In this document: in pieces, positions 1 through 64,000 of the stretch
Layout: every line of letters begins with the position of its first letter
Position numbering within the stretch: position 1 is the first letter of the stretch
Assembly (NCBI RefSeq): GCF_052324685.1
Contig: NW_027506876.1
Coordinates: 1,576,501-1,640,500, forward strand
From: Brachyhypopomus gauderio
Taxonomy: Eukaryota > Chordata > Actinopteri > Gymnotiformes > Hypopomidae
Reading direction: 5' to 3'
DNA length: 64,000 nt
The notes under the pieces: generated by a model
Told to the model about the DNA's origin: nothing
Databases searched by the model: none
Seen by the model: the letters and a program-made list of their open reading frames with translations, nothing else
Position numbers and translations under genes: made by a program

Positions 1-279
1 TTCGATACACCACGATACAAGGACATAATAAAGAAAAGAAACTACCTCCCACAAATCAACTTAACTAACCTTGTCAAAGAAATAAACAAAATACAATAAC
101 ATTACCCAACTCCCTATAACGTAAACAGGAGAAAAAACAAATCCCCCCCAAACAAATCAGCAGCCCAGCCCTACTAACACAAACAAAACAAAAAGCATCC
201 CCCGTAGATACATAACCCCACACTAATCTATACAGCGCACACATCAAATATACCAAAGCTAAATAGCAGTATGTCTCAA
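1..279. other. No recognised feature
   Basis: AT- and A-rich sequence with no family resemblance that I can see. The one short open frame here has no recognisable domain. It may belong to the degraded retroelement that follows. Confidence 0.4.
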
Positions 280-367
280 ACCGCGTAGCGGTATGTATTA
301 GCAGTATGTCTCAAATCGCGTAGCGAGGTATGTCTATTAATTATACGTCTCGAATCGCGTAGCGATA
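280..367. repeat. Short tandem repeat with CGCGTAGCG core
   Basis: Three degenerate copies of a roughly 35-39 bp unit. Each holds CGCGTAGCG (282-290, 317-325, 356-364) preceded by a TATGTCTCAAA- or TACGTCTCGAA-like phrase. It lies directly beside the LTR-like block at 368-660, so it may be part of the same retroelement terminus. Confidence 0.7.
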
Positions 368-660
368 TATCTAAGATAAACCCGAAGGATAACCATCGGT
401 CCGAACGATCTCATAACGGTCACCGCAACCCAGCTCAGTGTCCCCAATGACCAAGTGGAGTCTACTGCTCAAGACACCACAGGGTACCGTTTCTGGTTCG
501 ACACAAGCTTTTAAGGACCCGTCATCCAATCTTCTTGTATCACCGGCACCTGATGTTAATTACGGTGTTGCACCCTCTTCTGGTGAACCTGGAAACAGAC
601 CACATACAACGCCAGACAACACAAAAAGAAAACACAGAACCCCTAACCGTAACAGCGCTT
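368..660 (-). mobile_element. LTR-like block, copy 1 (BEL/Pao-type remnant)
   Basis: Read on the minus strand it opens with TGTTACGGTTAGGGGTTCT, a TGTT start typical of many LTRs, right where the degraded gag frame ends. A clearly homologous block without gag lies at 12290-12590. Shared phrases include ACCATCGGTCC, AACGATCT, GTGGAGTC, CAAGACACCACA and TTTTAA. LTR identity is inferred from position, the TG start and the recurrence; no target duplication was found. Confidence 0.5.
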
Positions 661-2150
661 AGCTTGTGCTTTGAGTTGTAGCCACACAGAGAACTCACTT
701 AGGGTGTAAGTTCTATCTGTTCCAGTTTGGAGTATGCCACGATTAAGACAATACTCTACAAATCCATCACGATAGTTCACAGGGAGTTTGCTAAGGAGTC
801 TATCTACATGTGAACCGCATCTTAGTTCGTAGCCGTTCTCACCTTCTAATGAGCGGAGCATACCGACTAATGAATGCACAGATAGAGGGAAGTTATCGAA
901 GCATTCTGCGTCGCCTATCCGGACAGGAGGGGAGTTCAGTATAGCGCCCAGTTCACTCTGAACTAGCTGACGAGGTTGTCCATATTTATCCTGTAGGGTC
1001 TGCATAGCTGTGGTGTATGGAGTAGGATCATGCATATAAGATTGAGCTGGTCTGTACGCGCTTGGCAATTTTAAATGGTCTAGGAGCACCTGGTACTTAA
1101 GTGGCTCCGTCAAATGAGAGTGCGCACCCATGAGGTTATCCATACCCATTTTCAATAAGGCAAAGTCCCGATGTGTTTCATTCCTCCCTGCAGGTTGGAT
1201 GACAGCTTCTGGACAGGAGTCCCTATGCTGAGTAGGTGACGGCGCTTGTATCACTGCTAAAGGTATCGGTTTAGCAGGGTTCGTCTTACAGCTTTCGGCA
1301 GGAAATACAGAATTCACGGGTACTGGTAACACTGCTATGCCTTCCTTAGGTGTGGAGTGGTGTGGGTAAGCACAGCTCGGTTGTATTGTGTCTAAAGCCG
1401 CTACTATGGGTTGAATTACAGGTGTAGGCGCACGAACGTGTGAGGGTTGAGAAGACCCCTTAAGATATGCTGCAGTGAGATGTGCTTTCTCCAGCTCTAT
1501 CTCCATCTTTCAGTCATCTCCGAAGAATGGACTGCTTGGTCAGGAACTCTTTACTTCTATGCGCAGCGTGAGCTTCCTCATCTAAATGACGGCTCTCTCT
1601 CTCCTTTTCTCTAATCAATTCCTCTCTCTGAAAGAGGGCTTTACGCGCCCGATTATCTAGTAGCTGACACTGTTCCTCTATTTGGCACTCCTCCTCAAAC
1701 TGGCGATGTAGCTCTGTCAGTTCCAGGCGTTTAATATGTTCTTCTAGTTCGGCTGCTTGAACATCGCTTAGGGCGTCAGTTATGGAGCGACCTGGAGTGG
1801 AGCTTGCACTGACCTGTGACATCGGTTTACTACCTCGGGATCCAGGATTAGTTCCGCCTGAGGGAGAGAGGCTATGCGGCGGATGGGGTACATCAGCTGG
1901 CTTTGGGTGGTAATCCACTTCGTAGTCATCAAGGTAGGCTGGTGGACATCTCTCTCGCTGGATACGTGGCTGCACTGAAGGTACGTGAGGGCCTTCGCAT
2001 GGTGTATCCATAACCCCTGTAGTTATCACCGATCCGGCTCGAAGGACCATGAGAAAGAGTAACTGGCTCTAGTGTGTGCTGATCTGGTGAACGTTGGAGG
2101 TTGGAAGCTCCGGTCAGAGAGCTGGACTCAGAGAGATTTTGGTTATCCAC
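643..2150 (-). pseudogene. BEL/Pao-like gag remnant, frameshifted
   Basis: Three overlapping minus-strand frames (1929-2150, 1514-2050, 643-1506) together look like the gag-like N-terminal part of a fish BEL/Pao retrotransposon polyprotein. A polar, proline-rich leader comes first. Next is a glutamate/arginine-rich coiled-coil stretch (about 1520-1760, with AELEEHIKRLEL). Then comes a helical region with DHLKLPSAYRPAQSY, LQDKYGQPRQLVQSELG and VDRLLSKLPVNYRDGFVEY, typical of the DUF1759-type gag domain. Frame changes near 1510 and 1930-2050 and a stop at 643 break the product. No protease, reverse transcriptase or integrase follows; the frame runs straight into the LTR-like block. This is a dead, internally deleted element rather than a host gene. 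Clade assignment is from memory of the family. Confidence 0.65.
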
Positions 2151-2865
2151 CCTTTATTTATTGAACATGGAATATTGGATTGGATGAGAGATGGATGATA
2201 CAGACATGAATTGGGATAGATGCCCGTGACGATATGTGTAGAGGGTTGTATGTGTGTGGCTGTAATTCCAGGAAAAACAGATGAATTACTTTAATAGTAC
2301 ATTCAATCAATTACTACAAGGCTAAGCAAACAAACACATCCTCCAAATTAGTACAGTGACAAAGGGAAATTAATCCAATGAATGAAAATGTTACATCTAA
2401 CAGATCACCGAACATGTATAGATAAACTGAATGATATAACAGAACACCTGTAAATTACTCAATTGCTCGTAACGAGCTAACAAGGCTACAGAATTTCTCC
2501 CGCACCGGTATGCTAATTAGCTCGCTAGCTAATTGTTGTTGCTAACAACACAGGTCGAAATAATAACGGCTCGCATCGACCTAGTACATATATCACACTC
2601 GTTGCAGCATGTACTACATTAGTACTAACAATATTGAAGTCACTTTTTTATGTATTGACGCACACAACTTTTAGATGAAAATGAGACACACCGCTGCACA
2701 AAGTTCTCTCTCCTATCCTTTCGGTAAGGACCAACGGACGCTGCACATGCGCATTCTACAAGCCCGGACTAATGTACTGCAACGCAACGAGAACAAACTT
2801 CTTATATAAAACAACAAGATAGAGCGACAGTCTTTCGTACACTTTGAGCAGTGATATGGCTTCTA
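2151..2865. other. Spacer between gag remnant and zinc-finger exon
   Basis: No gene is seen. On the minus strand a TATATAAG box (about 2797-2804) lies upstream of the gag remnant, so this may be its 5' LTR or leader, although I could not find LTR ends. Zinc-finger homology ([11 protein letters not shown]) continues past the stop to about 2830. The 3' boundary of the zinc-finger sequence may therefore be an insertion point. Short palindromes around GCTAGC (2510-2535) are present. Confidence 0.4.
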
Positions 2866-4194
<1,329 letters not shown>

Positions 4195-6529
4195 TCATGA
4201 CAAATAACAATTTGGGCTCTGCATAATGCTAAAGACATTCATTCTAAAGACCTTCATGCTAAAGACCACCAGGAGACAGTGCTAGGCTTCATTACTTCAC
4301 TAAAATGAAAACATTTGTCTATGTTGTGATATGTGTCTCTCTCTTTTTGGTTCAGTGTCACTCTATGTGCCAGTCTATAGGGACTTTTATTTTGTATGGT
4401 TCATCAACTTTATTTTCCAAGTTCTTCTTTTCCTTCCTTTCTCTCTCATGGTGCTGCAGAGCTGCTTTGGTCTGTTGAAGCTCCTTATGAGTTCCAGCAG
4501 TGTTGATCTTTTTAATTATTGTGCACCAGAAAATTAATCTATGGGCAGCACCAACATATCACAGAAAATTCACCTGTGCACAAGATTACTCATTGTGCCA
4601 TGTTTCCAGGTTGATTAAAGGTAAAAATGATGTTGGCCTCTTTAGAAAGCACTCCTGTTAAAATTGTGCAAAAAGTCACATGATCCACAAAGGACATTTT
4701 TTGTACGTACGTATTTGTACGTGTAGTGTGATGTATTAGAAAGTTGCTGTGCATTTGCTTGAAAGTGACATATGAATTTACAACTATCGCATTTTGTATT
4801 TGTAAGTCGTGGTTTTCATTTGAAAATAACGTTATGTTTGCTAGCAATAGTATATTTGCAGAATAGGTTCTGTTTGTTTACAATGTTTTGGCTGCATTAT
4901 AACACCATAGCAGAGATATTGTCCTGTTCAGAAAGGTCTATAACTCAGCCTGTGTGTGTATAATGAGATTGGGAGATATTATGTTAATACTGCATTAAAA
5001 GATAGCCAGCCTGTGTGTGTGTAAAAAGAGTAGGAGTCTGTTCAAAGACCCCAAAACAAACAAGGCTGCATTATGTATGCAAATCCAAAAGATACAATTG
5101 GGCCTACAGGTTACCTGTAGACTTTGTGTGTGCTTTAAACTGTTGCTTATTTATTTAGATTATACTGAGACATTTATCAGTCACAGGTTTAAAATATAAC
5201 TCACCTCTTCAGAAGATCTCAAATCTCTCACTGTTAAGACAACTTATTCAACATTTCTGTTGGAATGAAAATGGTTAGAATAAAATAATTTTATTTCCAC
5301 ACTTCACATTTATTAAAATTGACATAAAAAGTAAAACATGCACACGTGGTGCAGATCTAACACATCTACTTTATTCGAACTGTTTCTCAACATAGATCTA
5401 GATGTCATTTTTACAGTGCATCTGTAAAAGCTGTGAAAAGTGTTTGAGATCTACAGTATAGGCGAGATCTACTGCCATCTTCTAGTGAAATATAAAATAG
5501 CTTTTTTTTTTGTACAAGAGCATTTTATACTGTGCTGGCAGGCCGCATATTGTTCCCCGGTCTGAACTTTGGACATGAATGCACTAAAGCATAGCTTCCT
5601 ATAAACACGAACATAACGTTTTAGTGAAATGTATATTTGATCTCATATTGTCTTTCACTAATAAATAACAATGTACAAACAACTGGAGAAAATGACAGAT
5701 TGGTTGAAAACTCAAATGCTGATCCCACAGATCACTACGACCTTTACCAAGACTACATGAACTCAGGGTGACAACATTAACATGCAAGCTTCAAATAATA
5801 CATGTTATTAGTGTCATTTACTTTGTTTGCTCTGAAATATAGATACTGATTTGAAAAAGACAAAGGATCTTGCAGGGTGACTATTTACAAGACTAGATTC
5901 CTTTAGAGATCATTTTCTATCGTGCGATGGATATTTACGAAAAGAGAAACCGATTAACAATGGGAAAATAATCAGAAATCAAGGACATAAATTACATTTC
6001 ATTGTGGGGGTGGGAAGACACAGTAAACATAAGAATATAAGAATATACAAACTAATAAGCATTCAATAGTTTTTAAATGATCCTTCATAAGATAAAAACA
6101 AGTTATAGGTTGCTATTTAGGATGCACTTAATGTAATAAAACTTCTTTGGTGGTCTTAGATGGACCATTTAAAAGCTATTGAAATTACTGCAAAAAACAG
6201 TGCGCAGTGCTCTGGAGCCTTTACGACCGCCACTTGCATCCGTGTTAAGGTAATTTGTAGACGGTGCCTTAGACGTTGCAGGGGTGACAGGAGTATATTT
6301 TTAAAAACATGTTTTAAAAATACATCTATTCCTGACGTAAACAAAGTTGTAGATTTTCTTACAAAGTTGTAAGTTTCCTAGTGCGCATATGAGTGACTTT
6401 TGATCACATTAAAATTAACTTAAAACTATGTACAGTTATAAAGAAGTGAGCAAACAGACTCAGAGCTAATCGAACTGCATCTGGCCAATCACAAAACATA
6501 TCAGAGGTCATTGGGTGTGAATGTTGTTT
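4195..6529. other. No gene recognised
   Basis: AT-rich DNA upstream of the zinc-finger exon. Missing 5' exons of that gene would lie on the minus strand here or further right, but I could not identify any. Short open frames at 4331-5199, 5599-5787 and 6156-6372 have no domain features and look like chance. Confidence 0.4.
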
Positions 6530-6655
6530 GTGAATGTCATAAGTTATTGTGAAAAGGTTTGTGTGTCCTTTACTGTGATCTGTCTGTTATGGTGTAACTG
6601 CTACTGGCTGCTAAATTTCCTTCGCGATCAATAAAATATGTATGTATGTATCTTT
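6530..6655 (+). mobile_element. Probable LINE or SINE 3' tail
   Basis: The stretch GCGATCAATAAAAT followed by an (ATGT)n run (about 6625-6652) resembles the 3' end of fish non-LTR retroposons: a conserved tail, a near-AATAAA signal, then a short tandem repeat. No reverse transcriptase is attached, so it is a 5'-truncated copy at most. Confidence 0.4.
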
Positions 6656-6689
6656 CTGCTAAAGAAAACAGTGCGGTCCCTGTTTGGCG

Positions 6690-7190
6690 TGTAAGCAGCA
6701 CAAAGTGACCACTGTACCCCCCAGAAATGGCACCTTGTGGCATCTGCCACATAATCGTGGCACTTATTGTGGCCAGTGCTGCGTGACTGTGGTCTCCGTT
6801 GTCCAGAAACGCCGCCTGCCTCTGCTGACAGACATCTAAAGACTCTTGGGTGACTCTGCGTATCGGCCACTCGCTTAAAATCATCCCGACGAGCTCCGAA
6901 TCGCCATTTGTTGAAATGAAGATGGTTCATAACTTTTGTTTGAAAATGTTGAGTATGTTGAGTTAAATATACTAGCCGACATTCAGCTAGACATCTCTAT
7001 ATTACTAGTTCAGAATACTGTTTAGCGATAACGTCGAATTAAGATTATAGGAGGGTACGTGAATCTACAGTGGTAGACCGTTAACGACAGCACTAAATTT
7101 AAAGGGTTTATTATTATAGATGTGTGGTTATCAGTGAATGTTCCTACACGCCATCAGCGTCATTTAAACCTCTGCAAGCGAGTGGCATCG
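6690..7190. repeat. Dispersed repeat, copy 1
   Basis: It contains GGCA-rich phrases (TGTGGCATCTGCCACA, then GTGGCACTTATTGTGGCCAGTGC), a later TAGCCGACATTCAGCTA and GTCGAATTAAGATTATA. The same order of phrases recurs at 11920-12265. The family is not known to me. Confidence 0.45.
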
Positions 7191-7249
7191 CATTTAGTAT
7201 TTGTGCGAATGTAGATAGTTTAGCTTTGTATTTGTATCGCCACTGGTGA

Positions 7250-7440
7250 GTGAAATAATTATATTAGTCGCAAGTTAATATTTCTGGTCGCGATTGCGAC
7301 CATTTTAGTCGCAGTCTGGATCCCTGGTACGTGTCTGTCTTTTTTCCAAGATAAAAGACGAGTACAAAATTAGAAGAGTAACCTGTTAATTGTTTTACAA
7401 GCTGTAGTGGGTCGCGACCCACCAGTTGAGAATCAGTTTT
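7250..7440. mobile_element. hAT-type terminus fragments
   Basis: Two phrases resemble ends of vertebrate hAT elements: GTCGCGATTGCGACC with GTCGCAGTCTGGATCC (7287-7324), and GTGGGTCGCGACCCACCAG with TTGAGAATCAG (7408-7436). Neither has a transposase nearby. The call is by resemblance only. Confidence 0.35.
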
Positions 7441-8936
7441 AGTTCATTATCTCGAACATTTTCCAGCCAGCTGCAGACTGAAGCTGCTGGGGGTTGAAGG
7501 TAAACTGGAGTCCGGATCACTGAAGGGTTTATAAGCTATATATGTTAACGTCCTCCAAGAGTATACGGCGCGAGACTGGGAGACTCTCTCACCATGGCTC
7601 TCTCATCCTGGCTGCACCGTGCTGGTGAAGTTCCGTTATAGTCTCGCGTGATAGGAATTTCTAAATAAAAGTAATAAATGCAAATTTACCGTTTCTACAT
7701 AAATAACTACATATACTAGTTATACCTTCACTCTTTGTATTTACGAAACATCCCATATGGCATTATAAGGATGTTTGCAAAGGATTTGAAAACTTCAATG
7801 CACATTAAACTTAATGTTTTGCAGATAAAATTCAGGTAGAAATACATGAAAACACACAAACAAAATATTTCCATTTAGAACTTTATTTTTGCAAAAGCCG
7901 CATGGCTTCCCCTCTTTAAACACTGTTCAATTTACAGTTGATTGGTAGGCCTATTCCCGATTTGTCAAGCATTGTTCATTGTTCCCATGCGAAGTTTACA
8001 ATGCAGAGAACTTAACAGGCTATTCTTAAATGTTTTCCTCTCCATAAAGTAACTTTATGAACATATACACTGCCAATACAAGACTAGAATGTAAGATTCG
8101 TTTGTCTACAAAAACGAGGTATTTTAACTTACACTAAACGCTGGCGTCGGCCATCGTTTTGCACACGAACGAGCATGCGCGAGATCAGGAACGCGTTTGT
8201 GCCATGGCCAGGCAGCCACGCACACGCAGCCACGGGGAGGTGGTCTCTTTTCTCGAGCCGTACCCTCCTCACGTTACGGCGCGTTTATTGTCCAGCTCAA
8301 GTGGACCAGCCGCATTCGCCCGATATCCGATGCGTTAAATTACGTTAATATCGGCCCGCATACTAATTAAAAAACTACTGTAATAAAAACCGTACAATAT
8401 AACTAGCACATAAGCTTTTATATTTGTAACAGGAATCACTGAGCTACTAAACAAAAGAACCAAATATAATTATATTCGTATAGTATCAAATAAGTAGCTA
8501 CGTTATCTGGCTGGGTTAGTTAGCGCTACAACATCCATTATAAAAACACTTTAACACATTGAATTCTCCACCAACTTAGTCAAGACACGAGATTCAACCG
8601 TGAGGTAACGGAACGAACAAAATAGTGTGGTTAAGATGTGGTTAAAATGTGTTAGTGGTACGTATTACTAAGTTAAGTACTTACAGGTCAACCAGTAGTC
8701 CAACACTTCCAAACACCAACACGACAATAGGCGCAACTCCACTAAACGCCCGATGCTGATATTGAGAATAAGGAAACCTGTGGTCTGTAATGTCCGATGG
8801 TGATGGTAGGTAGAGGTGGGCGGATCGATCCAAATATCGATACCAACGCTGCTATTGATTTGGAGCAATACTCGTGTAAAAAGATTAATACTCAATCTTT
8901 TTAATTCTCCCGCACACACCGACTGCTGCGTACGAG
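7441..8936. other. No gene recognised; one CpG-rich patch
   Basis: Sequence at 8150-8300 is GC- and CpG-rich (CATGCGCGAG, GAACGCG, TCTCGAGCC, TTACGGCGCG), unlike its AT-rich surroundings. It could be a promoter-like patch or a transposon end. A second patch with GGCGCGAGACTGG lies near 7567. AGGTGGGCGGATCGATCC with ATATCGATACC near 8814 resembles another hAT terminus. Confidence 0.35.
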
Positions 8937-9836
8937 CAGCGTTGCCAACTCCTCAGTAAGGAAAGTCGCTATTGGCTGTCCTAAAAGTCGCTAAATGGCG
9001 TCATCGCCTAATTTGCATCATACCTGTTTTTGAAGCTGTAAAATAATAACGTTGTGGGCGAGAAAAACGAGTAAAAAATACCCTAAATATGTTAAGAGTG
9101 ACTGACGGAGACTGTGTGAGTTAAATTCAGTGATTTATTTTGTATTACACTGAAGACGCATTTATATTTACATCCGGCTCTGTAAATACGGGGCGGGGTC
9201 AATCAGCGGGGCTTTGGGCATGCGCAGTTCATTTGCAGCGTGGACGTGGAGCGGTGCGGGTCTGCTCTGACTGTCAGACTGCATTGTGAGTGTTGTGGGC
9301 GGGGCTCACGGCAGCACCCGCTGCTCGCTGAGGACAGTAACTGAAGACCATGTGTGTTCATCTCAGAGTCTACAAAAGTCTCCAGTAACACCACAAAAAG
9401 TCGCTAGATTTGTCGCTAGTCGCTTAAAAAAGTCACACAGCACGAAGCAGCGCACCCGCCCCCTCTCGTCTTTAGTCTTTACACCGTCACGTTGCTCAGC
9501 AACCATGCAGGTAGGCTCCGCCTGGCCCCGCCCACTCAGCGCTCTCTTCGAGTCGACACCTTACAGTACGGAGAGAGAGAAACACCACCGGAGTATTGAA
9601 ATGTCTGAGAGGAAGACATGCGCCGTTTGGCTTTATTTTATTGCAGAAAATAAAACTACAGCAAGCTGTATAGTTTGCAACAGGGCTGTTAAATACAGTG
9701 GAAACACAACAACTGTGTTAGTTGTAATTAATAGGGAGAGTTATGGAGTTAATATGGAGATAAATACATCCAGAACTCTTTATGTCAAAACATGCCTGCT
9801 TATAGTTTGAATTTAATGTGATAATGGTAAGGGGAA
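8937..9836 (+). pseudogene. hAT transposon remnant with BED finger
   Basis: The left end CAGCGTTGCCAACTCCTCAG, with repeated AGTCGCTA phrases (8965, 8988, 9400), resembles a common fish hAT terminus. An open frame holds a start at 9601 (MSERKTCAVWLYF) followed by a BED-type zinc-finger beginning: W-x-Y-F, then C-x2-C in SCIVCNRAVKY and GNTTT. The second half of the finger (H-x3-5-H) and the catalytic domain are missing; homology stops after about 45 residues. The right boundary is close to the retroposon starting at 9846. This is the 5' piece of a dead element, not a ZBED host gene. Confidence 0.55.
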
Positions 9837-9845
9837 GTCAACTCA

Positions 9846-10320
9846 GTCAATCAATCAAAGTTTATTTGTATAGCGCTTTTAACAACTCAAGTTGTCGCAA
9901 AGCAGCTTTACAGGGTTTACAAGGTTAACAATACTATGGGTCCAGAACCCTAATGAGCAAGCCAAAGGCGACAGTGGCGAGGAAAACTCCCTATGATGGT
10001 GGGGAATAGGAAGAAACCTCGGGAGAACCAAGACTCAAAAGGGAACCCATCCTCCATTGGGCGGCCCGTTAACACACAAATACACAAGTCACACACAATT
10101 CACACAATCAGACTAGGTAAAAGGTAGAATTGAAAGTTCTGGGTTTTGATATTGTCACTGTAAATGTCTGTTGATGAATGCCAGGCTTTCATTCCGTGTC
10201 GGAGCAGTGATGCTGGTATTGTAGGCTCCGACTGCAGTGTTACTCCCCAGGTGAACCCCGGCATCAGCACATCCACCGGCAGCCAGACCATCCCCCAGGT
10301 GCCTGCAGGTGCTCAACTCT
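9846..10320 (-). mobile_element. tRNA-free LINE/SINE-like retroposon, copy 1
   Basis: On the minus strand it ends with an AAAAGCGCTATACAAATAAA-type tail followed by (TTGA)n, a hallmark of L2-like tails in fish. Upstream lie the widespread phrases GCCACTGTCGCCTTTGGCTT and AGGTTTCTTCCTATTCCCC. The 5' portion (10120-10310, with TAGGCTCCGACTGCAGTG read on +) is shared with the copy at 20743-21176. Other copies are at 19651-19858 and 26917-27062. No coding capacity is visible. Confidence 0.7.
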
Positions 10321-10440
10321 AGCTTTCTTATTCACAGCTTCAGGAAAATGGTGGGACCATTTAAGGTGGAATTTTAGATAATAAATTGGTGATTTTAGTC
10401 CAAATGTTTTTCTTACTGCTGTGAATTACTGTCTAGCATT

Positions 10441-10634
10441 AAATATACATGTACGTGTCTTCAATGTGATGCATTATGAAACATCTTTCTGCTAAGATAT
10501 ATGAGATGTGTTAAATGTACATGTACATGTCTTCAATGATGCTTTATGAAACATCTTTCTGCTAAGATATATGAGAGGTGTTAAATGTACATGTACGTGT
10601 CTTCAATGTGATGCTTTATGAAACATCTTTCTGA
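10441..10634. repeat. 72-bp tandem repeat, three copies
   Basis: Unit anchors ACATGTAC lie at 10447, 10519 and 10589 (periods 72 and 70). Each unit reads through GTCTTCAATG, TTTATGAAACATCTTTCTG and GATATATGAGA. The third unit is cut by the MITE at 10639. Confidence 0.85.
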
Positions 10635-10638
10635 TGCA

Positions 10639-10767
10639 CGGACGTAATTTGGGGGGGGGGGGGTCCCCCACACTTCCCCCCCCCCCAGGTTTTACGGTTA
10701 AAACCAAATATTTAAATAGCGACGAATCTATGTCCCCCCCACTTTTGAAATCAAAATTACGTCCATG
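10639..10767. mobile_element. Short MITE with target duplication
   Basis: A 129-bp element lies between direct copies of TTCTGATGCA (10629-10638 and 10768-10777). Its ends are inverted: GGACGTAATTT on the left and AAATTACGTCC on the right. The core is homopolymer-rich (runs of G and C, 10651-10687, and TCCCCCCC near 10733). The 8-bp part CTGATGCA would suit hAT. There is no coding capacity. Confidence 0.75.
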
Positions 10768-10777
10768 TTCTGATGCA

Positions 10778-11565
10778 TTTGTAAAACAGCCCTTTTTATT
10801 GAGGTGCAGAATTTAGGCACATGTTCAAGTTTTAATGCTGTTTTAAGCAGCAGAAACAACGTGCTTGACCTACAAGAGTTGACCAAAAAGCTGTTTTAAG
10901 TTTAACTGATAGGTAAAAGTGTGTCTGTGTATGATTAAAAATGGCCAACATTGATGTTCATCTGTGTGATGAACTCCTTCTTTCACTGAAGTGAATATCT
11001 TAACACCGAAGTATGTAAAATTCTTTTTAATTAATTGTTAGAATGTCTAGAACATGTAATTACAAAATTATTGTTGAATGCACCAACTCATATTTTCAGC
11101 TTGTTATGTCTTTGTTGTAGTTTTACAACGTTGAATAATGATGGTAGTCAAAATGGCACCTTGCACAGTACATGGGACACAGCATTTCTGAAATGTTTAC
11201 ATATTGTGGAATAGTTACTTGTATATATTTGATTAATTGCAATTTCTAAATGTTTTTTTATCTGTTTTGATCATGTTTTAATACACAATACACACAGGAC
11301 TGGTGCTCAGGGTGCAAGTGTGCATGCAGCCTGTTACAGTTGTTCGCCTGTTTACTTATTTTCATTATTTATTCTTTATTTAAACTTTTGTATGCTTAGT
11401 TGGTAACTTTGTGAAGCTGTGTCCTCTCGATTCACGTTAGTAGAGAGAGTTTATTTTTTACTTTTTTCACTCACGTGGCACAGCAACATGTCCGCTCTGT
11501 GTACAGCAGATGTTACAGTAAATTCAGTTCCCCCTGTTCCCCCCACCAGTAAGGGTTCAGTCCTT
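10778..11565. other. No feature recognised
   Basis: AT-rich DNA without repeats or coding signals that I can identify. Confidence 0.4.
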
Positions 11566-11910
11566 GGCTGTGTTCGAAATAGCCTTTTACATACTACTGG
11601 CGTACTGATCGAGCCCCAAATCAGTATGCCGTATGCAGTATGTGACCAAAATGAAAATTTCCAGTACGTGAAACATACCCGGATGACCTACTACTTCCAC
11701 AAAATATTCCAGTACGCGAACAGAGCTATCTTCGTGGTGTACTGCATCCCATCATGCAACGCTACGATCACGTGACCCCGTAGTGTGCTTTGCTTTTGCA
11801 TACTGGAAACTGTACTGCATACTACTACGAGGACCAGTATGCAGTATCCAGTATATACTGAGTCCAGTATACAGTATGCAGTATGTAGTAGTCTATTTCG
11901 AACAGAGCCC
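11566..11910. mobile_element. Palindromic MITE, copy 1
   Basis: The ends are inverted: GGCTGTGTTCGAAATAG on the left, and the right end in reverse reads GGGCTCTGTTCGAAATAG. The interior repeats AGTATGCAGTATG-type phrases in both orientations, so long stretches can fold back. A diverged, end-truncated copy is at 22546-22770. No clean target duplication was found, so the superfamily stays open. Confidence 0.65.
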
Positions 11911-11919
11911 TTGTTTGGC

Positions 11920-12265
11920 ATGTGGCAACAGGAAGTGACACCTAGCGGCATGTGCCACAAAATATGTCATCCACAATCAGCGCATGCTGATCAGCATTGG
12001 CACATGCCAATTATAAGTGCCATGTGCCACAAAATCTTGGCACTTAGTGTGGCTAGTGCCACTCGATTTTGGCATCTGCTTTTTGTTTGGTGAACGATTC
12101 TAGCCGATATCTGGCTAACTAGCTCTAAATTAAGAGTTTTTATGTTGTTTGATGATATCATGTCGAAGTTAGATTATAGTGTTCTACCGCTGAATACAAT
12201 CGGCACCTGCCACCACTACGTGTCACCCGTAAACAGCACATGCCAATTAGAAGTGGCCACCACTA
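11920..12265. repeat. Dispersed repeat, copy 2
   Basis: It repeats the phrase order seen at 6690-7190: GCATGTGCCACAAAAT, TTGGCACTTAGTGTGGCTAG, TAGCCGATATCTGGCTA, then GTCGAAGTTAGATTATAG. The GGCACATGCC motifs here can pair with each other. Confidence 0.45.
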
Positions 12266-12289
12266 ACGTAACAGTTAACTCTTAAAAGA

Positions 12290-12590
12290 CCCGAATGATA
12301 GAAACCATCGGTCCAAACGATCTTAGAACGGTCACCACAAATGTCAAACACAGCTCAGTATCCCCCAAGGACCAGGTGGAGTCCACTGTTCAAGACACCA
12401 CAAGGTACAGCTTCTTGCTCAAGGCGAGCTTTTAAAGACCCGCCATCCAATCTCGTCTCGCGACACTGGCACCTGATGTCAATTACGTTGTTGTGCCCTC
12501 TTCTGTGCCCTCTTCTTACAACACCAAAAGAAAACCAAAGAACCCTAACAGTTCAAGCAGTCAACTGAAATCAATTAGCCACTCACAACA
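12290..12590 (-). mobile_element. LTR-like block, copy 2 (solo)
   Basis: Homologous along its length to 368-660, with a few small indels, but not attached to gag. It lies about 400 bp upstream of the SRA1 start codon. Read on the minus strand it starts near 12560 with TGTTAGGGTTCT. Probably a solo LTR or fragment. Confidence 0.5.
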
Positions 12591-12884
12591 CCATTAGCTG
12601 GACTCCATCCTTCAAGAGTTTATAGGTTAAAGGATTCATTTCAAGGCTTATTTAATATTTTGAGAAATATAATTGGAAAAAAATAAATAAATGTATAGCC
12701 TGCATATGTACAGTACATTTAATGAGATCATTCAAATTAAAATGGTTTAAATTTTGTGTGATGGATGGATTTTATAAGGAATTGAAAAAATAGTTTGGCT
12801 TCATGATGTTTAGAACTCGTGGACTCCAAGTTTGGAGACATTTATTATGAAATATCGTGAGTGTTGGATACAGGAACTGTTGAG

Positions 12885-12891
12885 CTTCCGG
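12885..12891 (+). promoter_or_regulatory. ETS-like site near SRA1 start
   Basis: CTTCCGG, the core of ETS/GABP-type sites common in housekeeping promoters, lies about 90 bp upstream of the SRA1 ATG. No TATA box is evident. The functional role is inferred from motif and position only. Confidence 0.35.
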
Positions 12892-12979
12892 CTGTACTAG
12901 CTGTAGTGTTGGCATCCCCATATAGACTTATGCGCTAGCTAGCTATCCTAGCTAGAAGTCCGAGGTTTGATGATTAGCA

Positions 12980-15554
12980 ATGGACGAATTTTATATTAAA
13001 CCAGGTACAAATATTAAATTAGTATTGCGTGTGACTAAAACGTCATGTGGAAACAAGTCAGTAATTATTACCATTCATATTGCTGTACGTTAGCTAGCTA
13101 GCATATTGATGTCCAGTCCACGTAATCAAGAACCGGCTTTTTACAAACAGCGCCGTCCTGTTCGCTAAACTGACGGATTAATAATCTACAGTAACAGCAG
13201 TAATAACTACAGTCATAATCTACGATGTCTTGTGTTGCCTAGGAAACCAGGAGCGGGGGTGGAACGACCCTCCGCAGTTTTCATACGGTTTACAGACACA
13301 CTCCGCTGGAGCAAAGCGCAACCTTCTCAACAAGCGGGTGTCTCCTCCACAACTGACGGGCCACAGTCAGTCAAACGGTCAGTGAACTGGTTCCGTAAAT
13401 AAATAACATTATACAAACGGCATATTAAATAAATGTGGACATGTGCCGAGTCGCTTAAATAGAAGAACAAAACCCTGTTTATAGCTCCTCTCCCTGGAAT
13501 GGACCAGTCATGGAGAAATATTTGAGTGGAATAGTCGGTATCACAAGACACACTGAACTTTGAAGTGAAATCATGATAAATTAAACGGGACACTGTAATG
13601 TACATGTAACACTGTCACATGGAATTTTCCTTTGCTTTGCTTGTATAGCTTCTAGGATTTCAGTTCCCATAGAATACTTTGCCTTGTAACACACCTTTTA
13701 CCATTTAATAATGATGTTCTTTGTGTTTTTGAGAAATTCAGCCCTGGTTAGTAAGAGGTTCTTCAGGTTGTTCTTTGACAGACTTTGAATATTTTATTAC
13801 AGACATGAAAAGAGGTTGCCTATTGTTGGTAGAAACTTGGATGGAAGTGGTGCATAGACTATTACAAGATTAAGATGTTTATTAAATTTATTAAATGTTT
13901 ATTAAATGGTGCATAGCCTATTACAAGATTAAGATGTTTATTTTCAAGGCCTGTCTTGACTATTGGATAAATACTTTACAAAAATGTTTTGCATAAAACA
14001 CATTTAAATTAGAATAAGAATGCCTTCTTACATTTTCCTTGGGTTTTGAAAAACAGTGCAAGCGATCATACCACAGTGCTACATTATATGTTGTCAGGTC
14101 CTCAATCGGGGTTGCATCTTTCTCCAGTTGCTACATCTATCCCTTCAAATAACCCAGTGCCCCCAACCTCGGGAGGACTGACTCCACCTCCTCCCAAGTT
14201 TAAGATGTCCTCAGGTGGAGACACAGGCTCACGCCCCTGTTCCTCAAAGATTCAGAGTGACACCTCTGTGCAGCTGGAGAATGAACCCAGCCTTGTTGAT
14301 GTTCAAGCATCTCTTCTGTGGGCACTGACTGCATGTAGACTGTCTGTAAAGGTATTAGTGTACAACAATTACAATACAGTACAATTGTAATACAATACAA
14401 AATGTTGGTATGCAGCAAAACAATTGGTCTAAATTACAAGCATTTACTTTGTTTCTAAAATATTTAAATCCAGTATCTGTGTCTTATCATGAACAGTTCT
14501 GCTGTGTGTGAATGCACACTTTGACAACTTCTTCTTAACTCCATGGAAACAGTGCAGTTAGAATAGTCAGTGCCTCAAGGTGATGGGTGGACTTTAGGAC
14601 CATGAAGGAACTCTGCATTTCTTCCTCTCACAGAAACAGGTTTGTGATGACATAGAGCGGAGGCTGAAGGGTTTTGAAGACATGTGGACAGGTGGAAAAC
14701 TCTCCCTCCCTGTTAAATGTAGGATGAAGGCACTTTCCGAAGGTGAGGCATCCTGTAACACAAATTTGAGAAGTCGTGTGTGCTTAGACTAGAATGACAA
14801 AATGTATGTTTTTTTCAAATTATATTTTCTCACAACCTGGTCATATCCAGTTGTGACTCACTAGCTCTCCCCCTAAGCACTAAATGTGGGCAGTGAAGAC
14901 TGAACGTTTCCTCTGAAACACACCAACCCAGCAACTGCACCTTTTAAATGCCTATTACTCCATGTCATTGGACAACAGAATATGTTTGGAGAACAGCGCT
15001 TAACTGCTCTGGTCTGTATATGTGATGGAGGAGACTAAAGCCGTCCTCCCCACTTTTACCTGTAGAAGAGGTAGAGCATTTCTAACACAAATAATTAAGG
15101 TATACTGTGGAAAGAGTTAGCATTAGTACAAACAACATTACCATCTTACCACTGCATTGCATGCCATAGTTTTGCATCAACAATGTTTTCATCAAACCTG
15201 TACTGGCTTTAGGGCAGCATACACTTCCTGTACCATCACCCACTTAAGCACATGAGAGCCCCTTCAGAATCTGATTAGTCCCACCAACGAAGCACCATAG
15301 TTAAAACTCATTTCTGACCTGAGGGAACTGACCCTAGGCTGATGCTCTCTTGCTTTTGTTTAGAGCTGAGATTCAAGAGATGGGACGCAGCAGATGAGAT
15401 CCACAGAGCACTGATAGTGGACTATGTCAACGAAGTCAGCCAGTGGATGGTGGGAGTGAAGCGTCTTATCGCAGAGACGCGTAACCTGAGTCCAGAGCTT
15501 CTCACCACAGACATGCCGCATCAAAGCCTCGGCCCTGACCAGCTGCCGCAGTGA
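12980..15554 (+). CDS. sra1: Steroid receptor RNA activator protein
   Basis: Five exons join into 702 nt (233 aa plus stop): 12980-13004, 13243-13365, 14098-14351, 14634-14742 and 15364-15554. All junctions are GT-AG, with phases 1, 1, 0 and 1 agreeing. The N-terminus reads [20 protein letters not shown], the conserved opening of SRA1. Then come [18 protein letters not shown], a proline-rich linker ([14 protein letters not shown]) and the helical SRA1 domain ([37 protein letters not shown]). Length matches the mammalian protein (about 236 aa). In mammals the locus makes both a coactivator RNA and this protein, which work with nuclear receptors. The start has purine at -3 and G at +4. Exon 3 could begin at 14057 with another acceptor, but 14098 keeps frame with the exon 2 donor. 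No break was found. Confidence 0.95.
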
Positions 15555-15665
15555 CTCTTCTTACAGGGACGTCCCTGACACATTACTGGACACTGTCCAT
15601 GTAAACCTTTTTTCACAACTGCTGTGGGACAGATCAATTAAGAGATCCTGTGAACATATCAGCGG

Positions 15666-15671
15666 AATAAA
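15666..15671 (+). terminator. SRA1 polyadenylation signal
   Basis: AATAAA about 110 bp past the SRA1 stop codon, a usual distance for a short 3' UTR. Confidence 0.6.
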
Positions 15672-16080
15672 CACTTTAATACTGTAATAGTATATAATAA
15701 TGCAGTTAGTTAAATTGACATTTTTCCCTTAATCCTGTTGATCTTTAAAGTCCTCGTCTGATTACATGGGTGGTGGTGGACTCCTAGAAGCTGAAATCTG
15801 CTACATGTGGTGGACTCAATCGTGTCATCTTACTGCTGGATCTTTACAGACTTCCTTGTCTTGACGGCATGGGTTTAAGCGATGTGCTGCCAGTCTATGC
15901 AACAACGACTTGTACTGTGTTTTCCTGTTTTGTACAGAGAGCATTACATGACATGATTTTTTGTGTCTATTTGGTAAACAGTAATTCACATGAAAAGCAG
16001 CCTCAGCCTTCAATACTGTGGATCTGGAGTGGCCCTACAAAATTACACTTGTGTGTGTTACCAATATTGCCATTCCCACC

Positions 16081-16083
<3 letters not shown>

Positions 16084-16121
<38 letters not shown>
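16084..16121. repeat. (GT)n microsatellite
   Basis: Nineteen uninterrupted GT units. Confidence 0.99.
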
Positions 16122-16124
<3 letters not shown>

Positions 16125-17089
16125 CAGACACTTGGCGCGTGAATAATATGAATGATAGGAGTAACATAAACAGTCGTTTTCTTCTGTGTCATTAAATGAA
16201 GTATTAAAGCTGCCCAATTACAAGCAAGTGTAATAAATACCCAATAACTTCAACACCATTTCTTTCTATGTAAAAAGACAATTAGTAGTGAAAATATTAA
16301 TTGGCTTATGTAATCTTTTTATATCAATACTGGCTATTGTATCATTATGTAATTATTGATTCTGAATGTGATTTTGTTTATACATACAACGACATCATGG
16401 AAAAAATGCAGTATTTCTGGCAGTAGTATTGTCTACCCTATCAAGTTTTGAGGCCAGAATTGTGTACTGGTTCCCTGGTAGGTAAATATGGTCCAAGTGT
16501 AGTGGGCTAAAGAGTTTCAGGGCTAAAGAGAAACTGAGCTGCAATGACCAGCAACTTATGAGTGCGTGACACAAAGTATAAATAAACATACTAAAGAGAA
16601 ACTACAGGAGACTCGGGTGAAGGGAATGACAGATGACACAGGGTGAACGAGAACGAACACAGAAATTCACATGGAGAACCAAGACACGAACACGATAGGA
16701 GGAGTTGTAGGTCACAACTGTGTTGCATTTCCTGTTTATTATACCTGGTTTTACATGCCATTAACATGTTTCTGAGGTACAGTTGACTTAATTATGGATT
16801 ATGTGCAAAGTTTTCAAGAAGCTTCCTAGCAGCTACAGAAGCGAAACCAATACATAGTTGGGGTCTGCAAGGGGGAACCCAGGAGTGCTTCTCTGGCCCA
16901 TAGGCTTCCTAATCCACTATAGAGTACAGAAGATGGCTCTGGCATCAAGACACCAGGGAGAGCACTAGGTAGGCTGATCTCCACTACGTAGTGGATCCAG
17001 AGTTTTTATTTTGCAATGGTTGTCTTGGTGTAAAACAATCTTAACGTGGTGGCCAATATCGGGGGATGTTTTTTTAGTAAACAAAAACA

Positions 17090-17240
17090 TTATGCTAGCT
17101 AGCTACATTTAAAGAGCTTTATTTATTAAGTCCCCTAGATAGCTATTTAGATAGAAATTAAGTTGTGTTAAATAGGATTTTTTAAATCAGGATTTTTAAT
17201 CCTTAGGTTCTATCTAAATACCTAGCTAGCTACATTTAAA
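17090..17240. repeat. Direct repeat flanking an imperfect hairpin
   Basis: GCTAGCTAGCTACATTTAAA occurs at about 17095 and CTAGCTAGCTACATTTAAA at about 17223. Between them TATTTAGATAGAA (about 17150) is complementary to TTCTATCTAAATA (about 17208), and ATCAGGATTTTTAATCCT forms a smaller loop. It could be a degraded foldback element. Confidence 0.55.
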
Positions 17241-18462
17241 GAGCTATACTAAAGTCCCATTCAACGTAATGAGAAACTATAATACAACTGTTGTTTATGG
17301 CTAAAAACCTAACTGGTCCATATCTACAAGTTACAAGCTAGGGGGCATAAAATATGACTACCAAAAAAAAGATACAGAGTACAGAGGACCAAAGTCATGC
17401 AATGAAAGATTAAACCAATACGTTTCTAGAGATCTGCTGTGAGATGATTCTAGCAAAGGGGAGCAGCTTACTATACTCTGCTGGACCATCTCTCTCCTTC
17501 CGGGCTCTCTACTGAAGTGGACTACAGGAGCAGGGGGTGCGGTGTGTAATGAGACCACTGCCCAGGAGGGTAGACTCTACCTAATCAAGCAGTCCCAAAG
17601 GTGATGTGGTGAAACCTGCACAGAATTAGACTGGCAAAACTTTTCTGATAATTTCTGATATTTCACCAAATTGTTGTCATCCACTGTGTCATTCAGTCAC
17701 CAGCTGGAATGTAGAAACAAGAAGAAGCTTTCTCCAATAAATATTGTAAACTGCTGCTTTAACAAAACTCTGGTACTGACAGATGCCCTTAGCTGCCATT
17801 AGGGTTTTTGTCATTAATCACTGTGTAACATTTCAGACAGAGCAAAGTTACTGGGATCCATGTGCCAGCATCACTGGTGAGTACACAGACAAATAGGTGA
17901 ACGCAGAATGGAGGCAGATACAAAAAATCACGACAGGAAAAAAACTGTTCAGGGAAGAGTCCCCGTTCAGGGAAGAGTCCAAAGACAGTCCAGAAAACAC
18001 GACTGGGAGAACAAAGATGTAGAATCCATGAAGAATCCATAACAAAAATACCAGAATATCAAACAAATGGTTAGGGCCCTGCAGACCAGCCAATACGTGG
18101 TATGCTTCCAAATGAGTGAAGGTAGAAGAGGAGAATTTATAGGGAGGGAAATGAGGGGATGATAAGTTTGGGTGATGGGTGACAAGTGTCACCATGGAGA
18201 TGACTATTGCAGGGATTAGGACCTCTGGTGTCGAGAAACAGTACTGCTACTGACATAATGATATTTATATACCACTTTATTATTACCAAAACAGTACCAA
18301 TTCTGTTTACCCATCCATGAAATACCATTTACTTATCATAGTCTAACTTCTGGTCCTCAACATCTAAAGGCATCTTTTTTGTTATTGTTATTTTGTATTG
18401 TCTATTTATCATACCTTGAAGTAAAACATGAAGACAGACATGACCTAGAGGAGGGTCAGGAT

Positions 18463-19588
18463 CAGAGGTGGAAAGAGAAAATTTGTAATTGAGTAAAAGT
18501 ATCTTTACTTTGCCTAAAATCTACTCAGAGTAAAAGTAAAATTACCCTTCTCAAAATTTACTCGAGTAAAAGCACAAAATTACTTCATTTAAAATGTAAT
18601 TTGAGTAAAAGTTACTTAGTTACTTTCAGTTATTTAATGCATGGATGAATCATGAATCAAATTCAGCACAAATTGTTTTAATGGATTTCAAAGCGTATTT
18701 AAGTGCACATCCACATTTGCAAAAAGATCAGCTGGGCTCAGGAACATACTTCCTCACAGCACAAGGACAGTCACAACCTGTACCATAAAGTGCAAACAAT
18801 TTTCAGTCCTATTGTCCAACTGACAACACTATGATAAGAATAAAGACGTTTAAATAACAAATTATTCAAAAAACTAAATGCACACAAAATTAAGTGCCCA
18901 CAAGATGCCACAAATCAAACTAAAATGCAACAGGATTCCACTACTCACAATAAAATGCCCACAGGATCCCACATCAAAAAAAAAAAAGCTCATAGGATCC
19001 CACAATTTAAAAGTAAGTGCTCACAGGATCCAACTATTCAAAATACAGTGCCCACCGGATCCCACTATTCACAATAAAAATAATTTGAGATGCCACAAAT
19101 CAAAATAAAATATAAAATGACCACAGGATCCCACATCTCAAAATAAATTAAAATGCTCACAGGATCCAACTATTCAAAATACAGTGCCCACAGGATTCCA
19201 CTTTTCACAATAAAATGTCCACAGGATCCCACAGAACCTGATAGATAGAAGATTAAAAAAAATAAATTAAAAAAGTGCACTGGATTATGACCTGATTATG
19301 AGACAATGGAAAGGGCGTGCGCAAGGCAAGGCCACGCAATTGGCTTTCAGTTCTGGGACTCAGAAGTTTAAATTTCTGCCCGCATTTAATTTTTCACCCT
19401 CAATATTTTTTACTCAGTAACGTGAGGGCGTTCAAATGTAGTGAAGTAAAACTACTTAGGTCAAAATTTACTCAAGTAAAAGTAAAAATTACATATTTCA
19501 AAAACTACTCAGAAAATTACAAATTACTCATAAAAAGTACTCAATTACAGTAATGTGAGTAAATGTAATTAGTTACTTTCCACCCCTG
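18463..19588. mobile_element. Non-autonomous hAT element
   Basis: The element is flanked by perfect 8-bp direct repeats GTCAGGAT (18455-18462 and 19589-19596), the hAT signature. The ends are inverted: CAGAGGTGGAAAG on the left and CTTTCCACCCCTG on the right. Subterminal regions are rich in GAGTAAAAGTA / TACTTTTACTC-type phrases in both orientations. No transposase is encoded. The core is the minisatellite at 18875-19235. Confidence 0.85.
18875..19235. repeat. Minisatellite inside the hAT element
   Basis: About ten degenerate copies of a unit near 30-40 bp built on CCACAGGATCCCAC followed by an A-rich CAAAATAAAATG-type spacer. Examples of the GGATCC core lie near 18962, 18995, 19027, 19055, 19122, 19162 and 19215. 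Confidence 0.8.
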
Positions 19589-19650
19589 GTCAGGATTATA
19601 CATGACAATACCCCTCAATATTTGAAACACTGAGTGTTTCAAGTCAGTTT

Positions 19651-19858
19651 CCTATTCCCCACCATCATAGGGAGTTTTTCCTCGCCACTGTCGCCTTTGG
19701 CTTGCTCATTAGGGTTCTGGACCCATAGTATTGTTAACCTTAGTATAGTATTGTTAACCTCTGGACCCATAGTATTGTAAACCCTGTAAAGCTGCTTTGC
19801 GACAACTTGAGTTGTTAAAAGCGCTATACAAATAAACTTTGATTGATTGATTGATTGA
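19651..19858 (+). mobile_element. LINE/SINE-like retroposon, copy 2
   Basis: A truncated copy in plus orientation, ending GCGCTATACAAATAAACTTT then (GATT)n. It carries an internal duplication of the ATAGTATTGTTAACCT phrase (19718-19760). Confidence 0.75.
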
Positions 19859-20275
19859 GTGTCAAGTACTGTTGAGGTAGGTATTAATTGAGGTAGGTAT
19901 TCATCACATTTATGCATTTATGTTGCAGTTCATATGATTAAAATTACACAACTGCTGTTGCAGTACCTGGACATTAAATCTTTGGGTATGTATAATACGG
20001 AAGTGTTTGTTAAACATGCTTTAATTGGGATGTGTGTATGTATGAATGTGCATTCATGCATGCGGGACACACAGTGAGGTCTCTTCATGTAATTCGAGAT
20101 TCTTCACCAGTGCTTTAATGACAGACAGTGAAGTCATGTTTGTGTAAGTCCGCGTAAGACAGGACAGCTGAAACCTTTTCTGCCTTCAGGCACTTATTGC
20201 ATCAGGTACTCTGACTGTAGTCTTTTGCTCATGTTCACTAGTAAGAATATCCTCTCCACAGGTCCCTAGTACTCT

Positions 20276-20352
<77 letters not shown>

Positions 20353-20742
20353 ACTGTACAGATGGGTAAATGTGAAGGACAAATTACGATTGAGGTGAAA
20401 ATCACAATTGACAGATATGGCGCATTAATTATATAGCATAAATGCAAAGATATTTTCCTGTTTTCAGACACAAATACACATTCAAAATATTCCCTATTCT
20501 CTCTTCACTCTCCTTCACCCAAGTATATACATTCATACACAGCCTCGTAACTCAAAAGGCATTAAGAGGACTGCACAAAATTTTGTTTGTTTACTGTCAT
20601 CACAATATTGTTCATTGTAATATTGATACCATAGAAGGTTGCAATATGCAAATGAGCTCTCAAACAAGAGTTATTTTAAAAAAATTAAGTGATTTTCAAA
20701 CTAAGCAATTTAATAGAAAAGGAAAACCCCAAAGCAGTTTAA
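19859..20742. other. Gene-free stretch
   Basis: AT-rich DNA with a long (GT)n tract at 20279-20350 and no other recognised feature. Confidence 0.45.
20279..20350. repeat. (GT)36 microsatellite
   Basis: Seventy-two bases of uninterrupted GT. Confidence 0.99.
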
Positions 20743-21176
20743 CAAATCAAATCAAATATATTTGTATAGCGCTTTTCACAACACATGTTGTCACAAAGCG
20801 CTTTACAGGATTTACAAGGTTAACAATACTATGGGTCCAAATCCCTAATGAGCAAGCCAAAGGCGACAGTGGCAAGGAAAAACTCCCTAGATGGTGGGGA
20901 ATAGGAAGAAACCTTGGGAGGACCAAGACTCAAAAGGGAACCCATCCTCCATTGGGCAGCCCGTTAACACACAAATTACACAAAAACAAATTATACAGAT
21001 GAATACACAAGTTACAAATAAATCACACAATCAGACTAAGTATAAGGTAACTAGAATGAAAGTTCTGGGTGTTGATATTGTCAATGTAAATGTCTTATGA
21101 TGAACGCCAGGTTTTCATTCCGTGTCGGAGCGATGATACTGGTATTGTAGGCTCCGACTGCAGTGTTACTCCCCAG
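20743..21176 (-). mobile_element. LINE/SINE-like retroposon, copy 3
   Basis: A long copy in minus orientation, collinear with the copy at 9846-10320 including the 5' TAGGCTCCGACTGCAGTG segment. The tail side starts with TCAAATCAAATATATTTG at 20748. Confidence 0.75.
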
Positions 21177-21354
21177 TAACACCCAGTGTTACTGTTTAAG
21201 TGTTACCTAAACAGTATTAACAGTTCACTCAAAGCCACCTTCATGTTTCCTGCAAAGTTTATCACCCAGTTCTGTGCCAATGCATAAGCAGGTTTTTAGG
21301 TTTTTTTATTGGATGCATCCATAGATATTGACTTACAAAAAGGTATTGCACAAC

Positions 21355-21418
21355 GCTTGCAGAGCAGAAATAAAGGTTTTATATATGCTTGCAGAGCAGA
21401 AATAAAGGTTTTATATAT
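21355..21418. repeat. Perfect 32-bp tandem duplication
   Basis: Two identical 32-bp units starting GCTTGCAGAGCAGAAATAAA. With no differences between the units the duplication is recent. Confidence 0.95.
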
Positions 21419-22545
21419 GCCAATTGCAAACTTGCATTCCAATAGCTCGAAGGGATCAAATCTATACAAAAACAATTCCAGGCAAAGATATAGCAGAGAA
21501 GTCCAAAATATATGAAACTAGACAATTGTGAGGTCTGTGACAGAAATTATTGATTAGATCATTATAAGAGATCATTATAAACTTTATGATTTAGTACATT
21601 CTGATTCAGCAGAAGGACTACAATAATGAAGTAGTGTGATTCAGTGTAACCATGTTTAGTTCATATTATGCATGTGTGCTATACGTGACCCAGGTCAGGG
21701 AGAGTGCTGAGGGTAAGAGCACTCTGTTAACTGGTAGTCACTAGGCTACTAGTCTTGGGTCATTAGGTCCTTCAGAGTTGTCATGCTTGAATGAGACTCT
21801 CATGTCTGTGTCTTGTGTCTGTCTTTGTCTTATTTATATATATTTATATTTTTGTAATTAATTAATCATTTAACCACGTCTGAGTCCTCATCCATTTCCA
21901 GAAAATTTCCACGACAGGTCAATACCAGAATCCACACTACACAGTAAACAGGGTTGGCATGTTTCAGAAAATACACACCAGTACTTCGCAAACATGAAGT
22001 CCTAGAGTCCTTATATAGAGTCTTTAAATGAGGTGGAATGTTTTAGAAGTCTGGAGACGCTGATTTGTGTGGTCCACACTGAGCATGCTGGGAAGTGTAG
22101 TGTTGTTTGTGAGCAGAGGAGGGCATCCTGACATTTTACCATGTCCTTTTCACTATCCAAGATGTCACAGAACCTCTGATCTTCACTGATAGGCCTTCTG
22201 CCCCTGTTTTTCATATCTAGACTGTAGCATGTACAGTTTCCCTTAGTAGTACTGTACCAGTTCTAATACTGATTACTCCTGATTATTGCTGTGACTGTGT
22301 TTTGACTGTTTTTTAACCAGTGACAGATCTTCCTGTGTCCTTTTCCGTGTTTGTGAAGTTTCACAATCAAACTTTTTAACACGTCTAGGTAAATATTTTC
22401 CATGTAAGCCATGATGCAAACAGGGATAGAAACAGCCCATAGGTCAAACATTGAGAAAGTCCTGCTGGTCAAAAGTTATTTAATAACAATGTTTATGCAA
22501 TCATGCTAATTGTAATCACAGGTTTACACATTGGGCCTATATTTT
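21419..22545. other. No gene recognised
   Basis: No coding signal. The stretch at 21690-21905, ending in ACCACGTCTGAGTCCTCATCC, has the look of a retroelement 3' end, without firm proof. Confidence 0.35.
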
Positions 22546-22770
22546 AGGCCTACAACATACTACTCGTGTACTGATTGGGCCCTAGATCAGTATGCGGTAT
22601 GTAACCAAAACACATTTTTCCAGTACAACAGAATACTACTGCCACATTCCCCAGTATGTGAGCAGTCTTTGTACTGCATCCTGTCATGCAATTTTAGCAG
22701 CAAATCTTTCCCAAATGAGCAGAACCTTTGAACGTTCACGTAACCTCGTAGTATGAGTATAGACTTTCTA
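22546..22770. mobile_element. Palindromic MITE, copy 2 (truncated)
   Basis: It shares with 11566-11910 the phrases ACATACTACTCGTGTACTGA, GATCAGTATGCGGTATGTAACC, CTGCATCCTGTCATGCAA and ACGTAACCTCGTAGT. The GTTCGAAATAG ends are lost. Confidence 0.6.
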
Positions 22771-23004
22771 AGTTATTTATTTTTCATTGTGCAAAACAGT
22801 AAATACTCTGGCTTTGAAAAATAACTGTTTTGGACATTGCTCTGGATTATGTGTTATGTTGTTATATATTACATACAACTACTGTTGTGAATATAAATAA
22901 ATATTTTAGAAGTTGCTAATCTACTGGAATCTACTCTAGGGTTTACAAAGGATAGGTAAAAATGATAAAAAATTCAGTGTGGATGTCTGTGGGAAGATGT
23001 CTAG

Positions 23005-23320
23005 TTCATGCCAGAGGTCAGAAGACAATACAATGGCCAGACGGTAGTTGACAGAAAGGCAACACTAACTCAAATAATCATTAATTACAAGGTATGCAGA
23101 AAAGCATCCCTGAATGCACAACAAGTCGTATAGATGTGGAAGCAGATGGGCTACAGCAGCAGAAATCCACACCGGGTGCCACTCCTGTCAGTTAAGAACT
23201 GGCATCTGATGCTAGAATTCACACAGGCAGACTATATTAGGACAATAGAAGATTGGGAAAATGGTGCCTGGTGATTCTCGACTGTTTCTGACCCTGTCCA
23301 TCCCTTTATGACCAGCCAGA
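23005..23320 (+). pseudogene. Tc1-like transposase fragment
   Basis: The phrases GCAGATGGGCTACAGCAGCA, CACACCGGGTGCCACTCC, GGACAATAGAAGATTGG and CATCCCTTTATGACC occur in the order seen in vertebrate Tc1-like transposase genes. Internal deletions are present and the fragment stops at the CA tract. It differs from the element at 23993-25134. Confidence 0.6.
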
Positions 23321-23324
23321 ACCG

Positions 23325-23992
<668 letters not shown>

Positions 23993-25134
23993 CACTATAT
24001 CGCCAAAAATATTCTCTCACCCATCCAAATGATCGGAATCAGGTGTTCTAATCACTTAGGCATGTAGTGAACCAAGCACCTAGGCATGCAGACTGTTTTA
24101 ACAAACATTTGTGAAAGAATGGGTCGCTCTCAGGAGCTCAGTGAATTCCAGTGTGGAACTGTGATAGGACGCCACCTGTGCAACAAATCCAGTTGGAAAA
24201 TTTCCTCACTCCTAAATATTACACAGTCAACTGTCAGCTGTAAAGAAAACAGAAGTGTTTGGGAATGACAGCAACTCAGTCATAAAGTGGTTGGCCATGT
24301 AAACTGACACAGTGGGGTCAGTGGTTGCTGAAACACATAGTGCAAAGAGGTCACCAACTTTCTGCAGAGTCAATCACTACAGACATCCAAACTTCATGTG
24401 GCCTTCAGATTAGCTCAAGAACAGTGCACAGAGAGCTTCATGGAATGGGTTTACATGGTCGAGCAGCTGCATCCAAGTCATACATCACCAAGTGCAATGC
24501 AAAGCGTCAGATGCAGTGGGGTAAAGCCACTGGACTCTAGAGCAGTGGAGGTGTGTTTTCTGGAGTGATGAATCGCACTTCTCCATCTGACAATCTGATA
24601 GACGAGTCTGGGTTTGGTGGTTGCCAGGAGAACGATACTTCAGTTTCAGTGAAAGCATCAAAGTTCAGCATACCAAGACATTTTGGACAATTCCATGATC
24701 CCAACTTTGTAGGAACAGTTTGGAGCTGGTCCCTTCCTCTTCCAACATGACTGTGCACCAGTGCACAAAGCAAGGTCCATAAAGATATGGATGGCAGAGT
24801 CTGGTGTGGATGAACTTGAGTGGCCTGCTCAGAGTCCTGACCTCAACCCAATTGAACACCTTTGGGATGAATTAGAGTGGAGCCTATGAATGAGAATGAA
24901 TGAGATGAATGAGAGCCAGGCCTTCTCGTCCAACAAATACTCTCAACCTCACAAATGTGCTTCTGGAAGAATGGTCAAAAATCCTCATAAACACACTCCT
25001 AAACCTTGTGGACAGCCTTCCCAAAAGAGTTGAAACTGTTCTAGCTGCAAAGGGTGGACCAACGTCATATTGAACCCTATGGAGTAGGAATGAGATGTCA
25101 AGGAAGGTGAATTAATACTTTTGGCAATATAGTG
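23993..25134 (+). mobile_element. Dead Tc1-like transposon
   Basis: The ends are inverted (CACTATATCGCCAAAAATATT on the left; the right end in reverse reads CACTATATTGCCAAAAGTATT) and flanked by TA (23991-23992 and 25135-25136), the Tc1/mariner target site. The transposase is recognisable but broken. Its N-terminal helix-turn-helix part reads MGRSQELSEFQCGTVIG (from 24119). A middle part has QISSRTVHRELHGMG, and near the end WPAQSPDLNPIEHLWDEL (about 24820-24875) contains the last catalytic motif. Frameshifts, stops and a deletion near 24640-24660 remove the central DDE region. The element is 1142 bp, shorter than complete relatives of about 1.6 kb. Confidence 0.9.
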
Positions 25135-25136
25135 TA

Positions 25137-25678
25137 TTTGTGCCAATAGAGGAGGCTGCTTTCATTTCATGCAAACATTGTCATGAGTTTTATTTTTGGA
25201 ATTTACATTTGTGTGGACATAAATCCATTCAGTTTAATTCACCCACTTCCATGTGCACTGAATTTTAAAGTAGGCCGCTAAAATACTCAATGACAAATCA
25301 TTTGTACTTATCCACCAATAGGCAGCAAAATACAAACAGGCCAAATAAAAAGATGAGGGTAGAACCTTCACAGATGGTGGGAACATCTACCACATGAACT
25401 TGGTGGATTGAGACAAAAATGCTTCATAAGGAAGAGCTCTTTAATATCAAATAAGTAATTGCCTTTATACTGCAGCATTAGTCTACATTTGGCCTGATTC
25501 TAAACTTATAACGTCTGAATCAAAAAGAAAAAAATAGTGCCCGTTCTCATACATATGTATGCACTTGAAATAAGGCTTTCTTCTTCGCAGCCTCTGAAAT
25601 CGCCTTTGACCCAATTTACAGATTCAGTTCAACGTTTTATAGAAAAGAAATCACGTTGTAGTGGCGTGAAGGGCAAGT
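25137..25678. other. PSAT1 upstream flank
   Basis: No gene or transposon recognised. Confidence 0.4.
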
Positions 25679-25753
25679 CCAATCACATCAAGGCTCAGCA
25701 AGACTATCCAATCAAAGGTTGAAAATAAGACTTCACGTGTCTCAACGGCCAAT
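25679..25753 (+). promoter_or_regulatory. Three CCAAT boxes and an E-box before PSAT1
   Basis: CCAAT occurs at 25679-25683, 25708-25712 and 25749-25753, all on the plus strand and each followed by CA or CAAA. CACGTG lies at 25734-25739. The cluster sits 145-220 bp upstream of the PSAT1 ATG. NF-Y-type binding is inferred. No TATA box is obvious. Whether an ATF4-type element, known at mammalian PSAT1, is present could not be settled by eye. Confidence 0.5.
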
Positions 25754-25897
25754 CAAAAGCAGGCAAAGTGGCTGTGCGCGGCGTAGCTAAGTGGTGAGTG
25801 GTGTGAAGGTTGGTGTAGAAGAGACGGAGCACCAGCTACAGGCGTTTGGGCTGCACGACTCACCCGTATTGTGTTTTAAACACAAGACACTTACACA

Positions 25898-28800
25898 ATG
25901 GAAAAGAAAAACACTGTTCATTTTGGTGCCGGACCTGCAAAACTTCCACCATCCGTAAGTTTCCAGTTGGATTCTTGCTGACGACACAATTGTTTTTGTT
26001 TGAGGACTTTCTGGAATAAATATTAATTTTCTAGCTTTTGTGGGGTTACTTAAGGTTTTGAGTTCACCTTTAATGTAGGACATCGCTCGCAGTCATGCTT
26101 CATCTTGGTGAAGTATGCTGTATTTACTGATGATCACACGCCGTGTTAAATCATGGGGGTTGTGGTCTTCAGTAGATGTTGGAAGAAGGATGAGTTAAGC
26201 GTGTGGATGTTGCATCATCCTTCTCTTCAAACATCGTCATTGTCTCGGTATAAATAGTCGCTTGCAGGCCATACCTACCTACAACCTTTAACATCTGTAG
26301 ATGGTGAAATGTCTTTCAAGCGTTAACCACTGTGATTCTGCGCACTTGTTTTGCACTTGTCGTGTCGTAAATAAAGCTGCAGTTAAATCAGTTTCGTGTC
26401 TGCTGGTAATATAACGCTTTAGCGAATTTGGATCCGCTTTAGCGAATTTGGATGGTATAACTGGCTTTATGCATCATATTTTTCCCTTTTCTCGGTGAGT
26501 TACTATGTCAGGTTAAGGGATGCGCTATTTTACTGCCACACATTATCATTGGTCTGGAGATTGTGGTCTTCTAGTCTACTGCAGGGGGTATTCCAGAAAG
26601 CGGGTTTAACAAACTCTAAACTTAACCCTGAACTCAGAGTTGTCTTACCCCGAGCTGACATACTCTGAGTTTTCGGTTCCAAAACGGCGGATCGGAGTTA
26701 AAGTAATCAGGGTCGCTCAACTCTGAGTAGGTTGACCCAGACAGAAGCGCGTTCACGCGTAACTATGAAAGGCATTCTTAATGGAACGCAGATAAATAGG
26801 ATTTATCATGGACTTAAACGCGAAAATCAGCCGAGCATCGTATTTCACACCACTGTAGCTTGAAGTATTAATTATATTATTTAGACGTAATTTAGATACA
26901 TTAGAAACATTAAAAACTAGGGAGTTTTTCCTTGCCACTGTCGCCTTTGGCTTGTTCACTGGGGGCTAGGACTCGGCACTTGTAAAGCTGCTTTGTGACA
27001 ACAACTGTTGTAAAAAGCGCTATATAAATAAAATTTGATTGATTGATTGATTGATTGATTGATATTTTGATATTATTAAACGTAAACGTAATACTACGGT
27101 AGCTGCTAGAGAAAGGCAATCAGCATGTCAAAAAATCCCAACAGAGTTGATGCGTGAGTGAAAATTATATTTTTGTATTTAGCAGAAGGGCGCGATTATA
27201 TTATATTCTCCACATTTATAATACTGAGGTGTTTTTTTTTTTTTTTTTAATTGAACACTTTCTAATTCCAGGTCTAATCCGGGTGGTATGAAACGCACTT
27301 TGCATCAGATAAAAATGAAGTATAAGAACATAATACAAAGTGGTATGGTTGTACATAACTATCTTATTCTTAATATATATTCTTAAATATATTTATTTAC
27401 AGGAAAAATGAAATAATGAAACATAACAGTGAATTTGACTGTAATGTATATTAAAAGGTTACAGGGTAGATGGTGGGGTGGGTGGTGGTGGTGGTGCATG
27501 ATTTAATGTGAAAGCAGTGATTGCAGATGGAGTCTCTGACAACTCCACCATCTCTGTTGTCACCCACATGCATTTAAGGTTCCTCATCTGTGGGCATGTC
27601 AGAGATGGTAGGCTGTCGCTCTTCCTGGATGGTTGCAATGTTGTGTAATACCACATATGCCATTATTATGTGGCACGCCCTATCAGGGGTTACTCTGAGC
27701 CCCTTCAGGCACTGGAACCTGGCCTCGAGGATTCCTAGGGTCATTTCAATTCTTGCCCTGGTTTTGCTGTGGGCCTGATTGTAGCGGGCCTGTGGTCCAG
27801 GTGCAGGATCTGAATAGGGAGTCATAAAGTAGGCCTATAGGACAGGCAGGATACCCTCTGTCTCCATGAAGGAGGCCGTCATAGTGTCCTATAATCGCAC
27901 TAGGGTTTGCAATGATTTTAACTATTACACTGCATGTGAATAACTAGCAAAACTACCTCAGGCCTACTCTGGTCAGATTTGTTGTACAGTGTGGAATCAT
28001 ACACGGATCCTGGACATCTGGCTTCAACATTTGTGATGAGGTGGGAAACATCACATATGATCTTGATGGGGAGAACGGTCTGTTACAATAGCTACGTTAT
28101 TTTTGTTACCATTAAAGATAAGAACATTATTCATTAAGGGTTAGAAAGGTTAGTACCTGTACATTAATGCTATGGATGGATTTTCTGTTTATGTAATCAC
28201 CTTCATGTTTTAATGGTGCTGTAATAGGTAGCATATGTGGGTTCCATCAATGCAACCAATCACTCTAGGAAATCCTTAAAAATTAAATGGAATGAAGTTC
28301 GTTATATCTTGCTTCTCCTTTGCTTAATTTCTTTATTGTCCGTGTGAATTAAAGACAAACCAACGATGCTGTGGAATTCCTCTTTGATGTCCATAACTGG
28401 CTTAAGCCCAGGAAACACCACAAAACTGGGCACTAGTCGTTTTAATGCCGGACATAGTTTTTGGACAGACCGACATACAGTAGCTTTGCTGACAGGTTCC
28501 GCATCTCCTACACTATAAAGAAAACTTCCACTAGCAAAAAAACAGAGTGATGTATAAAAATCTGGAGAGAATTGAGGGCTGATCCACAATGTGTAATATT
28601 TGAAATGTGACGCTTAATAATGTTACTAATGTAAGTAATTGATTGTGCTGAAAAATGATAACGTTAATAAAAAATCATCCGAAAATGATAGTAAGTGTAT
28701 GTCTATTTGGGGTTTTATAAGGCGTTCCCGAAGAAGGGCTCTGCGAATAGACTGAGCTTCAATATCCACAGGATCCTCGAGGAAAGGACACGTCATGATG

Positions 28801-31800
28801 ACGTGTTTGTAACTCAGATTTAGGTTAAAGTTAACCTGCTAGTGAGTCGGTTAGCTTCAGAGCATAAGTTGCTATAGTAACTGACTCAGGTTCTCTCTAA
28901 GCTCTGTTTCTGGAACAGAAAACCCTGAGTTTTCGTTAACTCTGTGTTTACTTACCCTGTTTCGTCACTTAACCTGCTTTCTGGAATATCCATCTGGTGT
29001 CTTAAAAGAGCAGATTTAAACCAACAGAGACTCACACACAACAGTAACGAATGGTGGCCTTACTCAGACCTCATTACTACTACTATTATTACTTCAGTGA
29101 CTCATCATGGAAACCAAACAGACAGTTTGTCAGACTAAGACAGAGGATTGATGTACCCAGATAACAAGTGAACATTGAATCAACGTTGAAATTACATTGT
29201 TTTCATCATTTATGGTTGACAACCTATAAATTGACGTTTTTAAAAGTTAAAAAATTTTTTATTCTAAATGATTGTTAACGTTGAAAAAAAGATGTTGAAT
29301 CAACGTTGTTTGATTAGGGTTACCCTAGGTTATCAAATGTCATTTGATGTAAAAGTGAAATCTCTGTTTCTAAAAATGAATATATGGCATATAATTTTGC
29401 TGCATAACTATTGCATCTTAAACAACACATCCCAGAGAATCGTATCTGGACGTGTGTGGGATTTAGTTGCAGCTGAAAATGTAAACAGGTTTGGGAGCCA
29501 CTCTTCCTGTTAATGCTGAACAAACCGGTTTTCCACAAAACCCCGGGCAGAAACATGTCAAGCAGTTACAATAGCACTGCAGCAATGAAACAAGAGACAT
29601 AAGTGCACGTAAACTTGAAGGAAATGCAGAATAAATGAACTAAACTTTGCAGTTACAAAATTAATGTTTTCCCTTTTTGTATTAATCTACTAGTTCAAGT
29701 TTTGTTGTAGGAATAATCAGTTCTGTATGAGTTACTAATGTGATGTGAAATATTAGGGCTAGGTCATTCAGAAATATTTTCATTTTACTAGTTTTTCGAT
29801 TAATTTGCTTTTGGAACCTTGAGCAATTGATAGTCCACTACTTTAAGCTTTCTGGCATGTGTGCCAATATCTGTATTTCTATCAATTGTTAGTGCTTAGT
29901 GTGTGTGTGTATCTACCTGTATGCACCTAAAAATGGTGCAATGGCATTATTAATGCCAGTTGCAGTTATGTTTATGTTTAAAGCTTAGTTTGAAGCAAGG
30001 TCCTCATTAAATATGTTGTAAATTAATGTAGGTGAATTTTGTTAAAACAAACAAACAAAAAAAAGAGATGAATAACATTAGAATGTATCTGATTTACATA
30101 AGTTGTGAAAATTAGCCTATAGTTTTGTAAGTTGTCTAAAAATGTGTTAAATAAAAGGGGTATACATTTTCACACCAGGGCCGGCCCTTCCATTAGGCAA
30201 TATAGGCAAATACTAGGGGTGCCGTCTGTCCAGGGGGGGCGCTCGCATGATTCCTGGCATGTGCAATTTTTTTTTTACAAATGAACAATTAATAAATGTG
30301 AAAATAAGTAAAGTCCAGATGGTCATAATTTAATTGTTTATAATATTGGTCAAATTAATAATTTTTATAATAACAATACACGACACCCATCACGCGTGCG
30401 CCCCCTTCGACCCCCCCCCCCGTCCCCCCGTCCCCCCTCCCTGCGCGCTCTTCGCACCTCGTTACAGTTTCTCTGTGGGGTAAAAGACATCACGGAGTGA
30501 GTGACGGAAGTCCTCTGGTGCCCAGGGTAGAAAAAGGAGAAAAGAGGAGGAAGAAAGGCAGAAAAAACAGAGGTAATATAGAGGTAACATATAAACTGTA
30601 TGTTGTAAAAGTTCTCTTCAGAAAGGTAGCTACTAGCTAGCACGTGATGGCGTCAGTTACCTCCCTCCCTAAACACATTAAAGAAATTTGAAAATGCCTC
30701 ATAACCCCCCATTTTCAATTAGAGACTCTGTTAGAGACTCTCTACAATAAGCAGAAACTTCATATGTCCCTAGTGTAATCGCCTTCTATTGTCTCTTTTG
30801 TATTTGTTGTATTTGGCAAAAGCTCCAATTAACTTTTCAGCACCTGCTGAATTGTAATTGAAGGTTGCTTAGTTTTAATATGAGAATGTATGTTTAATGT
30901 GTTTCCATCTTTTGCGGATAATTTTTGTAAGCAGATCTTACACACTGACTCATGGGTTTGCTGACTCTCCCTTTTTTACAGATGTTGCCAATCTGTATCA
31001 GTGGTGTTTTTCTTTGAAACCAGTTCGCTTGACTCATAACTAACACTCAATCGTCATTGTGGATTTTTCCCCTCTGTATGATCTTAATGAACACCGCCAC
31101 TCCACTCATCAGTGAGCTCCAACTGCTGACCCTGCCCACAGATCTTTTTAATGCATACCCAAAATGTCTTAAATGTCCCATTTTTCAAAGTACAGATTTG
31201 GCACCATTGCGTCACATCACATGGTTAATATACTCCCACAATTTTACAATACTGTCATCCAGTGGTGGACAGTAACTAAGTAAATGTAATTCGTTACTCA
31301 TAATTCGTTAAGTAACATTTCCATGTATCTGTACTTTACTCAAGTACTTTTATTTGGTAAGACTTTATACTTTTACTTCACTACATTTCAAAGCGAAACT
31401 TTTTACTTTTCACTTTGTTAGATTTACAGAAACATCTCGTTCCTTTTTCATTTTTAAATCAACGTTTAATAAAATACCGAAAGGTCAAAGTGTACCGTGT
31501 CACAGACTATAACCAATCAGCGCTCAGTAAGAGATTAAGATTTGTACGCTATTTGGCTGAGGATCTGACATGGCTGCAACAGATGGCTTCCCCCAACACC
31601 CCTGGCCTTATTTAGCCCAATTGTTTGAATTCCTCGAAAAGAAAAATGATTCGTATTCCTCGTATTCAAAATTTATCAGGAATTTTGAAGCTTTGAGGCC
31701 AGGTTTAAAACTGTAAGTGTGATGGGCCATTGTTGAAATGTAATGACCTGCTGCATTAGCACTAGCAGTGTCGGTGAGTGTTCCATCAGCATGCATACAG

Positions 31801-34800
31801 AAACTGCATTCAGGAAGTCCTAATCAGAAGAAATCTGTAGAGCAATTCTTCTGGCTTTCTTCAGGTTTTGATCCAAGCACAGAGGGAGCTGCTGAATTAC
31901 AGTGGCACTGGGATTAGTGTTCTTGGTAAGGAGCATTTTGATATGTAATAAAAATTACCGGTAGTCTATATGGTTGCAGTGGTATTAATGGTGATTTAAA
32001 AACTTTGTCTAGAAATGAGCCACAGGACATCAGAGTTCACCAAAATCATAAACACAGCAGAAAATCTTCTCCGTGAACTTATGTGAGTGTTGTGAAATGT
32101 TTGTCTTGAATTATCTTCAGTGACACTCGCATGGCTTTGATTGATGGTCATATAATTGCCAAGTAACCGTATCAACATTTTATGTTGTTTATACTTTGGC
32201 TCCTGTTCTGTTCCCAGGAATATACCTGAAAACTACAAAGTGTTATTTGTTCATGGTGGTGGAACAGGGCAGTTCAGTGCTGTTCCTCTCAATCTGATTG
32301 GTCTAAAGAAGGACAGGTGTGCAGATTATATCGTGACTGGGGCTTGGTCTGAAAGGGCAGCCAAAGAGGCACAGAAGTACGGCAGTGTGAACGTGGTTCA
32401 CCCACAACTGGACACATACACATGTAAGTTGCTTTGATTCTCTGTTTTGAATCACAGGGTGTAAATTGGGTTGTGAATGCCCTCTGGATTATACTGATTG
32501 CAGAAATAGCATTTTTTATAAGTACAATATTGTGGAAACTCTTCACATATAGCCTGTTTTGAGCTATAGAGAACTTCTAAAACTGCCAACCAATGAGGTG
32601 TGATTTTTATTAGTTCATTTATCATGGTTGTTCAGTCTTTTTCCTACTTATTCCAACCTCTCATATAACCACCATTATTGTGTTCAAGAAAAACTGCTCG
32701 TTAGCCTATAAAAGTTGTTATTCACTTGAATCATCTTCCGTACCAAATTCAGTGAGTGCTTAATGAAAGTTCCATTTTTGTATATTTTGATTTTGCATTT
32801 TGTAAAAGGTGACATATAGACATTTGCTTGAATATTGTGCAAAAATGAAACGGTTAAAATATGTAATGTTCAAAAATATCCCTAAAAATGCCAGTAAAAA
32901 GATTTAGCTTCATGTGAATTCAAGAATAAAGCATCAATCATTTCCTTCAGGTATTCCGGACAGCAGCACGTGGTCACTGAATCCTTCAGCTTCGTATGTC
33001 TACTACTGCAGCAATGAAACGGTCCATGGTGTCGAGTTTAATTTCATTCCTGACACAAAGGATGTCATTCTTGTCAGTGATATGTCTTCAAATTTCCTGT
33101 CCCGACCAATAGATGTATCAAAGGTTGGCATTATTTTTTCATTAGTTTTTTCATTTTGCTGTGGCACAATTGTTAGTTAGTTGGTTAGTTAGGCACTTGG
33201 TTAGTTTTATATTTGTTTTAATTGTTTAACAATGAGTTGTTTGTCTTTTGTCCAAGTTTGGGCTGATATTTGCAGGTGCCCAAAAGAACATTGGATGTGC
33301 TGGAGTCACTGTTGTCATTGTGAGAGAGGATCTGTTGGGTAAAGCTTTAAGGGAATGCCCGATTATACTGGATTACAAAGTACAAGCTGAAAACAATTCC
33401 CTCTACAACACACCCTCTTGCTTCAGGCAAGTCTTTTTTTCAGTGCTCTTGTGCCTGGTTTAAATGCCTCCATGACAACCAACATATTTCCAATAATTAA
33501 TATCAAAATAAATATATAAAGATTAATCTAGAAATTCAGCATAATATTTTAGTCTGCACTCTGCAATCATTGAGGTCTAAGGAGTGAACCCAGTTCTGGT
33601 GGATCTCTGTTTCCACATTAACAAGATTCTTCTTTGAGCTAGCAGCTGTGCAAAAGATGGAGCATCCTTTATTTGGTTAAATGTGGAGATATTATTTCTG
33701 GACCTCCAAAGATGGCCAAATTGCAACTAGGCTGAAATTGCTCTTCAAGTACTTCAGATAAAGTTATAAATACTGAGACAGAAGTGTATAATCTTTGAAC
33801 AATCCCAAAACATGGAAACTATGTTAGCCTTGTCAAGGTGACATATGTTCAGATGTGGATGAAATGTGTGATTGATCTTAGCCAACCTGGTTTTATAATA
33901 GTAAGCATGATAAACAATCACAGGATGTTGACCCATTTGATTCTAAATATGGCACTTTCCCAGGTCTGATCTGCTATCTCCACTCCAAGTTCCTCTGCCT
34001 ATTTAGGTTTCATATGATCTAATCTTGTGTCTTAAACAGTTTTAAATAAATGTATTTAAGAATATTGTAGTGTCTAGAATGGCATTGAAAGTCAGCAGTG
34101 GCCACTAAAGGTGGATTGGTACTGCAAAAAATAGATTCCAATTTGCACCAGTCCACCACTGAGTTTTGTATATTAGCCACCCACCCAGTAATATCTAAGC
34201 TTGGACAGTGCAAGTCCTCTGGTCATTCAAGAATGAAAAATTATTTTGTCTACTTAAAACAGTTATTAGAAGAAAGATATTGAAAAAGATAAGAATCTGT
34301 ATTCAGTTATTCCTACCTGTACAGAACAGGTGGAGAATGTCACCATTTTAAATTTTTTCTTCCATTCAGATGTTTTGCTGGTTTACACTCTGTTCATCCA
34401 CCTCTTACCACTGGTAACTCCCCTGCACAAGTCCTGCTTTTCTCTTCTTGCTGTCACTTCGATGTGGCTCTGTAAAAACATTTCACCTCATGTGGGTCTC
34501 ACTTTGTATTCATCCCAGCTCCATTATTTATTAATGTAACATTTATCAGACTCTGCCATAGTTCCCACATCTCTTCTGCACTGCGTAACTGGTACAAAGG
34601 AATAATCTTTCTGAATAATCTCTGAATAATCTTTTTGAATAATCTTTCTGAATCCACTGAGTCATCTGGCCTGCTCTGCTTCTCTAGTTGCTGTTTTGTT
34701 TTTTTCGGGGGTTCTTTTGCTAAGAACTTGCTGAGTTAAATGTTAACTTACTCACTTGACTGCAAGTCTTACTAATGAGGCTTTTCTGGCCAGCTGCTTA

Positions 34801-37800
34801 ATGGTCTGGAAAAAAAACTGTGACTTGTCCTTTCTCACCGAGACATTGCAGCAGCCTGGGGACTATTTGCATGTTAACACACTCACATATGGTGAATTTG
34901 ACTTATCTATACCCAAGCTGAAGGGTACAGGTGGTGGTTTGTTTTTTGTTTTAAACAATAAGATCCTCAACATTTAGCCTCTGTGAATTCCATGATGTAA
35001 TGTCACTTCAGTTCACAGCATTGAATTTTATTTAGCATTTCAGATTCCATCTGTCACTTTGCTTGTTTTTGTTCTGGCCTTGATAAAACTGGCCTTAACC
35101 CTGACTTATTGGACAAAATTTGAACTGTTTCTAATCTACCTTTCCTGGAAAATGTCTATAGAGGTTTGTAGCCTCACCATCAAACACATCCACAATAATC
35201 TTAATGAGCTTTTTGTCCATGACTAGCAATGCTCATCTCCACTCTTCAGTATCGGTATCTCTTGGGGTCTGTCTGTATCCTGACCCTCAGCTATTGGTAT
35301 CTATCAGTAGTGGAGTGCTTTGTCTGCTACTGTGGCATAAGTTGTTACTCAAGGGTCAGTCCTTGGCTCTTAGTTCTTCATAATTTACATCATATGTCAA
35401 ACTCAAGGCCCACAGGCTGACATGCCACATAATTCTTATGGCCCATGAGAACTTTCAAAGCATATGATTGTCTTAAAATAAAGGTTTGTGCTGCTTTAAA
35501 AGTGCACATTGTAAAATTGTATATAAACTACATCTCCCACAATGCATGTCAATTTTGTGACCAACAAAGTGACTGCATCCCACATCCCACCACTAGAATG
35601 TTTCCACATCAGCATTTAATGAAGGCGGTTTTGCAGGTACATTTTTGAAGAGGTGTATGCTAAAGGTGTATGAGCAGGTGTGCCCTGACCAGACATACTT
35701 TCTTAATGATAACTCCGTCTGCAAATAGTTACATCAAGCTAACAGGAAATTTGATCACACAGCTCTGAAGAGACATATTTTGAGTACATGATCAATAGAT
35801 GAGGATGGTGTGTGTGTAATGGTGTCATGTTAATTAACATTATGTCAAGGAGTAGTTACATTTATACAGTCTTACCGTTACAGAGTGCTGATGCAGTCCT
35901 CAAGTGAGTGATTGTCAGATAGGGTGCTGTCTGTCTTCTCCTCTTGTCAGTGTTCACCTAAAGTGTCAAAAACATTTATATAAGCACTTCCACCAGACAT
36001 CCATCACTTTCTCCCACCCCTGGTGACATTTATTCATGGCAAAAATTGTAGATGTTTTTTGTGTAGATGAACTACCTGAAACTTAACAGCTTAACAGTGA
36101 CCAAACTGAAGATTTACTCATTGTTCCTTTTGTTGGAAGATTTTTTGTTTGTTTGTTTCTGTAGTCATAAGACTGTAATCACAAGATCAAGTCTGATTTT
36201 TTTAATTGTTAGTCCATCCTAAAACTCTGCGTACTTCATTTTCTATGTGCACTTGCCACAGAACCAGCTCACAGGCTTCCATTACACAACTACTGTTGTC
36301 TTCCTGCCTCCAGCACAGATGACCTTTAATGCCTTGTTGAGTTCGCTTGAGCCCCCTTCTCTACACCCCATATGTTCATCTGGGCACTGTAGTACTTTGG
36401 CTCTTCTCTGTCTGGGGTTTATTGTTTATTTTATTATTCTAAATTATTGTATTAAGTATTTAGGAGTTTGCCTCCTACCATATAGAACACAGGCAGTCAG
36501 TTTTAATACACTTATGAATTGGTTTACTCTTATATAAATAATATAATATACTCTTATATAAATCTTATATAAATCTTATTGTTGTTATTTTGGCAACGTT
36601 ACAGCATCTACATCATGAAGCTGGTTCTGGAATGGATCAAAGGTAATGGAGGTGCAGAAGCCATGGAGATACTGAACAGACAGAAGTCTTCTTTGATCTA
36701 TGACATCATCAACATATCCAATGGATTCTATTGGTTAGTGAAATCACATGAATATACAGTATGTGTAATAAATCTAAATGTTAAACATTGTTTAATTAAA
36801 CTGACTCAAGAAGTAGAACATGTCTCGGTTCTCAAGTGACCAGCAACATCTTCACTATTGTTTCATTTCAACTGGTGGAAGCTGAAATAACATTTTCAAT
36901 TAAAATACCAGTAAAGCAAAAGTGTTTAAATCTGGAAGAAAAGTGCTGTTATTGAACCATTGTACCCCCTCCTGACCCGCCCCTCCCTAACCCGCCCCTC
37001 CTCTCAGCTGCCCCGTTGACGTGCAGTGCCAGAGCCGCATGAACGTTCCGTTCCGCATTGGGAAAAAAGAGGGAGATGAATCTCTGGAGAAGCTGTTTCT
37101 GGATGGGGCCTCCAAACTTGGAATGATTTCATTAAAAGGACACAGGTATTGGACAAACACAAAGATCATTTGCAAATAATTTAAAAATACATTTCACAAT
37201 AGATCTAGAAGCAAATTAAAACACTTCAAGGCGAGTAAAACTCTTACTATGTTAACATGTAAAACCATTTTGCCAATCATGCAATGTCACATTGGATGGG
37301 TGCATAATCTATTAACTGAACAAAGTGTACTCTTTGATATAAGTGACACCAAACTCTGTTTCCTTGAATATTTAACACAAAATAAAAAATTGTTTAGTTA
37401 AAACAAACTGAAAGAACTGTTTGGCCTTCACTGTTTGATACTAAGCACTGGCAAAGCGAGGCGTCCCAGATAGTGTGAAGCTTCCAGTTCACAAGTGCCA
37501 GTTTCCCTGGCAACAAGTTTGTATGGACTGTCCTTTTTCACACAATAACAAAGCGAGAGAGAGAGTGAGAGAGAGAGATTTTGTGATTTCTATAAATATA
37601 TAGATTATGCAACTCCGTCACATTGTCACACTGATATTTCATGTAAACTGATAAATACATCGACCACCCACTTGTACGTGTGTGCGTGCACATGCGTGTA
37701 ATATATTATATAAATGTTGCTTAGTTGCATTATAATTTCAGCCTTCACTCTGTTGATTTTGACAGATCGGTTGGTGGAATACGGGTTTCTCTGTACAATG

Positions 37801-37886
37801 CCGTGACTCTGGAAGATACTCAAGCACTCTCTGCCTATATGAAGGACTTTCTGAAGGACCATCATCATAATGAAGTTGATCATTAG
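25898..37886 (+). CDS. psat1: Phosphoserine aminotransferase
   Basis: Cytosolic PLP enzyme that moves an amino group from glutamate to 3-phosphohydroxypyruvate, the second step of serine synthesis. Nine exons join into 1125 nt (374 aa): 25898-25954, 31865-31925, 32013-32082, 32218-32423, 32951-33123, 33257-33426, 36605-36733, 37008-37145, 37766-37886. Phases run 0, 1, 2, 1, 0, 2, 2, 2. Family landmarks in order: [10 protein letters not shown] (8-17), VLEMSHR (about 38-44), [11 protein letters not shown] (76-86, phosphate-binding loop), TGAWS with W106 stacking on the cofactor, NETVHGVE (153-160), SDMSSNF (D175), AGAQKN with the PLP lysine K199, YNTPSCF (239-245), and HRSVGGIR (334-341). The human protein has 370 aa and its lysine is K200. 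Intron 6 must use a GC donor. The start has A at -3 and G at +4. All active-site residues expected are present, so it looks functional. Confidence 0.97.
26917..27062 (+). mobile_element. Retroposon copy 4, nested in the Harbinger element
   Basis: A short 5'-truncated copy in plus orientation: GGGAGTTTTTCCTTGCCACT, then AAAGCGCTATATAAATAAAA and a (TTGA)n tail of about six units. It lies inside the left arm of the Harbinger element, so it is the younger insertion. Confidence 0.75.
27574..28589 (-). pseudogene. Harbinger transposase (HARBI1-like), broken
   Basis: DDE_Tnp_4-type transposase in pieces on the minus strand. The N-terminal part (28302-28589) has [20 protein letters not shown] and [14 protein letters not shown], the first catalytic aspartate, is near 28235-28255. 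CPGSVYDS, the second, is near 27995-28020. [11 protein letters not shown] is near 27840-27870. A frame change then leads to [20 protein letters not shown] (27574-27825), with the glutamate of the triad, followed by [11 protein letters not shown]. All three acidic motifs survive, but at least two frame breaks separate them, so no active enzyme is expected. It is antisense to PSAT1. The partner MYB-like protein of Harbinger elements was not seen. Confidence 0.8.
29150..29320. repeat. AATCAACGTTGA palindromic repeat
   Basis: GAATCAACGTTGAAAT (about 29177) and GAATCAACGTTGTTTG (about 29297) flank a segment with GGTTGACAACC and TTAACGTTGAAAA. Similar phrases are widespread in fish genomes as a MITE. 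Edges were not resolved. Confidence 0.5.
30176..30460. mobile_element. hAT-like terminus CAGGGCCGGCCC
   Basis: It starts CAGGGCCGGCCCTTCCATTA, a phrase seen at many vertebrate transposon ends, followed by GGGGGGGCGCTCGC and a C-rich run. The matching right end was not found. Confidence 0.4.
31260..31720 (+). mobile_element. hAT 5' fragment
   Basis: It starts CAGTGGTGGACAGTAACTAA, a frequent fish hAT end, with TACTTTACTCAAGTACTTTT downstream. Near 31603-31700 a frame reads [10 protein letters not shown] and EKKNDSYSY, like the start of hAT transposases. It is then lost in stops. No right end was found. Confidence 0.5.
34360..35390 (+). pseudogene. Degraded LINE ORF2 (endonuclease and RT pieces)
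   Basis: An open frame at 34756-34977 reads [29 protein letters not shown] and [10 protein letters not shown], matching the apurinic-endonuclease domain of fish LINEs (LTETW...PGD...GGG). About 380 bp further, 35352-35392 reads QGSVLG, a stop, then FFIIY: the reverse-transcriptase motif GSVLGPLLF with a stop. Most of the domain between them is deleted. Confidence 0.65.
35395..35610. mobile_element. hAT-like patch
   Basis: ATGTCAAACTCAAGGCCCAC followed by GGCTGACATGCCACATAATT resembles a common vertebrate hAT end, and ACTACATCTCCCACAATGCA lies 120 bp on. Partial and diverged. Confidence 0.4.
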
Positions 37887-38556
37887 TTGACTTGGCTACT
37901 TTGCTAGTAACTGCTCAGCCGTCCTCCTTCACTAATATTATCCTTAATTTTGTTAGAATATTATTGATTGTATTTTTGATTTTATTTCCAAATTGTTCAT
38001 TTTATGTAGTTAGAGAATTGTTCTAATTTTAATAGTTTATTTAAACACTTTTTTTGTTAGTTTTTTTGACGTAAATACTACTAAATATGTTGAATCTGTC
38101 AAAAGATAATCCAGTTATGTTTTTGTCACTTAGCTGACAAACACAATCCTCTCCAAAATGTCTAACTAGTATTAGTCTTTTTTTTTCTAAAAATTTAACA
38201 ATGTGCCTTTACATTTGAATAGGGAAACTTTTATTTATGTATCTAATATTTTACAAAGATATTCATGCCATGTAGTTTCTATGTAAATGAAGTGGCAAAG
38301 GATAAAAAAATTTGAAATTAAACTCAATGTAACAAGTAATTGAGCTCTTAATTTTGTGAAAAGTTTCATTAATTAAAGACCTGCATTTGATTTATATTTT
38401 ACTGCTTTTGTATATGTTTGAAAAAAACATCCTGGTAGACCGTGAATTTTTTTAGAAATTCAAAAGCTAGAGCGTTATGAATAACATTAGAATCATCAGT
38501 GTTTCCTCCTGCACTATTGTTCAGGGTGTGGCTTACGATGAAATTATGGAAATATA
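37887..38556. other. PSAT1 3' UTR and flank
   Basis: AT-rich DNA after the stop codon. The best polyadenylation signal is ATTAAA at 38317-38322, about 430 bp past the stop; no AATAAA lies closer. Confidence 0.5.
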
Positions 38557-38869
38557 TGTCACAGTACAGCTCCGGACCCAGCCCTTCACGCGTGTGTATG
38601 TGTAGTCTGTGTCTATGTATGTACTTCCTGTGTGTGTGGCTGTTTGAGTATGTTTTCACCCGTCTCATTAGTCTGATGTGTTACACACGGTGCTTATGTG
38701 TTAAGTATGTATTGTGTGAGTTACTCTTGTCCTGTGCTCGTCTTTTGAGTCCATTGTCGGGAGTGTTTCCCGTTTCATGTTTGCTACCTTAGTAGCCATT
38801 ATTAACTATAATAAACTGCATCTATATGACCACTCATCCTTGCATCCTGCCTAGACCTTGCACGTTACA
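38557..38869 (+). mobile_element. Solo LTR
   Basis: A 313-bp block starts TGTCACAG and ends CGTTACA (the TG...CA rule). It is flanked by direct repeats ATATA (38552-38556 and 38870-38874), a 5-bp target duplication as made by retroviral-type integrases. It contains AATAAA at 38810-38815. No internal retroelement sequence lies nearby, so it is a recombined solo LTR. A gypsy-like origin is a guess. The short open frames over it are chance. Confidence 0.75.
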
Positions 38870-39016
38870 ATATACTTAAGTAAGAATAGGAAACTATATA
38901 GAAAACAATATAGAATAAAAGTTTCTTTTTATGGAATTTTTAAAGATTCCCCAACTCAAATATACAGTATAAAAAACAACAAAAATAGTTACTCGAAGCA
39001 CAACAAAACTAATTAT

Positions 39017-40719
39017 AAATATAGCCGCAAGCGGCAATTACGGGGTCCAAGCTGAGGTTTGGCAAGATTTGGGCACCCACTGGCACATTATGTAAAGCTA
39101 TATGAAATATATATGAAAGTATATGAAGCACATTCGTGAATGAAGTGCCTGCTAAAAAAACAGAATCTAAATTGCAGCTTTTTAAACTTATGGGGGAATA
39201 CTGCCCAACGTGGGATTCGAACCCCCGTTGTCCACGTGCATTGTGGCTGGGAGCACATTGCTCTAGCCATTGAGCTAATGGGTCTGACTGGATTACAGGC
39301 TCAACTCTAACTCTTTTGAGGAAAAGAATGACCTTTGATCTGCATGCATGTTCAGCATAGAAAATGAAAATATTCACAGTACAACCATTTGTGGATGGAT
39401 TTGGCACAAACTTGGCAGATATCACCTCAGTGGTCTTCTGAATGTGTCTGTCCATTTTCATAACAATCAGACATTATATAGGGGAGTTTTTGAAATATGC
39501 AGTTCATATGTCATGACGGTACCATTGTGATGCATATGAAAAATATTAAATTGCAAGAATCTTAGAATTTGTTCTACCAGTTTTGTATTTCACATGCTGC
39601 TGGATATTATAATATGTGATTTGAGGTGATGGAGTGAAAATTCTAGGATTTGTATGAAAAGTGTAAATTATATGTATTGGATTATACACAAAAATCTGTA
39701 CTTTTTTGCAAAGCACTTGCAATTACAAAGTTGTTAGTGATTTTGCATAGAATCATATGAGATCATGATTGTCCTTCTACATGAAAGCATGTAGGAGTAA
39801 TTCAGGAATTTCTAGTATAGCGCCACCTAGTGGTGCAATTCCCGTCATACTTTGATATGTATTAGAGGGTGTGTAGATGAACATAATATGTGAGTTTCAT
39901 GTTGATTGGCATATGATAAGCTTGTGAAAGGTGTACTGAAAGCTGATTGGTCGATAGCGGCGGCCATATTGGACATATGATGGTGCAGGTCAAGGACCTG
40001 TGTCATAGGTGCATATAGATGATGCGTACCAAGTTTGGAGTTATTTGGCCAATCGGTGTGGGCAGGAGAGTTTTTTGGCCGTTATAGCGCCACCTAGGTG
40101 TGCATGTCTGCCAAAATGCATGTGCAGGTCTAGACACCCAATAGGTACATGTGTGTGAAATTTGGAGTGAATACATGAAAGTATGCCTGAGATACAGCAG
40201 AATATGTGGATTTTTGGCGAAGGAATTTTCGACGCTTGACTTGTGATGCATGTGGCCACGCCCATGTGCAGAAATGTGCACTTTGGCTCCATAACTATTA
40301 AAGTTCAGACTCTTGTGAGCGCCTGGATACCACATATGTGCATGTATGTGAAAAATCCAGGGACTAGTACGCGCTCAAAAATGTGTGGGTATTTGCATAT
40401 TATGCAAATTAGCTCGACATGTAAGGGGCGGAGCATATAGCTTCAATGGAACTTTTTTTAGATGAGCTCATGCCTGATCAGATGCAGTTTGAATTTTATC
40501 TCTAGGACATACGGTGTAGGAGCAACACCTATGTAAACTTTTTCATGCGATTTTGTGCGCTATAGCGCCACCTATGGTCGGATCGGGCTGGCGTGTTGCG
40601 CCTGAGTAGCGGAGAGGAGTACTACAAGTTGGCCAAAGGAGAAGTCTGTAGGACTTACGGTTTAGGCTGCACGACGCGTTTTAGCGGAGAAAAAGAATAA
40701 TAATAATAATAATAATAAT
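39017..40719 (+). mobile_element. Array unit A1 (tail at 42641-42689)
   Basis: Subfamily A: the head continues GGGGTCCAAGCTGAGG, then comes a tRNA-like module and a single body. The (AAT)n tract is interrupted by B1. Its tail, marked by CAGAAC instead of CGGAAC, follows the B1 tail. The left flank ACTAATTAT is the unique edge of the whole array. Confidence 0.85.
39203..39284 (-). other. tRNA-like module in A1
   Basis: On the minus strand it has an A-box TAGCTCAATGG, a D-stem GCTC/GAGC, a perfect B-box GGTTCGAATCC (39213-39223) and a CCCA/TGGG acceptor core. About 82 nt. Acceptor and anticodon stems are imperfect and the variable region is long, so it is a tRNA-derived pol III promoter-like module and not a working tRNA gene. 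Confidence 0.7.
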
Positions 40720-42636
40720 AAATATAGCCGCAAGCGGCAATTACGGGGTCCAAGCACAGGGTATGGGCACCATCTGGCACGCCTGAGATGCGTAAGCATG
40801 TGTGTGTAATCACTGGGTAGGTATGGGTGAAGCAATGTGTATATGAAACCTATAGGTAGGCCATTGCATGTGTGTGCATGTGTAAGAAAGATGTAGGGGT
40901 AATTCAGGAAATTCTAGTATAGCGCCACCTAGTGGTGCAATTCCCGTCATACTTGAGTATGTCTTAGAGGGTGTGTAGATGAACATAATATGTGAGTTTC
41001 ATGTTGATTGGCTTATGATAAGCTTGTGAAATGTGAACTGAAAGCTGATTGGTCGATAGCGGCGGCCATATTGGACATATGATGGTGCAGGTCAAGGACC
41101 TGTGTCATAGGTGCATATAGATGATGCGTACCAAGTTTGGAGTTATTTGGCCAATCGGTGTGGGCAGGAGAGTTTTTTGGCCGTTATAGCGCCACCTAGG
41201 TGTGCATGTCTGCCAAAATGTATGTACCGGTCTAGACACCCAATAGGTACATGTGTGTGAAATTTGGAGTGAATACATGAAAGTATGCCTAAGATACAGC
41301 AGAATATGTGGATTTTTGGCGAAGGAATTTTCTACGCTTGACTTGTGATGCATGTGGCCACGCCCATGTGCAGAAATGTGCACTTTGGCTCCATAACAAT
41401 TAAAGTTCAGACTCTTGTGAGCGCCTGGATACCACATATGTGCATGTATGTGAAAAATCCAGGGACTAGTACGCGCTCAAAAATTTGTGCAAATTTGCAT
41501 ATTATGCAAATTAGCTCGACATGTAAGGGGCGGAGCATATGGCTTCAATGGAACTTTTTTTAGATGAGCACATGCCTGATCAGGTGAAGTTTACATTTTG
41601 TCTCTAGGACATACGGTTTAGGAGAAACACCAGTTTAAACTTTTTCATGCGTTTTTGTGCGCTATAGCGCCACCTATGGTCGGATCGGGCTGGCGCGTTG
41701 CGCCTGAGTAGCGGAGAGGAGTACTACAAGTTGGCCAAAGGAGAAGTCTGTAGGTCTTACGGTTTAGGCTGCACAACGCGTTTTAAGGCAGAAAAAAAAT
41801 TGGCATATGAAAAGCTTGTGAAAGGTGTACTGAAAGCTGATTGGTCGATAGCGGCGGCCATATTGGACATATGATGGTGCAGATCAAGGACCTGTGTCAT
41901 AGGTGCATATAGATGATGCGTACCAAGTTTGGAGTTATTTGGCCAATCGGTGTGGGCAGGAGAGTTTTTTGGCCGTTATAGCGCCACCTAGGTGTGCATG
42001 TCTGCCAAAATGCATGTGCAGGTCTAGACACCCAATAGGTACATGTGTGTGAAATTTGGAGTGAATACATGAAAGTATGCCTGAGATACAGCAGAATATG
42101 TGGATTTTTGGCGAAGGAATTTTCGACGCTTGACTTGTGATGCATGTGGCCACGCCCATGTGCAGAAATGTGCACTTTGGCTCCATAACTTTTAAAGTTC
42201 AGACTCTTCTGAACGTTTTGATACCACATATGTGCATGTATGTGAAAAATCCAGGGACTAGTACGCGCTCAAAAATGTGTGCAAATTTGCATATTATGCA
42301 AATTAGCTCGACATGTAAGGGGCGGAGCTTATGGGTTCAAATGTATTTTTTGTAGAATGGAAGATGACTGATCAGATGCAATTGGAATTTTTTGTTTATG
42401 ACATACGGTGTAGGCGTGACAATTTTTTGCGCTCTATAGCGCCACCTATGGTCGGATCGGGCTGGCGTGTTGCGCCTGAGTAGCGGAGAGGAGTACTACA
42501 AGTTGGCCAAAGGAGAAGTCTGTAGGTGTTACGGTTTGGTCTGCACAACGCGTTTTAGGGCAGAAAAAGAAGAATAATAATAATAATCGGAACAATTACA
42601 ATAGGGTTCCAGCACCTTCAGTGCTTGGACCCCTAA
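40720..42636 (+). mobile_element. Array unit B1, nested in A1
   Basis: Complete: head, two body copies 792 bp apart, (AAT)n and its own tail (42588-42636, CACCTTCAGTG hairpin). The end of the second body copy (42320-42430, with GCGGAGCTTATGGGTTC) differs from other B units and resembles C/D, so it is mosaic or retains an older form. Confidence 0.85.
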
Positions 42637-42690
42637 TAATCAGAACAATTACAATAGGGTTCCAGCACCGCTGGTGCTTGGACCCCTAAT

Positions 42691-44575
42691 AAATATAGCC
42701 GCAAGCGGCAATTACGGGGTCCAAGCACAGGGTATGGGCACCATCTGGCATGCCTGAGATGCGTAAGCATGTGTGTGTAATCACTGGGTAGGTATGGGTG
42801 AAGCAATGTGTATATGAAACCTATAGGTAGGCCATTGCATGTGTGTGCATGTGTAAGAAATATGTAGGGGTAATTCAGGAAATTCTAGTATAGCGCCACC
42901 TAGTGGTGCAATTCCCGTCATACTTGAGTATGTCTTAGAGGGTGTGTAGATGAACATAATATGTGAGTTTCATGTTGATTGGCATATGATAAGCTTGTGA
43001 AATGTGAACTGAAAGCTGATTGGTCGATAGCGGCGGCCATATTGGACATATGATGGTGCAGGTCAAGGACCTGTGTCATAGGTGCATATAGATGATGCGT
43101 ACCAAGTTTGGAGTTATTTGGCCAATCGGTGTGGGCAGGAGAGTTTTTTGGCCGTTATAGCGCCACCTAGGTGTGCATGTCTGCCAAAATGTATGTGCCG
43201 GTCTAGACACCCAATAGGTGCATGTATGTGAAATTTGGTATGAATACATGAAAGAATGCCTGAGATATAGCAGAATATGTGGATTTTTGGCGAAGGAATT
43301 TTCTACGCTTGACTTGTGATGCATGTGGCCACGCCCATGTGCAGAAATGTGCACTTTGGCTCCATAACAATTAAAGTTCAGACTCTTGTGAGCGCCTGGA
43401 TACCACAAATGTGCATGTATGTGAAAAATCCAGGGACTAGTACGCGCTCAAAAATGTGTGCAAATTTGCATATTATGCAAATTAGCTCGACATGTAAGAG
43501 GCGGAGCATATGGCTTCAATGGAACTTTTTTTAGATGAGCACATGCCTGATCAGGTGAAGTTTACATTTTGTCTCTAGGACATACGGTTTAGGAGAAACA
43601 CCAGTTTAAACTTTTTCATGCGTTTTTGTGCGCTATAGCGCCACCTATGGTCGGATCGGGCTGGCGTGTTGCGCCTGAGTAGCGGAGAGGAGTACTACAA
43701 GTTGGCCAAAGGAGAAGTCTGTAGGTCTTACGGTTTAGGCTGCACAACGAGTTTTAAGGCAGAAAAAAAATTGGCATATGAAAAGCTTGTGAAAGGTGTA
43801 CTGAAAGCTGATTGGTCGATAGCGGCGGCCATATTGGACATATGATGGTGCAGGTCAAGGACATGTGTCATAGGTGCATATAGATGATGCGTACCAAGTT
43901 TGGAGTTATTTGGCCAATCGGTGTGGGCAGGAGAGTTTTTTGGCCGTTATAGCGCCACCTAGATGTGCATGTCTGCCAAAATGCATGTGCAGGTCTAGAC
44001 ACCCAATAGGTACATGTGTGTGAAATTTGGTATGAATACGTGAAAGAATGCCTGAGATATAGCAGAATATGTGGATTTTTGGCGAAGGAATTTTCTACGC
44101 TTGACTTGTGATGCATGTGGCCACGCCCATGTGCAGAAATGTGCACTTTGGCTCCATAATAATTAAAGTTCAGACTCTTCTGAGCGCCTGGATATCACAT
44201 ATGTGCATGTATGTGAAAAATCCAGGGACTAGTATGCGCTCAAAAATGTGTGCAAATTTGCATATTATGCAAATTAGCTCGACATGTAAGGGGCGGAGCA
44301 TATGGCTTCAATGGAACTTTTTTTAGATGAGCACATGCCTGATCAGATGAAGTTTACATTTTGTCTCTAGGACATACGGTTTAGGAGAAACACCAATTTA
44401 AACTTTTTCATGCGTTTTTGTGCGCTATAGCGCCACCTATGGTTGTATCGGGCTGGCGTGTTGCGCCTGAGTAGCGGAGAGGAGTACTACAAGTTGGCCA
44501 AAGGAGAAGTCTGTAGGTCTTACGGTTTAGGCTGTACGATGCGTTTTAAGGCAGAAAAAAAATAATAATAATAAT
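42691..44575 (+). mobile_element. Array unit B2 (tail at 56275-56323)
   Basis: Head and double body. It breaks off in its (AAT)n tract where B3 starts. The only unclaimed A/B-type tail that balances it lies 11.7 kb further on, at 56275-56323, after the tails of D1 and C2. Confidence 0.75.
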
Positions 44576-46443
44576 AAATATAGCCGCAAGCGGCAATTAC
44601 GGGGTCCAAGCGCAGGGTATGGGCACCATCTGGCACGCCTGAGATGCGTAAGCATGTGTGTGTAATCACTGGGTAGGTATGGGTGAAGCAATTGTATATG
44701 AAACCTATAGGTAGGCCATTGCATGTGTGTGCATGTATAAGAAATATGTAGGGGTAATTCAGGAAATTCTAGTATAGCGCCACCTAGTGGTGCAATTCCC
44801 ATCATACTTGAGTATGTCTTAGAGGGTGTGTAGATGAACATAATATGTGAGTTTCATGTTGATTGGCATATGATAAGCTTGTGAAAGGTGTACTGAAAGC
44901 TGATTGGTCGATAGCGGCGGCCATATTGGACATATGATGGTGCAGATCAAGGACCTGTGTCATAGGTGCATATAGATGATGCGTACCAAGTTTGGAGTTA
45001 TTTGGCCAATCGGTGTGGGCAGGAGAGTTTTTTGGCCGTTATAGCGCCACCTAGGTGTGCATGTCTGCCAAAATGCATGTGTAGGTCTAGACACCCAATA
45101 GGTACATGTGTGTGAAATTTGGAGTGAATACATGAAAGTATGCCTGAGATACAGCAGAATATGTGGATTTTTGGCGAAGGAATTTTCGACGCTTGACTTC
45201 TGATGCATGTGGCCACGCCCATGTGCAGAAATGTGCACTTTGGCTCCATAACAATTAAAGTTCAGACTCTTCTGAACACCTAGATACCACATATGTGCAT
45301 GTATGTGAAAAATCCAGGGACTAGTACGCGCTCAAAAATGTGTGCAAATTTGCATATTATGCAAATTAGCTCGACATGTAAGGGGCGGAGCATATGGCTT
45401 CAATGGAACTTTTTTTAGATGAGCACATGCCTGATCAGGTGAAGTTTACATTTTGTCTCTAGGACATACGGTTTAGGAGAAACACCAGTTTAAACTTTTT
45501 CATGCGTTTTTGTGCGCTATAGCGCCACCTATGGTCGGACCGGGCTGGCGTGTTGCGCCTGAGTAGCGGAGAGGAGTACTACAAGTTGGCCAAAGGAGAA
45601 GTCTGTAGGTCTTACGGTTTAGGCTGCACAACGAGTTTTAAGGCAGAAAAAAAATTGGCATATGAAAAGCTTGTGAAAGGTGTACTGAAAGCTTATTGGT
45701 CGATAGCGGCGGCCATATTGGACATATGATGGTGCAGGTCAAGGACCTGTGTCATAGGTGCATATAGATGATGCGTACCAAGTTTGGAGTTATTTGGCCA
45801 ATCGGTGTGGGCAGGAGAGTTTTTTGGCCGTTATAGCGCCACCTAGATGTGCATGTCTGCCAAAATGCATGTGCAGGTCTAGACACCCAGTAGGTACATG
45901 TGTGTGAAATTTGGTATGAATACGTGAAAGAATGCCGGAGATATAGCAGAATATGTGGATTTTTGGCGAAGGAATTTTCTACGCTTGACTTGTGATGCAT
46001 GTGGCCACGCCCATGTGCAGAAATGTGCACTTTGGCTCCATAACAATTAAAGTTCAGACTCTTGTGAGCGCCTGGATACCACATATGTGCATGTATGTGA
46101 AAAATCCAGGGACTAGTACGCGCTCAAAAATTTGTGCAAATTTGCATATTATGCAAATTAGCTCGACATGTAAGGGGCGGAGCATATGGCTTCAATGGAA
46201 CTTTATTTAGATGAGCTCATGCCTGATCATATGCAGTTTACATTTTGTCTCTAGGACATACGGTGTAGGAGAAACACCAGTTTAAACTTTTTCATGCGTT
46301 TGTGTGCGCTATAGCGCCACCTAGGGTCGTATCGGGCTGGCGTGTTGCGCCTGAGTAGCGGAGAGGAGTACTACAAGTTGGCCAAAGGAGAAGTCTGTAG
46401 GTCTTACGGTTTAGGCTGCACAACGCGTTTTAGCGGAGAAAAA

Positions 46444-46489
<46 letters not shown>

Positions 46490-46538
46490 CGGAACAAAAA
46501 CAATAGGGTTCCAGCACCTTCAGTGCTTGGACCCCTAA
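44576..46538 (+). mobile_element. Array unit B3
   Basis: Complete unit with a CGCAGGG head, the 792-bp double body, a long (AAT)n and a tail at 46490-46538 (CGGAACAAAAAC variant). Confidence 0.85.
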
Positions 46539-48241
46539 ATATAGCCGCAAGCGGCAATTACGGGGTCCAAGCTGAGGTTTGGCAAGATTTTGCACCCACT
46601 GGCACAACATTATGTAAAGCTTTATGAAATGTACATGAAAGTATATGAAGCACGTTCGTGAATGAAGTACCTGCTCAAAAAACAGAATCTAAATGGCAGC
46701 TTTTTAAACTTATGGTGGAATACTGCCCAACTTGGGATTCGAACCCCCGTTGTCCACGTGCATTGTGGCTGGGAGCACATTGCTCTACCCATTGAGCTAA
46801 TGGGTCTGACTGGATTACAGGCTCAACTCTAACTCTTTTGAGGAAAAGAATGACCTTTGATCTGCATGCATGTTCAGCATAGAAAATGAAAATATTCACA
46901 GTACAACCATTTGTGGATGGATTTGGCACAAACTTGGCAGATATCACCTCAGTGGTCTTCTGAATGTGTCTGTCCATTTTCATAACAATCAGACATTATA
47001 TAGGGGAGTTTTTGAAATATGCAGTTCATATGTCATGACGGTACCATTGTGATGCATATGAAAAATATTAAATTGCAAGAATCTTAGAATTTGTTCCACC
47101 AGTTTTGTATTTCACATGCTGCTGGATATTATAATATGTGATTTGAGGTGATGGAGTGAAAATCCTAGGACTAGTATGAAAAGTGTAAATTATATGTATT
47201 GGATTATACACAAAAATCTGTACTTTTTTGCAAAGCACTTGCAATTACAAAGTTGTTAGTGATTTTGCATAGAATCATATGAGATCATGATTGTCCTTCT
47301 ACATGAAAGCATGTAGGAGTAATTCAGGAATTTCTAGTATAGCGCCACCTAGTGGTGCAATTCCCGTCATACTTTGATATGTATTAGAGGGTGTGTAGAT
47401 GAACATAATATGTGAGTTTCCTGTTAATTGGCATATGATAAGCTTGTGAAAGGTGTACTGAAAGCTGATTGGTCGATAGCGGCGGCCATATTGGACATAT
47501 GATGGTGCAGGTCAAGGACCTGTGTCATAGGTGCATATAGATGATGCGTACCAAGTTTGGAGTTATTTGGCCAATCGGTGTGGGCAGGAGAGTTTTTTGG
47601 CCGTTATAGCGCCACCTAGGTGTGCATGTCTGCCAAAATGTATGTGCCGGTCTAGACACCCAATAGGTACATGTGTGTGAAATTTGGAGTGAATACATGA
47701 AAGTATGCCTGAGATACAGCAGAATATGTGGATTTTTGGCGAAGGAATTTTCGACGCTTGACTTCTGATGCATGTGGCCACGCCCATGTGCAGAAATGTG
47801 CACTTTGGCTCCATAACTATTAAAGTTCAGACTCTTCTGAACACCTGGATACCACATATGTGCATGTATGTGAAAAATCCAGGGACTAGTACGCGCTCAA
47901 AAATGTGTGGGTATTTGCATATTATGCAAATTAGCTCGACATGTAAGGGGCGGAGCATATAGCTTCAATGGAACTTTTTTTAGATGAGCTCATGCCTGAT
48001 CAGATGCAGTTTGAATTTTATCTCTAGGACATACGGTGTAGGAGAAACACCTGTGTAAACTTTTTCATGCGATTTTGTGCGCTATAGCGCCACCTATGGT
48101 CGGATCGGGCTGGCGTGTTGCGCCTGAGTAGCGGAGAGGAGTACTACAAGTTGGCCAAAGGAGAAGTCTGTAGGACTTACGGTTTAGGCTGCACGACGCG
48201 TTTTAGCGGAGAAAAAGAATAATAATAATAATAATAATAAT
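46537..48241 (+). mobile_element. Array unit A2 (tail at 50204-50252)
   Basis: Nearly identical to A1 over its whole length, but its left flank is the B3 tail and not unique DNA. Its tract is interrupted by B4. Its tail again carries the A-specific CAGAAC and follows the B4 tail. Confidence 0.85.
46724..46806 (-). other. tRNA-like module in A2
   Basis: The same module as in A1, with a closer A-box (TAGCTCAATGGGTAGAGC) and the same B-box GGTTCGAATCC. The GCC to CCC difference on the plus strand improves the D-loop match. Confidence 0.7.
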
Positions 48242-50111
48242 AAATATAGCCGCAAGCGGCAATTACGGGGTCCAAGCGCAGGGTATGGGCACCATCTGGC
48301 ACGCCTGAGATGCGTAAGCATGTGTGTGTAATCACTGGGTAGGTATGGGTGAAGCAATGTGTATATGAAACCTATAGGTAGGCCATTGCATGTGTGTGCA
48401 TGTGTAAGAAAGATGTAGGGGTAATTCAGGAAATTCTAGTATAGCGCCACCTAGTGGTGCAATTCCCGTCATACTTGAGTATGTCTTAGAGGGTGTGTAG
48501 ATGAACATAATATGTGAGTTTCATGTTGATTGGCATATGATAAGCTTGTGAAATGTGAACTGAAAGCTGATTGGTCGATAGCGGCGGCCATATTGGACAT
48601 ATGATGGTGCAGGTCAAGGACCTGTGTCATAGGTGCATATAAATGATGCGTACCAAGTTTGGAGTTATTTGGCCAATCGGTGTGGGCAGGAGAGTTTTTT
48701 GGCCGTTATAGCGCCACCTAGGTGTGCATGTCTGCCAAAATGTATGTGCCGGTCTAGACACCCAATAGGTACATGTGTGTGAAATTTGGAGTGAATACAT
48801 GAAAGTATGCCTGAGATACAGCAGAATATGTGGATTTTTGGCGAAGGAATTTTCTATGCTTGACTTGTGATGCATGTGGCCACGCCCATGTGCAGAAATG
48901 TGCACTTTGGCTCCATAACAATTAAAGTTCAGACTCTTGTGAGCGCCTGGATACCACATATGTGCATGTATGTGAAAAATCCAGGGACTAGTACGCGCTC
49001 AAAAATTTGTGCAAATTTGCATATTATGCAAATTAGCTCGACATGTAAGGGGCGGAGCATATGGCTTCAATGGAACTTTTTTTAGATGAGCACATGCCTG
49101 ATCAGGTGAAGTTTACATTTTGTCTCTAGGACATACGGTTTAGGAGAAACACCTGTGTAAAGTTTTTCATGCGTTTGTGTGCGCTGTAGCGCCACCTATG
49201 GGCGGATCGTGCTGGCGTGTTGCACCTGAGTAGCGGAGAGGAGTAGTACAAGTTGGCCAAAGGAGAAGTCTGTAGGTCTTACGGTTTAGGCTGCACAATG
49301 CGTTTTAAGGCAGAAAAAAAATTGGCATATGAAAAGCTTGTGAAAGGTGTACTGAAAGCTGATTGGTCGATAGCGGCGGCCATATTGGACATATGATGGT
49401 GCAGGTCAAGGACCTGTGTCGTAGGTGCATATTGATGATGCGTACCAAGTTTGGAGTTATTTGGCCAATCGGTGTGGGCAGGAGAGTTTTTTGGCCGTTA
49501 TAGCGCCACCTAGATGTGCATGTCTGCCAAAATGCATGTGCAGGTCTAGACACCCAGTAGGTACATGTGTGAGAAATTTGGTATGAATACGTGAAAGAAT
49601 GCCTGAGATATAGCAGAATATGTGGATTTTTGGCGAAGGAATTTTCTACGCTTGACTTGTGATGCATGTGGCCACGCCCATGTGCAGAAATGTGCACTTT
49701 GGCTCCATAATAATTAAAGTTCAGACTCTTCTGAGTGCCTGGATATCACATATGTGCATGTATGTGAAAAATCCAGGGACTAGTATGCGCTCAAAAATTT
49801 GTGCAAATTTGCATATTATGCAAATTAGCTCGACATGTAAGGGGCGGAGCATATGGCTTCAATGGAACTTTTTTTAGATGAGCACATGCCTGATCAGATG
49901 AAGTTTACATTTTGTCTCTACGACATACGGTTTAGGAGAAACACCAGTTTAAACTTTTTCATGCGTTTTTGTGCGCTATAGCGCCACCTATGGTCGTATC
50001 GGGCTGGCGTGTTGCGCCTGAGTAGCGGAGAGGAGTACTACAAGTTGGCCAAAGGAGAAGTCTGTAGGTCTTACGGTTTAGGCTGCACGATGCGTTTTAA
50101 GGCAGAAAAAA

Positions 50112-50146
<35 letters not shown>

Positions 50147-50196
50147 TCGGAACAAAAACAATAGGGTTCCAGCACCGGTGGTGCTTGGACCCCTAA
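48242..50196 (+). mobile_element. Array unit B4, nested in A2
   Basis: Complete B unit with a CGCAGGG head, double body (792-bp offset) and tail at 50148-50196 (CACCGGTGGTG hairpin). A point change (TAGATG to TTGATG near 49432) lets one open frame run longer. Confidence 0.85.
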
Positions 50197-50253
50197 TAAT
50201 AATCAGAACAATTACAATAGGGTTCCAGCACCGCTGGTGCTTGGACCCCTAAT

Positions 50254-52175
50254 AAATATAGCCGCAAGCGGCAATTGGCGGGTTCACACACGAATAGGCT
50301 TCTTGGCCTCAATAGGCAGAGGCCCAAAAGGTCCTTTAGACCCCAAAATGTGAAAAGAAGCTGTTTGAGTGGAAAAAATGCACAAATAAATCAATGTGCA
50401 AAAAAAGGTTCAATTGGGGCACTAAAGGCCCAAAAGGATCAAAATAATATGTATTGGCAAAATTATTCAGATCACAGAACTAAATCACATGCTGAGATCA
50501 GCTTTGTGTGTGTTTGTGTGGTGTTTCATGTGAGAAATAGTTTTCAGTCAGTTCCGGTGTTTGGCCACTAGATGGAGCCCAAGTACTGTCATACTGATAT
50601 CTCATTAATCTCAGTAATGCAGTGACATTTTGGTGAATTAAAAGGTTCATTTCTGGTCAGGCAGTGCACTTTTTGTTATGAGATGTAATTGCAATGTTAT
50701 AGACCTCATTGATCTGAATCATACAAGCCCCATTACTTGTCTGTATTCTGCATAACAAGATTGCTGCGTGAGTTTTTATGATTTCTCAGGTTTTTGGGTA
50801 CTGTAGCGCCTCTGACAGGCCAATTTGAACCAAACTTGGCATACCTCACAGGGACCTCAGTGTATAAAAGCCTTTCAAATTGGGAGTTGATCACTTACAT
50901 GGTTTATGAGCTATAGCAATAAAGGTCATTTATGGCATGGCCAGAAGGATATAATGGAAAAATTGACCAATCAGACAAATAAAAATGCAACATTTTTTCC
51001 ATATGTAGTCAACTACAGTGTCTACAGATTATGCCTATACCATTTTTGCCATCATTGGATCAAATTCCTAGGACTAGTTCTTAAAGAGCTATTTTCAAAC
51101 AATTGATGAATGTGACAAAAGTATGCATTTTTTAATAGGACTTGTAATTGCAAAGTTGTCAGGTCTACTGCAAGGAATAAAAAGAAACAAGTTGCATGTT
51201 CCTAAGTGAAAATTTGGAGGAGTTATGCATGATTTTCACAAATAGCGCCACCTAGTGGCCAAATGTTTTAAAACTGCACAGCATGGCACATAGTCCTGAG
51301 ATATGCACAGTGGTGAGGTTTCATGTTGATTGGCCAATGGTAAGTCTGTCAAATGGCCAATTAATTCAAATAAAAATTAATTGGCTCATGGCGGCCATGT
51401 TTTTTGAGTGATGATGTCATCATTGTGTGTCTTGATATCACTTGGGCCCCTGATGATGCCTGTAAAGTTTTGGCTTGATGTGACTAATGGTTTCTGAGAA
51501 ACAGTTTTTCCCATGTTATAGCGCCCCCTATTGGACAATCGTGGCCAGCTTTGACCTATGACCTCGGAGTCATGTGCCCTAACAACTGTTAAAATTTTAT
51601 GAAGATCCGTCAAAGCGTTGCTGAGATATAGCTGTTTAAGTAAATTTGGCCACGCCCCAGAGCTATTGATTGACATGTCATAACGACACTGTATGCAAAT
51701 GTCACAATTTTTTCCAGGAATATTGATAATGAGATTCTTCTGAACATTTTGATACCAAGCTTGTGGTGATCGGATGAAAAACCAGGGACTAGTATAAAAA
51801 AGTAGGTTTTGCATATTATGCAAATTAGCAAAAAATCTAAGTAGGCGGAGCTTAATGGTTCTTGAGGCTTTTTTGTTTGGCTTGAACCAAGGAATCCATC
51901 AGAAGTGGAATTTTGTTTCTAGGCCCTACGGTTTGGGAGATATGGACCAAAACGCAAAATGGTGCGCTATAGCGCCACCATCAGGCCAATGTGGGTCTCT
52001 GTACTTTAGCACGGTCTCGCAAAGAGACTACACCATTCTGCCAAGTTTGGTGTCTCTGGGCCTTACGGTCTAGGCTGCAGTATGCGTTTTATGCGGAGAA
52101 AAATAATAATAAGAAGAAAAAAGAAAAATTCGAGCAATTACAATAGGTTTCCCACACTACGTGTGTGAACCCTAA
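50254..52175 (+). mobile_element. Array unit C1
   Basis: Subfamily C: the head continues GGCGGGTTCACACACG. The body is strongly diverged from A/B but collinear in its 3' half (GCGCCACCTAGTGG at 51245, TTGCATATTATGCAAATTAGC, GTAGGCGGAGCTT). Its tail (52131-52175) carries the matching ACGTGTGTGAACCC. Confidence 0.85.
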
Positions 52176-54072
52176 ATATAGCCGCAAGCGGCGATTGGCG
52201 GGTTCACACAAAAAAAGGCAAAAAAGCCCAAAGGGTCTTTTAGACCAACAAATTGGCCTCTTGGCCTCAATAGGCAAAAAGAAGCCCAATAGGTCCTTTA
52301 GACCCAAAAGTGAATAGAAGCTGTTTGAGTGGAAAAAATGCATAAGTAAATCAATGTGACAAAACATTCAATTCAACTGAGGCACTAAAGGCCCAAAAGG
52401 ATCAAAATAATGTGTATTGGCAAAATGATTCAGATCACAGAACTAAATCACATGCTGAGATCAGCTTTCTGTGCGTTTGTGTGGTGTTTCATGTGAGCAA
52501 TTGTTTTCAGTCGGTTTCGGTGTTTGGCCACTAGATGGAGCCCAAGTACTATCATACTGATATCTCATTAATCTCAGTAATGCAATGACATTTTGGTGAA
52601 TTAAAAGGTTCATTTCTGGTCAGGCAGTGCACTTTTTGTTATGAGATGTATATGCAATGTTATAGACCTCATTGATCTGAATCATACAAGCCCCATTACT
52701 TGTCTGCATTCTGCATAACAAGATTGCTGCGTGAGTTTTTTTGATTTCTCAGGTTTTTGGGTACTGTAGCGCCTCCGACAGGCCAATTTGAACCAAACTT
52801 GGCCTACCTCACAAGGACCTCAGTGTATAAAAGCCTTTCAAATTGGGAGTTGATCACTTACATGGTTTATGAGTTATAGCAATAAAGGTCATTTATGGCA
52901 TGGCCAGAAGGATATAATGGAAACATTGACCAATCAGACAAATAAAAATGCAACATTTTTTCCATATTTAGTTAACTACAGTGTCTACAGATTATGCCTA
53001 TGCCATTTTTGCCATCATTAGATCAAATTCCTAGGACTAGTTTTTAAAGAGCTATTTTCAAACAATTGATGAATGTGACAAAAGTATGCATTTTTTAATA
53101 GGACTTGTAATTGCAAAGTTGTCAGGTCTACTGCAAGGTATAAAAAGAAACAAGTTGCATGTTCCTAAGTGAAAATTTGAAGGAGTTATGCATGATTTTT
53201 ACAAATAGCGCCACCTAGTGGCCAAATGTTTCAACACTGCACAGTATGACACATAGTCCTGGGATATGCACAGTGGTGAGGTTTCATGTTGATTGGCCAA
53301 TGGTAAGTCTGTCAAATGGCCAATTAATTCAAATAAAAATTAATTGGCTCATGGCGGCCATGTTTTTTGAGTGATGAGGTCATCATTGTGTGCCTTGATA
53401 CCACTTGGGCCCCTGATGATGCCTGTAAAGTTTGGGCTTGATGTGACTAATGGTTTCTGAGAAACAAATTTCCCCATGTTATAGCGCCCCCTATTGGACA
53501 ATCGTGGCCAGCTTTGACCTGTGACCTCTGAGTCATGTGCCCTAACAACTGATAAATTTTCATAAAGATAGGTCAAAGCATTGCTGAGATATAGCTGCTG
53601 AAGTAAATTTGGCCACGCCTCAGAGCTATTGATTGACATGTGACAACCAGACTGTATACCAATGTCACAGTTTTGTTGATGTTCCTTGATAATGAGATTC
53701 TTGTGAATATTTTGACACCAAGATTGTGGTGATCAGATGAAAAACCAGGGACTAGTATAAAAAAGTAGGTTTTGCATATTATGCAAATTAGCAAAAAATC
53801 TAAGTAGGCGGAGCTTAATAATTTTTGTACCATTGTTTTTGGCTTGAGCCAAGGAATCCATCAGAAGTGGAATTTTCTTTCTAGGACCTACGGTGTGGGA
53901 GATATGGGCCAAAATGCAAAAAACTGCGCTATAGCGCCACCATCAGGCCAATTTAGGCCTCTGTACTTAAGCGTGGTCCTGCAAAGAGACTACACCATTC
54001 TGCCAACTTTGGTGTTTCTGGGCCTTACGGTCTAGGCTGCAGTATGCGTTTTATGCGGAGAAAAATAATAAT
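52174..54072 (+). mobile_element. Array unit C2 (tail at 56223-56267)
   Basis: A second C unit, slightly diverged from C1. It stops in its AAT tract where D1 starts. The C-type tail lies right after the D1 tail. Confidence 0.85.
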
Positions 54073-56211
54073 AAATATAGCCGCAAGCGGCAATGAGCGG
54101 GCTCCTCGCAAGTGGCATAGGTACCGACTTGCATGCCTGCGGCGAAGGCATAGTAGATATGGCTAGGCCAGTGTGTATGTGAAACCTATTGGTAGGCCAG
54201 TGCATGTGTGTGCATGTGTAATAGAGAGAGAGAGGGGTTTGGTGTGATAATGTTTGTTTTCATCAGTTAGAGCTGTGTATGTGTGTGAGTGATTGCATAT
54301 AATGGGCAGTCTTAGTTGTCACAGTGAACTCACATGTCTGACATGACAGTGTATGTGCTCAATTTGTGATGCATACACATAAGTAGGTGTATGTGTGTGT
54401 GTGTGTGTGTGTGAATTAGGTGTTTATATGTGTTACTCTAATGTATGAGTAGGCATGGCTAAGGCAGTGTGTATGTGAAGCTTATAGGGAGGCCTGTTTT
54501 TTCTGTGAGTGCATGTGAAATAGAGAGAGGGAGGGGGAGACAGAGACCATGGGTTGTTAAGTGTTAGAAGGTTGGGGGAGTGTGGGGGGGAGTGGATGAG
54601 AGGGGCACTCTGCGTGTGTGAGAAGTGAGTGCATGTGAAATAGAGAGAGGGAGGGGGAGACAGAGACATGGGTTGTTAAGTGTTAGAAGGTTGGGGGAGT
54701 GTGGGGGGAGTGGATGAGAGGGGCACTCTGCGTCTGCGAGAATGAGAGCGTGCGTGCCTGCAAAAGGCTCTCTACCGCTCCTTGCACTGCTGAGTATGGA
54801 AATTGAAAATATTCACTGTAGAGTCATTTGTGGACGGATTTAGCTCAAACTTGGCACATATCACCTCAATGGTCATGTGAATGTGCATGTCAATTTTCAT
54901 AAACATAGGACATACTATAGCGGAGTTATTAAAATATGAATTTGATGTGTTATGATGGTACCATTGTGATGCATATGAAAAATATAAATTTGTGGAAATC
55001 TTAGGATTTTTTGCACAACATTTGCATTGCATAGTCTGCTGAGTATATCAAGGTGTGATTTGAGGTGATGGAGTGAAAATCCTAGGCGTAGTATGGAAAG
55101 TGGAAATTATACATATTTGATAATATATGAAAATCCGTACATTTTTGTAAAGCACTTGCAATTACAAAGTTGTTAAGGATTCTACGTAGAATCATATGAG
55201 TCCAAGTTTGTTGTTTTATGTCATACTATGTGGGCGTAATTCAGGAGTTTCTAGTATAGCGCCACCTAGTGGTGCAATTGCCATCATACCCCAGTATGTC
55301 TTAGAGGGTGTGCACCTGAACATGCCATGTGAGTTTCAGGTCAATTGACATATGTAAAGCTTGTAAAGCTTGTGAAATTGTATACTGACAGCTAATTGGT
55401 CGATGGTGGCGGACATATTGGACATATGATGGTGCAGACCTAGGACCTGTCTCAGAGGTGCATGTAGATGATGCATACCAAGTTTCGTGTTATTTGGCCA
55501 ATCGGTGTGTGCAGGAGAGTTTTTTGGCAGTTATAGCGCCCCCTAGGTGTGAATGTGTGCCAAAATGTATGGGCAGGTGTAGACGCCCAACAGGTACATG
55601 TATATGAAATTTGGTGTGAATATGTAAAAGTATGCATGAGATACAGCAGAAAATGTGCATTTTTGGCTGTGAAATTTTTGCCCCTTGACTTGTGTGGCAT
55701 GTGGCCACGCCCATGTGCAGAAATGTGCATTTTTTGTTAAAGATTATTAAAGTTTAGACTCTTCTGAACGTTTTGATACCACATATGTGCATGTATGTGA
55801 AAAATCCAGGGACTAGTTAGCTCTCAAAAATGTGTGCGATTTTGCATATTATGCAAATTAGCTCGAAAACGAAGTAGGCGGAGCTTATGGGTTCTTGAGG
55901 CTTTTTGGTAGGTTTGGAGACAAGGAACATGTATATGAAAAAATTTTTAATTTAGGACATACGTGGTACTGGCAATTTACTTGAATGCGTTTGCGTGCGC
56001 TGTAGCGCCACCTATGGGCGGATTTGGCTGGCGTCTTGCGCCTGAGTAGCGGGAGGGACTACTACCTATTGACCAAGTTTCAAGTCTGTAGGCCTTATGG
56101 TTTGGGCTGTGCGATCCGTTTTAAGGCAGAAAAAGAATAATAATAATAATAAGGAGAAAAATCCTAACAATTACAATAGGCCTCCAGCACCTTTGGTGCT
56201 CGGAGCCCTAA
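54073..56211 (+). mobile_element. Array unit D1, nested in C2
   Basis: Subfamily D: the head continues GAGCGGGCTCCTCGC. Its leader contains two near-identical segments of about 110 bp rich in GAGAGAGGGAGG (54505-54610 and 54630-54735) and a short (GT)n. The body is A/B-like. Its own tail at 56163-56211 ends GGTGCTCGGAGCCCTAA. Confidence 0.85.
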
Positions 56212-56321
56212 TAAGAAAAACCCGAGCAATTACAATAGGTTTCCCACACTACGTGTGTGAACCCTAATAAAAATCGGAACAATTACAATAGGGTTCCAGC
56301 ACCGGTGGTGCTTGGACCCCT

Positions 56322-58212
56322 AAATATAGCCGCAAGCGGCAATTACGGGGTCCAAGCACAGGGTATGGGCACCATCTGGCACGCCTGAGATGCGTAAGCA
56401 TGTGTGTGTAATCACTGGGTAGGTATGGGTGAAGCAATGTGTATATGAAACCTATAGGTAGGCCATTGCATGTGTGTGCATGTGTAAGAAAGATGTAGGG
56501 GTAATTCAGGAAATTCTAGTATAGCGCCACCTAGTGGTGCAATTCCCGTCATACTTGAGTATGTCTTAGAGGGTGTGTAGATGAACATAATATGTGAGTT
56601 TCATGTTGATTGGCATATGATAAGCTTGTGAAAGGTGTACTGAAAGCTGATTGGTCGATAGCGGCGGCCATATTGGACATATGATGGTGCAGGTCAAGGA
56701 CCTGTGTCATAGGTGCATATAGATGATGCGTACCAAGTTTGGAGTTATTTGGCCAATCGGTGTGGGCAGGAGAGTTTTTTGGCCGTTATAGCGCCACCTA
56801 GGTGTGCATGTCTGCCAAAATGTATGTACCGGTCTAGACACCCAATAGGTACATGTGTGTGAAATTTGGAGTGAATACATGAAAGTATGCCTGAGATACA
56901 GCAGAATATGTGGATTTTTGGCGAAGAAATTTTCTACGCTTGACTTGTGATGCATGTGGCCACGCCCATGTGCAGAAATGTGCACTTTGGCTCCATAACA
57001 ATTAAAGTTCAGACTCTTGTGAGCGCCTGGATACCACATATGTGCATGTATGTGAAAAATCCAGGGACTAGTACGCGCTCAAAAATGTGTGCAAATTTGC
57101 ATATTATGCAAATTAGCTCGACATGTAAGGGGCGGAGCATATGGCTTCAATGGAACTTTTTTTAGATGAGCACATGCCTGATCAGGTGAAGTTTACATTT
57201 TGTCTCTAGGACATACGGTTTAGGAGAAACACCAGTTTAAACTTTTTCATGCGTTTTTGTGCGCTATAGCGCCACCTATGGTCGGATCGGGCTGGCGTGT
57301 TGCGCCTGAGTAGCGGAGAGGAGTACTACAAGTTGGCCAAAGGAGAAGTCTGTAGGTCTTACGGTTTAGGCTGCACAACGAGTTTTAAGGCAGAAAAAAA
57401 ATTGGCATATGAAAAGCTTGTGAAAGGTGTACTGAAAGCTGATTGGTCGATAGCGGCGGCCATATTGGACATATGATGGTGCAGGTCAAGGACCTGTGTC
57501 ATAGGTGCATATAGATGATGCGTACCAAGTTTGGAGTTATTTGGCCAATCGGTGTGGGCAGGAGAGTTTTTTGGCCGTTATAGCGCCACCTAGGTGTGCA
57601 TGTCTGCCAAAATGTATGTGCCGGTCTAGACACCCAATAGGTACATGTGTGTGAAATTTGGAGTGAATACATGAAAGTATGCCTGAGATACAGCAGAATA
57701 TGTGGATTTTTGGCGAAGGAATTTTCGACGCTTGACTTCTGATGCATGTGGCCACGCCCATGTGCAGAAATGTGCACTTTGGCTCCATAACAATTAAAGT
57801 TCAGACTCTTGTGAGCGCCTGGATACCACATATGTGCATGTATGTGAAAAATCCAGGGACTAGTACGCGCTCAAAAATGTGTGGGTATTTGCATATTATG
57901 CAAATTAGCTCGACATGTAAGGGGCGGAGCATATAGCTTCAATGGAACTTTTTTTAGATGAGCTCATGCCTGATCAGATGCAGTTTGAATTTTATCTCTA
58001 GGACATACGGTGTAGGAGAAACACCTGTGTAAACTTTTTTATGCGATTTTGTGCGCTATAGCGCCACCTATGGTCGGATCGGGCTGGCGTGTTGCGCCTG
58101 AGTAGCGGAGAGGAGTACTACAAGTTGGCCAAAGGAGAAGTCTGTAGGACTTACGGTTTAGGCTGCACGACGCGTTTTAGCGGAGAAAAAGAATAATAAT
58201 AATAATAATAAT
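56322..58212 (+). mobile_element. Array unit B5
   Basis: The first body copy is B-type. The second matches the end of A2 (TGTGGGTATTTGCATATT, GCGATTTTGTGC, GTAGGACTTACGG), so the unit is mosaic. No tail follows before B6 starts; it is either beyond the window or lost. Confidence 0.8.
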
Positions 58213-60081
58213 AAATATAGCCGCAAGCGGCAATTACGGGGTCCAAGCACAGGGTATGGGCACCATCTGGCACGCCTGAGATGCGTAAGCATGTGTGTGT
58301 AATCACTGGGTAGGTATGGGTGAAGCAATGTGTATATGAAACCTATAGGTAGGCCATTGCATGTGTGTGTATGTGTAAGAAAGATGTAGGGGTAATTCAG
58401 GAAATTCTAGTATAGCGCCACCTAGTGGTGCAATTCCCGTCATACTTGAGTATGTCTTAGAGGGTGTGTAGATGAACATAATATGTGAGTTTCATGTTGA
58501 TTGGCATATGATAAGCTTGTGAAATGTGAACTGAAAGCTGATTGGTCGATAGTGGCGGCCATATTGGACATATGATGGTGCAGGTCAAGGACCTGTGTCA
58601 TAGGTGCATATAGATGATGCGTACCAAGTTTGGAGTTATTTGGCCAATCGGTGTGGGCAGGAGAGTTTTTTGGCCGTTATAGCGCCACCTAGGTGTGCAT
58701 GTCTGCCAAAATGTATGTGCCGGTCTAGACACCCAATAGGTACATGTGTGTGAAATTTGGAGTGAATACATGAAAGTATGCCTGAGATACAGCAGAATAT
58801 GTGGATTTTTGGCGAAGGAATTTTCTACGCTTGACTTGTGATGCATGTGGCCACGCCCATGTGCAGAAATGTGCACTTTGGCTCCATAACAATTAAAGTT
58901 CAGACTCTTGTGAGCGCCTGGATACCACATATGTGCATGTATGTGAAAAATCCAGGGACTAGTACGCGCTCAAAAATGTGTGCAAATTTGCATATTATGC
59001 AAATTAGCTCGACATGTAAGGGGCGGAGCATATGGCTTCAATGGAACTTTTTTTAGATGAGCTCATGCCTGATCAGATGCAGTTTGAATTTTATCTCTAG
59101 GACATACGGTGTAGGAGAAACACCTGTGTAAACTTTTTCATGCGTTTGTGTGCGCTGTAGCGCCACCTATGGGCGGATCGTGCTGGCGTGTTGCACCTGA
59201 GTAGCAGAGAGGAGTACTACAAGTTGGCCAAAGGAGAAGTCTGTAGGTCTTACGGTTTAGGCTGCACAACGCGTTTTAAGGCAGAAAAAAAATTGGCATA
59301 TGAAAAGCTTGTGAAAGGTGTACTGAAAGCTGATTGGTCGATAGCGGCGGCCATATTGGACATATGATGGTGCAGGTCAAGGACCTGTGTCATAGGTGCA
59401 TATAGATGATGCGTACCAAGTTTGGAGTTATTTGGCCAATCGGTGTGGGCAGGAGAGTTTTTTGGCCGTTATAGCGCCACCTAGGTGTGCATGTCTTCCA
59501 AAATGTATGTGCCGGTCTAGACACCCAATAGGTACATGTGTGTGAAATTTGGAGTGAATACATGAAAGTATGCCTGAGATACAGCAGAATATGTGGATTT
59601 TTGGCGAAGGAATTTTCTACGCTTGACTTGTGATGCATGTGGCCACGCCCATGTGCAGAAATGTGCACTTTGGCTCCATAACAATTAAAGTTCAGACTCT
59701 TGTGAGCGCCTGGATACCACATATGTGCATGTATGTGAAAAATCCAGGGACTAGTACGCGCTCAAAAATTTGTGCAAATTTGCATATTATGCAAATTAGC
59801 TCGACATGTAAGGGGCGGAGCATATGGCTTCAATGAAACTTTTTTTAGATGAGCACATGCCTGATCAGATGAAGTTTACATTTTGTCTCTAGGACATACG
59901 GTTTAGGAGAAACACCTGTTTAAACTTTTTAATGCGTTTGTGTGCGCTATAGCGCCACCTATGGTCGGATCGGGCCGGCGTGTTGCGCCTGAGTAGCGGA
60001 GAGGAGTACTACAAGTTGGCCAAAGGAGAAGTCTGTAGGTCTTACGGTTTAGGCTGCACAACGCGTTTTAGCGGAGAAAAA

Positions 60082-60133
<52 letters not shown>

Positions 60134-60182
60134 CGGAACAAATACAATAGGGTTCCAGCACCGCTGGTGCTTGGACCCCTAA
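58213..60182 (+). mobile_element. Array unit B6
   Basis: Double-body B unit with a long (AAT)n (about 17 units) and a tail at 60134-60182 (CACCGCTGGTG hairpin). The junction from B5 copies the A1/B1 and A2/B4 junctions. Confidence 0.85.
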
Positions 60183-60183
60183 T

Positions 60184-62053
60184 AAATATAGCCGCAAGCG
60201 GCAATTACGGGGTCCAAGCGCAGGGTATGGGCACCATCTGGCACGCCTGAGATGCGTAAGCATGTGTGTGTAATCACTGGGTAGGTATGGGTGAAGCAAT
60301 GTGTATATGAAACCTATAGGTAGGCCATTGCATGTGTGTGCATGTGTAAGAAAGATGTAGGAGTAATTCAGGAAATTCTAGTATAGCGCCACCTAGTGGT
60401 GCAATTCCCATCATACTTGAGTATGTCTTAGAGGGTGTGTAGATGAACATAATATGTGAGTTTCATGTTGATTGGCTTATGATAAGCTTGTGAAATGTGA
60501 ACTGAAAGCTGATTGGTCGATAGCGGCGGCCATATTGGACATATGATGGTGCAGGTCAAGGACCTGTGTCATAGGTGCATATAGATGATGCGTACCAAGT
60601 TTGGAGTTATTTGGCCAATCGGTGTGGGCAGGAGAGTTTTTTGGCCGTTATAGCGCCACCTAGGTGTGCATGTCTGCCAAAATGTATGTACCGGTCTAGA
60701 CACCCAATAGGTACATGTGTGTGAAATTTGGAGTGAATACATGAAAGAATGCCTGAGATATAGCAGAATATGTGCATTTTTGGCGAAGGAGTTTTCTACG
60801 CTTGACTTGTGATGCATGTGGCCACGCCCATGTGCAGAAATGTGCACTTTGGCTCCATAACAATTAAAGTTCAGACTCTTGTGAGCGCCTGGATACCACA
60901 TATGTCCATGTATGTGAAAAATCCAGGGACTAGTACGCGCTCAAAAATGTGTGCAAATTTGCATATTATGCAAATTAGCTCGACATGTAAGGGGCGGAGC
61001 ATATGGCTTCAATGGAACTTTTTTTAGATGAGCTCATGCCTGATCAGATGCAGTTTGAATTTTATCTCTAGGACATACGGTGTAGGAGAAACACCTGTGT
61101 AAACTTTTTCATGCGTTTGTGTGCGCTATAGCGCCACCTATGGTCGTATCGGGCTGGCGTGTTGCGCCTGAGTAGCGGAGAGGAGTACTACAAGTTGGCC
61201 AAAGGAGAAGTCTGTAGGTCTTACGGTTTAGGCTGCACAACGAGTTTTAAGGCAGAAAAAAAATTGGCATATGAAAAGCTTGTGAAAGGTGTACTGAAAG
61301 CTTATTGGTCGATAGCGGCGGCCATATTGGACATATGATGGTGCAGGTCAAGGACCTGTGTCATAGGTGCATATAGATGATGCGTACCAAGTTTGGAGTT
61401 ATTTGGCCAATCGGTGTGGGCAGGAGAGTTTTTTGGCCGTTATAGCGCCACCTAGATGTGCATGTCTGCCAAAATGCATGTGCAGGTCTAGACACCCAGT
61501 AGGTACATGTGTGTGAAATTTGGTATGAATACGTGAAAGAATGCCTGAGATATAGCAGAATATGTGGATTTTTGGCGAAGGAATTTTCTACGCTTGACTT
61601 GTGATGCATGTGGCCACGCCCATGTGCAGAAATGTGCACTTTGGCTCCATAACAATTAAAGTTCAGACTCTTCTGAGCGCCTGGATATCACATATGTGCA
61701 TGTATGTGAAAAATCCAGGGACTAGTACGCGCTCAAAAATGTGTGCAAATTTGCATATTATGCAAATTAGCTCGACATGTAAGGGGCGGAGCATATGGCT
61801 TCAATGGAACTTTTTTTAGATGAGCACATGCCTGATCAGATGAAGTTTACATTTTGTCTCTAGGACATACGGTTTAGGAGAAACACCAGTTTAAACTTTT
61901 TCATGCGTTTTTGTGCGCTATAGCGCCACCTAGGGTCGTATCGGGCTGGCGTGTTGCGCCTGAGTAGCGGAGAGGAGTACTACAAGTTGGCCAAAGGAGA
62001 AGTCTGTAGGTCTTACGGTTTAGGCTGCACGATGCGTTTTAAGGCAGAAAAAA

Positions 62054-62103
<50 letters not shown>

Positions 62104-62153
62104 TCGGAACAATTACAATAGGGTTCCAGCACCGGTGGTGCTTGGACCCCTAA
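60184..62153 (+). mobile_element. Array unit B7
   Basis: Complete double-body B unit, tail at 62105-62153 (CACCGGTGGTG hairpin). Confidence 0.85.
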
Positions 62154-64000
62154 ATATAGCCGCAAGCGGCAATGAGCGGGCTCCTCGCAAGTGGCATAGG
62201 TACCGACTTGCATGCCTGCGGCGAAGGCATAGTAGATATGGCTAGGCCAGTGTGTATGTGAAACCTATTGGTAGGCCAGTGCATGTGTGTGCATGTGTAA
62301 TAGAGAGAGAGAGGGGTTTGGTGTGATAATGTTTGTTTTCATCAGTTAGAGCTGTGTATGTGTGTGAGTGATTGGATATAATGGGCAGTCTTAGTTGTCA
62401 CAGTGAACTCACATGTCTGACATGACAGTGTATGTGCTCAATTTGTGATGCATACACATAAGTAGGTGTATGTGTGTGTGTGTGTGTGTGTGAATTAGGT
62501 GTTTATATGTGTTACTCTAATGTATGAGTAGGCATGGCTAAGGCAGTGTGTATGTGAAGCTTATAGGGAGGCCTGTTTTTTCTGTGAGTGCATGTGAAAT
62601 AGAGAGAGGGAGGGGGAGACAGAGACCATGGGTTGTTAAGTGTTAGAAGGTTGGGGGAGTGTGGGGGGGAGTGGATGAGAGGGGCACTCTGCGTGTGTGA
62701 GAAGTGAGTGCATGTGAAATAGAGAGAGGGAGGGGGAGACAGAGACATGGGTTGTTAAGTGTTAGAAGGTTGGGGGAGTGTGGGGGGAGTGGATGAGAGG
62801 GGCACTCTGCGTCTGCGAGAATGAGAGCGTGCGTGCCTGCAAAAGGCTCTCTACCGCTCCTTGCACTGCTGAGTATGGAAATTGAAAATATTCACTGTAG
62901 AGTCATTTGTGGACGGATTTAGCTCAAACTTGGCAAATATCACCTCAATGGTCATGTGAATGTGCATGTCAATTTTCATAAACATAGGACATACTATAGC
63001 GGAATTATAAAAATATGAATTTGATGTGTTATGATGGTACCATTGTGATGCATATGAAAAATATAAATTTGTGGAAATCTTAGGATTTTTTGCACAACAT
63101 TTGCATTGCATAGTCTGCTAAGTATATCAAGGTGTGATTTGAGGTGATGGAGTGAAAATCCTAGGAGTAGTGTGGAAAATGGAAATTATACATATTTGAT
63201 AATATGTCAAAATCCGTACATTTTTGTAAAGCACTTGCAATTACAAAGTTGTTAAGGATTCTACGTAGAATCATATGAGTCCAAGTTTGTTGTTTTATGT
63301 CATACTATGTGGGCGTAATTCAGGAGTTTCTAGTATAGCGCCACCTAGTGGTGCAATTGCCATCATACCCCAGTATGTCTTAGAGGGTGTGCACCTGAAC
63401 ATGCCATGTGAGTTTTAGGTCAATTGACATATGTAAAGCTTGTAAAGCTTGTGAAATTGTATACTGACAGCTAATTGGTCGATGGTGGCGGCCATATTGG
63501 ACATATGATGGTGCAGATCTAGGACCTGTCTCAGAGGTGCATGTAGATGATGCATACCAAGTTTTGTGTTATTTGGCCAATCGGTGTGTGCAGGAGAGTT
63601 TTTTGGCAGTTATAGCGCCCCCTAGGTGTGAATGTGTGCCAAAATGTATGGGCAGGTGTAGACGCCCAACAGGTACATGTATATGAAATTTGGTGTGAAT
63701 ATGTAAAAGTATGCATGAGATACAGCAGAAAATGTGCATTTTAGGCTGTGAAATTTTTGCCCCTTGACTTGTGTGGCATGTGGCCACGCCCATGTGCAGA
63801 AATGTGCATTTTTTGTTAAAGATTATTAAAGTTCAGACTCTTCTGAACGTTTTGATACCACATATGTGCATGTATGTGAAAAATCCAGGGACTAGTTAGC
63901 TCTCAAAAATGTGTGCGATTTTGCATATTATGCAAATTAGCTCGAAAACGAAGTAGGCGGAGCTTATGGGTTCTTGAGGCTTTTTGGTAGGTTTGGAGAC
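62152..64000 (+). mobile_element. Array unit D2 (cut by window end)
   Basis: Nearly identical to D1 as far as the window reaches, but preceded by the B7 tail and not by a C2 AAT tract. Differences are scattered single bases (for example GCATAT to GGATAT near 62375). Confidence 0.85.

Follow-up and report, generated by a model that had tools for sequence, protein, structure and literature searches.

Helentrons and HINEs (DINE-1-like elements), as described in the accessible part of PMC4067079, combine non-coding copies, sub-terminal inverted repeats, end hairpins and an internal microsatellite with A/T-rich targets, and their genome also encodes a large Rep/helicase/endonuclease partner; the paper reports Helentron proteins from many fish. 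The short repeats described below, from the fish Brachyhypopomus gauderio, are alike in these features, and they form typed nested arrays, of which the available text of that HINE account contains none. FoHeli of Fusarium oxysporum (PMC5148889) likewise has Helitron2-like asymmetric inverted repeats and hairpins. Self-insertion is discussed for FoHeli, and the sections of that paper available to us give single examples (one nested copy and one close tandem), whereas copies of the present family commonly nest, to a depth of up to five and in one orientation.

McGurk and Barbash, as summarized in the accessible portion of a review (PMC12628747), found that transposable element dimers arising from insertion-site preference seed satellite DNA. 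As in those dimers, a common target preference sets copies side by side in our arrays; unlike them, the element described here carries its target internally, and so copies nest as well as abut. Judging from the accessible part of PMC4486113, MuTAnT of Medicago is similar in that a short tandem repeat serves as the target of a mobile element. In contrast to such microsatellite-targeting elements, the present family has its own kin DNA directly upstream of 76 of 79 sampled heads (D and A). Self-insertion is already known, and a family living mostly in itself is a striking variant of it. Our literature search, which covered titles and abstract openings and left subscription papers mostly outside, found no description of the family, and an earlier one may exist. 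To judge by its title, a 2010 paper by Coates reportedly adds a further case of a short tandem repeat used as target, a helitron-like element that sits in (GAAA)n in Lepidoptera.

Units and brackets of the window array

The window, a 64-kb stretch of contig NW_027506876.1, contains 13 heads, all on the + strand. At the end of every copy stands an AAT-rich tract, and behind it a hairpin tail of about 45 bases. Sub-terminal inverted repeats divide the copies into three families (A/B, C and D), and body ends fall into the subtypes P1, P2 and P3. The units are listed below.

39018..42687, + strand: unit A1, outermost copy 1 (head 39020; AAT tract 40696-40719, then B1, then the P2-type tail 42646)
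40722..42634, + strand: unit B1, nested in the A1 AAT tract (P1 body end; TTC tail 42593)
42573..42587, + strand: AAT tract of B1 (P1 type), a recurring target site
42692..56321, + strand: unit B2, outermost copy 2 (head 42694; encloses B3, A2(B4), C1 and C2(D1))
44577..46536, + strand: unit B3, un-nested, in the B2 tract
46538..50250, + strand: unit A2 (tail 50209; holds B4 in its tract)
48245-50193, + strand: unit B4, in the A2 tract (tail 50153)
50255..52173, + strand: unit C1 (C-type head GGGTTCACACACG; C-type tail 52135)
52175..56265, + strand: unit C2, host of D1 (C-type tail 56227, placed after the D tail)
54074..56209, + strand: unit D1 (D-type head GGGCTCC; D-type tail 56168)
56323..64000, + strand: unit B5, outermost copy 3 (head 56325; P2 body end; encloses B6, B7 and D2)
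58214..60180, + strand: unit B6, un-nested, in the B5 tract (tail 60139)
60185..62151, + strand: unit B7, un-nested, adjoining B6 (tail 62110)
62153..64000, + strand: unit D2, adjoining B7 (D-type tail 64253, beyond the window end)

Eleven tails lie inside the window (42593, 42646, 46495, 50153, 50209, 52135, 56168, 56227, 56280, 60139 and 62110). A sequence-only reading had already placed the 13 heads and the stacked tails at these positions, give or take about 5 bases according to where a motif is considered to begin, and had predicted a D-type and then an A/B-type tail past 64000. Both are present in the predicted order, at 64253 and 64306 in window numbering. The tail of B5, which had been expected either beyond the window or lost, is the P2-type tail at 64306, so that B5 encloses B6, B7 and D2. 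The full array comprises 13 heads and 13 tails (9 A/B, 2 C and 2 D), and it ends 346 bases past the window.

Read as opening and closing brackets, these heads and tails give the complete string A1(B1) B2(B3 A2(B4) C1 C2(D1)) B5(B6 B7 D2), in which all 13 brackets match in type, as had been claimed. By hand count, a random deal of the three tail types fits this order in 1 of 4,290 deals. The outermost copies A1, B2 and B5 are flanked by A/T-rich DNA. This is the sole array covered through both outer flanks, and in it heads equal tails. Every inner copy had been proposed to sit in an AAT tract; in each of the five hosts this holds for the first inner copy, but seven other heads directly adjoin the tail of the preceding copy.

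Hosts carry marks of their own tails. Unit A1 combines a P2 body end with a CAGAAC/GCT tail, as do un-nested P2 copies, and B2, with a P3 body end at the tract before 44578, closes with the GG tail at 56280, 13.6 kb from its head. The CAGAAC tail does close both A units, as first described, but it accompanies the P2 body end rather than A heads per se, since the B unit B5 shares it. The A1 body contains a tRNA-like stretch; ARAGORN found no tRNA in the window, and no Rfam family matched there at gathering scores.

Pairing and kinship of copies across the genome

The bracket rules seen in the window also hold in 12 regions of the same genome, located on 10 contigs and picked with a query from a P1 unit, a recurrence that weighs against the assembly error named beforehand as a possible refutation. 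Last-in-first-out pairing matched types in 72 of 72 pairs, compared to a maximum of 67 in 20,000 shuffles. First-in-first-out pairing fits the types worse (59/72) and was rejected for the window. Because C and D pairs number only 9 among the 72, most of the weight is borne by the subtype test. With un-nested copies as the training set, the subtype of the body end predicts which outer tail closes each of 24 nested hosts, a fit that none of 20,000 shuffles equalled, and subtype marks tie hosts to their tails across 2-36 kb. The outer tail shares the subtype of the preceding tail in only 3 of these 24 hosts, contrary to tail duplication. In P1 hosts the insert lies inside a tract that is otherwise fixed, with five AAT units present in 18 of 19 un-nested P1 copies.

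Exceptions were found in two places. Two outermost pairs of another array (C64) violate the subtype rule. With the region designated C1 (not unit C1) extended to 45 kb, 2 of 80 pairs are mismatched over all regions, and this region contains two B tails without a head, with four tails and two heads unpaired. Unbalanced tails had been named in advance as evidence against nesting; the headless B tails are of this kind, and so a bracket can be spoiled by a later deletion or by transposition gone wrong.

The B copies are as similar between arrays (identity 0.9683) as within them (0.9684), and A copies are 0.8909 identical within arrays (12 pairs) and 0.9094 between them (192 pairs). In a tree of 30 B copies, members of one array do not group together, and the seven window copies require seven label changes. 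The window copies are thus unrelated draws from a genome-wide pool, which argues for insertion, and segmental duplication within the window array, proposed earlier, is not supported. Conversely, the C64 array contains near-identical pairs at equal spacing (20965/30736 and 22945/32716), which suggests that segmental duplication has acted there. The youngest subfamily, P1, is innermost in 18 of 21 copies versus 20 of 36 for P2 and P3 (p = 0.023), and this age test was set aside because the regions had been chosen with a P1-unit query.

Termini and a candidate autonomous Helentron

Identical sub-terminal inverted repeats span 13 bases in B, 11 in A (read from the sequence), 11-13 in C and 7 in D. 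The family rule for HINEs in the available text of PMC4067079 is at least 11 bases, which A, B and C reach and D does not. At the head the repeat is set in by 22 bases, whereas at the tail it stands right at the end. Folding at the tail end is strong in all three families (z -4.4, -4.4 and -5.6), whereas the GCCGCTTGCGGC hairpin at the non-tail end is short and equals shuffles (z -0.2 to -0.6); a hairpin near the ends is present by way of the tail end. The ends read TATAG...CCCC(TAA) or its reverse complement, and the 5' TC and 3' CTRR ends of canonical Helitrons are not present. The units resemble HINEs, the non-autonomous Helentrons, and they are most likely rolling-circle jumping genes. Their sub-terminal repeats, when the minus strand is read, lie about 22-24 bases from the 3' end, compared to 38-60 bases from the 3' end in the mite elements of the accessible HINE account (PMC4067079).

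A profile search of the genome gave 85 Helitron_like_N matches. One group comprises 41 matches at 114-120 bits, 40 of them in open reading frames of 2565-2740 aa, and a second group comprises 26 matches at 126-135 bits, in which the mover of the units could lie. One translated Helentron has an intact open reading frame of 2643 aa with OTU, Rep, PIF1 and endonuclease domains (Helitron_like_N 113 bits, PIF1 77, Exo_endo_phos 38, OTU 36) and is located within a nested array. The genome therefore contains a potential autonomous partner with Rep, a PIF1-type helicase and a C-terminal endonuclease. In this one copy, the 1.7 kb downstream of the reading frame are 93% identical to unit C1, and the element closes with a C tail after nested B units. 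The C units thus share their 3' end and tail with an intact Helentron; A, B and D have only the head core and the tail motif in common with C. We infer that Helentrons move these units in trans.

At the 5' side the element has a candidate head: a C head lies 8.1 kb before the reading frame, and about 0.9 kb behind this head is C-like at 92-93%. A second Helentron copy, however, aligns only from 0.9 kb behind the C head, in a third the alignment starts no earlier than 3.2 kb behind it, and strict pairing joins the C head to a tail lying, according to the second copy, inside the element. The reading frame runs from head to tail, whereas the termini are most like those of published HINEs when read the other way; the available text of PMC4067079 reports a gene of such sense as an exception.

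Insertion sites and origin of the arrays

Of the 97 heads in the 12 regions, 51 stand immediately behind a tail and 44 inside a tract, and 39 of the 51 tail-to-head junctions read exactly TAAA. Orientation agrees within each region for all 191 termini with at most one edit, a count that leaves out three weak matches to heads or tails on the opposite strand, with 3 edits. The genome contains 3,941 exact heads. Among the first 100 listed, 92 are clustered and all 75 neighbours share a strand; strand agrees within clusters and differs between them. AAT tracts of at least six units belonged to kin in 46 of 46 cases at loci of at least 5 kb that were mostly chosen for kin, so the count says little on avoidance of other AAT repeats.

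The three sampled heads with no upstream kin lie in A-rich DNA with no long AAT repeat. No empty site outside kin was found for them (two had nested heads near the predicted tail, the third no tail). The preferred site is A/T-rich and lies at the end of a related copy or slightly inward of it. Self-insertion into the AAT tract just inside the element's own tail was correctly recognized from the sequence, a reading refined by the many heads that follow a tail and by the three in A-rich DNA. Possibly, though we rate it somewhat below even odds, what draws the Helentron machinery is the end of a kin copy and not the AAT repeat in itself; it would enter at the nearest TT steps beside or just inside an existing hairpin end, and the main genomic niche of the family would be itself.

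We explain the array as stacked short HINE-like, Helentron-derived non-autonomous rolling-circle elements in the same orientation (probability about 0.86). A new copy would land, in the same orientation, either in the tract of a resident copy or immediately after that copy's tail. Insertion into the tract would separate the host body from its tail and supply a fresh tract and tail, and repeated rounds would generate typed nested brackets. Copying would proceed by rolling circle with mobilisation probably supplied in trans by Helentrons, and the site preference most likely reflects strand-specific entry at TT steps of the (ATT)n strand near the end of a kin copy.

A tandem satellite enlarged through unequal crossing-over or segmental duplication, its tails being copied on the spot, would account for the head-to-tail order, the near-identical units and the equally spaced pairs of the C64 array. 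In the window, however, stacked tails match distant heads and not one another, nearest relatives lie outside the window copies, four interleaved unit types close exactly by type, and adjacent units are no more alike than units of other arrays, as they should be in a satellite. The conclusion of the sequence-only reading that this is not a tandem satellite was borne out: for the window the satellite is largely refuted, local tandem and tail duplication being rejected by subtype linkage, identities and tree, and as an explanation of the whole it is most improbable. Rolling-circle slippage, in which end bypass or multimer insertion yields tandem copies in one event, has been described for plant and bat Helitrons in the accessible parts of PMC12628747 and PMC4067079. 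The TAAA junctions are what a joined circle should leave, and headless tails occur in the 45 kb region, but slippage predicts one repeated unit with many heads and few tails, whereas window neighbours differ in type and subfamily and heads equal tails there; we consider it very unlikely.

The net insert, ATATAGCC...CCCC plus three bases, is compatible with TAA duplication or with AA/TT insertion without duplication, and the former would suit cut-and-paste miniature elements of the PIF/Harbinger type nesting in TAA repeats, the latter the HINE mode of entry at TT. PIF/Harbinger elements have symmetric terminal inverted repeats and a three-base TWA target duplication. Our termini show no such symmetric repeats, a TWA target should permit both orientations whereas only one was found per region, GCCAA instead of TAA precedes three heads, and the 3' end and tail of C units are common to an intact Helentron, making a PIF/Harbinger-like origin extremely unlikely.

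As stacked insertions, tandem-looking arrays become readable as an ordered insertion history with a built-in error check, namely that a host closes with its own tail type. Helentron insertion can be studied in them with the help of natural empty sites and of a strand rule, and they indicate a route from transposon to satellite-like DNA. The family is a clear case of a mobile element whose sampled copies were placed mostly in its own kin, which may limit harm to its host; if homing on kin is true, the transposon would limit itself, spare host genes and record its own insertions as nested brackets. The arrays contain motifs that we take to be CTCF-like, and array growth with these putative motifs could reshape chromatin domains.

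Heads, tails and bracket pairing

In the genome assembly (796.5 Mb, 840 contigs; window at C32:1576501-1640500), the repeat units were tokenised into heads (unit starts), recognised by TATAGCCGCAAGCGGC together with a family motif, and tails (hairpin ends), defined as a CAATTACAATAGG-like start plus a hairpin. The scan of the window revealed 13 heads and 11 tails, every one on the + strand. The sequence-only reading had treated heads as opening and tails as closing brackets, and had predicted a D tail followed by an A/B tail past position 64000. Both are present, at window positions 64253 and 64306, and the tokeniser found no further heads or tails of these types in the 9.1 kb behind them. The complete string, A1(B1) B2(B3 A2(B4) C1 C2(D1)) B5(B6 B7 D2), contains 13 pairs with no type errors and a nesting depth of 3. 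The matched-bracket reading of the array is right: it made a prediction open to failure, and the prediction held.

An independent check of this reading is provided by family-specific inverted repeats common to the head and tail of one family:

B units: GGGGTCCAAGCAC, in head and tail (A units have 11 bases of it)
C units: GGGTTCACACA(CG), in head and tail
D units: GGGCTCC, in head and tail

Pairing was analyzed in 12 regions from 10 contigs (195.5 kb in total, with 97 heads and 94 tails), including the near-duplicates C35 and C467 and near-duplicates within C64. Since the regions were picked among the top matches of a 301-base query across stacked tails, the set is enriched for nested arrays. 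Last-in-first-out pairing gave type agreement in all 72 pairs (nine C or D pairs included), whereas first-in-first-out pairing of the same regions gave 59 of 72, and 20,000 shuffles of the tails reached a maximum of 67. Most regions are cuts of 10 kb; within the stretch read, 25 heads and 22 tails lack a partner. A 45 kb region of contig C1 has two B tails without heads; with this region included, there were 2 mismatches in 80 pairs over all regions, the leftovers in the 45 kb region being four tails and two heads.

The A/B units fall into three body-end subtypes, which link hosts to distant tails. In un-nested copies, where tail subtypes were scored, P1 is followed by a TTC tail (18/19), P2 by GCT or ACT (13/15), and P3 by GG (6/6). 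Nested hosts and their assigned outer tails, 2 to 36 kb apart, showed the same link, with a log-likelihood of -23.2 for all 24 hosts against a shuffled mean of -48.5 (0 of 20,000 shuffles as good) and of -22.7 against -44.4 for the 23 A/B hosts alone, again with no shuffle as good. The outer tail had the subtype of the preceding tail in 3 of 24 cases. Exceptions to the rule are two outermost C64 hosts and the three hosts of P1b, a group without representation among un-nested copies.

Landing sites and genome-wide distribution

Among the 97 heads, 44 lie in an AAT tract, 51 behind a tail, and two elsewhere, one of these at the outer flank of the window's array. The 51 tail-to-head spacers are exactly TAAA (39), TAATAAA (9) or longer (3). 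Of 19 un-nested P1 copies, 18 carry (AAT)5 as their tract. The two nested P1 hosts whose tail matches have this tract interrupted, as (AAT)3AAA / element / TAATAATCGG; the host has thereby gained the element and 3 further bases, which is compatible with insertion at AA/TT and no duplication, or else with duplication of TAA. Each region has a single orientation (191 of 191 termini with ≤1 edit); the count leaves out three weak matches on the opposite strand, each with 3 edits (position 940 of the read stretch L014, position 6902 of L016, and a site in the C1 Helentron).

Genome-wide, the head core has 3,941 exact matches, and the A/B head 30-mer is present 920 times; read backwards, neither occurs in the genome. 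Of the first 100 head positions listed (contig C1, 0.86 to 43.47 Mb), 92 form 17 clusters with gaps of ≤15 kb (random expectation, 3.5% of gaps), and clustered neighbours lie on one strand in 75 of 75 cases, the strand varying between clusters. Upstream DNA was read for 42 D and 37 A heads. The samples were the 40 top-scoring of 412 D candidates and the 40 top-scoring of 504 A candidates, and therefore probably young copies. BLAST detected kin sequence upstream in 76 of these 79 heads (59/62 in one set and 17/17 in another). Of the D heads, 38 had come from a query that included 6 bases of left context; without left context, 40 D heads were retrieved (34 previously read, 4 new, 2 in the window), 39 of them inside or behind kin by hand count and one not. 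The three heads without upstream kin are all preceded by A-rich DNA; in two cases another head is nested close to where the tail is predicted. In three sampled heads (one D, two A; stretches L072, L077 and L095), the kin body upstream ends in bases of another kind, a common odd host end (gcaattataattgccaa) that lacks the usual tract and tail and may be either a site where copies land repeatedly or a composite element.

Insertion and duplication

Full-length B copies (n = 31) had a mean identity of 0.9684 inside one array (129 pairs) and of 0.9683 across arrays (335 pairs); for 21 A copies, the values were 0.8909 (12 pairs) and 0.9094 (192 pairs), respectively. On a tree built from 30 B copies, label changes numbered seven for the seven window copies, which is the highest possible value (shuffled mean 6.4), and 15 for the labels of all arrays taken jointly (shuffled mean 14.0). 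The window B copies were therefore gained by insertion rather than duplication, each arriving independently out of a genome-wide pool. Contig C64 has near-identical pairs ~9.77 kb apart, so segmental duplication probably acted in C64:490000-539999. This 50 kb array stretch (L015-L019) shows five-deep nesting. Near-identical arrays on different contigs, C467:22000-31999 and C35:65000-74999 (L023, L024), represent either duplication or alternative haplotypes.

A probable Helentron partner

The Pfam domain Helitron_like_N has 85 matches in the genome. One group comprises 41 with scores of 114-120 bits, and 40 of these fall in ORFs of 2565-2740 residues; several of the group sit on the array-bearing contigs C1, C8, C55, C102, C35 and C467, and only the C1 copy was observed within an array. 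Another 26 matches score 126-135 bits; many of these are on C2:48892-657404, their ORFs are often near 2300 residues, and they may be a separate Helitron-like lineage. The C1 ORF (2643 residues) contains OTU, DUF6570, Helitron_like_N, PIF1 and C-terminal exonuclease-endonuclease domains, and matches further Pfam families including Herpes_teg_N. In the Helentron protein (L067:902-8830), OTU and a Herpes_teg_N match (33.9 bits) both lie in the N-terminal quarter. The domain architecture of the ORF corresponds to that published for Helentrons (PMC4067079).

Since its tract contains B(B) and B and is followed by a C tail, the Helentron serves as a host in its own right; the 1.7 kb before the tract share 93% identity with unit C1 of the window. 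The ORF is preceded, at a distance of 8.1 kb, by a C-type head, which has 0.9 kb of C-like sequence (92-93%) behind it and was joined by strict pairing to a C tail 1.4 kb on. Since a second Helentron copy (C102; 95.6% alignment starting 0.9 kb behind the C head) holds the same inner tail, we read this tail as a headless relic. The alignment of a third copy (C55) starts only 3.2 kb behind the C head. The C-type head is therefore likely, though not proved, to be the Helentron's own. C units have the look of derivatives that arose from this Helentron by deletion, and A, B and D are tied to C by a common head core and tail motif. The Helentron ORF runs head to tail, but the termini are most like those of published HINEs (non-autonomous Helentrons) on the opposite strand.

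The most likely mechanism is Helentron-driven self-insertion, which would build arrays with a copy's own end region as the favourite target. Helitrons in nested or tandem arrangement are already known; what is new is a family that habitually inserts inside or next to its own copies, always facing the same way, and leaves typed brackets that can be parsed.

In unit A1, a tRNA-like stretch at 39202-39284 (-) scored 24.9 bits with the Rfam tRNA model, below the 29-bit gathering score, and ARAGORN found no tRNA in the window. The tRNA-like stretch of A units, which carries A and B box motifs (a further B box is at 46745 (-)), is perhaps a captured tRNA or SINE head. A CTCF-like motif has 13 matches in the 25 kb array (39000-64000) and none in the preceding 39 kb. 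The window also has a tandem repeat at 2839-4043 (84-base period, 14.4 copies), probably a C2H2 zinc-finger array judging by its period.
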